The notes under the pieces are model-generated. The model was not told the DNA's origin. It ran no database searches and was given only the letters and a program-made list of their open reading frames with translations. A stretch of DNA of 64,000 nucleotides from Lepidostoma basale (taxonomy: Eukaryota > Arthropoda > Insecta > Trichoptera > Lepidostomatidae). The DNA lies in NCBI GenBank assembly GCA_022606425.2, contig JAHDVF020001352.1:496001-560000 (forward strand). The letters run 5' to 3'. Shown piece after piece: positions 1-64,000 of the stretch. Position 1 is the first letter of the stretch; each line of letters opens with the position of its first letter. The translations under genes were made by a program, and so were the position numbers.

Positions 1-102
1 CATTTTTTGCAATTTTGTAATGGACTGTGATGGTATATCTAATGTACCTACTCTGCCTACCTCGAACTTTATAATTTCTTGCTGGGGTATATATTAATAA
101 TC

Positions 103-262
103 TTCTTCTTCAGCCTTCTTCTCTTCACTCCACTGCTGGATATAGGTCTCTTCCATTTTCCTCCACTCGTCCCTGTCTTGTCCCTTCCGCATCCTGGTCG
201 TTCCAGCTATTCGGGCAATGTCGTCAGTCCATCTTTTAGTTATCCTCCCGACACTTATTTTC
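103..262 (-). mobile_element. LINE 3' end, RTE-like, with GAA tail
   Basis: On the minus strand this reads as the C-terminal tail of a non-LTR reverse transcriptase (GRITKRWTDDIARIAG, then WRKMEETYIQQW), followed by a GAA-rich 3' tail. The same W-x-D-D ... Q-Q-W ending occurs in the larger copy at 15860-18433. It is heavily 5' truncated, with no catalytic domain. Confidence 0.7.
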
Positions 263-599
263 TTTGGTTAATAATTTTGGATTTAGTTACATCATTCAAT
301 ATTTCCATAACCTAATGCAGCAAGAAAAATATAATTCTGTAAATGTACCTACAATCTCATTTGAGCCGAAAGAACTTTTTATAAGCGGTGTATCATAATT
401 TTCATCGGAGGGTAAATTTCACACCTTAGATTCCTCGCCTGTGTACTATAAGTCGATTTATTTGCGTTATTATCTATCGGGTTAAAGCGTTTGACTCCTA
501 ATCGTAGGGTCGTGGGTTTGATCCTTAAAAGTATCTCTATGGTTCAATCTAAACTGCAAAACTAGCTTATACAGCGAGTGCACAAAAAGATGTTCTATA

Positions 600-1195
600 T
601 CGACAGAAATTATTTGTTGATGAAATTTAATTCTATCTCAATAGATACGAAGATGCAAACTGAAATACATTCACAAAAAATATTTGTAATCATTCTGGTC
701 AATTCTTTGGCATATAGATAGGAGGGATTTCTCCAGGCGGCTTCTAAACAATGCGTTAATGGCTATAGCCTTCACATTGTGTTAATAAAAAGTAGTTTGC
801 TAAATGCTAAAAATTAATCTCCAAAGATGGCGTTAGTGTGTGGATTATATAGATTAATCTTAAAAAGATTAACATATGTAATCAAATCTACATAGATGGC
901 GTATTGAAACTGCTATGTGAAGATAAACATAGATTTGTAACATATATACAATTTCCAAAAATTTGTCTTACATGGTCATAAAGAAATAGGTGGAATGGGG
1001 AGTGTTGTAATTGCATAAAGCGTGCGCTTAACCCAACCAATGACAGGTCATAAGTCCTGTAAACACCTTGATCAACCATATTCAGTTTCCAGTTTGCATT
1101 TTCGTCTCTATTGAGATAGAATTAAATTTCATGAATTAATCACCCACCATGGGTGAAATCCAGTATTCGTATACAAGTATAAGTATACATTCACA
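600..1195. repeat. M1 foldback/MITE-like repeat, mosaic copy
   Basis: This stretch contains the conserved block GACAGGTCATAAGTCCTGTA and the terminal motif ACCCATGGGTGAAATCCAGT. Related copies lie at 20975-21180, 28654-29076, 29091-29465, 43857-44160, 58140-58745 and 63220-63600. The TCTCAATAGA motif occurs near both ends in opposite orientation, so it is a foldback. The short reading frames here are repeats of the same non-coding block. Bases 1200-1640 hold nothing recognisable beyond AT-rich sequence. Confidence 0.6.
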
Positions 1196-1651
1196 AAAAA
1201 TAATTATTTGTTGATTTTTATTTATTTATCTGTATTTATTATTATACTTTATCTGTATAAATTATTTACATTAAGGTAAACTAGTTGAAACCCGTGAAAT
1301 ATTCACGGAAGTAAAGATTTTATACCCTTTAAAAACTTGGTTCACTGTGTATAATCGTAATCAGTAATAAATTTTAACTTTTAATAAAAATAATAATAAT
1401 AATTCACACGCGTTAAAAAATTCACAATTAACAACACTTGATTGTTCTCCTTTTGTTTTTTACACTACTGTCAAAAACAATAATCAGAACAAATTTCAAA
1501 ATAATCCAGAATCGTTCTCGGGCATGCGCGTGTGCATTTCGAAATACTCTTCTCTCGCTCTCATGTATTCAAAATATTCTCGTACTCTTTCTTGATGACA
1601 TCTGGTTTTTGCCTATTTATATAACTTCTTCTTCTTCTGCTTTATTTAGGA

Positions 1652-2105
1652 CTACGTCCAGTTAATTCTCGGGGTCTGTTCCTGGGATGTAGTAGATGTA
1701 CAACTGTCTCGCCATCTTTTGGGTGATCTTCCCGGAGGTCGAATTCCTGTTTGTACTTTATTTGCGGCTATATTTATCACTCTTTCAGAACATGCTCTTT
1801 CCACATAATCTTTCCAATAGCGTCTTCTCAGTCTTCCCCGTCGCACGACATCTTCCACGTTGCAGATTTTTCTTATTTCAGAATTTCTTACTCTGTCTCG
1901 GAGTGTCGTTCCCGCAACGGATCGGAGAGTCTTCATTTCTGTGGTTCTTAGGAGACTTTTTGTTCTGGTGGTGTCAGCTCTCGATTCAATTCCAAATGTC
2001 ATTATAGGACGTACGCATGTCTTGTAGATTCGTATTTTGATCTCCATTAGCATGTTTTTGTTTTTCCAAACAGCATTTTTCAAAATCGATATATGACGAT
2101 TTTTA
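1652..2105 (-). mobile_element. LINE family D, reverse-transcriptase C-terminal fragment
   Basis: The minus strand encodes about 150 residues including IYKTCVRPIMTFGIESRADT, TLRDRVRN, RRRYWKDYVER and GIRPPGRSPKRWRD. This is the zinc-knuckle-free C-terminal tail typical of RTE-like non-LTR polymerases, followed by a GAA tail at 1625-1640. There is no catalytic motif, so it is a truncated, dead copy. The same family recurs at 8945-9470, 56715-56930 and 57059-57325. Confidence 0.7.
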
Positions 2106-2429
2106 AAAATCATGATTATCGACGTAAATTTATTTATTATTCGAATTAAAAAAAATGAATTGATTAATTTTTGTTTAAATCTACATGTTTTCTTTAAACT
2201 TAAAACCGATTTCTGTTATAGAGATAATTATTGTACTCGTATGTTATTGTATTATAATTACAATAAACTTTTACCAAAAAAAATCTATCGCCCACATTAA
2301 CTTATTGCAAAAATACATTTTTCAATGATATTGCTTTTGCCTAACAAAAATATTCTCAGGTGAGATTAGAACAAGTAATATTTAAGAAATGCATAAAAAA
2401 GTTATTTAAATACTTACTAATACAGTTGA

Positions 2430-2545
2430 TTTCGTCCACTGCTGGACATAGGCCTCCCCCCATACTGCTCCTCCAGCAGTCAGCTTCATCCAGTCACTAA
2501 CATTTCTCCTTATATCATCATCAGGGGGAGGGGGGGGGGGGGGTT
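2430..2545 (-). mobile_element. RTE-like 3' end with ATGATG repeats and a poly-G tract
   Basis: The minus strand gives GEAYVQQWTKST followed by a terminator. This is the same ending as other RTE-like tails in the window. It is preceded on the plus-strand right by GAT repeats and a run of about 20 G (2524-2543, one A). The polymerase part is absent. Confidence 0.45.
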
Positions 2546-3077
2546 CTCCCTCTGCTTCTTCTAGCTTCACGAGGTTTCTTTAAATACAATAATAATAATA
2601 GTACATACATATTGTCATTGTATTTTAAGAAATATCTTTAAATATATATTCAATAGCCAATTTAATATCGTCGTCATGAGACAGAACCAGGGTTGTATCT
2701 ATGATTGAACTAATTCAAATCAAGCCGTTATTTAATCTAGACCAGTGGTCTCCAATCTGTGGTACGCTTATTCCAGTGGAAATTCGTTTCGTATATGCAA
2801 ATACAAGTTGCATTTTTTATTGAGTACTCAAGTGGCATACGCACATAATGGTACATGCTATCCTAGAAAATAATGGGTGCTGCGTATAAGGGAAGGTACA
2901 CGATTAAATACGTTTGGAAACCATTGCCTAGCACCACTAACTAGAAGCCTAATAAATCCCAATAAAATATAATCCTTCATTCACATCCTTATTATTATAT
3001 TATTTACTGTTTTCATATCGTCCTTTCTCGTGCATTATTTTACGCATAACGTAATTATCTGATCTGTATTCTTTTTA

Positions 3078-3245
3078 ATACGAATGAATATTCTATTTTC
3101 TAGATTTTTTAATATATTTTATGTGAATGATATGTTTCGCCTATCTAAGTCATTATCAAATGTAATTTATACATTTGATAATGCCTTATTAATAAAATTA
3201 ATAAAATATCTAGAAAACAGACGTTTTTGTCGTATTAATTGTTTT
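3078..3245. repeat. M3 palindromic element (ATGTTTCGCC family)
   Basis: The two halves are nearly reverse complementary. ACGAATGA ... TTCTAGA ... ATGTTTCGCC ... CATTATCAAATG is followed by ACATTTGATAATGCC ... TCTAGAAAACAGACG. Similar palindromes occur at 31545-32175, 41320-41475, 44215-44440, 49700-49880 and 63068-63150. The stretch 3255-3335 holds a further imperfect palindrome. Bases 3400-3950 show nothing recognisable. Confidence 0.6.
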
Positions 3246-3959
3246 TTCTTAATATTATATGGGGGTGCCATGTTTTATTATGATGGAACATATATCATAC
3301 CACTCCCATATAATATAATAAAACGTTTATACAACGAAAATTATCATCAATAATAAAGAGATGCCCGTAGACTCTTGTTTGCGAAAAGTTAATTTTAAAA
3401 CTATATTTAAGAGATTTTTTAAATTTATTAAATAGTTTTTAGTACATTTAATAACGTTTAAATGAAACAATGGCGACCTCTAAAGAACCTACATGATAAT
3501 ACTAAAACACACCTCGGCTCGAGTGTCGCAGGACGAGACCATCCTAATTAAAGAGTTATTTTAATTGGGAAACCAAACGCTAGGACTCACTTGTTTTGCT
3601 TGTTTCGACAGGGAGAATGACTCTTTTTAAGTGACAGTCCTACCTCTTTGATTCTTTTATAATCCTTTTTTCATAAAGGCGAGTGAACAGTTCACAAACA
3701 TTGTTGGGCGATTCTGAATCTAAATTCCTAGTATCGATGATGCGTGAAATATCATTGTGGGAACAATAATCTGAGAGATTCACCTATTAATTTTGTCAAT
3801 CTCAAATGGACAGATGTATGTTACTCACGTGGAATTTCCGCTGCATTAATATTTCACAAGAAACCAATGAACACACCAACAGGTACTTAAATTTGGAGTA
3901 ATTTTACTATAAATAATTATTACGCTGTCTCGTAATCAAGCATGTTTTACACATAAATG

Positions 3960-4205
3960 TTTTTTTTTTTTACGTATACAACAGGTTGCTTGAACCCAAT
4001 TACAGTATACATTTTTTTTAAGCTGATATATTGATTCTCGTGACATGTGACAGGTAGCCAATCTATCGCCATTTTATTGTCACGTGAATACTACGCCAGA
4101 CCAAAGACAATGTGACAATCACACTGCCATCGCCGGGAATCGAACCCAGAACCTTCGGAATGGGAATCAGAGCTCTTACCACTCTGCCACGAAGGTCGTC
4201 CGAAT
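3960..4205 (-). mobile_element. tRNA-headed SINE
   Basis: A minus-strand SINE. Its head is tRNA-like: box B GGGTTCGATTCCCGGCGATG and a degenerate box A around GTGGTAAGAGCTCTGATTCC. The body contains GTGTGATTGTCACATTGTC and GACAATAAAATGGCGATAGA, and it ends in an A-rich tail seen as the T run at 3960-3971. Related copies are at 21735-21970, 24085-24342 and 32690-33620. The tRNA part is diverged, so it is not annotated as a tRNA gene. Confidence 0.8.
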
Positions 4206-4206
4206 G

Positions 4207-4780
4207 TTTACGAGTATCTGTTCAGATCATCCTTCCACCGTAGTTGCGGTCGCCCTGCACTTCTCTTTGCCGTCCACGGTCTCCACGTCGGCAGTCTTCT
4301 TGTCCACTTTTCATCTGAGCTTCTGCCCATTGCCATTTTAGAGTCGCCACCCGGTGGATGATGTCAGTGACCTTTGTTTTTTCACTCGCCGTATCGTTTC
4401 TGACTCTGTCTCTAAAAGCCGTGCCACACTGTTTTAAGCAAGCTCTCCACATTGGTCTCCACCAGCGGTTTAAAACTGTGTAGACACTTGTTTTAAGCCA
4501 AAATTCGTTTGACCTTTGTGGACGGACGCGCAAAGTAGCGTCTGGATCGCTCGTTGTAAACACGCATTCCACATGTGTGGCTGTGGATTCCACCAGTCAA
4601 GGTCAGTTGCATAGTGTGTGGAGAGCTTGTTTCAAACAGTGTGGCACGGCCTTTAGGATTATTCCTAACATGGCTCTTTCCATGGGTCTTTGGGTCACTC
4701 GTAGTTTCTCGGCACTTTGTTTGGACAATGTTACAGTGTCAAGACCATAAATACCAACCCTACAGAACACCGCATCTCCC
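4207..4780 (-). mobile_element. RTE-like LINE 3' fragment (family H), split by a MITE
   Basis: The minus strand carries the family-H polymerase tail: KTKVTDIIHRVATLKWQWA near 4330-4390 and, beyond the interruption, the equivalent of QRAMERAMLGI near 4650-4700. The copy at 55560-55965 reads continuously through the point interrupted here. That identifies 4415-4653 as an insertion. Confidence 0.7.
4415..4653. mobile_element. TA-type MITE with ~33-bp inverted repeats
   Basis: The termini are inverted repeats (AAAGCCGTGCCACACTGTTT on the left; GTGTGGCACGGCCTT on the right), continuing to AAGCAAGCTCTCCACA. TA dinucleotides flank both ends (4413-4414 and 4654-4655). Removing the element restores the LINE reading seen at 55560-55965. 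The TIR and TA duplication suit a Tc1/mariner-type non-autonomous element. It has no coding capacity. Confidence 0.75.
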
Positions 4781-4895
4781 GCGGGGTGAAAAGTGAAGGA
4801 TGGAATGCCGCATCGGTTAAAGTGTGACAGTCCATTCTTTCTGCCTACCCTTTCGGGTAAACGGCGTGATGGTTAGTTAGTTAGTTAGTTTAGTT
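4765..4895 (+). mobile_element. LINE 3' end with TTAG-repeat tail (family A variant)
   Basis: Contains CCGCATCGGTTAAAGTGTGA, then CTTTCTGCCTACCCTTTCGG and GTGATGGTTAGTTAGTTAGT. The TTAG tail marks the 3' end of family A. The version with CCGCATCGGTT recurs at 56005-56105 and, reversed, at 7009-7150. Only the 3' untranslated end is present. Confidence 0.65.
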
Positions 4896-5199
4896 GAAAG
4901 TATTACAAATTTAGACGAAGTAATCTTTATGCGAGTCGTTCGTGTTGATTTCCCGGTAGAAACATTACAGATAATCATATCAGTACATCCATCCATGTAA
5001 ATCAAAGGGAACATGAAATTAGTCACAATTTTCTAGAGAATAGCTCGTTAGTGCCACTGGGATAGTCCTTTTTGTATCGATTATAGGTGGCCGCTGTATG
5101 CCCCAGGTACCGCGGGTCAACCAGGGACGGATTGTGCTAAATAATTCGAATCAAATCAGTTCAGGTTTTTTTTTAAATATATTACAAACAAAAATGTAT

Positions 5200-5655
5200 G
5201 TTTAACTAACCATCACGCCGTCTCCCCGAAAGAGTAGGCAGAAAGAATGGACTGCTACACTATTCTTTCCTGAAATCTCTTGCTTCCTCAACATTCATAC
5301 ATCGTGTCATGTACGCGTCGATTTCTCTGACTCCTCGCGTGGTCGACATTCAATATTTGATTTATTTGATCGTGCCACGTTTTCCACGGTCCTGATTCAT
5401 TATGACTTTTAGAAAATGGAATTTATTCTTATTAGGTCCATTTTAATATTAAAATATTATATATAAACTAATTCAACAGTCTTATTATTACAATTATCAG
5501 GATAAAAGCTGAATTAGATAAATAAAATAAAACTAACTAGCTAACCATCACGCCATTTCCCCGGAGGGGTAGGCAGAGAGGATGGATCGCCACAATGCTC
5601 TATCCTGGCATACCTCTCGGGCTTCCTCTACATTCATACACCGTACATTATGCAA
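5200..5655 (-). mobile_element. Two family A LINE 3' fragments
   Basis: Two truncated minus-strand copies (about 5202-5397 and 5525-5655) begin with AACTAACCATCACGCCGTCT-type 3' tails and run into the segment encoding the CMNVEEAREVC tail. They are separated by about 130 bp of AT-rich sequence. No polymerase core remains. Confidence 0.7.
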
Positions 5656-6046
5656 AAGTGAACCATTTTAGAGATAAAACGATTTTAAGTTTTTTTTAAA
5701 TGTATCGAGGTCAGGTGTTATAAGAATTAATTAAAAAATAACTGTTCGTCAAAATCCAACTTTTATTTTGTTCGTAATTAGTGAACATAACAGGCATTTA
5801 TTATCAATACAAAAACTAAAACTGTCTGTCCACATTAAGAAATACCAGACGGAAATATCATACATTTTAATTATTTTTATTGACGCACTCCAAAAGAAAG
5901 GCGATTTAAAATAAAAATCACATATAATTTTTTCGTGCAGATTATTTTAAAAACATCTCCATACGAGTAGTTTTAATATTCAAACGAGGTATTTAAAATA
6001 AGCATCGGTTTTAAGATTACAGAGAAATCAACATTACACTAGAAGT

Positions 6047-6488
6047 AAATAGAAAATCCTGTACGCGATCTCCACTCCAGAACCCGTCTTCCCCATCGGC
6101 TGTCGGTTCTCCGACAGATATGGCCAGCCCACCGCCACTTCAGTCCGCCTATCCGTAGAGCCACCTCAGTCACCTTGGTTTGTTGTCGAATAAATTCGTT
6201 TCTAAATCTGTCCCTCAAGGTTATTCCAAGCACGGCTCTTTTCATGGCGCGCTGGGCAACCTTGAATCTACAGTACAGTGGATACAGATCAGATACAGAA
6301 CGTACAGGATTCCGTAGAGTTGGACGTCCCCCTGCCCGCTGGACCGACGATCTGAAGAGGATTGCTGGACATGGATGGATGGGAGCGGCAATGGATAGGG
6401 GGCGGTGGCGGGCTTTGGGAGAGGCCTACATTCAGCAGTGGATGACAGACGGCTGATGATGACGATGATGATGAAGAAATAGAAAATC
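6047..6488. mobile_element. Twin-primed RTE insertion (5' inverted) with 12-bp TSD
   Basis: The first part (6059-6260) is the reverse complement of the RTE tail coding TLRDRFRNEFIRQQTK ... WGRRVLEW. The second part (about 6290-6456) is the direct-orientation remainder, GFRRVGRPPARWTDDLKR ... AYIQQWMTDG. Both match the copy at 18081-18430. The string CGTACAGGATT is present at the break on both halves. The whole unit is bounded by AAATAGAAAATC at 6047-6058 and again at 6477-6488. This is the expected structure of twin priming during target-primed reverse transcription. Confidence 0.85.
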
Positions 6489-7008
6489 GTCTAATCATAC
6501 AAATCTGTATATATTTTTTTTAAATCTGTAAAATTTTATTCTGGAAATAATTGTTAACTAAAATATTAATTATCCTCAGTTCGGTCCTGCGAACAACCTC
6601 TAGTGAAGCGAGTGACATTCTTTAGCCATTGCTAAACGAAGGATCAGGAATGTACCTCCCATTAAACGGATCCTTGAACCGAGATAAAGGTTGGGATATC
6701 AATAAAAACGCTGTCTTCTTTTGCCATTAAAATAAATTAAAACAAATATTCGCCATTTCATTAATTGTCACTTGAAGATACCTCCATTAAATGGCAGACC
6801 GCAGACCGCAGAGGCTGCTTCAGGTATTGTGGCTTTATAAGTGTTGATTTAAATTAGTATTCGTCTCGTTATAATATTATTAGGTGTCCTGTCACAACAC
6901 ACATAAAAATGACTCTATCCAAAATCGATTTTTGTGGGTTTTATTAAAATATATGTATTATTCATTATGACTTTTAGAAAATTGTATTTTTTCTTATTAG
7001 GTCCATTT

Positions 7009-7150
7009 TAACTAACTAACTAACTAATCATCAGTCTCCCATCGTCTCCCCGAAAGGGTAGGCAGAAAAGATGGACTGTCACACTTCAACCGATGCGGCA
7101 CTCCATCCTTCTCTTTTCGCCCCATGGGAGACGCGGTGTGATGGGTTGCG
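7009..7150 (-). mobile_element. Family A variant LINE 3' end
   Basis: A minus-strand copy of the 3' end seen at 4765-4895, with AACTAACTAACTAACTAATC at its left and the AACCGATGCGGCACTCCATC block. There is no coding sequence. The next 850 bp (7150-8000) is AT-rich with no gene or repeat I can name. Confidence 0.65.
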
Positions 7151-8017
7151 AACCTCATCGCCACCAATAGGCATCTCTCAAGCACACTTCCACAAAATAA
7201 AAATAAAACAAATCATATAAAATACAATGATATAAAATAACATAAAATAACAAAATAAAAATATTTTAACACATAATGTTCATTTTGGATGGTGCACTTG
7301 TTGATATGGACGATCCGGACTTTTGTGTTAATTTAATTCATGTTACACGCATCCACCGTTTTTTTTAATTAGCTGTAATTAGGCACTAAAAGCAATCTCT
7401 CACCAGCAAGAACTCTAAAATAATACATATTGAAGAAATTATTCAAATTTTTATTGGAACAAATGAAAAATTTATTTTTACACCTGTCAAAATTCTTTAT
7501 ATAAATGATAAAACTTATACAATTCATCAAAACCATACAAACGTATTACATGTCACAATTAACTATTATAAAGTGCGGCAACAATCAAATTGGCCAAAAC
7601 AATTAACTTATAAACGAAAAATCTCCAAATTTACGGGAGCACCACATGAACCAAACCAAATTTTCAAAATCAGAACCAGTATTTTCCATTTTAATATTAA
7701 AAGATTCATATACACTAATTCAACAGTCTTATTGTTACAATTATCAGTATAGGAGTTGAATTAGATTTAGTTTCAAATTCAAAAACAGCCAATCTCTAAA
7801 TTTAATTAACTATTTTAAAAAATAAAGAACTTTTTTAATTGCAGTTAGGTTTAATTGAAAGATCAAATCCATTAATTAAATATAACATTTAACTTGGATA
7901 CGAAGCCATTACTTGTTGATTTGACATATTTAAAAATCAAATTAAAAAAATGTTTTACTTACGAGTAGGTATAGTATAAACTTATTTCAGTATAAATAGG
8001 GTGTTTTTTTAAATTTA

Positions 8018-8505
8018 TAGGGTGTTTTTTTTAGAGTTATACAAATACAAATTCAAAATGAAAAAAAAAAAATTAAAATAATGTTAATGTCTATGATATT
8101 GGCTTTATTTGATAGATAATTTTATGCCATTATTGTTTAAATGTGATTTCGGGCATATGAGCGCCACGGCTAGCTCGAACGAAGCGCAATCGTGAAATCC
8201 AATTGTCGACAATTGTCGTCTTTGTGGATGCGTATTATCCGTGCGAAAACGATCCATGGTCTTCCGAATAACTTGCTCTGATGGACGATTATGTCGACCG
8301 TAAAATGGACGTAGTGCACGATAAGTTTGGCGAACCGAACCACGATTTTCAAAATAAATTTGCACAATTTGCAAGCGCTGTTCTGTCTACTCATGGTGAA
8401 ATGGCAAAACATACTGACTACAAATCAACTGTCAACTGTCAAATTGACATTCTGTAGAAACAATGTAGCCAGTTTAAAAAGCAAACCTCTAAAAAAACAC
8501 CGTAT
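8018..8505 (-). mobile_element. Tc1/mariner-like DNA transposon remnant with TIRs
   Basis: The termini are GGGTGTTTTTTTTAGAG (8020-8036) and its inverse CTCTAAAAAAACACC (8487-8501), with TA next to the left end. The minus strand between them encodes only the N-terminal helix-turn-helix part of a transposase (QIVQIYFENRGSVRQTYRAL, then YGRHNRPSEQVIRKTMDRF). It then breaks down; the DDE catalytic part is deleted. It is a non-autonomous, internally deleted copy. Confidence 0.7.
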
Positions 8506-8528
8506 ATAAACCACTTTATTTGAGTACG

Positions 8529-8576
8529 TAGCGCCAACCGGTTTCAACATTTAAAGTGAGCTTCCTCAGGGCTATA
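8529..8576 (-). ncRNA. Hammerhead-ribozyme-like motif
   Basis: Reading the minus strand: GCC, CTGAGGA (plus 8563-8569), a 17-base helix-II region, GAAAC (8541-8545), CG, GTT (8536-8538), GGC. The invariant positions C3 to A9, G12 to A15.1 and U16.1-H17 are all met. A15.1-U16.1 and C-G form a two-pair helix III, and GCC:GGC starts helix I. Helix II is weak (about three pairs). Function is inferred from the pattern only. Confidence 0.5.
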
Positions 8577-8944
8577 TACAAATAGGTTGTGTATAGCCCC
8601 GAGAAAGTTTTTAATTTAATTTTAATCATAATGTTAGTAAGTTTATTTTTCCATCTCAGCCCTAATTTAATTAAATTTCCAAATTATATTATAGTTAAGA
8701 AACTCAAAATTTTATTTAACTAAAAATTAAGAGCTTTTTAAATTGTTATGTTTATTTTTCATATATCAAATATATTATATTATAATAAAATATAATGTTT
8801 GTGCGTTTACTTTTCTTTCTTAGCCTTAATTTAAATAAAATTAAAAATGTTTGATACAGTTACAAATAATCATTCTTGTTAACTTTATTCGATGGGTCTA
8901 GGAGTATCCATATTATGAAAAATAGTCCGCGAGTATCATATATT

Positions 8945-9470
8945 GTACTTAGTCTTCTTCTTCTTCTTTTAATAGATCTGAAGATCTGTGACACAGAAAT
9001 CATATACTGGCTACATGGTCCCTCCAGTATCTTCTTCTGGATCTACTCCACTGAACGATATCCTCTATTTCGCAAGTTTTTCTTATGTCTACGTTGCGGA
9101 CACGATCTCAGAGAGTTTTTCCAGTAATTGATCTTAGGACCTTCATCACCGATGTTCTTAGTAGTCCCTTGGTTCGCACAGTGTCAGCCCGCGTCTCTTC
9201 AGCGTACGTCATGATAGGTCGCACGCATGTTTTATAAATTCTGAGCTTGCTGTCGATACGCAGACCAGATTCTTCGGGCATCCTGACACGGCAGAGGCTT
9301 TGCTGAATTGTTCTCGTACATTGGTATAAAGGTCATTTTGGCTGCAGATCTCTACTTCCAAATATCTGAAACTCATTACATGCTCCACAGGTATATCATC
9401 AACAGTCAGCTTACATCTTGTAGGTTGCCTAGATATGGTGAGACTTTTTGTTTTGTTGACTGATATAGCC
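8945..9470 (-). mobile_element. LINE family D, reverse-transcriptase C-terminal fragment
   Basis: The minus strand encodes the fingers/palm-to-tail region around NKTKSLTISRQPTRCKLTVD and YLEVEICSQNDLY. After frameshifts come RIYKTCVRPIMTYAEETRAD and TLRDRVRNVDIRK, then a GAA tail at 8950-8975. It has several frame breaks. It is related to the copy at 1652-2105 but extends further upstream into the polymerase. Confidence 0.7.
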
Positions 9471-10139
9471 ATATTTAGCCTTTGTGATATTGTGTGGAAT
9501 TTGTACAACATGTATTACGAATTATTTGTATTTAATTTAAATGAAAATTTTTATTTACAGCGGAAAATGTTTATTTCAAATAAAATCATAGTAATTCATC
9601 TAATTGGCCGAAATAGTGTTGATTTTAAGCATTATATTCGAAGGTATAAATGAAAATAATAAAAAATATTTTTATCCCAGCGACCCTTCTCAAGTTCAAC
9701 GGAATGTGAATAGATAGTATGATAGGTAGGTGAATGACATAAACCCACGCAAACGAGTCTTATAGTCAGTCTTCTTTGGGATAATATGTCAAATATTTAA
9801 GGTACTGAGTTAAATACGATACGATGTGTTTTGTTTTAATAATTATTATCACAAAACAACGTATTATGCAAATACATCAATAGTGCAAAAAAATAATTTC
9901 TGTATTTTTTGTGTCTAGTACAAACACCGTTTTAATTGTTAGATTTTTAAAAAACTTTATAAAAAAAAATTTTTTTTTTTTTTTCTTTAATATATCAGTC
10001 TTAAATTGTTTCTTTCTTTTTATTCCATTTATTATTCTCCTAGATTCAACTGGTTTTGGCAGCTCACTGTTATCGACTAGAAAACACCATCATACCAATT
10101 ATTTTTATTATAATTTGGAAGAAAAAATCTGATGAAAAA

Positions 10140-10745
10140 GATGAGAGATCTGTCTGTAAATTGTCTGCTTTACGCGGACGATGCCGTTCTCGTTGCGGAT
10201 AGTTCGAACGAATTACCTTATTGGAAACAATAATTTATCAATGAAAGCGAAAACGGCCGTTCACAATGGAGTTCTGGTCCCATCACTAATGTATGAAGCG
10301 AAGTATGGAACTGGCAGAAGAAGGATGAAAGCAGAATAAATGCGGTAGAGATGAGGTCCCTAGAATGAGAATGTGGTAGAACGATATACGACAGAATCTC
10401 AAATGCTGATATAAGAAAGAAATGTAGAGCGGAATGAGGTATTATGAACAAAATTATGAAAGGATCGCTGCATTGGTTCGGACATATGGATAGAGAAAAA
10501 ATGGTCAAGAAAGTATACGTTAATGATGTAAATGGGGTACGGAGTCGAGGCAGACCGAGGAAAACATGGCATGACCAAATTAATCAAATTTTAAAGGTTG
10601 GTCATGTTAGAAGTCAGAGGAATCGATGTGTGTGTATGACTCGTTGTATGAATGTGGAGGAAGTTAGAGAGGTTTGCCAGGATAGAGTAGTGTGGCGGTC
10701 CATTCTCTCTGCCTACTCCTACGGGGAAACAGCGTGATGGTTTGT
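10140..10745 (+). mobile_element. Family A LINE, internally deleted, retains YADD
   Basis: The copy begins with MRDLSVNCLLYADDAVLVAD, the catalytic YADD box of the reverse transcriptase (about 10140-10205). It then jumps past most of the thumb to the tail: MKGSLHWFGHMDRE, GRPRKTWHDQINQILKVGHV and CMTRCMNVEEVREVCQDRVV. It ends in CGTGATGGTT. Frame breaks and the internal deletion make it a pseudogene copy. It shows that family A tails belong to a true non-LTR polymerase. Confidence 0.75.
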
Positions 10746-10972
10746 TTGAAGAAAAAATCCTTAAAACAAATAATACGTTAGTACCTACTCAAGAATCTAA
10801 TGTGAGTTGGTACTATTGTATTTTTGTATCCATAAGGTTGCCTAATTTTATCAACTTCCAACTTCTTGAACCTATCTTCAGGTTACAAGCTGACGTTTTA
10901 CTCTGAATAGGTCAAAATATATGTTTTGAAGTTTCTGTAATTTCTAGCCCGTTGATTTTGAAAATTATCAAA

Positions 10973-13900
10973 ATGTCGGGATTTTGTTTACTCTCTGCAT
11001 TTTCAAGGTAATCTCGGATGAATTTATTTTAGTACATATTCGATATCATAAGATTATTTCAATTTGATTATGTGACACTTTATTTTTAGGTTATCGATGA
11101 TTTCTCCGATCCAACAAAATATAAGATCAATTACAACATTTAAAGCTCTTCAGTTCCGCGCAACACCATGTCTTTGGTATGTTTAGTATTATTTATTTAA
11201 TGATATTTGATTTTTAAGCATATTGAACTCGCGTATCAATCATTTTTATCATAGGGCCGAACCCCTGAAGAAAAAGAAGAAAATGGATCCAGCTATAATC
11301 AGGCAGAGAGATGAAAGAAGGAAGAAAAAAATTGAGAAACAGATTAGGCGCTTAGAAAAAAATGCTCGGCAACTAAAAGTTATTGATGAAAATGAAGAAC
11401 CTCATATTCTTGTGGATGAAAGAGCGTAAGTAAAGTTATCTTTAAACCTCAAAGTTTGCAAGGTGAACTCTAATTAAAAAAAGCCAAAATTTTGCTGTTT
11501 TCACTTAATGATGAGGTTATACTGTTGAAAAAATACTCTACAATCTGCAAAAACGCACTAAGTCCTATCTACATTGCAAGTCGAGATATTTTCTGTAATA
11601 AGTCAATATAACATAAATCCGTTGGAAAAAGCACCAAGGGACTTAATGCAAATTCCCTGGATAAATTTTTGATGATAAATTATCAATAACAATATATCGG
11701 ATGTATTCAGCGGAGCTTAGGGAGCAGTACTGACTTAAAAAAAGGTGAGATTGTTGGTTGGCGACATGATATCCTGGAGATGTCTAGTAAGTGATGTCTA
11801 CGTGCTTCACTCAGGGGCAAACGTGGCAACTATTATTTTCTTTCTTTTTACTAGTTAATTATTATTTTACCTAATGCAATAGGTACTGTACATAAGATAA
11901 AATTATTGCATAACTTTTTTAATTACAGAAAAAAAACATTTCTCACAAAGTGACCTTAGTAGGTACAATGTGACTCAATTTGAATACCTTATTGTGGAAT
12001 TATGTACCAGCGAAAATGCACTAAGTCATGTCGATCCACTATTATATTGAAAAAATTCCTCGTCTTAAGTTTCAATCCTAGGATTGGTTTGCAGCAAAGT
12101 TTATTAATATCTTTGCTGGTTCTTGGGATGCCACTTGGTCTTGTTGGTGTGGTAGTTTCCTGTTGCTTTCCACATTATTTATTACCAAACAAACTGAATG
12201 GCTTCGAATAAACTCAAACTAAACCCATCAAAAACAGAATTTCTTTGGACTGCTTCTACGAAGCGCCAAAACTTAATTGATCGCTCCCCAGTATCTACAT
12301 CCGACACAGATATCTCTCCTAAAAAAGCAATAAAACTTCTTTGCGTCCATCTAGAGAATGATCTTTCATTGAAAACTCAAATCAATAAAACAGTCAGGAA
12401 TTGCTTCTTTCATCTAAGGCAATTAAGATCCATAAAAAGAAATATTCCCATTGACAGTTTTAAAACATTAATCAATTCCTTCGTCGTGTCCCGACTAGAT
12501 TACTGCAATGGTGTCTACGCCAACATCCCCAAACAGCAAACAAATAAACTCCAGTCTGCATTCAATGCAGCAGCAAGACTGATAAGGGGTGTGCCAAAGA
12601 GTTGTCACATAACACAGCATCTTAAGGAGCTCCACTGGCTGAAATGTCCAGAAAGGATACAATACAAGCTCTGCTGGACGGTCTATAAGGCGTTGCATGG
12701 AATGGCACCAGCTTATATATCTGAACTCTGCATCAACGAGAACCTGAATGCTAGACAGTCTACATTGCGATCAGCTAAGTCTTCTGCGATCGGTAGATTG
12801 ACTGTGCCAAAACGCTGTCCAAGCACAAACTTTGGCAACCGAGCCTTCGCGGTAGCCGGCCCTTCAGCCTGGAACAGTCTTCCAGCAGACCTTAAGTGCA
12901 TTGAGAATCAATCAGAGTTTAGATCGAGACTCAAAACGCACCTTTTCAAATTATCATTTCCTGACAGGAAGGGCTGATCGACTTCGTCAGGTGCAGCCCT
13001 CATACTAAATATGTTTATATATTTTTTTATCATTATTATTATTATTATTATTATCTAGTTGATAAAACGGAGCATCTTCTACAGCGCCCTTGAGATGAGT
13101 AATTCATAAAAATGGCGCTTTATAAATTATCCAATTTATTATTATTATTAAATAAAATGTAGTTAACAGATCAATATACAATTTTTTTCAAATTGGCTTA
13201 GTAATGTTTAGTATAAAAAAAAATTGTTATATCCTTACAAACTTTGAACTTCAATTATCTCAGAAGTAGTAATTTTGACTTAGTGCTTTTTCGCAGAATA
13301 CCTACGATGTGTATATATTTTTTTACTAAGTTGTTGAATAAGCAACTATAAATATATATTTTATATGTTGTTTTAGAAAACGAACTAGGAAGAGTGTAGT
13401 TATCTCAAGTGAAGTGGTAGAAGCCCGAGCTCTTCTGGAAAAGTCGTGGTCTCGCCAAGTCACACAGGAGCGGATGGAAGACATCAGGAACATCGACCGC
13501 ATTGCGTCTTCCCAACGCAGGGCTCTGGAGGCCCTGAGACAGGAATCTGAAGAACTGTACGAAGAAGCCATCCAAGTATGTTCTCACTTTTGCTGAAAAA
13601 TGACAAATACTACATTCTTACCAATCAAAAAGAAAAAAAAGCTGATTCATAACCTCTGTCTTAAATTTATTTATCTCCATCTTGACTTTTAATTTATTTT
13701 GTATTAACCACTATTCGCTTATACTACAGATTGATCAGACATCGAGAGTGCAATATTTATTTTGCTTTTGATAACTAACTAACCATCACACCGTCTCACT
13801 GTAGGGGTAGGCAGAAAGAATGGACCGCCACGCTGTTCTATCCTGACATACTTGTCTTGCTCCTCTACATTCATACATTGTGTCATGCACGCTCCGACTC

Positions 13901-14914
13901 TTCCCATTGCCGACATTTAATATTTGATTGTGCCATATTTTCCTTCGTCTACCTCTATTTCTAGTTCCGTTTACACATACTTTCAACATTCTGTCTTCAT
14001 TCATTTTTTCCATATATCCAACCATCTTAATGTCCCTTTCATTATTTTGTTCACAACACATTCATTCCCACTGGATTCACTTCTTATATTTGCATTTGAC
14101 ACTCTATCAGTTTTATCACACATTCGTCTAAGACATATGTTTCCAATCTTTTCTGGGCCACCCCCCCCCCTCCCTCCTCCTTTACAAGAAAAATAAACGA
14201 TCAACGCCCCCTGCCCATAAAAGTTATTCCAAATATTTAGAAACATAGTTGAATTTTAAAATATTATTAAATCTTTTATGTATCTGAAAACGACATATGG
14301 TAGAATACCAAACGAAGAAAAGGAAGAAATGATTAGCGTGTTTTTTTTGTTGTTGTTTTTTTTAGGCTATATTTTTTTATCTGCCCACGTTCTCTATTTT
14401 TTCTGGGTCTTCTACTGCCCCCCTGAAAGTCTCAAACGCCCACAAGGGGGCGTTATCGCCCAGTTTGAGAACCTAGGGTCTAAGAGATCGCATTTCTGCT
14501 GCACTTATTCCAATTTCATCCTTCTTTTGCCAATTCCATGCTTCACTTCCATACTTTAGGGTCACCACATGAACACCATTGTGCATTGCCATCTTAGCTT
14601 TTTTGGATGGTTATCAAAACAATTTAACAAACATTTTTAACTCTCGTTTTTGTCAAATCCCTACTATATGAAAACTAATGTATTCACCACTTTAAAATAT
14701 ATTTTTATTAATACATTTTGATACTAGAATATCAAATTTGTTAATAATTATTTTATGTATTGCCTTTTAGTTTTGCATGTGTGTATTTTTTCAGGTTGAT
14801 TTAAGTCTAATACCCTACAGCAGCAGAGGACCTGTAGCTACTCCTCCAATCAAGGGTTATGCCACTCCGGATGGGGAGTATTTGGATGTATCAAAGAATT
14901 GGGATGAGGTGTAA
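10973..14914 (+). CDS. mRpL40: mitochondrial large-subunit ribosomal protein mL40 (MRPL40)
   Basis: Encodes mL40, a component of the mitoribosome large subunit in the matrix. Coding exons: 10973-11007, 11090-11176, 11255-11425, 13377-13575 and 14795-14914, all GT-AG and phase-consistent. The product is about 203 residues; human MRPL40 is about 206. Residues 1-40 are basic and hydroxyl-rich, as in a mitochondrial targeting peptide. They lead into WAEPLKKKKKMDP, the family's hallmark start of the mature protein. A highly charged coiled-coil stretch follows (ERRKKKIEKQIRRLEKNARQ). The C-terminus has PPIKGYATPDGEYLDVSKNW. I chose ATG 10973 (CAAAATGTCG context) because exons 1 and 2 stay in frame; ATG 11097 is an internal alternative giving 189 residues. 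AATAAA lies at 14959-14964. Introns carry an L2-type LINE, a family A copy and an hAT-type MITE. The alternative acceptor before 11220 is also in frame but less like the family. Confidence 0.9.
12198..13180 (+). mobile_element. L2/CR1-type LINE, reverse-transcriptase C-terminal part and 3' tail
   Basis: An uninterrupted reading frame to 12977 (259 codons) covers the thumb and C-terminal domain of an L2/CR1-group polymerase. Recognisable segments are LKLNPSKTEFL, SRLDYCNGVYANIP, QSAFNAAARLIRGVPK, LHWLKCPERIQYKL, FGNRAFAVAGPSAWNSLP and FRSRLKTHLF. It is 5' truncated, so the YADD box is missing. The 3' UTR contains an ATT microsatellite (13032-13055) and the GCGCCCTTGAG ... AAAATGGCGC block also found at 45040-45150 and 53816-53985. 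It sits in the mRpL40 intron between exons 3 and 4. The lack of stop codons suggests a fairly recent insertion. Confidence 0.8.
13775..14615 (-). mobile_element. Family A LINE copy split by an hAT-type MITE
   Basis: The minus strand carries the family A tail: the 3' end with AACTAACTAACCATCACACC at 13773, the GRRRKIWHNQILNVGN region, and DRMLKVCVNGTRNRG. The copy stops at 14133 and resumes at 14478 with the segment encoding the equivalent of YGSEAWNWQ. The interruption is the MITE at 14134-14477. It lies in the last mRpL40 intron. Confidence 0.75.
14134..14477. mobile_element. hAT-type MITE with 8-bp TSD
   Basis: Termini CATATGTTTCC and GAGAACCTAGG are imperfect inverted repeats of the hAT style (C-x-TAGGTTT-x-CAA). 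The element is flanked by GTCTAAGA at 14126-14133 and 14478-14485, an 8-bp duplication typical of hAT transposition. The interior carries C-rich and G-rich blocks (CACCCCCCCCCCTCC; GGGGGCGTTATCGCCC). It is the reverse-orientation relative of 45545-45874. Confidence 0.8.
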
Positions 14915-15840
14915 TATTAGTTCATTTTTTAGTGTTATAAATAATCTTGTGTAAGTAGAATAAAAATGTTGTGTGTAATATTTCGTTTCATTATTACATT
15001 TATCAAGATAGAAAAGACTTTGGTTTAAAAAATAATGTCTGTGTCTAGAATTGCTCTGAATACTTTTCATAATAATTTTTGAACCTAAGCATTTTATGTA
15101 ATATATTTTATTCTTAAGTAATAAAATGAGAACGTGAAGAAAGGAACGGTGAATTTGAAGAGAAGTCATCAATTATGTATATCTTTGCCACCTGGCAGCA
15201 AAGATATACATAACACAATGGTAATGTAAGTATAATACATCTGGCATATATTTTCACTGGCCCGACACACAATTTTGTGGACAAAAACTAATGTACAGTA
15301 AGAGCACACACTTGGATCTGTGGTTATATTGATGTTTTGCCATTGAAACAATGAAGTGAAACCGTAATTACTAGTATAATACCTACATATTTATATAATA
15401 TGGTTAAGTTATCGAGAATTCCACTAAGCTGTAAAGCCATACGTATAATTTAAAGCAATATTACTTACGTCTGTATTTTTTAAGTGTCATAAAAATATTT
15501 TTTAGTTTGTTTTCAGAGACTTTATAATAGAACACACAAGTATATTCTATAATACATAATAGTATACAATATATATTTCATTATCGTCACTAGAAATGCG
15601 AAACATATCACTCTGTAGTTATATTATAAAACTAACGTTTGATATAAATTAGAAAGAAAAAAAATCATGTATTAAAATACTATAATAAGTTATTAAAACC
15701 CATTCTTATTAACAATTTAACTAAATATAATATTATATGTAAAAATTATCGATGTATTTTATATTTGTTTGTATGATACCCTTATGTATGGAAGTTAAGC
15801 ATGGAACTGGTAAAAAGGGATGGATGTAAAATTAATACAG
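14915..15840. other. mRpL40 3' flank, no further gene seen
   Basis: After the mRpL40 stop come an AATAAA at 14959-14964 and about 850 bp of AT-rich sequence with no convincing reading frame. A short family A remnant (CTTATGTATGGAAGTTAAGC, near 15780) lies just before the RTE copy. Confidence 0.5.
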
Positions 15841-15859
15841 TAAAAAAATAGATAAAATG

Positions 15860-18433
15860 CAGTGTGTCGGGCCGCGTGGCATACATGATCCTCAAATTAA
15901 CGGATAGATACTCTCTAAAGATCATACAAGTATATGCACCTCAAAGTAAATATCCGGATGAGGATGTAGAGGCCTTCTATGAAGACGTTACACGGGCCCT
16001 AGATAACACCACCAAAACCCACTTCAGTGTTGTTATGGGAGATTTCGACGCCAAAATGGGAATACAGAAGTTTGATGAATCGTGGATCGGACCATACGGT
16101 ATTGGTAACAGAAATTCGAGGGGACAAATGCTAGCAAATTTCTTGGAGCTACGGAAAGAAGAAGCCCCAAGGGAGATGGATCTGGCATAGTGCTGACAAA
16201 GTTACCAAAAATGAGATCGACTTCATCATTGCGGACAAGAGACACATAGTTGAAGACGTCACGGTTATCAACAGATTTAAAACCGGAAGTGATCACCGTC
16301 TAGTAAGAGCCTGCATAAATATCAACTATAAAATCGAGAGAACTCGACTGATGAGATCAACTATCCGCCCAAATCTGCTGGAAGCCAATGTGAGCTCCGA
16401 TAATTTCCAACTAGAACTTAAAAACCAATTTGACGCGTTGGAAGATACCGAAAATGTTGACGAGGAGAACACATGTATAACAAAAATCCTATACGAAACC
16501 GGACGTAAACACTTTCCAACGAAGCGTGATGGAAAGAAGTCCAAACTTTCCAGCGAGACACTGGAACTCATGAAAAGGAGACGAGAAATAGCTGGGTCAG
16601 ATATGGCTTCAATTACTTCCCGAAACTTGAGTAAATAGATCAATTCGGCGATTCGAAGGGATCTTCGAAACGCAAACACACAAATGATCAAGGACGCAAT
16701 TGAACAGAATAGGGGGTCCAAAGTGTTTACACAAAAACTGGGCAGAAGCCAATTGACTAAACTGAAAAATGAAGACGGCAATATCGTTACCTCCAAACCA
16801 GAGTTACTCGCGGAAGTCGAAAAATACTATGGACGTCTCTACTCTAAACACGCTACAAGGCCCGTACTACATGACAAAGATGGTGATCCCAGAGCTAAAA
16901 TAACCCGCCACCATACTGACGATCTCCCAGAGATAAACATAGATGAAATTGAGATGGCCCTGAGACAGCTGAAAAACAACAAGGCACCAGGAGAAGATGG
17001 AATCACCACAGAACTTCTAAAAGCCGGAGGACTCCCAATTCTATGCGCACTACAAAAATGTTTAATTCCGTACTGCGTAAGGAATACACACCGAAAGCGT
17101 GGAGCGAAAGTATCGTGGTCCTCTTTTTCAAAAAAGGAGACAAGACTTTGTTAAAAAACTACAGGCCGATCTCACTCCTAAGCCACGTTTATAAGTTGTT
17201 CTCAAGGGTCATAACAAACCGTCTTTCCCGCAGATTTGACGATTTTCAGCCTCCGGAGCAGGCTGGGTTCAGAGCAAACTTCAGCACCATAGACCACATC
17301 CATACAGTTAGGCAGATTATCCAGAAAACAGAAGAATATAATCGACCCCTATGCCTTGCCTTTGTGGACTATGAGAAGGCCTTCGACTCTGTCGAGACCT
17401 GGGCTGTTCTGGAGTCTCTGCAGCGAAACCAGATTGATTGGAATTACGTACAGGTGTTGAAATGCCTCTATAATAACGCCACAATGTCCGTTCAAATCCA
17501 AAACCAGAAGACCAAACCGATTGAGCTGCAATGGGGAGTCAGACAAGGGGATGTGATATCTCCGAAGCTGTTCACTTGTGCTTTGGAAGATATATTTAAA
17601 ACTTTGGACTGGTCTGAACGTGGCCTCAACATAAATGGCGAATACATATCTCACCTTCGTTTTGCGGATGACATTGTTATTCTGGCGGAATCTGCTGGGC
17701 ATCTAGAAGGCATGCTAGATGAACTGAACACTGCATCCAGACGAGTGGGTCTCGGGATGAATTTGGACAAGACGAAAGTCATGTATAATGAACATATTAT
17801 CCCGGGATCAGTAACCGTCGATGGGTCGGCTCTCGAAGTGGTACAAGAATACCCATATCTTGGCCAAATCATACAATTAGGACGAAACAATTTCGAGAAA
17901 GAAGCCAACCGAAGAATTCAGTTGGGTTGGGCAGCCTTTGGGAAATTACGCCATGTTTTCACTTCCAAAATACCACAATGCCTCAAGACTAAAGTCTTCA
18001 ACCAGTGCGTTTTGCCAGTCATAACATACGGAGCCGAGACGTGGACATTGACAAAAGGTCTAGTCTACAGATTCAAGGTTGCCCAGCGCGCCATGGAAAG
18101 AGCCATGCTTGGAATAACCTTGAGGGATAGATTTAGAAACGAATTTATTCGACAACAAACCAAGGTGACTGAGGTGGCTCTACGGATAGGCGGGCTGAAG
18201 TGGCGGTGGGCTGGCCATATCTGTCGGAGAACCGACAGCCGATGGGGAAGACGGGTTCTGGAGTGGAGACCGCGTACAGGATTCCGTAGAGTTGGACGTC
18301 CCCCTGCCCGCTGGACCGACGATCTGAAGAGGATTGCTGGACATGGATGGATGGGAGCGGCAATGGATAGGGGGCGGTGGAGGGCTTTGGGAGAGGCCTA
18401 CATTCAGCAGTGGATGACAGACGGCTGATGATG
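15860..18433 (+). mobile_element. RTE-type LINE, long 5'-truncated copy with frame breaks
   Basis: The order is that of an RTE-group non-LTR element. An apurinic endonuclease fragment comes first (LKIIQVYAPQSKYPDEDVEA and FSVVMGDFDAKMG, 15864-16180). A linker follows, then the reverse transcriptase: LKNNKAPGEDGITTELLKAG, FKKGDKTLLKNYRPISLL, FVDYEKAFDSVE, QWGVRQGDVISP, LRFADDIVILAESAG. The C-terminal tail has GLKWRWAGHICRR and GRPPARWTDDLKR. The YADD box reads FADD. It is broken by a deletion and frameshift near 16140-16200, a stop near 16636 and a frameshift near 17045-17140. It starts inside the endonuclease. From 17043 to 18428 the frame is open (461 codons). The 3' end is a GAT repeat. It is not functional as it stands. 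Confidence 0.9.
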
Positions 18434-18439
18434 ATGATA

Positions 18440-20384
18440 TATTTTCGCACCTCACCAATTAACAGATTTTCGGAGAAATTTTTAAATCCTTTTTATTAAC
18501 ATCTATAAATACACACATGATCATTATTTTATTTTACAACAATATTATTTTGTGACATAAGACGTTGAGTTTAAAATAAATTGCACAAATAAAAATCACA
18601 CCTTATAATTAAGAAGAATTATATCTAATGAGATTAATAAGCGCATAGCCAAATAATAAAATATGTATTTAACAAACATAAACTCATATATATTCAACAA
18701 AATCACTTAAAAATACTATGGGCATACTTTGTATAAAACTTAGAAACTTAATAATCAGTCTGGTTAGTAAAAATGAATAAATAAAAAATTATATTGGTGA
18801 TATAAATAAATAAAGGGAATTTTTAACTCTTATGTTCATTATGGAAGTCATTGCTTAAGATATTCTTCAAATCACCAAAACTAGGCAACGCAGAAGAAAA
18901 AACATTCAAATGAGATTCAATTTGTGCGTGTCAAGTCTATATATAGTTAAAAATTAAACTATTAATAAATTAAGACAACTGTTAATCGCAAAATTAATTT
19001 CCTTAATACTTATTAATTTGATTTGAGGATAGTTCAGATGACAAAAAACTAGCACGCTGAGAGGTAAAATAAAAAAACCTATTCTAAATACAGGTGTTAT
19101 CTTAATTTTTAAACACTACTCTTGTTATAATGTTTCAACCAGTAAGATTTAATTATAAAAAATAAACCTAATAATCTAAAATATTAATATTGTTAATTGA
19201 AATTTCTTTAAAAAACTTCAATGTAAATAATGACAAAATAAAAATTATTTTATTGTATATATTTAGTTTAATTCAAGGCCAGAAGATGGCTGTGAACTGC
19301 CGAAACCGGAAAAATTAAAAAAAAATAAGTGGTAAAAAACAATACATATTATAATAATTTTTCAAAAATTATTTACTGATTATTTCTCTTGAAAAGTAAA
19401 TAACTTAAACCGGAAAATATAGTATATTTTTTATAATTTTTTTTATAACAGCTATTGAAATAAATAATATTTATGTAATCAATACCCGAAAACAGGATAC
19501 ATGAATTTCTTAAAAATACAGAATGAACTATTTCAAAAAATTCTAAGCGTGTTACACAATATCAAGAAAATGATTTACCACATAATATCAGATGTCATGT
19601 ACATTTGGAATATAAAACACAGCTTATTCTGGAATGGCACTACAGCTAATGACACAATAAAATATGACTGTCATTTCAACATAAAAAAACGAGCAGAGTA
19701 TATCAGTGGTATTTCTAAGCCTCATAGATCTGTAAATTTGGTCAATTATAACCCCCACCCATATATAAATGGCTAGTAGTATTAAAAAAATACTTCAAAT
19801 AATTAATATTCTTCTGACAAAATTGTTTGCTTCCACATTGGTCAATCACATAATTATACCCCGCAGTGCTGCCGACTAGATTTACAGTCCAAAAAAATTG
19901 GTTTCGAACGGTGGCAGACTACATTTGCAGTTCGCATTTGAATGTATCTTTTTACTCTAGTTCCTTACAACTAAATTATAAGTGTAATATCATGATCAAC
20001 TGAGACTACCTATCTGAACTGTAAATGTAGCCAAGTGTAGTTCGAGACATTTTTTTTTTACTGCAAATGAAGCCAGTAGCACAATGACGGGTTAAAACAT
20101 TATGTCCATTACTGTGAACCTTGGAGTACGATAGTACTTTTTGTTTTAAATTTCAAATGCATTTTTACAAAAACATATATTTTAAACAAATCATTATCAT
20201 CGTACTCCTTACTTTAAAACACTATGATAATCGATTTATACAGTTTTATTCTATACATATCTTAAGTTTATTTTTTATATATCAAGTATTTAAATCTTTT
20301 ATACATCTGTTGGTGGCAAGCCCTGCTATATTAAACACTTTGAGATAAATATTGAAGTAAATTTAATATGTTAACTAACACAAA
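18440..20384. other. AT-rich intergenic DNA with the bili 3' flank
   Basis: No gene is recognised. The short frame at 19501-19776 has no family features. A degenerate hammerhead-like string (CAGAAGATGGC ... GCCGAAACCGG) lies near 19276-19310. On the minus strand, AATAAA (plus 20245-20250) lies about 135 bp beyond the bili stop codon and is the likely bili polyadenylation signal. Confidence 0.45.
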
Positions 20385-23300
20385 TTAATAAGCTAGCCTC
20401 CAGGAGCCAGCGTGGCCGAGAGCAAGTCCTCTCTCGTCGAATGTTGCGAGGGAGAGTCTGGCGGTCTTGTTTGCCAAACGCCTTGCGGGTGAGTCCATAT
20501 CACCACCTCCTTCCACACCGACTGAAACACAAATGAATGTCACATTTCTGTCAAATTTATATTAACCTTTTAAGTGCCAGATGGTATTAGTAGCCAGGAG
20601 GGCTGTCAATTTTTTTCGAAAAAATAAAACCTAATAGAATTTTGGTTTTTGACTATCTATTCAAAGGATATTATGAAAAATCTTTAAAAAATATATTAAC
20701 TTGGAAAAAAAAAACAAAAACAAACAGGGAACACACTTTATAACAAACTAAAAATAACTTCTGTGCACAATTCACAATAATAAGTTATAATGCATGAACG
20801 TAGTTAACTTATTATAAAATTACTTCAAATTTACACAGAAATATGTAAGACATAATACGATATACACTGCTGCCGCAAAAACGGACAATCCTGTATGAAA
20901 CACATGACGACTGTTATGCGAAGCTTTCAGGTAAATCTTTGTAAAATTGATAATATTAACAATATACTATTGAAGGATTAATTGTATCTCGATAGAGACG
21001 AAGATGCAAATTGGAAACAGAATATGGTGATCGAGGTGTCAACAGGACTTATGATCTGTCATTGGTTGGGTTAAGCGCACGCTTTATGTAATACAACATT
21101 CCCCATTCCCTTGAATTGATAACCCGCAATGGGTAAAATCCAGTATTCATCTACAAGTATTTGTATACATTCAAAATGTTATAATATACTATTGTATCAC
21201 AGTATTTATTCATCATCCCAATAGATGTCTTTATGTTCCATATTTTAGATTATTTGAACTCGTATTAGAAAAAACTCTCTTGCGCTTGTATGGTCACATG
21301 CTGTGCATGAGCGATAATAGGCTCCCTAAAAACGTTTTATATAGCGAACAAATAAAAGGGAAAAAGAAGCACGGTAGACAGCACAAGAGTTATAAGGGAA
21401 ACCTGCATACTGCATTGAAGAGTGTAGATTGGTAAATAGACTACATAGCAGTTGGCAAACAATAGGGCGGAGTGGAGAAGAGTCGTCGCTGCTTGCCAGG
21501 AGCTGGAGAGACGGAGAGGACGGGGCCCAGCCGTTGGGGCCGAATTTCCTTGCCCGGAGTCTGACAAAGTCTGCCTATCTAAAATAGGACTATCCACATA
21601 GATGGTACAGAAGAGAGATCTAAATATCTGTTTTGCCCTTATGCTCATTCTCAAAGATAATTGGCATTATTAGCATTAGCATTAACTAGAAATTATTATA
21701 TATACTATTAAATAGAAACTATTAACTAGAAATAAGTGCGTTGACTGCCACCCCGAAGGTTCCGGGTTCGATTCCCGGCGAGGGCAGCATGATTGTCACA
21801 CTGTCTTTGGTCTGATGTAGAATTCACGTGACAATAAAATGGGGATATATTAGCTACCTATCACGTGTCACGAGAATCACTATGATAGCTACAATACCCT
21901 TTACATTGATTTGGTTCATGCTGAGTGATGTAAAGAGCGATTCAACAAAATAATAATAATAATAAACTTGAGCGAGTTGACTTGCTTATTTTATGGCAAC
22001 AAAGGGTAACAAAAATATACTCGCTTGAAGCACCTAAACGATTAAAGAAAAAACCCAAAATAATTTCATTGCAGAATGTAGCTTATATGTAATGTGGTTT
22101 TTACAATTGACCTTACCTGGAGAGTTTTGATAATCATACTGTTGAGGAGACTCCGCCCGCTGGCCATCCTCGGCTGCAACCCGTTTCTTAAATTCCCCCA
22201 CAAAATGGACTATCAATGTCTCCATCAATAGGGCCTGTTTCGAAAACACTTGCAGTATTTTGGTAACTCTCAAGCCATTTTCCACAACCATAAACTGAAG
22301 GAAGAGACATGGAAGGCAATCTTCGTTAGCTTCATTCGATGGCCGCGCGTACTCCCAGGACATTTCCTCATACCTTAGGCCGAGAAGCATTGTCTGAAAA
22401 TATAAATTTCCTCATGTTATATGGCTGATAATGATACTTCCAAAACTTACTAATTTTTGATGTTTTGAAAACCAATGAACCAGAGGAACATCAAAATCGG
22501 AATCTTTTAACAATTTAAAAAAAATTACTTTAAATTGATGGAACAAATACATTTATTTTAGTATTAATATATTCACTCATTTTTTTTATTTTCCTAATAG
22601 ATATATATGTACAATTATTGGTATACTTACACATTCACACTCATCGATAACGTACACTCCTGTGGCATTGATGGCCACAAGCACCGCTATATCTTGATGC
22701 GTTATGAGACTAGTCAGTCCCCTGACCGGCTGTTCAACTTGACCTTGGAAAAATGCCGCCCTAAAAATTTCCAAATATAAAACATTATCACAAGAATAAT
22801 TAATATTAACACTGGCAATTATTTGTGTTAACACAGAAAGGGTTTAGTATAACTAAAATAACTAAAGAAATTGTTTGGATTGGACACGTCTTCTTCTTTC
22901 GCCTAGCCATTTCCCTTTATTTGGGGTCGGCTTTCCTAATACGGCTCCCTCAAGTCTCACAATCATCTGGCTGTCTAGTCCCAGCGCCTTTAGGTTGTTC
23001 CCAACTGTGAACATCCTCGTTGCAAGAGGCCGACCTGGTCCTCTGCTTACATCTTCCAGTTGTTTGGATTGGACTGTGTTCCAATTTTGTTTTTTTTTAA
23101 ATCCCCGAACCTCAAATGAAAGGTGTTTGACTGCTGCGTTTTGTAAGTTTCAATTTATGGATTCGATTGTCTCAAAGAAGCGCCTATAAAGATTTGTTAA
23201 AAGAGCTATGAAAAGGGGGTATAGCGGGCAGGGTGAGAAACACCACTATTAGAGCCAGAACAGGAGTGTCAGAGATCATCGGAAGAATGACATTGCTCTC

Positions 23301-26300
23301 AGCTCTAAAAATAAATTGACAAAACGCCTCCTTTGCTATCATTCTAGGATTGCGACCCAGGATGTTCCATCTTCGATGAAAGGATGACGCTGCCGACTGC
23401 CAGTACGACACAGATATGTGTTGTCCAGGATTCACAGACATGGAATCAGCTGGGCCTTCAGGCTGATGATATGATGAAAAATAAATATTGTATTCAAATA
23501 AGCAAATGTAAATACTAACCCATAGAAAGGAAGTGGCCAGCAGAGCTCGAGGTACTTGCGCATAAGCTTCCTGGGTGGGGCAGCAGCGGGGGCACGGCGG
23601 AACTGCTCCAGCAGACGCGCGTCAGCACCCGCCTTGCTGCCACGCCCCCCGCCTGCGCCCCCTGCACCACCGCCCCAGCCTGGCCACCACCAGCGTCGCC
23701 GTAGGTGTGCCGGAAGAAACTCTTTCTGCCTCTGCCTGCAGCGATAATAAATAATGTAGTAAAACCATATAAATCTTCCTCTTCTTCTTCTTCCTCAGGC
23801 TTGATCTCTACATTGATATATATAGGCCTCTTTTAAATTATTATTATTTTTTTTTTAGATAAACTGAGGCGTTAACACTGTGGAATTCCATAATGACAAT
23901 TTTTTATGAATTAAAACTGTTTTTTCCACTTTTGAGTTTATTATTCTCGACATGTTTCGAAGGCTTACACCTTCATCATCGGTAGAATGATATAAACTAA
24001 CCAAAATTATTACAAACTAGAATTATATATAACATGTCGCACGCTTAATAGTAAACTGACCGATTATGGTTTAGGTCATAATTGAGTTTTTTTTTTTTTT
24101 TTTTTTATGTACACAACAGGTCGTTTGGACCCAATTACTGTATACAATTATTATTTTTTTAGCTATTATATTGATTCTCGTGACATGTGATAGGTAGCCA
24201 ATCTATCGCCATTTTATTGTCACTTGAATTCTACACCAGACCAAAGACAGTGTGACAATCACACTGCCATCACTGGGAATCGAACCCAGGACCTTCGGCA
24301 TGGAAGTCAGAGCTTGTAACCACTCTGCCACGAAGGTCGTCATTAGACAGAGGCTTGTGTTAACGCTATCCATCTATTTTTCACAATGTTAACGCTATCC
24401 ATTCGTACGTACGATAATCGTTCACAATGTTAACGCTATCAATTCATATGTGTTTTTCGACTGTTTTTGTTAAAACACCAACTCATGTCAGATTGAGCAA
24501 AACTTGCTTTTTTGAGTTAAGCCAGTGTTCTATTAATGGGTTTTTTAACAATAGACATATCAATGGACATATCAATTTTAAAAGGATTTTTAGATGGAAG
24601 TATTGATTTGAGGGTGTTTTATTGCTCTAAGGCTATTGATTAAGTAAGGGGACAGTTTATATTTTAAGACAAAACAAATGGACACTGACAGTGTTTTAAT
24701 TCATTAAAATTTGTTATTATTATGTTATTAATTATCTTTTCTTTCAGGCAACTTATATTATTGTTCTTTAGTAATTGTGTTAAAATGTGTAAAATACATT
24801 TTATTTGATTTTATGAAAAATGTTAGTTTTGTAAATGAGCGAGTTTTACCGGAAGAAGTGTGTGGTGTGTACAAGAGGGTCATATGGCCCTAATTGAATG
24901 CGAGCCTGCAGGGCCCCCAAGGCAACAGCACGTGCACTGCCACACGGGTAGCGGCCCTTGATCACCCGCTCACGTGCCTCTTCGTACAACAGCTCAATCA
25001 CGCGACCTTCCCTAAGAAAAATTGAACACAACGTCATTACCACATTTACTACTGTCGTAAGAAATGCAAAAAGATAGTCAGACCAAATTATCTAAATAAG
25101 AAATACATGCATTATTCTTAGAATTCAGATGGTGGCGTATTTATGCTTTTGGTATCAAATTAGATGATTAAATGGTTTTAAGTGAAGATTCCATAGATAT
25201 ACATGCTGCCGCACCCTTGAACATCCGATCGAAAAGTAGGCCTCAACGGCAAACGCACGCTCATCACTATTCCAACGCATGATGCCGACTAAACTGTGTC
25301 CGGACAAAGCTTTATAGTTTCGTTTCTCGAACGAGACCACTAACGCTCCACTACGACATCAACCGAGTGAATGGCGCGCATTTAAAAAAAGGAAAATTTG
25401 CTGCCGCATCCTGTATAAATTAACTATGCGAGTACTGCATCAAAAATTATTATCATATAAGTAATATCTCAATATCATTTAGCTGTTATAATTCATACAC
25501 TGAAGAAGGGAAGTTTGTGTCCCGAAACACGTTTGTAAAAAGTGCGAAAATGTGTTGTGATAATACAATGTTTCCGAAAAGTTATTCAAATTATTATCAT
25601 ATTTTTAAAAAATCACTTGTATATAAAATATTTCATGCATTAGAAGAAAAATTTTAAAAACTCTAAAATACATTATTGTTATTTGGAAAGAGAATTTTAA
25701 ATCTAAATATTATCCACTTTATTTATTAAATATTTTTACAAAATAAAAATATTATACACTACATGTTTCCGATGTGATCTCCTCCATCTTCAGGTGTAAA
25801 AATAATTATTAAAAGTTAGTTTAAAATTCTTATTTTACAGAACAGAAATTTTACTAACACAAAATTTAGGAAAAATCGTAATAAAAGAGATATTGGAGCT
25901 GGGGTTAAGATTCTAATGATTGGAAAGGAGTGAAAGGATACGTCTTGCTTGAAAAACTAAACTGCGTAACAACAAGTCCTTTTTACTAGCGTCCACGAGT
26001 GATCTTTAGGTCCCGTAAACCCCTGGCATGTGAACACTGACATAACCATTAATGTCATAGTGCATAGTGTGAGGGTGAACGGCGAATCTCTGGCGCCAGA
26101 TAAACAGACCCACCTAGCTAAGGGAAGGCGGCCCGTACATAAAATCCCTTCAAAGAAGGTAAAGGGATACCACTCAGATTATCTTTTTCTACAAAAATGA
26201 ATACGGTGGTGACAGTGGGACCCAAACACCTTCTTTTTTAATCTTGCCCAACTTCTTTAGGATCCTCTGAGTACTGGACCAGGATGTACTGACCTCTTCC

Positions 26301-29300
26301 TATAATTTCTCAATGGTCAGCATTGGGTCATCTTCGATTGCAGACTTCACGGCTGCTTCATCCCCCTGGATGGGACGTCCACTTCAAGGCTCGTTTTCCA
26401 AACACTAATCACCAGATTTAAATGTTTTGAACCATCGTTGGCATTTCCTGACATCCAATATGTCACCGTAAACCTCGCAAATATCCTTTGTAGCCTGTCA
26501 TTTTTTTTTTCAAATTATATTGAAAAAGTATACATCTCCGCAGATGTTGTTCTGACGGACACGTCTCTCCCATTGTTGTCATAGGGATATAGAAACCGTT
26601 TTTTTTTTGTCTCAAGGCCACGAGCAGGTAGCCGCTACACAAGAGAAACTTACAACACGTTCTTACTACCTAACAGACCGAAGGAGACTATTTTAAAGAT
26701 GGCGCATCGAAAAAAACGACATTACTTATACCCCTAATATAATCACGTGTTTACACGGCTCCGGGATACAATGCGTTAATAATGTGAAGAGAACAGGAAA
26801 TAGAGGAAGGCCGAGGAAACATGGTATGATCAAATCAATCAGATATTAAATGTCAGCCACACGAGGAGTTGGAGAAATGGACATGCCTGCATGAAACAAT
26901 GTATGAATGTCGAGGACGCGAAAGAAGTTTATCAGGGACAGTGTGGCAGTTCATTCTTTTGCCTACCCCTTAGGTGAGACGGCATGATTGTTAGTAAGTT
27001 TCAATTCATAAGCACACAATTAGGTTATCACTTATCATATTTAATTAGTGGTACAGTATTGGCTAATCACAACTTTAGGGTGTCAATATATTCAATCAGT
27101 ATCAACGTTGTCCTTTATCGGAAAGTGTTTGCTGTGATCAACAACACCCACCGTGATTATTCAGTTACTGGAATGATCGGAAGAGATAAAAAAAACCGCC
27201 GTGCATTAAATTAACTTTCACTGATAAGTAATCCAAAATCCACAATGATGCTATGGTTATTTTTAGAACAGCTGTGCCTACCCCAATGCTAACAATAAAA
27301 ATGACATATTTGTCATGCAAAGATATTACAATACAAATTCAAACACTTTCAAAATATCCATAGGTTACAGAATTGAATGCACTGAGACATCAGTGTCTGG
27401 CAATAATTTGTCTGTCAACCAGATATACTAAAAAATCCCATTTATTATTTTTATCAAAATTATTTTTCCTGGTCAATTAAGTTCAGTTCGCAAATGTTTG
27501 TCATTCTCACAACAACATTTGTTTTATCGCTCCTTAAAATGTCGACTTTCGTGGTAAATAAGAAGCATTTGTGGGAAGTTCTGCTGTTCTGTTTTAATTG
27601 GAAGAAGACTGCAGCTGAGGTGCATAAAATGCGTGTGGAAGTTTATGGCCATTATGCCCCATCGGATAAATCATGCAGAGAATGGTATAGACGCTTCAAA
27701 ACTGGTGATTTTAGCGTTTAACGGCAAAGGTCGCCCTGGAAGACCGAAAAAGTTTGACCGAAAAATAAACTCCTCAAACCGGATGAAACGGTCACATCCG
27801 GTTTGAGGAGTTTGTTTTTGACAACAACTAATGCAATTAAAGCAGGCACTGGCTGAAAATGAAATGGGACTGACTGGAATGGGGCAACAGGAACCAAGCT
27901 GATTTTACAACACGACAACGCTCGACCTCACATCGCAATCGCGATCAAAAACTACATAGAGAATGTGAGTTGGGAGATTATACCACACCCGCCTTATTTA
28001 CCAGACATGGCACCATCGGACTAGCACTTGTTCAGATCCATGACCCATGTCTTAGAAGAGCAGCACATACATTCATATGCAAATATCAATAAGAATTGGG
28101 TTGACTTCTGGATCATATTCATCTATTGCCAGAAAATTTTAAAAAGTAGTGACTAAGGATGGATTGATGTGTTTTTTTATTTTACCTTTCAAATAAACGC
28201 GATTTTCGTGCAAATAACGGACCGAACTTTCCGAAACACCCAATTAGTAATATTTTGTTTCATTAAATTTTTATACAAAACAAAACTATATACAAAACAA
28301 AAGTCTTGTGAGGTCTGAAAGGATTGAATCATATTATAAAATAATAAATACAAAAAATATTATAGGAAAAGTAACAAAATAAAATCTCACTTTATTTTCT
28401 CCTCCTCGTGTCTGGAGTAAAAGACATTCCTCTGGAACCGAATAATAGGTTCGTCTCGGATTTGCTGGTTGTTTGTCCCGTGGCTGTACTTCTTCAGCAG
28501 CTGTTTCCAGTGGGTCCTCAAATCCCAAGGTTTGTGGTAGGACTTCATTTGAAGCTCTGAAAAAAACAATTGGATTCAAATAATGTTTTTTTTTTATATG
28601 AAAAAACAATTCGACTCAATCAGTCTAAAATTAAATAACAATTATAATAATATAACATTTTGAATGTATACAAATTCTTGTAGACAAATACTGGATTTTA
28701 CCCATTGCGGAAAAATCATTTTTTTATAAGGATTAATTGTATCTCAATAGAGACGAAGATGTAAATTGTTTTCTGGGAACAGAATATGGTGGCCGAGGCG
28801 CTTACAGGACTTATGACCTGTCTTTGGTTGGGTTGAACGATCGCTTTATGTTTAACAACAATCCCCATTCCGCACTTCTTACGACCACCACGTCTGACAA
28901 ATTTTTGGAAGTTGTATATATGCTAGAATGCTGTGCCTATCTTCACATTTTTTAGTTCACTCTACACTAGCGTCTATTGAGATACGAGTACAATTAATCC
29001 TTATAAAAAAAATATTTATCCACAATGGGTAAAATCCAGTATTTGTCTACAAGAATTTGTATACATTCAAAATGTTGTGTAAAATAACTGGTCCAAGTTA
29101 AAGGCATAAAAATTGGAGAGACATCTCCATGCGTAATCTAGTACTGTATGATTTGCAGAGCCTTTCACAGTGGATTAATAAAGATTTTCTGCTTAATGCT
29201 TCCCAATTTTAATAGATGACGCTAGTGTAGAGTGAATTAAAAAATGTCAAGATAGGCGCAGCATTCTAGCATATATACAACTTCCAAAAATTTGTCAGAC

Positions 29301-30407
29301 GTGGTGGTCGTAAGAAGGGCAGAATGGGGAATGTTGTTAAATATAAAGCGATCACTCAACTCAACCAATGATAGGTCATAAGTCCTGTAAGCACCTCGGC
29401 CACCATATTCTGTTCCCAGAAAACAATTTACATCTTCGTCTCTATTGAAATACAATTAATCCTTATAAATAAAAAAACTATAACTCAAATAATATAGCTT
29501 CCTTATAGTATGGTGGTTTCTTTCCAGACAGGATCGCAATAAGTTTAGGTCTCCATACCCAACAGTGGGCTGCACATCCAGAGCGAGAAGACATGCGGCA
29601 CGAGGGCCTTGCTGGCCTGATTGAAGCCCATCTCCTCGCTGGCGACGAGTGAACGCAGCATGTACTGCACGCTGCAGCCTACCGGGTCTTCCATGTCCAG
29701 CTCCAGAGCCACACGGCACATTAGGTACACGCACACCGGCGTCAGCTTGGGGGCATTATGTCCAGCTGTAACATATTGGAGCAAACGTAAGTAACCATTA
29801 CTATAAAATTGTCACCGTATGTAATCAATCAATCAAATCAGTTTATTTTCTCAACAGACATTACAACAAAAATAAAATTTTAAGCCATCTATTGAGAACA
29901 GGTAAAATAATACCAGGAATATATGAGAAATGTTTTGACTTTAGGAAGACAATATACTCTCTAAAATCAAGAGTATTTATCATAGAACATACTTTCACTA
30001 ATATGAAAGACGTTGATTTCCGAGAACTAATTGCTCTTCCCACCGGTGTCACCAGAGGTCATCAATATCCTATAATTAATAAATCCTAAATCCACGTGGC
30101 CTGCATGTTTTGTGTTTGTGATAATAAAAACAAACAAATAAAAGATTATTGTAAAACATGCATAACTTACGACGTCACACTTAGTTTTTTGTTTATCAAT
30201 TTTTCAAATGATCATTGAAATTGTAAACAAAAATGTCTTTAGTATACGTGCGAAAATTTTAATTAAATTAGTAATTACCTGAGAGCGGAGGGGACGCGGC
30301 GGAAGAAGCACTGCTTGATGAAGAAGGCCCCGGATTCTCCAGTCGAGCCGTTGTGCTGCTCCCCCCTGAGCTGCTGGCCTGGTTAGAGCAAGTACTGGCG
30401 CTGGATC
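20385..30407 (-). CDS. bili: FERM domain protein, FRMD8/Bili orthologue (first exon missing)
   Basis: FRMD8 (human) binds iRhoms and stabilises the ADAM17 sheddase complex. The fly protein Bili restrains Wnt signalling at LRP6/Arrow. It acts at the cytoplasmic face of membranes. Exons from 5' to 3': 30279-30407, 29559-29765, 28391-28556, 24850-25011, 23520-23735, 22631-22760, 22117-22393, 20385-20521. All have GT-AG borders and matching phases and give 473 residues to the stop; human FRMD8 is 464. A serine-rich leader is followed by the FERM lobes. Family matches are HVFSLWMCSPLL, KSYHKPWDLRTHWKQLL, IIRFQRNVFYSRHEEE, ELLYEEARERVIKGRYPCG, ALQARIQLGPYDP, KYLELCWPLPFYGAAFFQGQ, ATGVYVIDE, LGLRYEEMSWEYARP and KILQVFSKQALLMETLI. 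The C-terminal exon reads RRLANKTARLSLATFDERGL. A GC-rich glycine/tryptophan insert (RRRWWWPGWGGG) in the fifth listed exon is unusual. The first listed exon starts in phase 1 with no ATG, so a short upstream coding exon lies beyond 30407 and was not found. Introns hold mariner, SINE, MITE and LINE remnants. Confidence 0.88.
20975..21180 (+). repeat. M1 repeat fragment
   Basis: Carries CTCGATAGAGACGAAGATGC, TTATGATCTGTCATTGGTTG, TTAAGCGCACGCTTTATGTA and the terminal AACCCGCAATGGGTAAAATC ... TACATTCAAAATG. This is the M1 order with a central deletion. It lies in the last bili intron. Confidence 0.65.
21735..21970 (+). mobile_element. tRNA-headed SINE
   Basis: The box B region GGTTCCGGGTTCGATTCCCG at about 21759 is followed by the SINE body: GATTGTCACACTGTCTTTGG, CACGTGACAATAAAATGG, ATTGATTTGGTTCATGCTGA. 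The 3' end has AATAATAATAATAA repeats. The tRNA 5' half is truncated. It is intronic to bili. Confidence 0.8.
22875..23475. mobile_element. Two LINE 3' fragments in a bili intron
   Basis: The stretch 22885-23060 resembles a reversed LINE 3' tail (CTTCTTCTTTCGCCTAGCCA, then TCGGCTTTCCTAATACG), with similarity to 45200-45480. The stretch 23210-23475 is a plus-strand RTE-like tail of the family also present at 38200-38450 (GACCCAGGATGTTCC ... ACAGACATGGAATCAGCTGG, ending GATGATATGATG). Both are too short and damaged to give a protein. Confidence 0.45.
23860..24045 (-). repeat. M5 element with hammerhead-like core
   Basis: The minus strand reads ATGATGA, AGG-TGTAAG-CCT, TCGAAAC, ATGTC, GAGAA, then AATAAACTC. 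This is the same arrangement as at 44913-44954, but the base expected to be C3 is A here and helix I is displaced. It continues to the shared M5 end (GTTAACACTGTGGAATTCC on the plus strand at about 23870). Copies also lie at 34817-35040, 44795-44985 and 50300-50440. Confidence 0.5.
24050..24535. mobile_element. MITE M7, second copy, interrupted by a SINE
   Basis: TCGCACGCTTAATAGTAAAC at 24052 and the repeated ACAATGTTAACGCTATCCAT blocks match the intact element at 37689-37945. The copy stops at GTCATAATTGAGTT and resumes at ATTAGACAGAGGCTTGTGTT after the SINE. Its right TIR is lost (TCTATTAATGGGTTT). Confidence 0.75.
24085..24342 (-). mobile_element. tRNA-headed SINE inside MITE M7
   Basis: A minus-strand copy with the T run at 24089-24108 as its A-rich tail, the body CGCCATTTTATTGTCACTTG, and box B seen reversed as GGGAATCGAACCCAGGACC. 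The head ends at CACGAAGGTCGTC. It is nested in the MITE copy 24050-24535, with loss of the target bases AAC. Confidence 0.8.
25496..25537 (+). ncRNA. Hammerhead-ribozyme-like motif, complete core
   Basis: TACA (helix I, 25496-25499), CTGAAGA (25500-25506), unpaired A, GGGA-loop-TCCC (helix II, 25508-25511 with 25520-25523), GAAAC (25524-25528), AC, GTT (25531-25533), TGTA (helix I). Every invariant hammerhead position is present. A15.1 can pair with U16.1 and C with G as a two-pair helix III. The extra A before helix II departs from the textbook form. A downstream AATACAATGTTT (near 25563) is shared with 51158-51198. Activity is not shown. Confidence 0.55.
25755..25798 (-). ncRNA. Hammerhead-ribozyme-like motif with 5-bp helix I
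   Basis: On the minus strand: TACAC, CTGAAGA (plus 25787-25793), a 17-base helix-II region, GAAAC, AT, GTA, GTGTA (plus 25755-25759). TACAC and GTGTA are perfectly complementary and abut the core exactly at C3 and H17. Helix II is weak. An AATAAA-rich stretch follows downstream. Confidence 0.5.
26190..26520 (-). pseudogene. mariner transposase N-terminal remnant
   Basis: The minus strand reads ATKDICEVYGDILDVRKCQR, then WFKTFKSGD, a stop, SGRPIQGDEAAVKSAIEDDP, another stop, and STQRILKKLGKIKKEGVWVP. This is the two helix-turn-helix domains of a mariner transposase. At least three in-frame stops and the missing catalytic half mark it as dead. It lies in a bili intron. Confidence 0.8.
26795..26998 (+). 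mobile_element. Family A LINE 3' end
   Basis: From GGAAATAGAGGAAGGCCGAG through the segment coding the MNVEDAKEV tail to GAGACGGCATGATTGTTAGT. 5' truncated, in a bili intron. Confidence 0.7.
27488..28240 (+). pseudogene. mariner transposase, internally deleted
   Basis: The frame from 27539 encodes MSTFVVNKKHLWEVLLFCFN, then KTAAEVHKMRVEVYG and REWYRRFKTGDFS, the first DNA-binding domain of a mariner (DD34D) transposase. A stop follows at 27719-27721. After a large deletion, the catalytic C-terminal part resumes: LQHDNARPHIAIAIKNYIEN, then PPYLPDMAPSD with a stop where Y is usual, and HLFRSM. The two later catalytic aspartates are visible and the first is lost. The right end near 28200-28240 has GGACCGAACTTTCCG. 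At 27767-27813 there is a 19-bp perfect inverted repeat. Confidence 0.85.
28654..29076. mobile_element. M1 foldback/MITE with ~100-bp inverted ends
   Basis: The left end (AACATTTTGAATGTATACAA, TTCTTGTAGACAAATACTGG, then TATAAGGATTAATTGTA) is repeated in inverse at the right end, ending at 29076. The middle holds TATGGTGGCCGAGGCG and GACCTGTCTTTGGTTGGGTT. The reading frame inside is not a gene. It lies in a bili intron. Confidence 0.75.
29091..29465 (-). repeat. M1 partial copy, inverted relative to its neighbour
   Basis: The body block recurs reversed (ATATACAACTTCCAAAAATT, CCAATGATAGGTCATAAGTC, TCTTCGTCTCTATTGAAATA). Together with 28654-29076 it makes a larger inverted pair in the bili intron. 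Confidence 0.65.
29820..30095 (-). mobile_element. Jockey-like LINE 3' end
   Basis: The minus strand reads TPVGRAISSRKSTSFILVKV, FREYIVFLKSKHF and SYIPGIILPVLNRW. These match the C-terminal end of a jockey-like polymerase and the copies at 36451-37015 and 42500-42745. Only the last ~70 codons and the tail remain. Confidence 0.6.
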
Positions 30408-30419
30408 CTGGAAGGAATC

Positions 30420-30975
30420 AATATTTAAGCAGATTAAATATCATTTAAAATTTTATACATACTCGTATATACATTTCTCTTATAGATCCATAAATCCCAT
30501 TAATCCCATCAATAGATCCAATTAAAAAATCTTAAGGAGGGCACAACATTTGTCCGTGGGATGGGATTTTACAGGATTGTAATTCCACGCTATTCATAGT
30601 CAAAGTAAGAAAATGAAATGGCTAGCCATTTTTTTAGAAAAAAGCCTAAAGTTGTCACCATTGCTTAAATTATACTTTAGAAATAAAAAAAAAAAAACAA
30701 GAGCATGACGCGGGATTTAAACTGGGACCCAGTCAATCAGCGGAATAGAAAAGGAAAGTAAGCTATCCGCTCAGCCACTTAAATATTGAAGCCGGTGGAG
30801 AATTTTATTATGTTTTAAAGTATAAGTTAACAGAGTAAGTAGAGTACAAAGTTGAGGAAGACCGAGGAAAATTTTATCAAATTTATCATTAATTTAATCA
30901 AATTTCAAACGTCGGCCATGTTAGAAGTTGCAAAATCGACATGCGTGCATAACTCACTGTATGAATATGGAAGAA
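30420..30975. other. Upstream of the known bili exons; family A fragment at its end
   Basis: No exon carrying the missing bili start was found here. 30838-30975 is a plus-strand family A 3' fragment (GTTGAGGAAGACCGAGGAAA, then GTCGGCCATGTTAGAAG). The rest is AT-rich. 30975-31540 shows no recognisable feature. Confidence 0.4.
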
Positions 30976-31544
30976 TACTGGACCTGGATACATGAAAAAC
31001 TGGATAATTGGAAAACCTGGTTAATTAACCATCGTAGGCCTGATCACTTGGAATGGAAATTATCCAGATTCTACTGTATTACAATAGAAATTATATTTCT
31101 CGCAAAGCAAATCTAGTTATTGAGGTGCTTAAGCCAGAGCATCTAATTAAGATAAGCATATATATATTAACTCTATTGAGTATTATAAACAGGTCAACAA
31201 CCATACGGAAACGCGAGTAAACAAATATATTGATGGTGGAAAGGTAAAATGAGTCAAGGTAAAAAATTACACATCTAATTTGAATAGGCCTTGGAAAAAT
31301 ATGAGGTTGTCAATGGTGTTAACGTTGGCAAATTAATACGTAAGAATACAACAAAAAAATCAAATTTTCAATATGGTTGTGAAATTAGTAGTCTTCCACG
31401 TGAAATTAACCAAATCATAGCCAAGTCGCAGTAGATGGCGTCATTATTGGTAAAAACATATTCGATTTTTTCACACAACAATACTTCTGGTTATTTACCT
31501 ATTGTTTTTTGAACAATGATGTAAAATAATTAATACAAATGAAA

Positions 31545-32175
31545 AGGTATGTTTTCTAGAAGTTTTATTATATTTTAAGGGAATGACATGTTTCGCCTTG
31601 CTAAGACAATATCCAACTGATATTGGGGGGGGGGGGGGGAATTGAGGCACGCCGAGGCCGAGGATGACTAACTGCGAAACGTGAGGGAGTGGACCGGCAT
31701 CAGAAGTGTGGGGGAGCTGTTCCGAGCGGCACAGGACAGGGACAGGTTCGCCGAGGTGATTGCCAACATTGGGGGGACCCGACAGGGCACTTGAAGAAGA
31801 AGAAGACATTATCAAATGTTCTTTATCTTAACAATTGTTAATTACATTTGAAGGCTGGACATTACAAAGGTGCCAAGTAGTTCATACATAAAATAGAAAA
31901 ATAAGCAAAAACTGCTTTTTGTTCCATATGTCATGTACGGGTGGCATCTTTAGGGAGATGTGTGAACTACACTATATTATTCAATCATTACGCACTTTTG
32001 CATAGTTTATGGTCTTAATGTTTAAGACCAATTGGCATCAAAAAAACATTTTTGATTTATTGTAAACTTGGCACCTTTGTAATGTCCAGCCTTAATTTGA
32101 TAATGCCATAACAAGGCGAAACATGTAATCCCCATAAAATATAATAAAAGCAGACGTTTTCATTCGTATAAATTA
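31545..32175. repeat. M3 palindromic elements, one split by a LINE 3' end
   Basis: AGTTTTATTATATTTTAAGG ... CATGTTTCGCCTTGCTAAGA is interrupted at about 31620 by a G15 tract and a short plus-strand LINE tail (VREWTGIRSVGELFRAAQDR, ending in GAA repeats at 31795-31805). It then continues with ACATTATCAAATGTT. The mate half is at 32092-32170 (TTTGATAATGCC ... AAGGCGAAACATGTA ... ATAATAAAAGCAGACG). The latter contains a hammerhead-like GAAAC-AT-GTA end. Confidence 0.55.
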
Positions 32176-32599
32176 CTGCTGGTCATATTTTGTAAAGGAA
32201 AAAATGTATTGGTGCTTTAATTTTTTTTATACATATATGCTTATTTGTAATAAGGAACTTTTTGGCACGTAAACATTAAAACATAATGTTGTAGATTATT
32301 GAGTTAGTGTTGAACGTGGGACCAATATGATTTTTTATGTATAAATCAGTGTCGGTGACCGTCACGAGTTAATACAATCGTGTTTGAAATAATATCAAAT
32401 TAATTAACCGGGTGGTGGTCTACGGGACAGAACGCTTGGCTCCTGATCCAGGGGACATGGGTTCATGCCTGGACACGTCCAGATTCCTTCTTCATAGTAA
32501 TGAGCTATTTTCTGCTCATATTGAAGATTGTAAAAATAATTCTAATGTCATTGATATAAACCCTTGATGATAGTCTTTTTTTAAATAAAAAATTATCTT

Positions 32600-32690
32600 G
32601 GAAAAAAAAGGATGAAAGTAGAAATAATGCAGTAGAAATGAGATCTCTTAGACGAATGTGTATAAAATCGGTGAATGATAGTGTCAAATA
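32600..32690 (+). mobile_element. Family A LINE fragment
   Basis: AAAGGATGAAAGTAGAAATA, ATGCAGTAGAAATGAGATCT and CTTAGACGAATGTG match the segment encoding KKDESRINAVEMRSLRRMC. It is about 90 bp and truncated at both ends. Confidence 0.6.
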
Positions 32691-33620
32691 AACGACCTTC
32701 GTGGCTTAGTGGTAGAATCTTTGATTGCCACCCCGAAGATCCCGGGTTTGATTCCCGGCGATGGCAGTGTGATTGTCACACTGTCTATGGTCTGGTGCAG
32801 AATTCTTCTTCTTCTTCTTCTTTTTGTCCTGTCACACCTCCGTGGTGCATAGGGCCTCAAGGAATCTTCTCCACCCGACTCTATCGCATGCCTGATGCTT
32901 AACATCGTCCCAAGTGAGACCTGCTGCCTTAACCTCGCCCTGCAGGGTTCTTCTCCAAGTGGCTCTAGGTCTGCCTCGCTTTCTCTTTCCCCCCATAGGG
33001 GACCAGTCTAGTGCGCCCTGAGCGATGCAGGCTGGGTTCCGTCTCAGAGTGTGACCGATCCACTGCCACTTGCGCCTAGCGACTTGTTCTCTAATTGGCT
33101 TTTTGCCTGCCATGGTCCAGAGAACGGCATTTGACACTGTTTGGGGCCAATAGATTTTGAATATTGAGCGAAGGCACCTATTTATAAACACCTGGAGTTT
33201 ACCAATAACGTCTGCGTTAGACTTCCAAGTCTCACATCCGTACAGCAGTACGCTTTTAACGTTACTTCTGAATACTTGGAGCTTGAGCTTTCTCGAAATG
33301 ATACCGGAGCGCCATACAGGGCGAAACATAGCGAAAGCTCCCCTTGCCTTGTTAAGTCTGCTGGCTACATCCTCCTCCGTACCTCCCGAGCCTGCTATCA
33401 TACTACCGAGGTAGCAGAAGCTGGTCGTGGTCACAAGGGGGACACCGTGGAGCAAGATTGGGGTGGAGTCATTTGTGGTGCAGAATTAACGTGACAATAA
33501 AAAGGCGATAGATTAGCTACCCACATGTGACGAGAATCAATATGATAGCTATACGCTTTACATTGATTTGGCACGCGCTGTAATGATGTAAAGAGCTATT
33601 CAACAAAATAATAATAAAAA
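32690..33620 (+). mobile_element. SINE interrupted by a LINE
   Basis: The SINE head (ACGACCTTCGTGGCTTAGTG with box A; CCCGGGTTTGATTCCCGGCG with box B, 32693-32765) and body run to GGTGCAGAATT at 32794-32804. After the LINE it continues from GGTGCAGAATT at 33477-33487 with AACGTGACAATAAAAAGGCG, ending in AATAATAATAA-type sequence near 33615. This is the best-preserved SINE head in the window. Confidence 0.85.
32805..33476 (-). mobile_element. LINE family C 3' end, 11-bp TSD
   Basis: The minus strand has an open frame of about 207 codons: TTTSFCYLGSMIAGSGGTEE, ARGAFAMFRPVWRSG, SVLLYGCETWKSNADVIGKL, FINRCLRSIFKIYWPQTVSN, RRKWQWIGHTLRRNP, GRPRATWRRTLQGEV, then a GAA-repeat tail. This is the C-terminal tail of an RTE-like polymerase. 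It is bounded by GGTGCAGAATT on both sides, so it inserted into the SINE. A sister copy is at 61127-61645. Confidence 0.85.
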
Positions 33621-33639
33621 CAAATAAAAATATAAGTTA

Positions 33640-33985
33640 ATGCAAATGAAAGTGTCATGAACAAAATAATGAAAGGATTATTAAGTTGGCTTGGACACAT
33701 GAAAGAATGAATAAAAACAGTAATGTAAAAAAAGGATTATGTTAACGATATAAATGGAACTAGAAATAGAGGAAGACCGAGAAAAACATGGCACGATAAA
33801 ATAAAACAAATATTGAATCTCGGCCATGTAAGGAGTCGGAGAAATTGACGTGCGTGCATGAAACAATGTATGAATGTTGAGGAAGTGAGAGAAGCATGTC
33901 AGGAAATAAAAATGTGGCAGTCCATTCTTTCTGCCTACCCCTTCGGTGAGACGGCGTGATGGTTAGTTAGTTAGTTTTTAGCATC
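33640..33985 (+). mobile_element. Family A LINE 3' end
   Basis: From GAAAGTGTCATGAACAAAAT through RNRGRPRKTWHDKI-type coding to GACGGCGTGATGGTTAGTTA. It has small deletions that break the frame. Confidence 0.75.
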
Positions 33986-34424
33986 TTGGAAGAATATTTA
34001 ACCAATACCACAAATGAAAAGAGATAAGATTTTTAATAAAATTAAGTTCATGTTTTCGGGAATGCACCCTTTATTTCTCCACTTTCGATAAAGCCTGTGA
34101 TGAAATTCTAATAATTGTGGCAACAAGTGGTGTCTGTATTTGCGGCTAATCACTGGATTAATACAGAAACCCAAACAATACCGACTCAATCAATAATTCA
34201 GGGTTGATCGGAAATACAATTAAACAGTTACTGACATTATTTGACATTGAGAGTAGATGCCTGTTTATGGCATTCGTAGCTGGTTAGAGATAATAAATAA
34301 TAAATCTAATTGGGTCACATGTGCAGTTAAATTATTTTGTTTATGAATAACGCTACATTAACCTCAAAACCTCATGCCGAAAAATGATAAAATGATAAGG
34401 AGTGAAATATAAAAACCAAAAATT

Positions 34425-34790
34425 GTATAAATTGATACGATATAAGACAGAATTTCAAATGCTGGTATCAGGAAAGAATGCAGAACGGAAGATAGTATTC
34501 TGAACAAAATTATGAAAGGTTCGTTGGTTTGGACACGTGGAATGCATGGATGAATAAAGAATGGTTAAGATAGTATACGTTAATGATGTGAATGGAGTAC
34601 GGAGTCCAGGAAGCCCAAAAAAATATGGCATGGCCACAGAAACCCGGGCAGACCACAAACAAGATGGTCTGATGGCAAGAAAAAGTGGCAGGAGGTCAAT
34701 GGGGCAGAATGGCGAAGGATAGAGAGTTATGGAACTTGTAAAGGGACACCTATGTCCAACACTGGATAACTAATAGCCAATGATGATATA
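34425..34790 (+). mobile_element. Family A fragment joined to another LINE tail
   Basis: 34430-34630 is a decayed family A segment (ACAGAATTTCAAATGCTGGT ... AATGGAGTACGGAGTCCAGG). From 34637 it switches to a different tail coding PGRPQTRWSDGKKKWQEVNG, then WRRIESYG, ending near ACTGGATAACTAATAGCC. The switch is a recombinational or nested-insertion junction. Confidence 0.5.
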
Positions 34791-34816
34791 AATTGTGAAT
34801 TTTTGATAAACTTTAA

Positions 34817-35040
34817 CCGTTAACACTGTGGAATTCTAAAATGACGAATATAATTAATTAAAAAACAGTTATTTCCACTTGAATATATTTTTATCGGCAT
34901 ATTTCGAAGGTTTTACACACTACACTATTACTATATTATAGTTTATACCGTTCTTCCCATGATGAAGGTGTAAATCCTTCCAAAAATTTCGAGAAAAATA
35001 AACTCAAAAGTGGAAAAAAAAAAACGTGTTTTCAGTTGTG
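34817..35040 (+). repeat. M5 element, degenerate hammerhead-like core
   Basis: CGTTAACACTGTGGAATTCT at the left. At 34959-34998: ATGATGAAGGTGTAAATCCT, then TCCAAAAATTTC, GAGAAAAATAAACTC. The GAAAC box has decayed to CAAAA, so it would not be active. It is an inverted/palindromic relative of 23860-24045. Confidence 0.5.
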
Positions 35041-35187
35041 TTGTGTTGTGTTTCAAAAAAATGTGAAACGAAATACTGTTTTTTTTTTTTCACCTTCAAA
35101 AACATGTCAAGATAAATAAACATTTGAACATACCGCGTGGACTTTTTTTTAATGCATTAGGGGAAACGTCAAACATATTTTAATAAT

Positions 35188-35640
35188 TTATTTTGATACC
35201 CTTATGTATGGAAGCGAATCATGGAACTGGCAAAAGAAGAATGAAAGTAGAATAAATCCAGTAGAAATGAGCTTGTCGAATGAAAATATTAGAAGCGAAT
35301 GCAGTGCGAATGAAAGTATTATGAACAAAATAATTAAAGGAACATTAAGTTGGTTTGGACATATGGAAATAATTAATAAAGAAAGAATGGTAAAAAAGTA
35401 TTTGTTAACGATGGAAACGGAACTAGAAATAGAAGAAGACCGAGGAAAACGTGGCACGATCGAATTAATCACACATTGAATGTCGGCTACGTGAGGAGAA
35501 GGAGAAATCGATGTGCGTGCATGATACGATGTATGAATGTTGAGGAATCCAGAGAAGTATACCAGGAAAGACACATGTGGCAGTCCATTATTTCTGCCTG
35601 CCCCTTCGGAGAGACGGCGTGATTTAGTTTGTTAGGTATT
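35188..35640 (+). mobile_element. Family A LINE 3' end
   Basis: Starts at the LMYGSESWNWQKKNESRINP codons (35195) and continues through IMNKIIKGTLSWFGHMEIIN to a 3' end with GAGACGGCGTGATTTAG. A frameshift falls near 35400. 35640-36300 is AT-rich with no gene seen. Confidence 0.75.
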
Positions 35641-36309
35641 TTGATACCCTAATATTTAAAACATAATAACATTGTTAATTTCCTCAAATCCAATATGAAG
35701 TGTTTGTTAAAAACAAAATTCTAACTTGATGACGACAACATCTTTGACAATACCTACGTATATGGAAATTGAATTTATTGAGTCGGATGTAAAAACGAAA
35801 AATCCCCAATATAAAGAACGCCGAACCGGATTTACAAAGGACATTAGCCTATACGCAAAGTCATTTCTTAGTCCTTGAAATCAAACGATAATGGTGCTTA
35901 TATTATTAATTCGGTAATCTTAGGTGCTTACGTAGGTATTCATTAAATAAAAACATTTGTTGTTATTAACTATTGCCGATTTCTTAAAAAAAAAAAAAAC
36001 GTTTTTGAGAGTGACAATGAGGAAGACGCCTTTGAAAAATAAAATCGAGTAGTCAAAAATCTTGTATTAGAATTTAATAAATATACGTTCAAATTGATTG
36101 ACGAAAGAAAACAAATTCAACGCCTTTCTAAGAACTAATGATTTTAAAAAAAATAATCCTGCATAAGATCAAGCTTGCATTGTCTGGTTTGTATCAAGTA
36201 TGCTTACTTTTACCTATTATCAACTGGTTTATTGCACTTCGCGTACTATTGTATGTGATAGCAATAAGAATTATTAATATAAACTTATAGATACAAAATA
36301 ATAAATCAC

Positions 36310-36425
36310 TTTGTATTTAACCATAGTATGGTTACTATAATTGATGCCAACAAGTTTCAGGAATATAATAACTATTTATTATATTGCTCTGATGAAGCTA
36401 GAGTCCAAACGAAACTAGTTCGGAC
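36310..36425 (+). repeat. M4 repeat with hammerhead-like core
   Basis: TTGTATTTAACCATAGTATG (36312) is the M4 end also seen at 44470-44630. At 36389-36420 it reads CTGATGA, 15 bases, GAAAC, TA, GTT. That satisfies the invariant hammerhead bases, but helices I and II are poor here. Confidence 0.45.
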
Positions 36426-36450
36426 TTTGAATTTAACCGTCTCGGATTTG

Positions 36451-37015
36451 GAGATCTTTATTTATTTTTATTTATTTATTTATACATAATACACAAATGC
36501 GACATAACAAACGAAAAACATTTAGGCGACTCATTTAGACACAAAACGGTGTTACAAAGATAAGACAAAGATAAAACAACATGAAACCAAAAAATAATAC
36601 ATATCAGAAGGATATCGAAGTCAGTGAGGCAGTACTCTTTCCAGAATTTGTAAAATATTTTTTTTCTGAATACTGCCTCACTGACACTGAAAATGTCCAA
36701 ATCTGAGACGATTAGATTCAACGTCCGAATCGCTCTTCCTACTGGCATCACCAAAGGCAGGTTGGTTCTGCGTGACGGAGCAAAGAACAATTGATTTAGT
36801 GTCAGTGAGGCAGTATTCACAAAAATATATTACAAATTCTGGAAATAGTACTGCCTGACTGACGTCGACTTATTTGGAATCCTTTTGAGATACTCCTACG
36901 TTATTTCCTAGTTTCATAATATTGTATTTTTGTTTAGCGTTTTGGGGTCAAATGAGTCGCCTATGTTTTTGTTTGTTATGGCTCAGTTGTGTATAAGAAA
37001 AATAAATAAATAAAA
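36451..37015. mobile_element. Two jockey-like LINE 3' ends, head to head
   Basis: The minus-strand copy (36451-36830) encodes SLTLNQLFFAPSRRTNLPLV, then MPVGRAIRTLNLIVSDLDIF, and ends in a TAAA-repeat tail. The plus-strand copy (36830-37015) has CAAATGAGTCGCCTATGTTT ... AAATAAATAAATAAAATA, the reverse complement of the same tail. They meet near the CAGTGAGGCAGTA motif (36621, 36803), which is itself repeated in inverse. Confidence 0.6.
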
Positions 37016-37454
37016 TATAAAACAGAGCCTAGTAGTAAAATCTTGTATTATTATTTATCAATGAGCGTTTTATCAATGACTATTTCTAATTACGAATAAA
37101 TTAAAACACACATTATTTCAATGTTCAAGTATCTACTCGCTAGCGTTAAAGCAACAAAAATACAATGTTGACAGATTCGTGTGCAAACATTACGCCACGA
37201 TGCCAAAATTGGTCGTATATTTAGTATTGACGGACACTCCAGCGTGTTGACTTAGATGACTTTCGAATTATCTTTGACTGTCAGGACATGAATCGAATTA
37301 ACATTCTATTATTGAAAACTCCGTAATTGTAAACATTCTCGAGCAAATAAGTCGCAAATTCAGAGGCCTATTTTTTTGACCGGCGACAAAGACTGTAATG
37401 TTTTTTGAGACTTATTTATTGTTTCTTAACTAAATATTAGATATTTAAACTAAG

Positions 37455-38110
37455 ATAACTAACCATCACTCCGTTTCTCCGGATGGATAGACAAAGAGGA
37501 TTGATATCTTTCTAAATTCATCTACATTCATACATCGTAACATGCACGCTCGTCGATTATTCCGACTTCTTTTAGTAATTGATTAATTTGGTCATTCCAC
37601 GTTTTCCTGGGTCATCATCTGCTTATTTTTCCATTCACACTGCTTGTATACATTTTTAACCATTCTTCTCTTATCCATTCGTTCCATATCGCACGCTTAA
37701 TAGTAAACTGACCGATTATGGTTTAGGTCATAATTGAGTTAACATTAGACAGAGGCTTGTGTTAACGCTATCCATCTATTTTTCACAATGTTAACGCTAT
37801 CCATTCGTACGTACGATAATCGTTCACAATGTTAACGCTATCCATTCGTACGTGTTTTTCGACTGTTTTTGTTAAAACACCGACTCATGTCAGATTGAGC
37901 AAAACCTGCTTTTTGAGTTAAGCCAGTGTTCTATTAAGCGTGCGATATGTCCAAACCATCTAATTGATCATATTTTTAATTTTACTTGGAATGCAATGAT
38001 CTGGCTTACATTTCTTCCTTATTTCGTCGTGTGATATTCTATCATACATCGTTTTTCTGCACAATTTTCTCGGTGATCCCATTTCTACGGCATTTATCCA
38101 ACTAATATTT
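37455..38110 (-). mobile_element. Family A LINE copy split by MITE M7
   Basis: The minus strand runs from the 3' end (AACTAACCATCACTCCGTTT, 37457) through the GRPRKT-equivalent region to TCCATTCGTTCCA. It is interrupted at 37689-37945 and resumes at TGTCCAAACCATCTAATTGA up to 38110. Coding is decayed. Confidence 0.75.
37689..37945. mobile_element. MITE M7, intact TIRs, TA target site
   Basis: Starts TCGCACGCTTAATAGTAAAC and ends GTGTTCTATTAAGCGTGCGA, giving a TIR of at least 15 bp. TA flanks both sides (37687-37688; 37946-37947). Deleting it restores CATTCGTTCCATATGTCCAA, the uninterrupted family A sequence. The interior has a threefold AATGTTAACGCTATCCAT repeat. No coding capacity. Confidence 0.85.
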
Positions 38111-38114
38111 GAAA

Positions 38115-38630
38115 TGAGTGAAAACGTTTGATTTTTAGTTTTATTGTATGTATTTTACTTGAAACACACGTTTCGCCAAGGCATTGTCGGACATCATCGG
38201 AAGAGTGGCAGCGCCAAAATTGCGCTAGGCGAGTCATGTCGCTCACAGTTCTGACGATGATGGACAAAACACCTCCTTTGCTGACGTCTTAGGACTGCGA
38301 CCTGAAACCTCAGGACGTCCCAACTTCGATGGAGGGACGACATTTGAGTGCAACATGGACGCGTGTGGCCCAGGATCGACAGACATGGAAGCAGATGGAG
38401 GAGGCCTACGTCCAGAAATGGACGGCTTCAGGCTGACAATTATGATGATGATGATGAAGGCATAATCAAATGTTTGATAATACGTTAGCAGGACGAAACA
38501 TGTCATTCCCTTAAAAGAAAACATACGTTTTCATTCGTATTAATAATTTAACATGAAGCTTCGTCAAGTTTACAAAAACAAATTAAATGAAGCTCCAAAG
38601 GAGGGAGCGAAACCGGTTAAAAATAAAATG
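38115..38630. repeat. M3-like element split by an RTE tail, plus a second hammerhead-like repeat
   Basis: ACACACGTTTCGCCAAGGCA and GAAACATGTCATTCCCTTAA are M3 halves. Between them, 38200-38450 is a plus-strand RTE tail (RQTWKQMEEAYVQKWTASG, then GAT repeats). At 38593-38622 a related motif reads AATGAA, GCTCC-loop-GGAGC, GAAAC, CG, GTT, with a strong helix II but a damaged CTGANGA box. Confidence 0.45.
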
Positions 38631-38639
38631 ATGTAAAAA

Positions 38640-39920
38640 CAAAATAAAATAAAATGTTTTAAATAATTTTTAATGATGCTACATCAAAAAAAATTATAGT
38701 TAAAATGTCAGCTAGCGTTTTCTTTGGCGCGTCTTCCAAGAAAAATAACTACTTTGAATCCACGCGGCTAGGATCAGGGTCAAACGTTAAAATAACAAAT
38801 TATAAAAGTGACCTAATGACCACGTGGCTTCGAAAATAAACAGAGGAGTAGTCTCTCAAAAGGAATGACTCATCGTTGAACTCTTCGAAATATTTAAAAA
38901 TATACATATCCCAGGACTGCATACTTAAGCTAGACGTGTTGCACTCTTAAATGACAAATCTAATAATATTGAAAAATTCTACATTTTTTATATGCTATGC
39001 CGATTCTTCCAAATTTTATTTGAAACAAACGATTCCGATATCTAAAAATGAACACAAAAATTTATTTCATTCACACATTCATTCATTCACAAGAATTGCA
39101 TACTTAAGAAATGCAATTCTTGCTGAAAATTAAAAAAAAATCAGTTATAACCTTTATCAATTATCAAGCTCATAAGTTGTATGCCATTTAATGAAATCGA
39201 TGTTTTTCACCTAAACGCTTATGATTTTAAAAAAATAGTTGCAGCAACTTTTCGGAGTGTATAGTGCTATAATGTAGTATCCCTTTATTTGTATTATTAT
39301 TATAATTTTTTTGTTAATTTTTATACTATTACCTTAGTTTTATTTTGATTTTAGTTTAGTTAAATCTCGTTTCATAAGTCTACAATGTTAAATCTGTTCA
39401 TTCATTTTTTTGTGGTAACATGTAATTGGCCTTATTTAAGTACTTTTTGTGTATTTTTACATACGAGTATACATACACTTATTCGCTGTTTGTTACCCTA
39501 AAATAAAAATAAAATGAATTAAAATAAAATAAATAAATAAATTATCATTCTGAACTGTTCATTTTTATAATCAAATAAAAAAATTATAAAGGACTCGACG
39601 AGACCCATTTTAATGGAGTGGGCCATTGAATACGATACATTTAAAAATACAATGATATTATATAACGTTATCACAACGAATTTGCGAGCACACGAGAAAG
39701 GCCGGAAGCCACAGTCGTTTTTAACGAGAAACGAACTGCATTTTACAGATAAAGCTATAATACGTATATAGGACACCATAGGATGTGGACGGTAAGAGGG
39801 GATTCACCATAACTGCTATCGCGACCACATTTCCTTCACAGGCCTAATCTCAATCTTCCACACTCCCCAAAACATTTCCGCGAATCTGAATTCTCCTGAA
39901 CTCTAAAATTGACACCGCAC
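38640..39920. other. AT-rich stretch, nothing recognised
   Basis: No open frame with family features. ATTCATTCACACATTCATTC-type simple repeats occur near 39068-39092. The frame at 39519-39779 (minus) shows no recognisable domain. Confidence 0.4.
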
Positions 39921-39924
39921 TTTA

Positions 39925-40327
39925 GGTCCATTTACACTGGACAGTCATCAGTCGATACCGACACGTCACGATAAAAATAACCTTGAATCTCACTGACTCG
40001 TTATCTCAAATGCTATAATAAAATCGTCGTCGGAGGTTGCCAAAGAATGCACCTACTTACATAAAATTGACACTTAATTACAATGATCAATATTTTTCAG
40101 GATGTGTTTCCTAGAGTATATAATTATTTTTTACAGAATACTGTTTTAACTACCATTTAAATTCGCCGTCAAGAAGGCGATTATCTCGGAAATATAATAT
40201 AATATGAACGGAATCTGCATTAATTAAAAGTAACAAGACACCATCAAAACAAACAAAACGATTATTTGCTCAACACAAGCCCGTGACGTGTCGGTATCGG
40301 CTGATGACTGTCCAGTGTAAATGGACC
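39925..40327. mobile_element. MITE M2 with ~47-bp TIRs
   Basis: Left GGTCCATTTACACTGGACAG, then TCATCAGTCGATACCGACAC, is repeated in inverse at the right (GTGTCGGTATCGGCTGATGA, then CTGTCCAGTGTAAATGGACC). TTTA flanks both ends (39921-39924 and 40328-40331). The interior is non-coding. A 404-bp sister copy is at 48862-49265. Confidence 0.85.
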
Positions 40328-40479
40328 TTTAGAGGTACAAAAATCCACGAATTCATGATACAGTAGACAATATCCACGATAATATAAATACTGAGGCTAA
40401 GGTCACACCAAAATGCTTCACTTAGTGCTAACAAGTTGATAAATGTATCTGTTATAGAGTAATTATTTAAATAAAACGG

Positions 40480-40640
40480 GTTTTTTTTTTAACAATTTAA
40501 ATTTTTGTTTATTTCGACAACTGCCGGTTTCGCCATGTTGGCTGGCATCGACAGATTGGTTCAGTCCAGTCAGTCGGTGCCAGCCAGCCTGGCGAAATCG
40601 GTCGCTGTTGAAATTAAGACATAAGTGGATGTAGTTATTT
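40480..40640 (-). repeat. Palindromic repeat with degenerate hammerhead-like core
   Basis: The minus strand reads TCGAT, GCCAGCCAACATGGC (a hairpin), GAAAC, CGGC. An inverse half lies at 40570-40620 (GCCAGCCTGGCGAAATCGGT). The cleavage-site U is missing, so activity is not expected. Confidence 0.35.
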
Positions 40641-40859
40641 AAAAAACATCCTTTATTTTTATTATTATTATATTGTTTATTAAATGAATTTCCAACAAGA
40701 TATTTCAATAAAATTATTCGAATTTATAACTCTAAGGACCAAGTAAGGCATCTATCCAAGGACCAAGTAAGGTGGATGTAGCCAAAGTAAAGTGAATTAT
40801 TTCTCTAATATTGATATACAAGGTATCAGAAAAAAAAGATGAATTTATGATATAATCTA

Positions 40860-41310
40860 AATAACCATCACGTCGTCTCCTCGAAAGGGTAGGCAGAAAA
40901 AATGGACCGCCAAAATATTATTTCCTTACACATTTACCTTGCTTCCTTAACATTCATACTTCGTGTCATGCACACACGTCGATTTCTCCGACTTCTTACG
41001 TAACCGATATTTGATATTGGATAGATTTGAACATGCCACGTTTTCCTCGTTCTTTCTGTATTTCTTGTTACGTTCACATCGTTAACATATACTTTCTTCA
41101 CCCCTCTGTCCAAACCATATTAATGTCTTGAGTGCATTACACGATGTATGAATGTTGAAGAAGCAATATTAAATGTCGACCACATAAGGAGTCAGAGAAA
41201 TCGACTTGCGTGCATGACACGATGTGTGAATGTTGAGGAATCGAAAGAAGTATGTCAGGAAATAGCAATGTGGTGGTTTATTATTTCTGAGTGATGGTTA
41301 GTTAGTTAGA
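40860..41310. mobile_element. Family A LINE, inverted two-part copy
   Basis: 40860-41125 is minus strand (CCATCACGTCGTCTCCTCGA ... CACGTTTTCCTCGTTC). 41110-41310 is plus strand (TTGAATGTTGAAGAAGC, AATGTCGACCACATAAGGAG ... GTGATGGTTAGTTAG). The two halves share the same coding tail in opposite directions. They could be a 5'-inverted insertion or two adjacent copies. Confidence 0.6.
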
Positions 41311-41319
41311 AAACGTCTA

Positions 41320-41475
41320 ACGTTTCTAGAAGTTTTATTATATTTCATTGAAATGACACGTTTCACCTTGCTAACGCATTATCAAATATTTGATAACACC
41401 GTAGCGAAGCGAAACATGCCATTTCAACTAAATATAATAAAACTTTTAGAAAACACAAGTTTTCAACCATATTAA
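41320..41475. repeat. M3 palindromic element
   Basis: CTAGAAGTTTTATTATATTT ... ACACGTTTCACCTTGCTAAC, then the inverse GTAGCGAAGCGAAACATGCC ... ATATAATAAAACTTTTAGAA. About 150 bp, nearly perfectly foldback. Confidence 0.65.
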
Positions 41476-41784
41476 TTATTCAATGTGGACTTTTACATCA
41501 TAGTTCAAGAAACAAAAAAGAAATAAAATAAAGTAGATAACCCAGTGTTTGTGAACTAAAGAAATGATGAAAGCTAATGTGAGTAAGTCAAAATGCAAAC
41601 AACCTTTATCGTGCCAAATATCTAACAATCGAACCGTTTCGCGACTTACCTACCTATATACACATTGTGGGCCACGTGCTAATCTAGATAATAAAAAATC
41701 AAAGGAGGAAGCGAATGCTATATTTACAAAAAAGGATAGGTTGTTAATGGGGCATTATCATTTATTTATTTATTTTGTATTTTT

Positions 41785-42275
41785 TTTAAAGTATGTATGG
41801 AAGCGAAACATGGAACTGGCAAAAGAAGGATGAAAGTAGAATAAATGCAGTAAAATGAGATCTCTTAGACGTATGTGTGGATACTCTGTGTATGATAGAG
41901 TATCGAATGAAAATATCAGAAGTGAATGCGGTGCGAATGATGGTGTCATGAACAAAATAATGAAAGGATCATTAAGATGGTTTGGACATATGGAAAGAAT
42001 GAATGAAAACAGAATGGTAAAAAAATTATATGTTAATGATGTAAATGGAACCAGAAATAGAGGAAGACCGAGGAAAACGTGGCACGATCAAATAAATCAA
42101 ATATTGAATGTCGGCCATGTGAGGAGTCAGAGAAATCGACGCGCGTGCATGACACGATGTATGAATGTTGAGGAAGCGAGAGAAATATGTCAGGAAAGAA
42201 AAGTGTGGCAGTCCATTCTTTCTGCCTACCCCTTCGGGGAGGCGGCGTGATGGTTAGTTAGTTAGTTAGTTTAAA
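41785..42275 (+). mobile_element. Family A LINE 3' end, best-preserved tail
   Basis: From MYGSETWNWQKKDESRINAV (41792). A clean frame from 41855 encodes MRSLRRMCGYSVYDRVSNEN, GVMNKIMKGSLRWFGHMERM, VKKLYVNDVNGTRNRGRPRK, HVRSQRNRRACMTRCMNVEE and WQSILSAYPFGEAA. The 3' end is GTGATGGTTAGTTAGTTAGT. It is the least decayed copy of the family here, suggesting a recent insertion. Confidence 0.8.
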
Positions 42276-42499
42276 AGTAAATGTATAGTAATCTTAAATA
42301 CTTATCGCTTCATCTTATCCGCTATGCATGTAAAATGTTACTGCATTTCTTTTGGGAATGTTGGAGACCAACTCTCTGCAGCTTCGAAGAGATGGGCATC
42401 TCATAATTCATTTCTTTAGATTAATCAGGGGATATTTCGAGAACTCGGACGTGCTGGAGAAAGATGGTATTTTCGCTCCTAATAGTTATCTCGATAGCG

Positions 42500-42745
42500 A
42501 CTGCATATATTGTTTTACCTAACGGCCGCCAGAACCAGCCTGACTCTGGTGACACCGGTGGGAAGAGCCATCAATCAGCTGAACACGATCTCCTCGGAGA
42601 TCGACGTCTTTCATATTAGTGAAAGTAAGTTCAGAAGACAAATACTCTTGACTTTAAAGAGTCGAACAATCTCTCACGCGTTCCTGGCATTATATATTAT
42701 ATTTTACCTGTTCTAAATAGATGTCATAAACTGATTTGATTTGAA
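42500..42745 (+). mobile_element. Jockey-like LINE 3' end
   Basis: Encodes LTAARTSLTLVTPVGRAINQ, then LNTISSEIDVFHISESKFRR, a short hydrophobic end and a stop at about 42716. It matches the minus-strand copies at 29820-30095 and 36451-36830. The polymerase core is absent. Confidence 0.65.
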
Positions 42746-42874
42746 TACATCGGTATACTAATTGTGTTTTTTTTTTAAATCGAGTTCGGATGTTTCTCGG
42801 AAATTGATTTTTAGTTGCTTGACTATGTAAGACTTTAAGAAGTTTTTATTCAATTAAAATATTTAACTGAATGA

Positions 42875-43195
42875 ATTCTACCATGACCGACCTTTAAAAT
42901 TTGATTAATTTGATCTTGCCATTTTTCCTCGGTCTTCCTCGACTCCGTTCTCCATTCACATCGTCAACGCTTTCTGAACCATTCATTCTTCATCCATCCG
43001 TTCCATAATTAAGTTCATAAAACTTTCTTCCGCTCTGCATTCCTTCCTAATATCAACATTTAATATTCTGCTGTACATCGTTTTCACACATACGTCAAAG
43101 GGGTCTCATCTCTACCGCATTTATTCTGCTCTCATCATTATTCTGCCAGTTCTTTACTTAATTTCCATACATCAGGGTTGGTACAAAAACTCCAT
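42875..43195 (-). mobile_element. Family A LINE fragment
   Basis: Minus-strand copy lacking the 3' end: TTTTTCCTCGGTCTTCCTCG, CATCCGTTCCATAATTAAG, TCTCATCTCTACCGCATTTA, TACATCAGGGTTGGTAC. Strongly decayed. Confidence 0.65.
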
Positions 43196-43505
43196 CATCA
43201 ACGGCCAACTAACGAACTATATGTTTTTTGCATCCGTCTGCCTCTGAGATACAGAAATATGAAATCTTTAGAAGTACCCCATTATTCTCTAAGCTCTAGG
43301 GCTCCAGCTAAGCGATACGAAACACAGTTTAAGCGATCGTTCTCTCGTCCCATTGGGTAATACAGAATACCGCTGATATATATTTCATCGCAGCAACTTA
43401 GACTGGGTATTGCCTATCCGGAATTAGCTCAAAACGGAATAAACGAACCATTGTGGTAATGGTTAAATAGCGAAACCAAATTCGGCACAACGGATAACCG
43501 GACGA

Positions 43506-43598
43506 TCAGTGGCCATGAAAATGTGCAAGTCTTGAATGTTTCCAAGTGTTAATTTTCTTGCAATGTGTTCGTCCGCGCGTTAAATAAACAAAACACCG
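43506..43598 (+). promoter_or_regulatory. Candidate start site and non-coding first exon of the GPCR gene
   Basis: TCAGT at 43506-43510 matches the arthropod initiator. About 90 bp downstream, CACCG is followed by GTAAGT at 43599, a strong donor. The partner acceptor would be TTATTACAG just before 45931, upstream of the receptor ATG. The leader would contain a six-codon upstream frame starting at 43515. No TATA box is evident. This is inference from signals only. Confidence 0.35.
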
Positions 43599-43856
43599 GT
43601 AAGTCGACAAATATTTTTGATCATTTAAACATATACATAAAAAAAACTAGTATGCTTGTAGAATTGTGGAGAGTGATGATTTTATCTTATAGCTAAAGCT
43701 GACGCAATTTTCAATTTATTTGATTTTTGATGCGTAAGTGCGCAAATTATGCAAATAAGAGTACATAATATACTACATTTTTCATATTAAGCACTTTATT
43801 TGTGGTTAAACATTATAAACTAATAGATATTAAATAATAAAACACTTTGTATTTAT

Positions 43857-44160
43857 TTTGAATGTATACAAATACTTGAAGACGAATACTGGATTTTACC
43901 CATTGCGGGTTATCATTTTTAATGATTAATTGTATCTCAATAGAGACGAAGATGCAAATTGGAAACAGAATATGGTGGTCGAGGCGTTTACAGGACTTAT
44001 GACTTGTCATTGGTTGGGTTAAGCGCACGCTTTATGTAATACAACATTCCCCATTCCGCCCTTCTTACGACCACCACGTCTGACAATTTTTTGGAAGATG
44101 TATATATGCTAGAATGTTGGGATACACTTCACATTTTTTAGTTCAATCTACACATTAAAA
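43857..44160 (+). repeat. M1 repeat, 5' half
   Basis: TTTTGAATGTATACAAATAC, GGATTTTACCCATTGCGGGT, ATTGTATCTCAATAGAGACG, TCATTGGTTGGGTTAAGCGC, then CAATTTTTTGGAAGATGTAT. It is truncated in the body. It would lie inside the first intron of the GPCR. Confidence 0.65.
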
Positions 44161-44214
44161 TACTAAGATTGGTTGTAAGCATTAAGCAGAAGGTGCTTTG
44201 TATTTAATCACGGT

Positions 44215-44440
44215 ATGGTTAATTAATTAATACGAATGAAAACGTCTGTTTTCTAGAAGTTTTAATAAATTTTATGTGAATGACATGTTTCGCCTGTCTA
44301 AGGCATTATCAAATGTCATACAAGATGGTGATGATAATCGAAGACATTTGATAATGTCTTAGACAGGTGAAAAATGTGATTAACATATAATTTAATAAAT
44401 CTTCTAGAAAGCAAACGTTTTCTTTCGTATTAATTATTTA
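44215..44440. repeat. M3 palindromic element, ~220 bp
   Basis: ACGAATGAAAACGTCTGTTT ... ACATGTTTCGCCTGTCTAAG ... TTATCAAATGTCATAC, then the inverse GACATTTGATAATGTCTTAG ... AATAAATCTTCTAGAAAGCA. This is the longest near-perfect foldback of the family. Confidence 0.65.
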
Positions 44441-44469
44441 ATATGGAGTTTAACATAATTGTTCAAGAA

Positions 44470-44630
44470 ACATTAAACACGGGTATGGTTATTATAATTG
44501 ATGCCAACTAGTTTCGCTTGGACCCAAACTTCATCAGGAATGATGCTTGGGTCCAAGCGAAACTAGTTGGTATCAGTTATAATAACCATACCACGGTTAA
44601 ATACAAAGTGTTTTATTTACATAATACATT
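44470..44630. repeat. M4 palindromic element
   Basis: ATGGTTATTATAATTGATGC ... GTTTCGCTTGGACCCAAACT is followed by its inverse TGCTTGGGTCCAAGCGAAAC ... TATAATAACCATACCACGGT and TAAATACAAAGTGTTTTA. It carries the hammerhead-like core of 44506-44537 on the minus strand. Confidence 0.6.
44506..44537 (-). ncRNA. Hammerhead-ribozyme-like motif, best helix II
   Basis: On the minus strand: CTGATGA (plus 44531-44537), unpaired A, GTTTGG-GT-CCAAGC (six pairs, one of them G-U; plus 44516-44529), GAAAC (44511-44515), TA, GTT (44506-44508). The catalytic core is exact, including CTGATGA. Helix I outside the core is short (one or two pairs). Activity would need testing, perhaps as a dimer. Confidence 0.5.
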
Positions 44631-44794
44631 TTTGCATTTCCATAAATAATGTGTATACACTGTGGAAACAGATAAACAATGATGAATAATGAATCTAGTT
44701 ACAACCACAAAGATCAGTCGTCTTCTTTCCCGCTTCATATTGGGATCCTTATCATAATTTGTGAATCCTAAAAATAATATAAATATAATTTTTT

Positions 44795-44985
44795 GATTAA
44801 TTTAAAGCTGTCGAATTCCGTAATGACGATTTATTATGAATTACTGAGGTTTCCACATTCCAATTTTCCACTATCCTCGGGAGAACGATTTAAACTCTAA
44901 AGCTTTATATAGTTCTCCAGATGAAGGTGTAAAACCTTCGAAACATGTCGAGAAAAATAAACTTAAAAGTGGAAAAATGTTTTTT
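44795..44985 (+). repeat. M5 element
   Basis: CTGTCGAATTCCGTAATGAC at the left, then AACATGTCGAGAAAAATAAA and CTTAAAAGTGGAAAAATG on the right. Same order as 23860-24045 (reversed) and 34817-35040. Confidence 0.6.
44913..44954 (+). ncRNA. Hammerhead-ribozyme-like motif with 5-bp helix I
   Basis: TTCTC (44913-44917), CAGATGA, AGG-loop-CCT, TC, GAAAC (44940-44944), AT, GTC (44947-44949), GAGAA (44950-44954). TTCTC and GAGAA are exactly complementary and flank the core at C3 and C17. U4 is changed to A, which should abolish activity in this copy. Sister M5 copies retain TGATGA. Confidence 0.5.
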
Positions 44986-45039
44986 TATCGTAACCGTTTA
45001 TCGTAAACCAACCACCAAATCATATTTCCAACAATATTT

Positions 45040-45150
45040 CTAACAATAGCTATTAGATCTGTATGCCAGAAGATCCAATTACAAGCGCCCTTGAGGTGAG
45101 CTATTCACGAAAACGGCGCTGTACAAATTAGCCTAATTATTATTATTACT
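45040..45150 (+). mobile_element. L2/CR1-type LINE 3' UTR fragment
   Basis: CAAGCGCCCTTGAGGTGAGC, then AAAACGGCGCTGTACAAATT and an ATT-rich end, match the 3' UTR of the L2-type copy at 12978-13180. No coding sequence is left. Confidence 0.6.
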
Positions 45151-45199
45151 AAATGAATTTATTTTACAATTTAGAGGAACGGCTTTTTTACTTAACCTT

Positions 45200-45480
45200 C
45201 GAATTATTTAATTGAATCTTCTCTCCTAGTCATTTCCCATTTGTTTAGGGCAGTTCTCCTAATAGAACAGCGCGAGACTTTTCGGTCTTGGGCCAACCCG
45301 CTGTCGATCTGCGGCAATTTCACGCCGTTTTTGACTGTTGACAGCCAAGTTGCCGGAGCCCCGTACTCTCCTCCCCGGGTCAAGTTGTAGGTTTTTGGAC
45401 GATGTGATCTTCGCCCTTTCTACATACATGACCATATCATCGTAGACGACCCTCTCTCAGCTTTTCCGTCACAGGGGCTA
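45200..45480. mobile_element. Reversed LINE-like 3' fragment
   Basis: TCTTCTCTCCTAGTCATTTC and CAGTTCTCCTAATAGAACAG resemble 22885-22950. The remainder (CGTTTTTGACTGTTGACAGC, CTCTCTCAGCTTTTCCGTCA) is repeat-like but unclassified. Confidence 0.35.
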
Positions 45481-45544
45481 CTCAAAAGCTTCCTCGGATG
45501 AACTCATTTCTTACCACAATATATCTAGCATGGTCATTCTAGAT

Positions 45545-45874
45545 CCTAGGTTTTCAAAGTGGGCGATAACGCCCCCTTGTGGGCGTTTGAGACTTTCAGG
45601 GGGGCAGTAGAAGACCCAGAAAAAATAGAGAGCGTGGACAGATAAAAAAATATAGTCTAAAAAGACAAAAAAAAACACGCTAATTATTTCTTCCTTTTAT
45701 TCGTTCGGTATTCTACCATATGTCGTTTTCAGATACATAAAAGATTTAATAATATTTTAAAATTCAACTATGTGTTTCTGAATATATTTGGAATAACTTT
45801 TATGGGAGGGGGGCGTTGAACGTTTATTTTTCTTGTAAAGGGGGCGGTGGCCCAGAAAAGATTGGAAACCTATG
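45545..45874. mobile_element. hAT-type MITE with 8-bp TSD, 77 bp before the GPCR start
   Basis: Starts CCTAGGTTTTCAAAG and ends TTGGAAACCTATG. TTCTAGAT flanks it at 45537-45544 and 45875-45882. It is 330 bp and in the opposite orientation to 14134-14477. The reading frame entering the GPCR is open back into this element (from 45816), but a splice acceptor lies between them, so it is probably intronic. Confidence 0.85.
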
Positions 45875-45950
45875 TTCTAGATCAATCAATGATTCTATAA
45901 TATTTTTTTTTAGAGTATTTTTTTATTACAGACTTGCAACTTCTGTAAAA

Positions 45951-48900
45951 ATGGCGACAACAGAACAATCTCATGTGTTCACGACGGATGGTTATGAAGG
46001 ATTCCCTTCTACCATTGCCTACGAGCTGAGCTCGGTCGGCGGCGGTCTGGTGATGTCCTCCGCGAATGAGACGCACTCTATGAAGTCGCAGTTGGCGGCC
46101 TACGACATACTCATCCCCCTGCTGGGCACACTCATCATCATCACCAACGGAGCTGTCGTGATATCCAGCGGCCTGCTGCTGAAGAAAGGTGAAAATCGAC
46201 GCCATTTAGAATAAATTAAATTAATTTAGAGAATTTTCGGGCAACATTGGACATCACTTACACATTTTTTTTTAATATTTGTTTCTGGAAAACTTTCTTC
46301 TTCTTAATTCAGGCTATGTGACCTGTTTTTCAAGAGGGATTGGCCACCTGCGAAGTCGATTCCCAGCTGTCAATCTATGTTTTTGGTGGTCTGCCCGGGG
46401 GTTGTCTATCTTGAGGTTGGACGTGCAATACAATGTGAGGGAGTCTGCATAAATCTATTCTTCTCACATAATGAAATCTTCGACTTCACATATATTCCTT
46501 GTAATTAACCGATAAACAATAAATGAGAAATTGAAGTGCAACCGACGTGATATTCCTAGATAAAATAACATTTCGAGTCTATTGGAAAACCTCTATTCGT
46601 CGGATTTTTTACGTTAATTGTGTATTATAATATAAATGATTCGCCTTTACGTGTGTCATTTTCAATAATTATCACCTTTGAAAAAAAGAGATTTCTTCAA
46701 ACTGAAATAAATAATAAAAATAATGTGCCCGAGTGTTGTCCAAAGTTAACCGAAATCTCTCCAACTCACGTGCATAAACGTGCATTTGTGTTTTTTTTTT
46801 ATATATAGGGGGGGCATTTTATGTTACAGTTTTTTTTATATAATATACTCGTACTGTTGTTACATGTCAATAGAAAATTAATTTAAAAAATGCGTTTCAT
46901 TTAAGTTATTTAAAAAAAATCATCTGAAACGTAAAATGCTTCTGTTAATAAGAAAGTGATAAATTCCATATTGATAGGGAATTATCTCTCTTAAAATATA
47001 ATAAAACTTTCAGAATTTGTAAATTTTCTTAAATAACTTACATGGAACAATAAATACTGAGTAAAACTGAACCAAAACTAATTTCGTTCTGGACGTTATA
47101 GATAAATCAGCGAACGAAATAATAAAACCAGCGGGAGAGAGGAGAATCAGGCGGGAGTTCTGAGTATTGAAGGCCTAATTAAGATGAGGAATTCTGGACT
47201 AAAGATATTGTTCAAACGATTACAGGCCAACAGCCCCGGTGTACGTACCTGTTATTAGGAAATGTGGCCATGGCTGATCTGATAACTGGAATAGCGGTCA
47301 TCGTCGGCCAAGCATATCCAAAGACCAACAGGACCCACTACTCTTGCGCCTTTCAGCTGGGTAAGAATTATATTTTCAATCAACAAGTTCAACCCTCATG
47401 TATGGAAGTGAAGCTTGGAGCTGGCAAAAGAAGGATGAAAGCAGGATAAACGCCGTAGAAATGAGATCACTCAGAAGAATGTGAGGAAAAACATTGTATG
47501 ATAGAATACCGAACGATGAAATGTAAGGCAGATGACTGCATCATGGATACAATTAAAAAAGGATCCCTGAGATGGTTTGGACATATAGAACGAATGGATG
47601 AGAGTAGAATGGTTAAAAAGTTGTACACAAGCAGCGTGAGTGGAAAAAGAAGCCGAGGACGACCGAGGAAAACATAGCATGACCAAATTAATAAATTACT
47701 AAAAGGCGATCACATTCGAAGTCGGAATAATCGACGTGCGTGCATGGTACGACGTATGAATGTAGAGGAAACCCGAGAGGTATGCCAGGACAGAGCATTG
47801 TGGCGATCCATCCTATCTGCCTACCCCTCCGGAGAAATGGCGTGATGGTTAGTAAGTTAGTTAGTTATCAACAAGTTAACCTACCCACAGTAATGATGTT
47901 ATACCTATTTGTGATAGCAAACAAAACGAATCCGGTATCCTGGTTGACCCAAACAAATGAGTTATAATTATCAATGTGTGATGTTCTTATGTTAACGATC
48001 TTGTTCGGGTGTATACAAGTGATCGTACTGCAAATCGTGGACTCAATATTAAAACTAGGTAACTCGAAATTTAGAGTTTTGAGTTATTAATAACAAAAAA
48101 CTAAATAACTAACCATCACGCCATTTCCCCGGAGGGGTAGGCAGAGAGGATGGACCGCCACAATGGCCTGTCCTGGCATACCTCTCGGGATTCCTCTACA
48201 TTCATACATCGTACCACGCACGCACGTCGATTATTCCGACTTCGAATGTGGCCGCCTTTTAGTAATTGATTAATTTGGTCATGCCATGTTTTCCTAGGTC
48301 GTCCTCGGCTTCTTTTCCCACTCACGCTGCTTGTGTACAACTTTTTAACCACTCTACTCTCATCCATTCGTTCCATATGTCCAAACCATTTCAGGGATCC
48401 TTTTTTAATTTTATTCATGATGCAGTCATCTGCCTTACATTTCTTTCATATTTCATCGTTCGGTAATCTATCATACAATGTTTTCCCACACATTCTTCTT
48501 AATGATTTCATTTCTACGGCGTTTATCCTGCTTTCATCCTTCTTTTGCCAGCTCCAAGCTCCACTTCCATACATGAGGGTTGGCACTAGAACTCCATTGT
48601 GTACTGCCATCTTAACAACAACGGATGGCTAATCGAAAATAGTTTTTGAATAGGTATATTTTTTTTTTTAAAAAAGACTAACCTCAAAGATTTAAATCAA
48701 TGATATTAGAATTTATTTTACAATCTTCAATATGAGCAGAAAATAGCTCATTATTATGAAGAAGGAATCTGGTCGTGTCCAGGCTCGAACCCAAGTCCCC
48801 TAGATTAGGAGTCAAGCGTTCTATCCCCTAGACCACCACCCAATTTTAACCATAACCTTTAATGTCCATTTACACTGGACAGTCACCAGCCGATACCGAC

Positions 48901-51900
48901 ACGTCACGATAAAAATAGCCTTGAATATCACTGACTCGTTATCTCAAATGCTATAATAAAATCGCCGTCGGGGGTTGCCGAAGAAAGCACCTACCTACAT
49001 AAAATTGACACTTAATAAAAATGATCAATATTTTTCAGGGTGTGTTTCCTACAGTATAAAATTCTTTTTTATAGAAAACCATTTTTACTACCATTTAAAT
49101 TCGCAGTGAAGAAGGCGATTATCCTGGAATTTAAATATAATATGAACGGAATCGGCATTAATTAAAAATAACAAGACACCATCAAAACCAACAAAATCTT
49201 TATTTGCTCAACGCAAACGCGTGACGTGTCGGTATCGGCTGATGACGGTCCAGTGTAAATGGACCTTTAGAATGCCAAATAACTATGTATCGTTGATTGC
49301 AAAACTATCGAGAAAGGTTAACTTTGATCGCATTTGCCTAAAATATGACTCATATATGCTAGAATAAAAATATTTTTGTAAGATAATAATGTATCTCACT
49401 CGTGCACTTGTATGTAAAAATAAGAGAAAAAGAAATAGCACGCATCCGGTAGACAAATCACGCGGTTTCTCTAACATGCGCCAACATTTTTTTTTGTTTT
49501 TTTAGTTTAATTACGGATAGTAGACTCGATACTATTATTACCATAAACTTATTCAGCATTACTATTATTTAAAAAAGATCCTAAACGTAGAAACATAAGA
49601 ATGCTAAAAGTAGATATCTGAAGTTATCGACATCTTTGAGTTTCACTCAAAGAAACTCTCCTATACAAGAAATAGATAACTTCACTAATCTAATTAACAC
49701 GAACGAAAACGTACGTTTTCTAGAAGTTATATTTTATTTTATGGGACTGACATGTTTCCCCTTGCTAATGCATTATTAAACAATTAAAACTGCTTTAGCA
49801 AGGCAAGTTCCAATGTTATCATTCCAGTAAAATAAAATAAAACTTCTAAAAAACAAACGTTATCATTCGTTTTACTCGTAATTATTTAAAATGTAGTTTT
49901 ACATAATTGTTTAAAAAACAATAAATATTTAATAGTCTATTTAAATTAGGTACTCATGGTAATGTTTTGACCACAAAACTAAGAAAGTCGTACTCTCAAT
50001 AAAGATAATTTTGAGTTACCTAGTTGTAGTATTGAGCCCATAAAAATTATATGATTTCATATAATTGATAAAAAAAAATCACTTTGTATTATGACACAAC
50101 ATCAGCAAAAAAGGTGATAAGATTATTCTCAGAGAAGCTAACCGGTTTTGATTGTAATCGAACATCATCATAGTTTAAAATATAATGGTAAAGATGGATC
50201 TTCAAATATTTAGTTTTTATTGCCCCAATGAAGAGATGAAGTTTCTTCCCGAGTGAAACCAATTGGTTTTTCTGAATATTAAAATGTTATATTAAAAAGT
50301 TGTTTTTTAAATTTTATTTGATAACACGTTTCAGAGGTTATCATCGGTGATGAAAGTATAAAGCCTTCGAAATATGACGAGAAAAATAAACTCTTACGCG
50401 AAAAAACAGTGTTTTAATTAATTGTGAAATTCCGCAGTGTTTACACAAAATTGATCTAATAGACTATGCAAAATTCAATTGATTTTGTGAAAGATTTTCA
50501 GCTAAGAAAGATTCCCTTCTTCTCCGGTCTCAATTTAATGATTGGTCTGCTGCAAGGCGACGCATCTCCTCTTCCACTCCGCTCGGTCCTCGGCAACTCT
50601 CTTCAACTCTTCGCATAAGAGGTGGAGCCCATATCTCGGCAAATCTGGTCTGGGGCGAGATCGTCCTCTGCCAATCGATCCCTCGACCATTCCATCCAAC
50701 ACATTATGCAGGAAACATTCGTGTCGCAACACAAGACCAATCTATCTTGCGCGCCTCTCCGCTATGGTGTTCAACACGTGCCTACTCTCTTCAGCTTTGC
50801 TGAGAATGTGGTCCCTCCATGAAACATGGGCCCTATGCATCCCTTATGGCATCCTTTCTACGACTATTGAATTTGCATACTTTATAACACATTTTTATCA
50901 ATGTTTTTGGTCTATCAAGTCTGATTGTAGGGTTTCTCAAGATATATATTATTTACCCATTAATGTTCTTAAATATTTTATTACATATTCCTCCTGTATT
51001 CGCCATTACTTTCTGTTGTGGATTCAAATTTGAATATATATTTTTAAAACATTGTATTTTCACAAAAAAATTTTTTTGCCCTATTCACAAATATGTTTCG
51101 AACCACAGACGCCCTTCCTCGATGTAGAAATTTGAACACTGAGGAAGTTAAAACTTCTACACTGAGGAAAAGCGTCTGTGATCCGAAACATATTTGTGAA
51201 AAGTGCAAAAATAATTTTTAAAATACAATGTTTTAAACAATATTTTATATTTTAAAAAAAATTTACTAACCATCGAACCGTCTCCCCGAAGGGGTAGGCT
51301 CATCATACTGCATTTATTCTACTTTCATCCTTATTTTGCCAGTTCCATGCTTCGCTTCCATACATAAGGGTCAGTAGAAGAACACCATTGTGCACTGCCA
51401 TTCTAGCTTTTGTGGATAGGTTTTTGTTTGCGATGACAACTGTAAGTGCACCATTCACTTTGTTACCTGCCCCAACCCTTTTTTCAATGTCCCTCTCCAC
51501 TCGCCCATCTCTTTAATGTTTGTATAAATGCTTATATATTATTTTTTTAGGAATGATAGTGTCCAGCACGATCGCATCCATTTATAGCGTTGGGCTAATT
51601 GCTGTCGATCGATTCCTGTACATTTTATACGGATTAAAGTACCATCGCTGGGTTTATCCCACGAGAGCACGATGCATGATCGCCGCCACGTGGCTGCTGG
51701 GTAAGAAAACATTTAAAAGAATTACTTATCATATACGAGTCATATCTAGAGAGTAAGTGTACTGAGTCTATCACGACCGGATGAATTTTATTTTCGACAT
51801 GTTGGCTACACTTCCGTGTAGCCTAACCCTTCCCCTCCGCAACGAGACCGGTTCGAGGTCAGTACGTTGAGAAGTGTCGACGCGACAACACGTTTCGTGA

Positions 51901-53684
51901 AAAATGTCAATCCAATCTCCCGCCAAGTGCGAAATACGCCGAAATAAGACGAAGGAGTTGGCGGGAAACTACTTCGAGGAAGGCATCAAAAAGTTGATAC
52001 CCCGCTTCACCACCTGCATTGAGAGGAATGGCGACTATGTCGAAAAATAGCTTACATATGTACTACGGTAACCACGTATTTTTTTGTTTAAATAAAAAAA
52101 TTGTAACCTACAAAAATTCAGTACACTTACTTTTTGGAGATGCCTCGTATAATATAAATTTAAAACAAGAAACTAAAATGATAAACGCAGATACATGTAC
52201 GACCACAAAATGACAATACTATCTAATTTTTGTACCGTACAATTTTCCTTTTAAATATTGTTTCATCAATGTAATAAATGTCTATACCCAAAGCGATCGT
52301 ATACAGTAGTTTGATTGTTCACCCCACTAACATCACCATAGGCATGTTACTTCTGCACGTTAGGAGATAAAACAGTATATGAAAAATAATATTTTCAAAT
52401 ACGGTATTTTCAAAACTTTCCGAAGAATATGTTAACCTCTTTAAAACTTAAATATTATTAAATAAAAAAACAATATTTGCGTGTTTATTATTGACATTAA
52501 CCACAATAGGTACACAATGAAAATATACGAGAAATATACTAATATGAGCGGATGAACTCGTATATATAGAAATCGACGTGCGAATGTTGCGTATAAATGT
52601 TGAGGAATCGAGAGAAGTATGTCAAGAAAGAAAAGTGTGGCAGTCTAGTCTTTCTGCCTATCTCTTCGGCGAAACGGCGTGATGGTTAGATAGTTAGTTA
52701 GATATGATAATATTTTTTGTGTGCACAAATCTGCATCTGGGGTCTGAAGGGGTTAATAAATGACAATAAGATGACGCAACTATGTAAATATAATTATAAT
52801 GTATTCTTAGTAAGTTAAATAAATACAAGCGCTTTAATGTTTCAGGTTTAGTGATCGGATATCTTCCGCTCATGGGATGGGCCGGAGACACACAAAATGG
52901 TAAAATATGCTGGTTCATCATGATGGCTCCTCCGAATCTCATCATCTTGACTACAATCGTAGGAGTTTCTCCCGTGTTTCTGGTTATCGTTTTGTATTCC
53001 ATCATCCTATACAACGCCATCAAAAAAGTAATTCAGTTGAATAAAATAGGTAAAGAAAACGGTGAATCAGATGGACACAACTCTTCGAATTTGAGGATGT
53101 TTAGAGGAGGAGCCAGCGCCGCGGCTAAGAAGCCAACAGTAAAAACAATACAAGAAGAAGCCATTGAAACATCCGAAGAGAAAGAAGATAGAGCAGCGGC
53201 AGTTGAGGAATCTTCTGAGACAAAACCGGAAAGGTCTCGAATGAGGAAGATCCTTGACAAAGTCAAAGGAATAAAAAAAGAAGACGAAGAGAGCCAACAG
53301 CAGCCGGATAAGAACCAACCGAATAAATGGAAAGCGATCAAAGTAGTTTTCTTCACAACGGGAAGCTTCGTATGCACGTGGCTGCCTTACTTCGTAGCGT
53401 GCAGCGCGTACGTTTTCTGCGACTTTCACGAGTCGCCACAGCGATGCCAAAAGCTGAAGTACGCCATAGCGAGCCCGCTGGCGATACTCGGGTTCCTGAA
53501 CAGTCTTCTGAACCCCGTCATATACGCCTGGTGGCACAACGGTTTCAGGAAGGGCATCAAAAAGTTGTGCTGTAGAAAGAGGAATGCTGCCAATATGGCA
53601 ATCGGCCAGAAGGCAGCATCCAGCTCGTCGAGCAATCGCCCGACCTCTTCGCAAACGTTCAAGCCAAATTCAAGCACGGGTTGA
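45951..53684 (+). CDS. class A (rhodopsin-type) GPCR, orphan, GPR119/amine-receptor-like
   Basis: A seven-transmembrane receptor for an unknown ligand, expected at the plasma membrane. Coding exons 45951-46188, 47226-47360, 51551-51700 and 52846-53684 are all in phase 1 and give 453 residues. Visible landmarks: N-glycosylation sites N39-E-T and N114-R-T; TM1 with TNGAVV (about 50-77); TM2 with LLLGNVAMADL and D97; C120 and C196 for the extracellular disulphide; TM3 ending VDRFLYI (DRF instead of DRY, 144-146); W172 in TM4; P217 in TM5; TM6 CTWLPYF (351-357); TM7 NSLLNPVIYA (NPxxY at 397-401); CC at 416-417 as a likely palmitoylation site. Intracellular loop 3 is long (about 100 residues), rich in E, K and S. 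ATG 45951 has a good context (AAAAATGGCG) and follows the acceptor TTATTACAG. AATAAA is at 53799-53804. The subfamily call is uncertain. Introns hold LINE A, M2, M3, M5 and hammerhead-like repeats. Confidence 0.88.
46300..46450 (-). mobile_element. Possible LINE 3' tail in GPCR intron 1
   Basis: CTTCTTCTTAATTCAGGC followed by TGGCCACCTGCGAAGTCGAT resembles the reversed GAA-tailed 3' ends elsewhere in the window. No protein match. The remainder to 47225 is AT-rich with a G7 tract at 46807. Confidence 0.3.
47385..47865 (+). mobile_element. Family A LINE 3' end in GPCR intron 2
   Basis: CCCTCATGTATGGAAGTGAA, GGCAAAAGAAGGATGAAAGC and AAAGTTGTACACAAGCAGCG, ending AAATGGCGTGATGGTTAGTA. It starts only about 25 bp after exon 2 ends and is frame-broken. 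It belongs to the subfamily also at 48105-48640 and 57515-58030 (KLYTSSVSGK instead of VYVNDVNG). Confidence 0.75.
48105..48640 (-). mobile_element. Family A LINE 3' end, second subfamily
   Basis: The minus strand has a clean frame (48116-48418): NKIKKGSLKWFGHMERMDES, KKLYTSSVSGKRSRGRPRK, HIRSRNNRRACVVRCMNVEE, WRSILSAYPSGEMA. The upstream region decays. It lies head to head with the copy at 47385-47865. Confidence 0.8.
48862..49265. mobile_element. MITE M2 with long TIRs, second copy
   Basis: TCCATTTACACTGGACAGTC ... GTCGGTATCGGCTGATGACG ... CCAGTGTAAATGGACC, with TTTA on both sides (48858-48861; 49266-49269). Strongly similar in length and sequence to 39925-40327. In GPCR intron 2. Confidence 0.85.
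49280..49695. other. Intronic AT-rich DNA, nothing recognised
   Basis: No family match. A small inverted repeat (TTGAGTTTCACTCAAAGAAA, 49636) is the only visible structure. Confidence 0.35.
49700..49880. repeat. M3 palindromic element
   Basis: ACGAACGAAAACGTACGTTT, TCTAGAAGTTATATTTTATT, GACATGTTTCCCCTTGCTAA, then the inverse TTTAGCAAGGCAAGTTCC ... AAATAAAACTTCTAAAAAAC. In GPCR intron 2. Confidence 0.6.
50090..50440 (+). repeat. Hammerhead-like repeat debris and M5 copy
   Basis: CTAACCGGTTTTGATTG (50137) and GAGTGAAACCAATTGG (50251) are decayed ends of the GAAACxxGTT type. 50300-50440 is an M5 copy with TGATGAAAGTATAAAGCC, TTCGAAATATGAC and GAGAAAAATAAACTC. None is a complete core. Confidence 0.4.
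50515..50830 (-). mobile_element. LINE family G 3' end
   Basis: The minus strand encodes AHVSWRDHILSKAEESRHVL, RRARQIGLVLRHECFLHNVL, DGMVEGSIGRGRSRPRPDLP and CEELKRVAEDRAEWKRRC, then a GAA-type tail. This is an RTE-like polymerase tail distinct from families A to D. It has one frame break. In GPCR intron 2. Confidence 0.65.
51086..51126 (-). ncRNA. Hammerhead-ribozyme-like motif, partner of an inverted pair
   Basis: On the minus strand: TACA, TCGAGGA (expected CTGAGGA), GGGCGTCTGTGG region, GAAAC (plus 51095-51099), AT, ATT, TGTG. Helix I TACA:TGTG is preserved. The C3-U4 pair is altered, so it is probably inactive. It faces 51158-51198. Confidence 0.4.
51158..51198 (+). ncRNA. Hammerhead-ribozyme-like motif
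   Basis: TACA (51158-51161), CTGAGGA (51162-51168), 16 bases, GAAAC (51185-51189), AT, ATT (51192-51194), TGTG (51195-51198). The invariant core is intact. Helix III has lost its C-G pair and helix II is poor. A downstream AAATACAATGTTT (near 51221) matches that after 25496-25537, so both belong to one family. Confidence 0.45.
51270..51500 (-). mobile_element. Family A LINE, tail plus upstream segment
   Basis: The minus strand reads ERDIEKRVGAGNKVNGALTV, ANKNLSTKARMAVHNGVLLL, TLMYGSEAWNWQNKDESRIN, and then jumps directly to the 3' end (TAACCATCGAACCGTCTCCC at 51268). The middle is deleted. It ends 50 bp before GPCR exon 3. Confidence 0.75.
51865..52060 (+). pseudogene. mariner-type transposase C-terminal scrap
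   Basis: Reads GGKLLRGRHQKV in one frame and NYFEEGIKKLIPRFTTCIER, then NGDYVEK and a stop, in another. The latter is the usual C-terminal end of mariner transposases. Nothing else of the gene is left. In GPCR intron 3. Confidence 0.6.
52560..52705 (+). mobile_element. Family A LINE 3' end
   Basis: AGAAATCGACGTGCGAATGT, then GAGGAATCGAGAGAAGTATG, TCTTTCTGCCTATCTCTTCG and GTGATGGTTAGATAGTTAG. About 145 bp, in GPCR intron 3, about 140 bp before exon 4. Confidence 0.7.
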
Positions 53685-53815
53685 TAATATTGGATCAATG
53701 AGAACGAACCTCTGCGTGATACCCATGCCAACGAAAATGCAAAGCTCACTCCGATCAATGGAAACCAATGCGACAACTTTGCAATTCCAGCAAAAGCTAA
53801 TAAAGTAAGTTTTTA

Positions 53816-53985
53816 CGATCGTGCTTTCAGCATTGCGGGTCCGCTGATATGGAATAATCTCCCTGTTAATATTAATTGAAAGCGATGTTAAATTTAAGAA
53901 ACAACTGAAAAATGCACTATTCGCTAAGTCTTTTCCTAGTGCGTCCTTAGGGTAACTAATTTTACAAAACGGCGCACTTTAAAAA
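53816..53985 (+). mobile_element. L2/CR1-type LINE 3' fragment after the GPCR
   Basis: Reads FYDRAFSIAGPLIWNNLPVN, the equivalent of NRAFAVAGPSAWNSLP in the copy at 12198, then decays. The 3' UTR has GCGTCCTTAGGGTAAC and AAAACGGCGCACTTTAAAAA. It lies about 15 bp past the receptor's AATAAA. Confidence 0.65.
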
Positions 53986-53989
53986 TAAA

Positions 53990-55250
53990 TTACCAAAAAT
54001 TAAAATATAAATGTATGTCAATCCAATTGGATTATACATTAAAACAAACTGATCAAAAGCCAATTTTAATGACAGAGGCTAGGTAAGCATTTTTTAAGAT
54101 TTTACGAATAAAAGCATTGTATCTCTTAAAACGATTATCTGATATGCAATATAAAGGAATAATGATTGTCAAAACGTTAGAGATTAAAAATCATCTTAAT
54201 ATGACATAACTATTTGATTTTTATAACTATTTACCTTCCACAATGTTAATAGGAGTAACACGTTTCGTGACGTCCAGAAAAATGTTCCCTACCGCGCCTA
54301 TTGAAGTTTCACTCCAACAAAATAGTTTCATTTTTAATTAGTAGGATAATTTTAAAAACATACGTTTTTATTTGCAAAATTAGTATGTCATAATCTCCAG
54401 AAAGCCACCACCCTCCTCTCACTATCGGCTTATCGTTATATGAGTTGATTTCGCCTGTTTAATTGGCGCTGTGTGGATATGATTACAATTTTTGGTCTGT
54501 ATGATGTTTACAAGTACTCGTATATGACGTTTTAAACTACACAAAGCAACCAATGGTATATATGTAAAAACGAATTTGTAATCATGTTTTCAAATGTAAT
54601 GACAAAAAATATATACCTGTATTTGTACAGCGCCATTTTCGTGAGAGATTCACTTCAAGTTATATTGAGTGAGAACATATTTAATACAAAACTTACATTT
54701 ATATTTAGAAATATTTACAAAACACGAACACAATAGTTTTAAGTAATTTATAAGTTAATTAACTACATGTGATAGATAGGCCTAAAATATTTAACTAGTT
54801 ATTAATTTTTAAATATATTTGTATTCATGATTGCTTACTAAAAGAAGGTGCCATAAGTGAAATTAAAAATATTTTTATATTATTAAAAATGACTTGATAA
54901 ATTTCCTTACCCTGCAGATTTAAAGACACATTGAAAATTGTGTTTTCAAAAACCTGAATTATAAATGATATTTTTTTTACATTTTACAGTGTTCTTTGTT
55001 TTGTTTCACAATGACCCGGTAATGTGACACATTTTAATCGTAAAATTTATAACCCTAATTTCTATTTTAAATGAGGCTCTATAATAAACAATAGTGAAGG
55101 CGGAATTGCCTTTTCACTTTAAACAACAACTAATTTTAATAAAAAATATATTTAAAGATATATATATTACATTTCACAGATATCAGACATTTCAGCTAGC
55201 TTATAATTTTTTACTATACTTACATTATGAAATAAGTTATATTCAGCTAG
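53990..55250. other. AT-rich downstream region, nothing recognised
   Basis: No open frame with family features and no clear repeat. A small block ATATTCAGCTAGCTTATAAG near 55240 repeats TCAGCTAGCTTATAA near 55190. Confidence 0.4.
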
Positions 55251-55254
55251 CTTA

Positions 55255-56105
55255 TAAGACCGAAGAAAACTTGACACGATCAAATAAATCAAATATTGAA
55301 TGTCGGCCACGTGAGGGAGTCAGAGAAATCGACGCGCGTGCATGACACGATGCATGAATGTTGAGGAATCGAGAGAAATATGGCAGGAAAGAAAAGTGTG
55401 GCGGTACATTATTTCTGCCTAACCCTTCGGAGAGAAAACGTGATGATTAATTAGTTAGTTAGTTAGTAAGTTAGTGTGAGTCACCATTCAAATCACTTCA
55501 AATATACAAAAAATGAATTTCAAAGATTATATTAATTAATAGAGTTTAATAATTGCCAGTTGGTACCTACTTATGGTCTTGAAACTGTTACATTGTCAAA
55601 AAAAGTGACGAGAAACTGCGAGTGACCCAAAGAGCCATGTTAGGAATAAGCCTAAGAGACAGAGTGAGAAACGATACGGTGAGAGAAAAAACAAAGGTCA
55701 CTGACATCATCCACCGGGTGGCTACTCTAAAATGGCAATGGGCGGGTCACGTAGCCGGAAGCTCAGATGAAAAATGGACAAGAGGACTGCTGATTTTGAG
55801 ACCGTGGACGGCGAAGGGAAGTGCAGGGCGACCGCAACTACGGTGGAAGGATGATCTAAACAGACACGTCAGAATAACCTGGATGCGGTCTACACAGGAC
55901 AGAATGACATGGAAGCAAATGGAAGAGGCCTTTGTCCAGGAGTGGACGGGAATAGGCTGAGGAAGAAGAAGAAGAATAACCTATCACACTGCGTCTCTCG
56001 AGGGGGCGAAAAGAGAAGGATGGAGTGCCGCATCGGTTAGAGTGTGGCAGTCTATACTTTCTGCCTACCCTTTCGGGGAGACGGCGTAATGGTTAGTTAG
56101 TTATG
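55255..56105 (+). mobile_element. Family A 3' end, RTE family H tail, family A variant 3' end
   Basis: 55255-55475 is a family A 3' end (GACCGAAGAAAACTTGACAC ... TTAGTTAGTTAGTTAGTAAG). 55560-55965 encodes family H: VTQRAMLGISLRDRVRNDTV, KVTDIIHRVATLKWQWAGHV, GRPQLRWKDDLNRH, WKQMEEAFVQEWTGIG, then GAA repeats. 56005-56105 is a CCGCATCGGTT-type 3' end with a TTAG tail. The family H tail is the uninterrupted reference for 4207-4780. Confidence 0.75.
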
Positions 56106-56444
56106 AGTTTAATAAATCAATTCAATTTTTGCTAACGTATGACTAATATTTAATACTAGGTTTGAATAGAAACAAAAACTTGAATTTTTAACAAACAAAA
56201 AATATTTTTTCTCATGCGAATAGTGGTTCCACTGTTTTTTTTCCAAATATGTCTGATTTGATTTTAAAATCACTTCATTCGCTCGGGTAGTTAACAGAAA
56301 CCCCGCAGACTTTCGCAATTAATGTCAGATTGACGGGCAACATAACATATGCACAAGTTTTTTAATTCATAAAAATATAATAAATTGATCGTGTCCTTAA
56401 CGTTGAAATGAAAAACTTCTGAAATATACAACATAAAACAAACA

Positions 56445-56930
56445 AATAAACCATCACGCCGTTTCCCCGAAGGGGTAGGCAGAGAGAATGGACCCCCACA
56501 CTATTCTATCCTGGCAAACCTCTCTAGATTCCTCTACATTCATACAGCGAATCATACACGCAAGTCGAATTCCTCCGACTTCTAACATGACCAACCTTTT
56601 AAATTTTATTAATTTGGTTTCCTCGGTCTGCCTCGACTCCGTACCCCATTTACATCATTAACATAAACTTTCTTAACCATTCTTTCTCCATCCATGCGTT
56701 CCATATGTCCGAACCAACGCAGCAACGCAACATTGTAAGGTGTAATATATCCAGAAGAAGATACTGGATGAACCATGTAGCCAAAATGGATAGTGACAGA
56801 TTCATATATACAGCAGCTAACAAAATCCACTCTGGACACCGTCCACCTGGAAGACCACCTAAAAGATGGAAGGATAGATGGACCTTATTATCTCAAGAGA
56901 CAAAATTTCTGCACCACAGATCGTTAAATC
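56445..56930. mobile_element. Family A (minus) fused to family D (plus)
   Basis: 56445-56715 is a minus-strand family A 3' end (AAACCATCACGCCGTTTCCC ... GTTCCATATGTCCGAACCAA). From about 56735 the plus strand encodes family D: RRRYWMNHVAKMDSDRFIYT, then GHRPPGRPPKRWKDRW. Their contact point has no clean duplication that I can see. Confidence 0.65.
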
Positions 56931-56999
56931 TATAAAAGATTGAAAAAAAAAAAGTTATTTATTGTTTCTTGATCAATGATAATATAATATTGATTAAAA

Positions 57000-57400
57000 C
57001 GTTAGTTTTCTATGAGAATTTTTTCACTATCATATGTGAGATACACGTTTCGCCTTGCGTGAGGAACACGGCTATCCGGGAGATCTGCAAGGTGGAGGAT
57101 GTCGTGAGATGGGGCAGACAACGGAGCAGATACTGAAATGCGCACGTGCAGAGGATAGATTCCACCAGAATCCCACATGCTGTGGCGCATCAGATTCCTG
57201 CCGGCTGCCGTCCCCCGGGAAGACCGCCGAAGAGATGGAGAGATTGGGAGTCAACCTCCCAAGAGAGGCCAGTCTGATTTCAGGAACAGACCAAAGGTCT
57301 ATAAGGAGAAGAAGAAGAAGAAGATGTTTCGCCTTGCTAGAACCATATTAGATATTTTATAGTGCCCTAACAAAGCAAATCATATCTTAAGTCACACGTT
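57000..57400. repeat. M3 element carrying a LINE insertion
   Basis: M3 left half GATACACGTTTCGCCTTGC ends at 57058. The right part resumes at 57326 with GTTTCGCCTTGCTAGAACCA and ends near AAAGCAAATCATATC. The intervening LINE is annotated separately. Confidence 0.55.
57059..57325 (+). mobile_element. LINE family D 3' end with 12-bp TSD
   Basis: Encodes VRNTAIREICKVEDVVRWGR, then a stop, AGCRPPGRPPKRWRDWES and a GAA-repeat tail. GTTTCGCCTTGC occurs at 57047-57058 and 57326-57337 as the duplication. Length 267 bp. Confidence 0.8.
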
Positions 57401-57514
57401 CGAAATTTAAAATAATGCCCCAGAATAATTTAATCCCTAAGGTGTATTCGAAAGATAAATAATATATAATTGTAGATTCATCTCGAATATTTAATAATTT
57501 GATTGCATATGAAA

Positions 57515-58030
57515 TAAAACTAACTAACTAACTGACCATCACGCCGTTTCTCCGAAGTGGTAGACAGAGAGGATAGACCGCCATACTGCTCTGTCCTGAC
57601 ATACCTCTCTAACTTACTTCACATTCATGCGTCGAAACATGCACGCTCGTCGATTTTTCCGACTTCGAATGTGACCGCCTTTCAGTATTTGATTAATTTT
57701 GTCATACCATGCTTTCCTTGGTCTTCCACGTCTTCTCTTTCCACTCGTACTGCTTGTATATAACATTTAAACCATTATTCTCTCGTCCATCCGTTCCATA
57801 TGTCCAAACCATCTCAGAAATCGTTTTTTAATTTTACTTTTGATACAATCATCTGCCTTACATTTCTTCCTTATTTCGTCGTTCGGTATACTATCATATA
57901 TCGTTTTCCAGCACATTCTTCTCAGTGATCTTATTTCTAACGCATTTATCCTACTTTCATCCTTTTTTTTCTAGCTCCAAGCTTCACTTCCATACACAAG
58001 GGTTGGCACTAGAACTCCATTATGAAATAA
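57515..58030 (-). mobile_element. Family A LINE 3' end, second subfamily
   Basis: AACTAACTAACTAACTGACC (57519) to TTCCATACACAAGGGTTGGC on the plus strand. It covers the 3' end up to the TLVYGSEAW-equivalent codons. Frame-broken. Confidence 0.7.
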
Positions 58031-58139
58031 ACCGCTTAAATTGTGCCTTATTGCAGTTGTTGGCATTTAAAAATAAGAATTTTATTAATTAATCAAAAAT
58101 ATACCATATTTTGTCTATAAATCTAAATGATTAAATAGT

Positions 58140-58745
58140 TTTAACTGTATCTCAATAGAGACGAAGATGCAAATTGGAAACTGAATATGGTTGATCAAGG
58201 TGTTTACAGGACTTATGACCTGTCATTGGTTGGGTTAAGTGCACACTTTATGTAATTGCAACATTCCCCATTTCACCTTTCTTATGACCATGTCTGACAA
58301 ATTTTTGGAAGTTGTATATATGTTAAAGTCCCACACCAGAATTCACATGTCAGTTTCAATGCGCCATCTATGAAGATTTTGATTATATATGTTAATCTCT
58401 AAGATTAATCTATATAATCTACATACTAACGCCATCTATGGAGATTTATGTTTTATTTAACATTAAGCAGAACATCTTTTTAACACAATGTGAAAGGCTA
58501 CCCCGCCATTAGCGCATTGTTAGAAGCCGCCTGGAGATGTCACTCCTATCTATATGCCAAACTTAAACCAGATATGTTTTACAATATTTTTTTTGAATGT
58601 ATACATACACTTGTATACGAACACTGAATTTCACCCATTGCGGGTTATCAATTCATGATTTAATTGTACAATTAAACCATGAATTGATAACCCGCAATGG
58701 GTGAAATCCAGTATTCGTATACAAGTGTATGTATACATTCAAAAA
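58140..58745. repeat. M1 repeat, longest copy, with a ~160-bp end palindrome
   Basis: GTATCTCAATAGAGACGAAG, GACCTGTCATTGGTTGGGTT, the body with GCGCCATCTATGAAGATTTT and GCGCATTGTTAGAAGCCGCC, then a terminal palindrome centred near 58668. In the palindrome, TGAATGTATACATACACTTG ... CATTGCGGGTTATCAATTCA is followed by its reverse complement. No coding sequence. Confidence 0.65.
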
Positions 58746-59204
58746 AAAAATTATTAACTAGTTACCTATTTTCCCAAACAAATACTTTATGAGAAAAGTT
58801 TTCGGGATTATTGATTGATGATATTAGTTATCCCAGTTTCAATCAGCGGATTGCTTATATCGAGAGCAGAGATAAATATCATCATTTAATAGTTGAGCAC
58901 CTAGTATAATATTAAATTCAATCTCAGTCATCAAAGAGTGCCGATAAAAATATGGGAAAAATGCATATATTTTTTTCGTCGTCGAAATCGTTGGCGACCT
59001 CTTTTTTTTATTTTTAGCTCACTTGGGGAAAATCGGACGCTGGAAATCGTTGGCGACTTTTTTTATATTAGGTCGACAGCAATTTCCGGTCAGTAGAATT
59101 CGGCAGCGACCAATTTTTTTTAGCAATCAATTAGGAAAGCAGGGGTTCTTCACAAAATAGAAAAAATCGGCAAAGGCTCTACGGCACAAAAAAGTTTGGG
59201 AACC

Positions 59205-59615
59205 TCTGCAGTATACGAATGTGTGGAAATTCTGTATATAATAGAGTGTCAAATGCAAATACTCGTATTAGAAGCGAATGCAGTGCGAATGAAAGTGTTA
59301 AGAACAAAATAATGAAAGGATCATTAAGCACATAGAAATAATGAATAAAGAAAAAATGGTAAAAAAAAGTATATACTCGTATAAACGACATAAACGAAAC
59401 TAGAAATAGAGGAAGACCGAAGAAACCGTGACACAATCAAATCAATAAAATATTATATGTTGACCACTTGAGGAGTCGAAGAAATCAACGTGTTCATTGA
59501 CACGATCTATGAATGTTGAGGACTCGAGAGCGAGTATATCAGGAAAGAACAGTGTGGGAGTCCATTATTTCTGCCTACTCCTTCGGCGAGACTCTATGAT
59601 GGTTAGTTAGTTAGT
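59205..59615 (+). mobile_element. Family A LINE 3' end
   Basis: ATGTGTGGAAATTCTGTATA ... AATGAAAGTGTTAAGAACAA ... AGAGGAAGACCGAAGAAACC ... GATGGTTAGTTAGTTAG. The MKGSLRWFGHME segment is shortened by deletion. 58750-59200 is AT-rich with a TGGAAATCGTTGGCGAC-type short repeat (58986, 59040). Confidence 0.7.
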
Positions 59616-59726
59616 TCATAAAAACACATGTTTGATTTGTATGCATAGTTTAAACGAAAATTGATCATAAACGCGATTGGGATTTTTATTTCTTGAATAA
59701 ATTAATAATTATTTGCGGCGGTATTA

Positions 59727-60918
59727 AGGGGCACCACTAGTGTGAAATTTCCAAAAATATATATTTTTAAAAATTTTCATATTTCCAGAGTCTATCATCA
59801 TTCATTTCTCTGCGTTACATCCCGGTGTGGGACTTGGCCTCCTCCACAACGGTCCTCCACTGACTTCTGTCTCTGGTCATCTCTCTCCATTCCCCAGCTC
59901 CTTCCATTTTCTCCCAATCTTCTTGCACACAATCCGCCCATCTTTTCCTCGGTCTGCCTCTTGATCTCTTTTCGCGGGGCATCCATCTGGATATATAATA
60001 ATTTGCGGTGTTCTACCCTTTGGCATTCTTTCCACATGGCCAGCCCACCATAGGCGTTGAGACTTACAGAATCTCACTACTGTTTCATGGTTAATCAGTT
60101 CTTCAAGTTCAAGGTGTATTTAATTCTGTAAGTCCCATCCTCCAGCGTGGGTCCAAAAATTTTTAACAACAAACTAAATTTTCAAGTGCATATCTCAAAT
60201 TGTTTTTGAGTTACAGCCATCTGAATAGCAGCAGCTCATCGGTTTGAAAGTTGCGTTAGCGTGTAAAAGAGATGTTTGGTCGCTCAATTGATAATTACGA
60301 GGTAAAATATACGCGGTACATTGGCGATGGTGATAGTGCTACTTACAAAGGATTGTTGGATTTGAATCCATACGATGTTCCGGTATAGCAGATTAGCAGT
60401 AGGTATGATATTTCTCTATGAATACCCATGAAATCACGAACACTTTAAAAGCGTTTTACTCGAGTTATAACTCAAAGACAAATCATCCGATCGATTTGAT
60501 TCTTATTGCAGCTTATTTTATATTATATAGGTTTCTCCATACCATGAATCTAGAGTTTTCCGATCGAATAAAAAATGTAATTTTGCAGGCCCAAAAATCA
60601 TTAAATATTCGCGCGAAATTTTAAACTTTATTTTGAAAACTTCATTTTGTTAAATTTCATTTTTTACGGTCGAGGGTCATGGTACGCAAAATACCTTCTA
60701 GTTTAATAATCTTTTTGTTTTTATTTTATTTCAGTTTATTGGGGCCTTGAGAGATTGCGAATAACTCGCTAAATTTTCAATTTTTTGGTAAAAAAAATTT
60801 ATCATGTATTTATCATATACTCGTATTCACAAATATATCCTTAAAACATTAAAATATTCCATGCAGTAGTTTTCCCAAAAATCACCATTTTTTCAGGCGG
60901 TCACACTAGTGGTACCCC
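59727..60918 (+). mobile_element. Mutator-like DNA transposon remnant
   Basis: Terminal inverted repeats AAGGGGCACCACTAGTGTGA (59727) and TCACACTAGTGGTACCCCTT (60900). A short reading at about 60268-60385 gives MFGRSIDNYEVKYTRYIGDG, then DSATYKGLLDLNPYD and a stop. The YIGDGDS-x-[TS]-[YF]-K core with PY is characteristic of Mutator-like transposases. The rest of the transposase is gone. A LINE tail sits inside (59800-60090). The target duplication is not clear. Confidence 0.6.
59800..60090 (-). mobile_element. LINE family E 3' end inside the Mutator-like element
   Basis: The minus strand encodes VRFCKSQRLWWAGHVERMPK, then GRTPQIIIYPDGCPAKRDQE in part, SQWRTVVEEAKSHTGM and a stop. Such WAGHVxRM ... 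W tails end RTE/R1-like polymerases. One frameshift separates the two parts. Confidence 0.65.
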
Positions 60919-61126
60919 TTAAAGTGGTACAACAATAACATCCATACTGTTGCTCCGTAATAAAAACACATTAATATAAACTGTGTGTTTTTCCATCTCT
61001 TGACATGTGCGAACATGAATAAAATTAAATTCATCTCTCGAGAATCCTTTCCACTTTTATGGGCAGAAAAACTAGTCGTGTACCGTGGACGGTAGAACCG
61101 GATTAGTAGATTCCGTGGGTCGTATA

Positions 61127-61645
61127 TTCTTTTTCTTCTTTTTGTCCTGTCACACCTTCGTGGTGCATAGGGCCTCAAGGAACCTTCTCCATCCGACTCT
61201 ATCGCATGCCTGATGCCTAACATCATCCCAAGTGCGGCCTGCTGCTTTAACCTCGTCCTGCAGGGCTCTTCTCCAGGTGGCTCTAGGTCTGCCTCGCTTC
61301 CTCTTTCCCCCCATAGGGGACCAGTCTAGTGCGCCCTGAGCGATGCAGGCTGGGTTCCGTCTCAGAGTGTGACCGATCCACTGACATTTGCGACTAGCGA
61401 CTTGTTCTCTAATTAGCTTTTCGCCTGCCATGGTCCAGAAAACGGCAATTGACACCATTTGGGGCCAATAGATCTTGAATATTGAGCGAAGGCACCTATT
61501 TATAAACACCTGGAGTTTTCCTATAACGTCCGCGGTAGATTTCCAAGTCTCACATCCGTACAGCAGTACGCTTTTAACGCTACTGCTGAATATTTGGAGC
61601 TAGAGCTTTCTCGAAATGATACTGGAACGTCATGCAGGGCGAATA
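61127..61645 (-). mobile_element. LINE family C 3' end with 14-bp TSD
   Basis: The minus strand encodes FINRCLRSIFKIYWPQMVSI, MAGEKLIREQVASRKCQWIG, HTLRRNPACIAQGALDWSPM and GRPRATWRRALQDEV, then a poly(A/GAA) tail. CCGTGGGTCGTATA is present at 61113-61126 and 61646-61659. The 5' part is frame-broken near 61510. Confidence 0.85.
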
Positions 61646-62079
61646 CCGTGGGTCGTATAGTTAAATTAAAATGCCAATGGATGGAAGGATTTTTGATTTT
61701 CAAATGATCTTACTAGCAGACAACGCCGACTGTTTTTGAGTAAATGTAGTATGTGCAAAGTAATGTGCAAAGATCAGTGTGAATCCAAAATTCGGCTTTT
61801 TTTTTTTATCAAATGAGCCCCAACATTCTTTGTAACATAAATGTTACATGGTGTTACAAGAGGCTAACCACGCGCGCGCGTTTTTTTTCCTGTTCAAAAG
61901 AAAATAACATCACCCTAATTTATAATAATATATTGGAATGTAAAAAATCTGCATTCCAAAGTTATGAGTATGATATTGAAAGAAGCGTGACTCACAGGTA
62001 ATATTCATATTTTACACATATTTATAATAACTAAAGAAATAACAATAAAAAAAGTACGCAAGATATTATATTTTTAGAG

Positions 62080-62785
62080 AGGGATATTGAAAGAAGGGTT
62101 GGGGCAGGCAACAGAGTGAATGGTGCACTTAAAGTTGTCGTCGCAAACAAAAACTTATCCAAAAAATTTAAAATGGCAGTGCACAATGGTGTTCTTGTAC
62201 CGACCCTTATGTATGGAAACGAAGCATAAGCATGGAACTAACAAAATGATGAAAGTAGAATAAATGCAGTAGAAATGAGATCTCTTAAACGAATGTGTCG
62301 AAACTCTGTGTACGATAGAGTGTAGAATGAACAAAATGAATGAATGAACAAAATAATGAAATGATCATTAAAATGGTTTGGACACATGGAATGAATGAAT
62401 GAAGAAAGAATAGTAAAAAAAGTATATGTTAACGATGTAAATGGAACTAGAAATAGAGGAAGACCGAGGAAAACGTGGCACAATTGAATATTAAATGTCG
62501 GCCATACGAGCAATCAGAAAAATCGACGTGCGTGCATGACACAATGTATGAAAGTTGAGGATTCGAGAGAAGTATGCCAGAAAAGAATAGTGTGGCTGTC
62601 CATACTTTCTGCCTACCCCTCTACTATATACAAATTAATACACATTCGTCTAAGAGATCATATTTCTACAGTATACGAGTATATTTTACTTTCATCCTTT
62701 TATGGTCAGTTCCATGATTCACGTTTATATAGAAGGGTCGGCACAATAACACCATTGTGCACTGCCATCTTAGCTCTTTGAAGAT
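62080..62785. mobile_element. Family A LINE, direct plus inverted halves
   Basis: 62080-62625 is plus strand: ERDIERRVGAGNRVNGALKV, VHNGVLVPTLMYGNEA, RNRGRPRKTWHN, and the tail to TTCTGCCTACCCCT. 62640-62785 is minus strand and repeats the RRMC-to-VHNGV segment (GTCTAAGAGATCATATTTCT ... ACCATTGTGCACTGCCATCT). The inverted duplicate overlaps the first half, so it is a second copy, not a simple twin-primed one. Confidence 0.65.
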
Positions 62786-62789
62786 AGAC

Positions 62790-63060
62790 GTGATGACAAC
62801 ATTGGGATGAAAACAAATATAATATTATAATAGATAAAAGCAAGTTTATAAAATGCAACTTATTAAGATATAAATAATTTATGGTTATAAGCCAAGTTTA
62901 AAACAACAACAAAATATCAAGTAGCATAATAAAAATGTAAATTATATACAATAAAAATTATTTTTCCTAGACTAAAAACTGGTTATTTCAGTGAAAAGAC
63001 AATAACGAACCTGTATTCTGACATTATGTAACACTTTGGATACCGTTCCCCTTCAAGAAC
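62790..63060. other. AT-rich, nothing recognised
   Basis: No open frame or repeat family identified. Confidence 0.35.
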
Positions 63061-63067
63061 ACACATA

Positions 63068-63150
63068 AATCCCTTATTTGATAATGCCTTAGCAAGTGAA
63101 ACATGTCATTCCCATAAAATATAATAAAACATCTAAAAAACAGATGTTAT
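63068..63150 (+). repeat. M3 half element
   Basis: TTTGATAATGCCTTAGCAAG, GAAACATGTCATTCCCATAA, ATATAATAAAACATCTAAAA, ACAGATGTTATCATTTGTAT. A single arm of the palindrome, ending with the hammerhead-like GAAAC-AT-GTC. Confidence 0.55.
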
Positions 63151-63219
63151 CATTTGTATCAATTTTTTAATATGGGTTTTTACATATTGGTTTGAGAAAA
63201 AATAAATAATTTTACATAG

Positions 63220-63600
63220 GTGTTTACAGGACTTATGACCTGTCATTGGTTGGGTTAAGCGCACGCTTTATGTAATTACAACATTCCCCATTCCACCTTT
63301 GTTATGACCATGTCTGACAAATTTTGGAAGTTATATATGTTAAAGTCCTACACCAGATTTCACATGTCAGTTTCAACTACACCAGATTTCACATGTCAGT
63401 TTCAACTGATGATGATTTCAACTGATTCCAAAATTTGTCAGACATGGTCATAACAAAGGTGGAATGGGGATGTGTGTAATTACATAAAGCGTGCGCTTAA
63501 CCCAACCAATGACAGGTCATAAGTCCTGTAAACACCTTGATCAACCATATTCAGTTTCTAATTTGCATCTTCGTCTCTATTGAGATACAATTAAATCATG
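63220..63600. repeat. M1 large foldback
   Basis: GTGTTTACAGGACTTATGAC ... TCTGACAAATTTTGGAAG is followed, after a 37-bp tandem duplication (CTACACCAGATTTCACATGT twice), by the reverse complement CCAAAATTTGTCAGACATGG ... GTCATAAGTCCTGTAAACAC. It would form a stem of over 100 bp. 63600-64000 is AT-rich with a small family A scrap near 63755-63810. Confidence 0.7.
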
Positions 63601-64000
63601 AATTTTACATAGTTTTATAATTTGGTAATATTTACAAATAAATATTTAATTGACCAATATATTAACACGTGATAAGTTCTTAATTAGAATGTTTTGATAT
63701 GAACTATTATGTATTATATTTTAAATTTGTTTATTTATTTATTTACATAAAGTTAATGCAGTGCAAATGAAATTATGTTATGAACAAAATAACGAAAAGG
63801 CCAATAAGCTTGTCCCTCTTTTTGTAAGTAAATTTGTATAACATAGAAAATTGTTATGATTATATACGTTTTTTTTACGAAATATAAGATGTAACCAATC
63901 AACGATCAAATCTGTTAACTAGTGTTGGCAGATGAGCCATACTTCTACCTGTGTTTGATGTAAAACACAAGTAGAAACATACGAGTAGATACATAAAATT

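What the first reader, a model, noticed from the sequence alone, without database searches (positions are those of the whole stretch)
8529..51198. Dispersed population of hammerhead-ribozyme-like repeats of several families
At least six loci show CTGANGA, a variable helix-II region, GAAAC, two bases and G/A-T-H: 8529-8576(-), 25496-25537(+), 25755-25798(-), 36389-36420(+), 44506-44537(-) and 51158-51198(+). The invariant hammerhead bases and a two-pair helix III are kept while the surrounding sequences differ. In four loci, complementary arms abut C3 and H17 exactly. Degenerate relatives lie near 19276, 23950, 34960, 38593, 40530, 44913 and 50340. Hammerheads with very short helix III are known from Penelope-like elements and retrozymes, which act as dimers. 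The consistent extra A after CTGANGA is unusual. Many of these loci are followed by AATAAA-like and AATACAATGTTT-like ends, suggesting one superfamily of small retroelements in this insect.
Basis: partly seen in the sequence, partly recalled or inferred. Interest (0 to 1): 0.88.

Follow-up and report, generated by a model that had tools for sequence, protein, structure and literature searches.

The report
Mirror-image ribozyme retrotransposon ends across genome
The scattered hammerhead-ribozyme-like repeats are real and look like the chopped-off ends of several Penelope-like jumping genes, often inserted as two mirror-image copies at once, which hints at how these elements copy themselves and shows natural changes inside a famous catalytic RNA core.

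Summary
In detail: all six named loci carry CTGANGA-helix II-GAAAC-NN-RTH. The own genome (769 Mb) has 21,393 matches to a strict pattern against 11 for its reversed control. Helices I and II covary, with one unpaired base after A9; the two-base helix III 'loop' is usually self-complementary, so ACNNGT is a palindrome suited to a dimeric ribozyme. These are the minimal hammerheads known from pseudo-LTRs of Penelope-like elements (PLEs): not a separate superfamily, but 5'-truncated ends of several PLE families. RT + GIY-YIG frames with a ribozyme after the stop were found for some families; F1-F5 are tied to PLEs by frame-start tails and layout only. An inverted mate lies upstream in 20 of 30 sampled loci. 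Of 35 head-to-head twins scored, 28 carry the 40-60 base 'tail' on exactly one arm, 0 on both, 7 on neither; 13-17 bp target duplications flank 8 of 15 tested. So an insertion is most likely two cDNAs, one per target strand, from two start sites. Two families have changed cores: PLE-D (1,378 matches) U3/A8 instead of the C3-G8 pair, PLE-A (5,597) U6 instead of A6. Cleavage is untested. Kind known; core variants and the one-tail count may be new.

The parts
8526..8579 (-). PLE hammerhead, F1-like (CTGAGGAAGCTCACTTTAAATGTTGAAACCGGTT)
   Evidence: (26.8 bits)
23939..23992 (-). degenerate PLE hammerhead (core CCGATGA or ATGATGA)
   Evidence: 26.4 bits
25490..25543 (+). PLE hammerhead, F5
   Evidence: 49.0 bits; a model seed
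25541..25593 (+).
   Evidence: F5 hit 25490-25593
25750..25803 (-). PLE hammerhead, type with T after A9 (as in L050, where it follows a GIY-YIG frame)
   Evidence: 29.6 bits
36299..36358 (-). left arm of a head-to-head F2 twin
36377..36444 (+). right arm of the F2 twin with hammerhead 36379-36430
   Evidence: (21.9 bits)
38581..38689 (+). degenerate F1-type copy
   Evidence: (18.7 bits, E 0.014)
40527..40554 (-). PLE-A type hammerhead with U6 (CTGTCGATGCCAG...GGCGAAAC); the 40500-40623 hairpin that Rfam scores as mir-1294 looks by eye like a PLE-A head-to-head twin
44474..44547 (-). left arm of a tight F2 twin, hammerhead 44496-44547
   Evidence: (31.7 bits)
44540..44625 (+). right arm of the same F2 twin, homology starting inside the ribozyme core
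   Evidence: (19.8 bits)
44908..44959 (+). degenerate PLE hammerhead (core CAGATGA)
   Evidence: 29.2 bits
51019..51154 (-). left arm of an F5 twin, hammerhead 51080-51132
   Evidence: (30.0 bits)
51152..51257 (+). right arm of the F5 twin, hammerhead 51152-51204
   Evidence: (40.9 bits; a model seed)

Best explanation
The repeats are minimal type I hammerhead motifs in the pseudo-LTRs of several Penelope-like element (PLE) families, left across the genome as short, 5'-truncated 3' ends of PLE copies. Shown: motif, helix covariation, linkage to RT + GIY-YIG frames in some families, twin anatomy, target duplications. Inferred: the RNA spans frame end, ribozyme, AATAAAG box and next frame start. 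The GIY-YIG enzyme makes a staggered break and both 3' ends prime reverse transcription, one from a start site inside the next frame (arm with tail), the other from a site 40-60 bases earlier (arm without tail). Both cDNAs run 5' through an uncleaved ribozyme, often stop soon, and are joined head to head, giving a mirror-image insert with target duplication. The ribozyme most likely works as a dimer, because its two-base helix III cannot close by itself but ACNNGT is a palindrome that two copies can share; its job may be to cut multimeric read-through RNA or to pair two RNAs.
For: 21,393 strict matches against 11 for the control. Covariation: 85.1% of cells paired against 60.9% shuffled, score 0.575 against 0.162 (0/500), slid versions at most 0.163 (22 of the 30 loci plus 6 others; left out L003, L004, L014, L015, L017, L021, L024, L030). 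Helix II 0.889 paired in the register with one unpaired base against 0.42, 0.51, 0.25 in others; loop self-complementary in 60 of 74 unique motifs (86 of 100 rows), shuffled mean 35.7, max 50; helix I mean 2.6 contiguous pairs against 1.07 over 45 motifs. PLE frames: RVT_1 and GIY-YIG in P0001; other families at 38-46% identity with frames up to 873 aa, some with a stop; ribozyme after the frame in L050, L059, L065, L066, L068, L069. Some F3/F4 tails encode MNPQHKV/MANIEE-like peptides, the start region of the PLE-B frame. Neighbours within 2 kb in three genome lists of 100 rows each: -+ 30, +- 1, -- 3, ++ 3 (the last two counted by eye). Tail: 28 one, 0 two, 7 none of 35 twins at one score cut (P = 6e-5 for no double given the margins). 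Target duplications: 13-15 bp in 4 of 11, 13-17 bp in 4 of 4 (anchors set by eye). Published PLE protein PAc in vitro starts RT internally at two adjacent sites, extends both strands, and its insertion does not need ribozyme cleavage (PMC11167929, main-text section read).
Against: No cleavage, RNA-seq or circular-RNA data. Rfam hammerhead models do not match. One covariation measure does not beat shuffles (pairs with a change on both sides, 8 against 7.3, 170/500), and shuffles ignore relatedness. The core, the C before GAAAC and most of helix III were fixed by the search pattern, so their constancy is no evidence. 13 of 45 motifs have no contiguous helix I pair. RNA cofolding is mixed: intermolecular helix III fully only for PLE-B and mostly for the T-type among 11 sequences. 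7 of 35 twins show no tail at the cut (L076 and one window twin lie just below it) and F5 twins were not scored. Many twins are near-symmetric palindromes through the centre, which self-priming would also give. 7 of 11 twins show no clear target duplication. In the window, 36389 and 44506 also have short inverted matches downstream. Frames for F1-F5 themselves were not recovered. The AC-rich CACAAA box is absent from PLE-A and PLE-D tails.
Confidence: 0.85

Rival explanations
1. Twins arise by self-priming: one cDNA folds back and copies itself, giving a palindrome (proposed for rotifer PLEs, on an antisense template).
For: Several twins are palindromic through the centre with high identity, e.g. 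L065 98% over 212 bp, L011 90% over 292 columns; proposal in PMC3846280 (passage).
Against: Asymmetric twins: L059, L066, L069 have one arm with most of a frame and share only 280-608 bp at over 99% identity with the other arm; no twin with two tails; target duplications at both outer ends.
Confidence: 0.25
2. A separate superfamily of small non-autonomous ribozyme elements (retrozymes) spreading as circular RNA.
For: High copy number, short size, hammerhead content; retrozyme-like repeats are reported in insects (PMC7229834, passage).
Against: Same-strand neighbours are 6 of 37 against 30 divergent; copies are variably 5'-truncated and some carry PLE frame starts; minimal helix III, not the canonical retrozyme form.
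Confidence: 0.05
3. The ribozyme is a relic: only structure for RT initiation or binding is kept, not catalysis.
For: PLE-A (5,597 matches; A6 in 0 of 100 listed, by eye) and PLE-D (1,378; G8 in 0 of 100 listed) have changed cores; no pile-up of copy 5' ends at the cleavage site (most loci were picked for having the ribozyme, so this is weak); PAc insertion does not need cleavage (PMC11167929).
Against: Full core plus covarying helices in families whose proteins share only about 40%; in PLE-D the two changes are the ones that can keep the C3-G8 pair as U3-A8.
Confidence: 0.25
4. Chance matches in AT-rich DNA.
For: Six loci were picked by eye.
Against: Genome count against control, and covariation.
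Confidence: 0.01

Closest known systems
Minimal type I hammerheads of Penelope-like elements (Cervera & de la Pena 2014; Lunse, Weinberg & Breaker 2017; recalled, and seen only in reference lists and as described in passages of PMC7761336 and PMC6155905)
   Same: CUGANGA/GAAA core, helix I and II, minimal helix III, location in PLE pseudo-LTRs, thousands of dispersed copies, dimer action proposed.
   Different: One unpaired base (A or T) between A9 and helix II; families with U3/A8 and U6 cores; copies explained as twin-insert ends. Whether those papers list such features I could not check.
PAc, Poseidon PLE of Anolis carolinensis (PMC11167929, main-text section read)
   Same: Ribozyme at the pseudo-LTR/frame-start junction, internal RT start just inside the frame, two adjacent start sites that bound the 'tail', both target strands extended.
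   Different: Other host and families; in these genomic twins no insert uses the distal start on both arms, whereas in vitro no difference in start site between strands was seen. PAc's ribozyme overlaps its frame start; here it lies before it.
Adineta vaga Penelope elements (PMC3846280, passages)
   Same: Inverted pseudo-LTR, optional 31-bp tail on one of the inverted pseudo-LTRs, short target duplications, palindromic head-to-head junctions.
   Different: Far fewer copies; tail called optional there, here counted in 35 twins; the word hammerhead does not occur in that paper's main text.
Animal retrozymes (PMC7229834, passages)
   Same: Type I hammerheads, many copies, short units.
   Different: Retrozymes are tandem 170-400 nt units with canonical hammerheads; these are mostly inverted, truncated PLE ends.

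Membership tests
PLE-type minimal hammerhead | CUGANGA ... GAAA core | tested here: met
   F1-F5, PLE-B, PLE-C, T-type (used as search pattern). Not met in PLE-A (U6) and PLE-D (U3, A8).
PLE-type minimal hammerhead | Helices I and II flanking the core, kept by covariation | tested here: met
PLE-type minimal hammerhead | Very short helix III, palindrome allowing a dimer | tested here: met
   loop self-complementary 86 of 100 rows, 60 of 74 unique; the flanking A-U and C-G are largely fixed by the pattern
PLE-type minimal hammerhead | Lies in PLE pseudo-LTR | tested here: met
   for PLE-A, B, C, D and the L050 family; F1-F5 by tails and layout only
PLE-type minimal hammerhead | Self-cleavage, faster as dimer | not testable with these tools
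   needs in vitro transcription
Rfam hammerhead families | Score above the curated cut-off | tested here: not met
   window, all families; genome, RF00008 only, without a positive control
Penelope-like element | RT plus C-terminal GIY-YIG in one frame | tested here: met
   P0001 RVT_1 1.3e-13, GIY-YIG 4.9e-5; 1,329 of 7,994 scored public proteins related
Penelope-like element | Tandem or partial tandem units, inverted pseudo-LTR, tail, target duplication | tested here: met
   PLE-D units mostly 2,954 bp apart in order (-)(-)(+)(+) on C308 and C502
Retrozyme | Tandem units with canonical type I hammerhead, circular RNA | tested here: not met
   neighbours mostly inverted; helix III minimal; circular RNA not testable

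The most novel reading that the evidence does not exclude
Each PLE insertion is built from two RNAs held together by the palindromic helix III of their hammerheads, much as a retroviral dimer-initiation loop pairs two genomes (comparison recalled). The dimeric particle carries one RT complex set at the distal start site and one at the proximal site and primes one on each strand of a staggered break, which fixes the one-tail rule. Pairing, not cutting, would then be the ancestral job of PLE hammerheads, so cores may drift (U6 in PLE-A, U3-A8 in PLE-D) while the palindrome stays (ACCGGT, ACTAGT, ACATGT, ACAAATTTGT).
Probability: 0.18. Interest if true: 0.85.

Novelty: new variant of a known kind. 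Interest (0 to 1): 0.55.

Why it matters
[quoted passage not shown] A genome with tens of thousands of matches in several families, with natural core variants and countable twin inserts, gives direct tests: does a U3-A8 core cleave, does U6 matter, do fresh inserts use two RNAs, and why is no twin seen with two tails. It also offers an explanation of why minimal hammerheads appear as 'dispersed motifs' in animal genomes.

Tried and rejected
Rfam search for hammerheads: nothing. PLE frames next to the first F1-F5 loci fetched at length (L031-L036): only other, LINE-like frames, judged by eye. Pile-up of copy 5' ends at the ribozyme cleavage site: 12 of 104 profile hits start more than 5 bases 3' of C3, from +6 to +63, two of them (one place seen twice) at +34; no support for cleaved templates, but weak, because most loci were fetched for having the ribozyme, overlapping loci count more than once and local ends are fuzzy. 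RNA cofold as a test of dimers: mixed. PDB sequence search with P0001: no match. Paper searches for natural C3-G8 variants: 'hammerhead'+'C3-G8'+'base pair' 0 papers; 'hammerhead ribozyme', 'catalytic core', 'natural', 'G8C', 'C3G', at least four, 5 papers, only PAc on the subject by title. So 'may be new' for U3-A8 rests on these two searches of open-licence PMC papers; for the one-tail count and the passages read. The key 2014 and 2017 papers and a 2021 PLE paper were not held. An alternative reading of PLE-D, N7 lost and G8 kept, fits the TTGAGAA copies but not the TTGAAAA ones.

F5 twins (L026, L065, window 51019/51159, L014) were not in the tail count, because I had no F5 tail reference.


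Full report
Check of the observation. The six loci are as described. The window count exceeds resampled sequence (6 against 0.09), and the genome count is decisive: 21,393 strict matches against 11 for the backwards pattern. The first 100 listed rows fall into groups by helix II and helix III: F1 GCTCC..GGGAGC/CCGGTT, F2 GCTTG..CAAGC/CTAGTT, F3 GGAC..GTCC/CATGTC, F4 GGGC..GTCC/CATGTT, F5 GGGA..TCCC/CATGTT or C (grouping by eye).

Structure. Contiguous helix II pairs start after exactly one unpaired base: 83 of 100 rows have three or more. Among 74 unique motifs the four-pair score is 0.889 in that register and 0.25-0.51 in others; shuffled arms give 0.633, max 0.74 of 2,000. In a 28-row alignment (22 of the 30 fetched loci, 4 other loci, 2 window motifs) the covariation score, the percentage paired and two other measures exceed all 500 shuffles and all slid versions do worse; the number of pairs with a change on both sides, 8 of 11, does not (170/500). 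The core, the C before GAAAC and most of helix III were fixed by the search pattern, so only the free positions count as evidence. With two bases between its two pairs, helix III cannot close a hairpin, but those two bases are self-complementary in 86 of 100 rows (CG, TA or AT by family), so the hexamer is a palindrome. That is what a dimeric hammerhead needs (newt and amphibian dimers: PMC6155905 and PMC7229834, passages; the PLE dimers of Lunse et al. recalled).

What carries it. A genome search for GIY-YIG gave 62 matches. Two of the 20 loci read (L037, L039) look like bacterial UvrC (by eye); several others lie in Penelope-type frames. L057/L059 hold a 758-aa open frame with RVT_1 and GIY-YIG. 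A protein search scored 59 of 3,717 candidates, all matching, in several PLE families at 38-100% identity. Ribozymes follow the frame in PLE-A (L059, CTGTCGA), PLE-B (L065, L066), PLE-C (L068, L069) and in the L050 family; in PLE-D the ribozyme lies between two tandem frames (L067). Further on comes a box like AATAAAG in most families, then the start of the next frame: PLE-A MNFHQEIS, PLE-B MNPQHKVMANIEE, PLE-D MEFY. Some F3/F4 tails encode the PLE-B-like start (read by eye). F1/F2 tails (ATGTCACACCACAAATT...) and F5 (ATGTTTTCAAAAAG...) fit the same layout, but their frames were not recovered. So the small repeats are best read as PLE 3' ends, cut short at the 5' side.

Twins. An inverted copy lies upstream in 20 of 30 fetched loci (several loci are two views of one place); none of the 30 shows one downstream among the up to three matches printed per locus, apart from stretches matching themselves. 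In the window 44506 and 51162 are twins by this test, and 36389 and 44506 also have short inverted matches downstream. With family profiles, 45 neighbouring pairs within 1.2 kb are -+ 34, -- 6, +- 5; same family 31, 5, 1 (overlapping loci counted more than once). By profiles the window holds twins at 36299/36377, 44474/44540 and 51019/51159. In the three genome lists of 100 rows, neighbours within 2 kb are -+ 9, 8, 13; +- 1, 0, 0; -- 2, 0, 1; ++ 1, 0, 2 (the last two by eye). Long copies are twins too: L059, L066, L069, and PLE-D on C308 and C502 stands as (-)(-)(+)(+).

Tail count. Of 20 distinct twins of F1-F4 in hand, 14 have the tail on exactly one arm, 0 on both, 6 on neither (score cut 30; ten duplicate loci dropped, F5 not scored). 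Fifteen more, scored with the same cut against tails of their own families: three twins with large frames (L059, L066, L069), eight chosen from listed -+ neighbours (L071-L078) and four further PLE-D twins (L079-L086) give 14 one, 0 both, 1 neither (L076, where a damaged tail may be present, score 25). The tail is on the long arm in L059 and L069 and on the short arm in L066. Total 28 one, 0 two, 7 none of 35; given the margins the chance of no double is 6e-5. Direct repeats of 13-15 bp at the outer ends occur in 4 of 11 twins against at most 9 in 110 mismatched pairs, three more could not be anchored; in four PLE-D twins they are 13, 13, 15 and 17 bp against at most 6 in 12 mismatched pairs. 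So such a twin is one insertion event. In vitro the Anolis PLE protein extends both strands and uses two adjacent internal start sites that bound the tail (PMC11167929). The genome adds that both arms never start at the distal site in the twins scored. Tails of PLE-B, PLE-C, F3 and F4 hold CACAAAGT(N)ATGG and F1 and F2 CCACAAA, an AC-rich box like that of the Anolis element; PLE-A and PLE-D tails lack it.

Changed cores. PLE-D: 1,378 matches of a pattern leaving core positions free; in the 100 listed, position 8 is A in 98, C in 1, T in 1, G in none, while N7 is G 63 / A 37. Position 3 is T in 25 of 26 readings, the exception lying at a twin junction (L071 minus arm); 22 of 22 readings with CAG in the upstream arm are U3-A8 (L015/L016 are one place). 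Helix I abuts U3 and position 17 in the fresh copies (TCAGT/ACTGA), and helix III is the palindrome ACAAATTTGT; position 17 is A in most, G in one L067 copy. C3 and G8 are the pair whose swapped double mutant partly restores cleavage in the Anolis element (PMC11167929), so U3-A8 reads as a natural compensatory change. PLE-A: 5,597 matches; in 100 listed position 6 is T 98, C 2, A 0 (by eye), with helix I, helix II and ACCGG kept; 23 of 27 fetched readings are CTGTCGA. Twin arms of PLE-A are over 99% identical in L059, which suggests recent activity with this core.

Mechanism and limits. No excess of 5' ends at the cleavage site was seen, in line with the Anolis result that insertion does not need cleavage, but the sample favours copies with the ribozyme. 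What the ribozyme does remains open: cutting multimeric transcripts, or pairing RNAs. Cleavage, dimerisation and RNA state were not testable here.

Noticed in passing
window 52800-53684: Exon-like frame with a 7tm_1 receptor domain (Pfam E 2e-14); a frame at 45753-46214 ends in a membrane-like stretch but its tested part (45909-46212) had no Pfam match; it may be a first exon. The window would then lie partly in a rhodopsin-type GPCR gene with long introns full of retroelements.
   Followed up: partly
L037 (C102), L039 (C729): Two contigs of the assembly carry bacterial-looking UvrC frames with bacterial-looking neighbours (by eye): symbiont or contamination.
   Followed up: no
window 16135-18428 and 6039-6456: Large LINE-type reverse transcriptase frame (16953-18425, RVT_1 E 1e-32) and a fragment of a similar frame elsewhere in the window.
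   Followed up: no
window 58597-58738 and 41316-41460: Long inverted repeats that Rfam scores below its cut-offs as miRNA precursors on both strands; probably inverted-repeat transposons, not miRNAs.
   Followed up: no
window 4125-4196 (-), 32695-32766 (+), 24265-24337 (-): tRNA-like matches, two above and one below the Rfam cut-off, possibly heads of SINEs.
   Followed up: no
G000 C308:2096145-2107985 and C502:3014-14849: Arrays of four PLE-D units in order (-)(-)(+)(+), mostly 2,954 bp apart and with the same 1,476-bp central gap; the two contigs may be two versions of one locus.
   Followed up: partly
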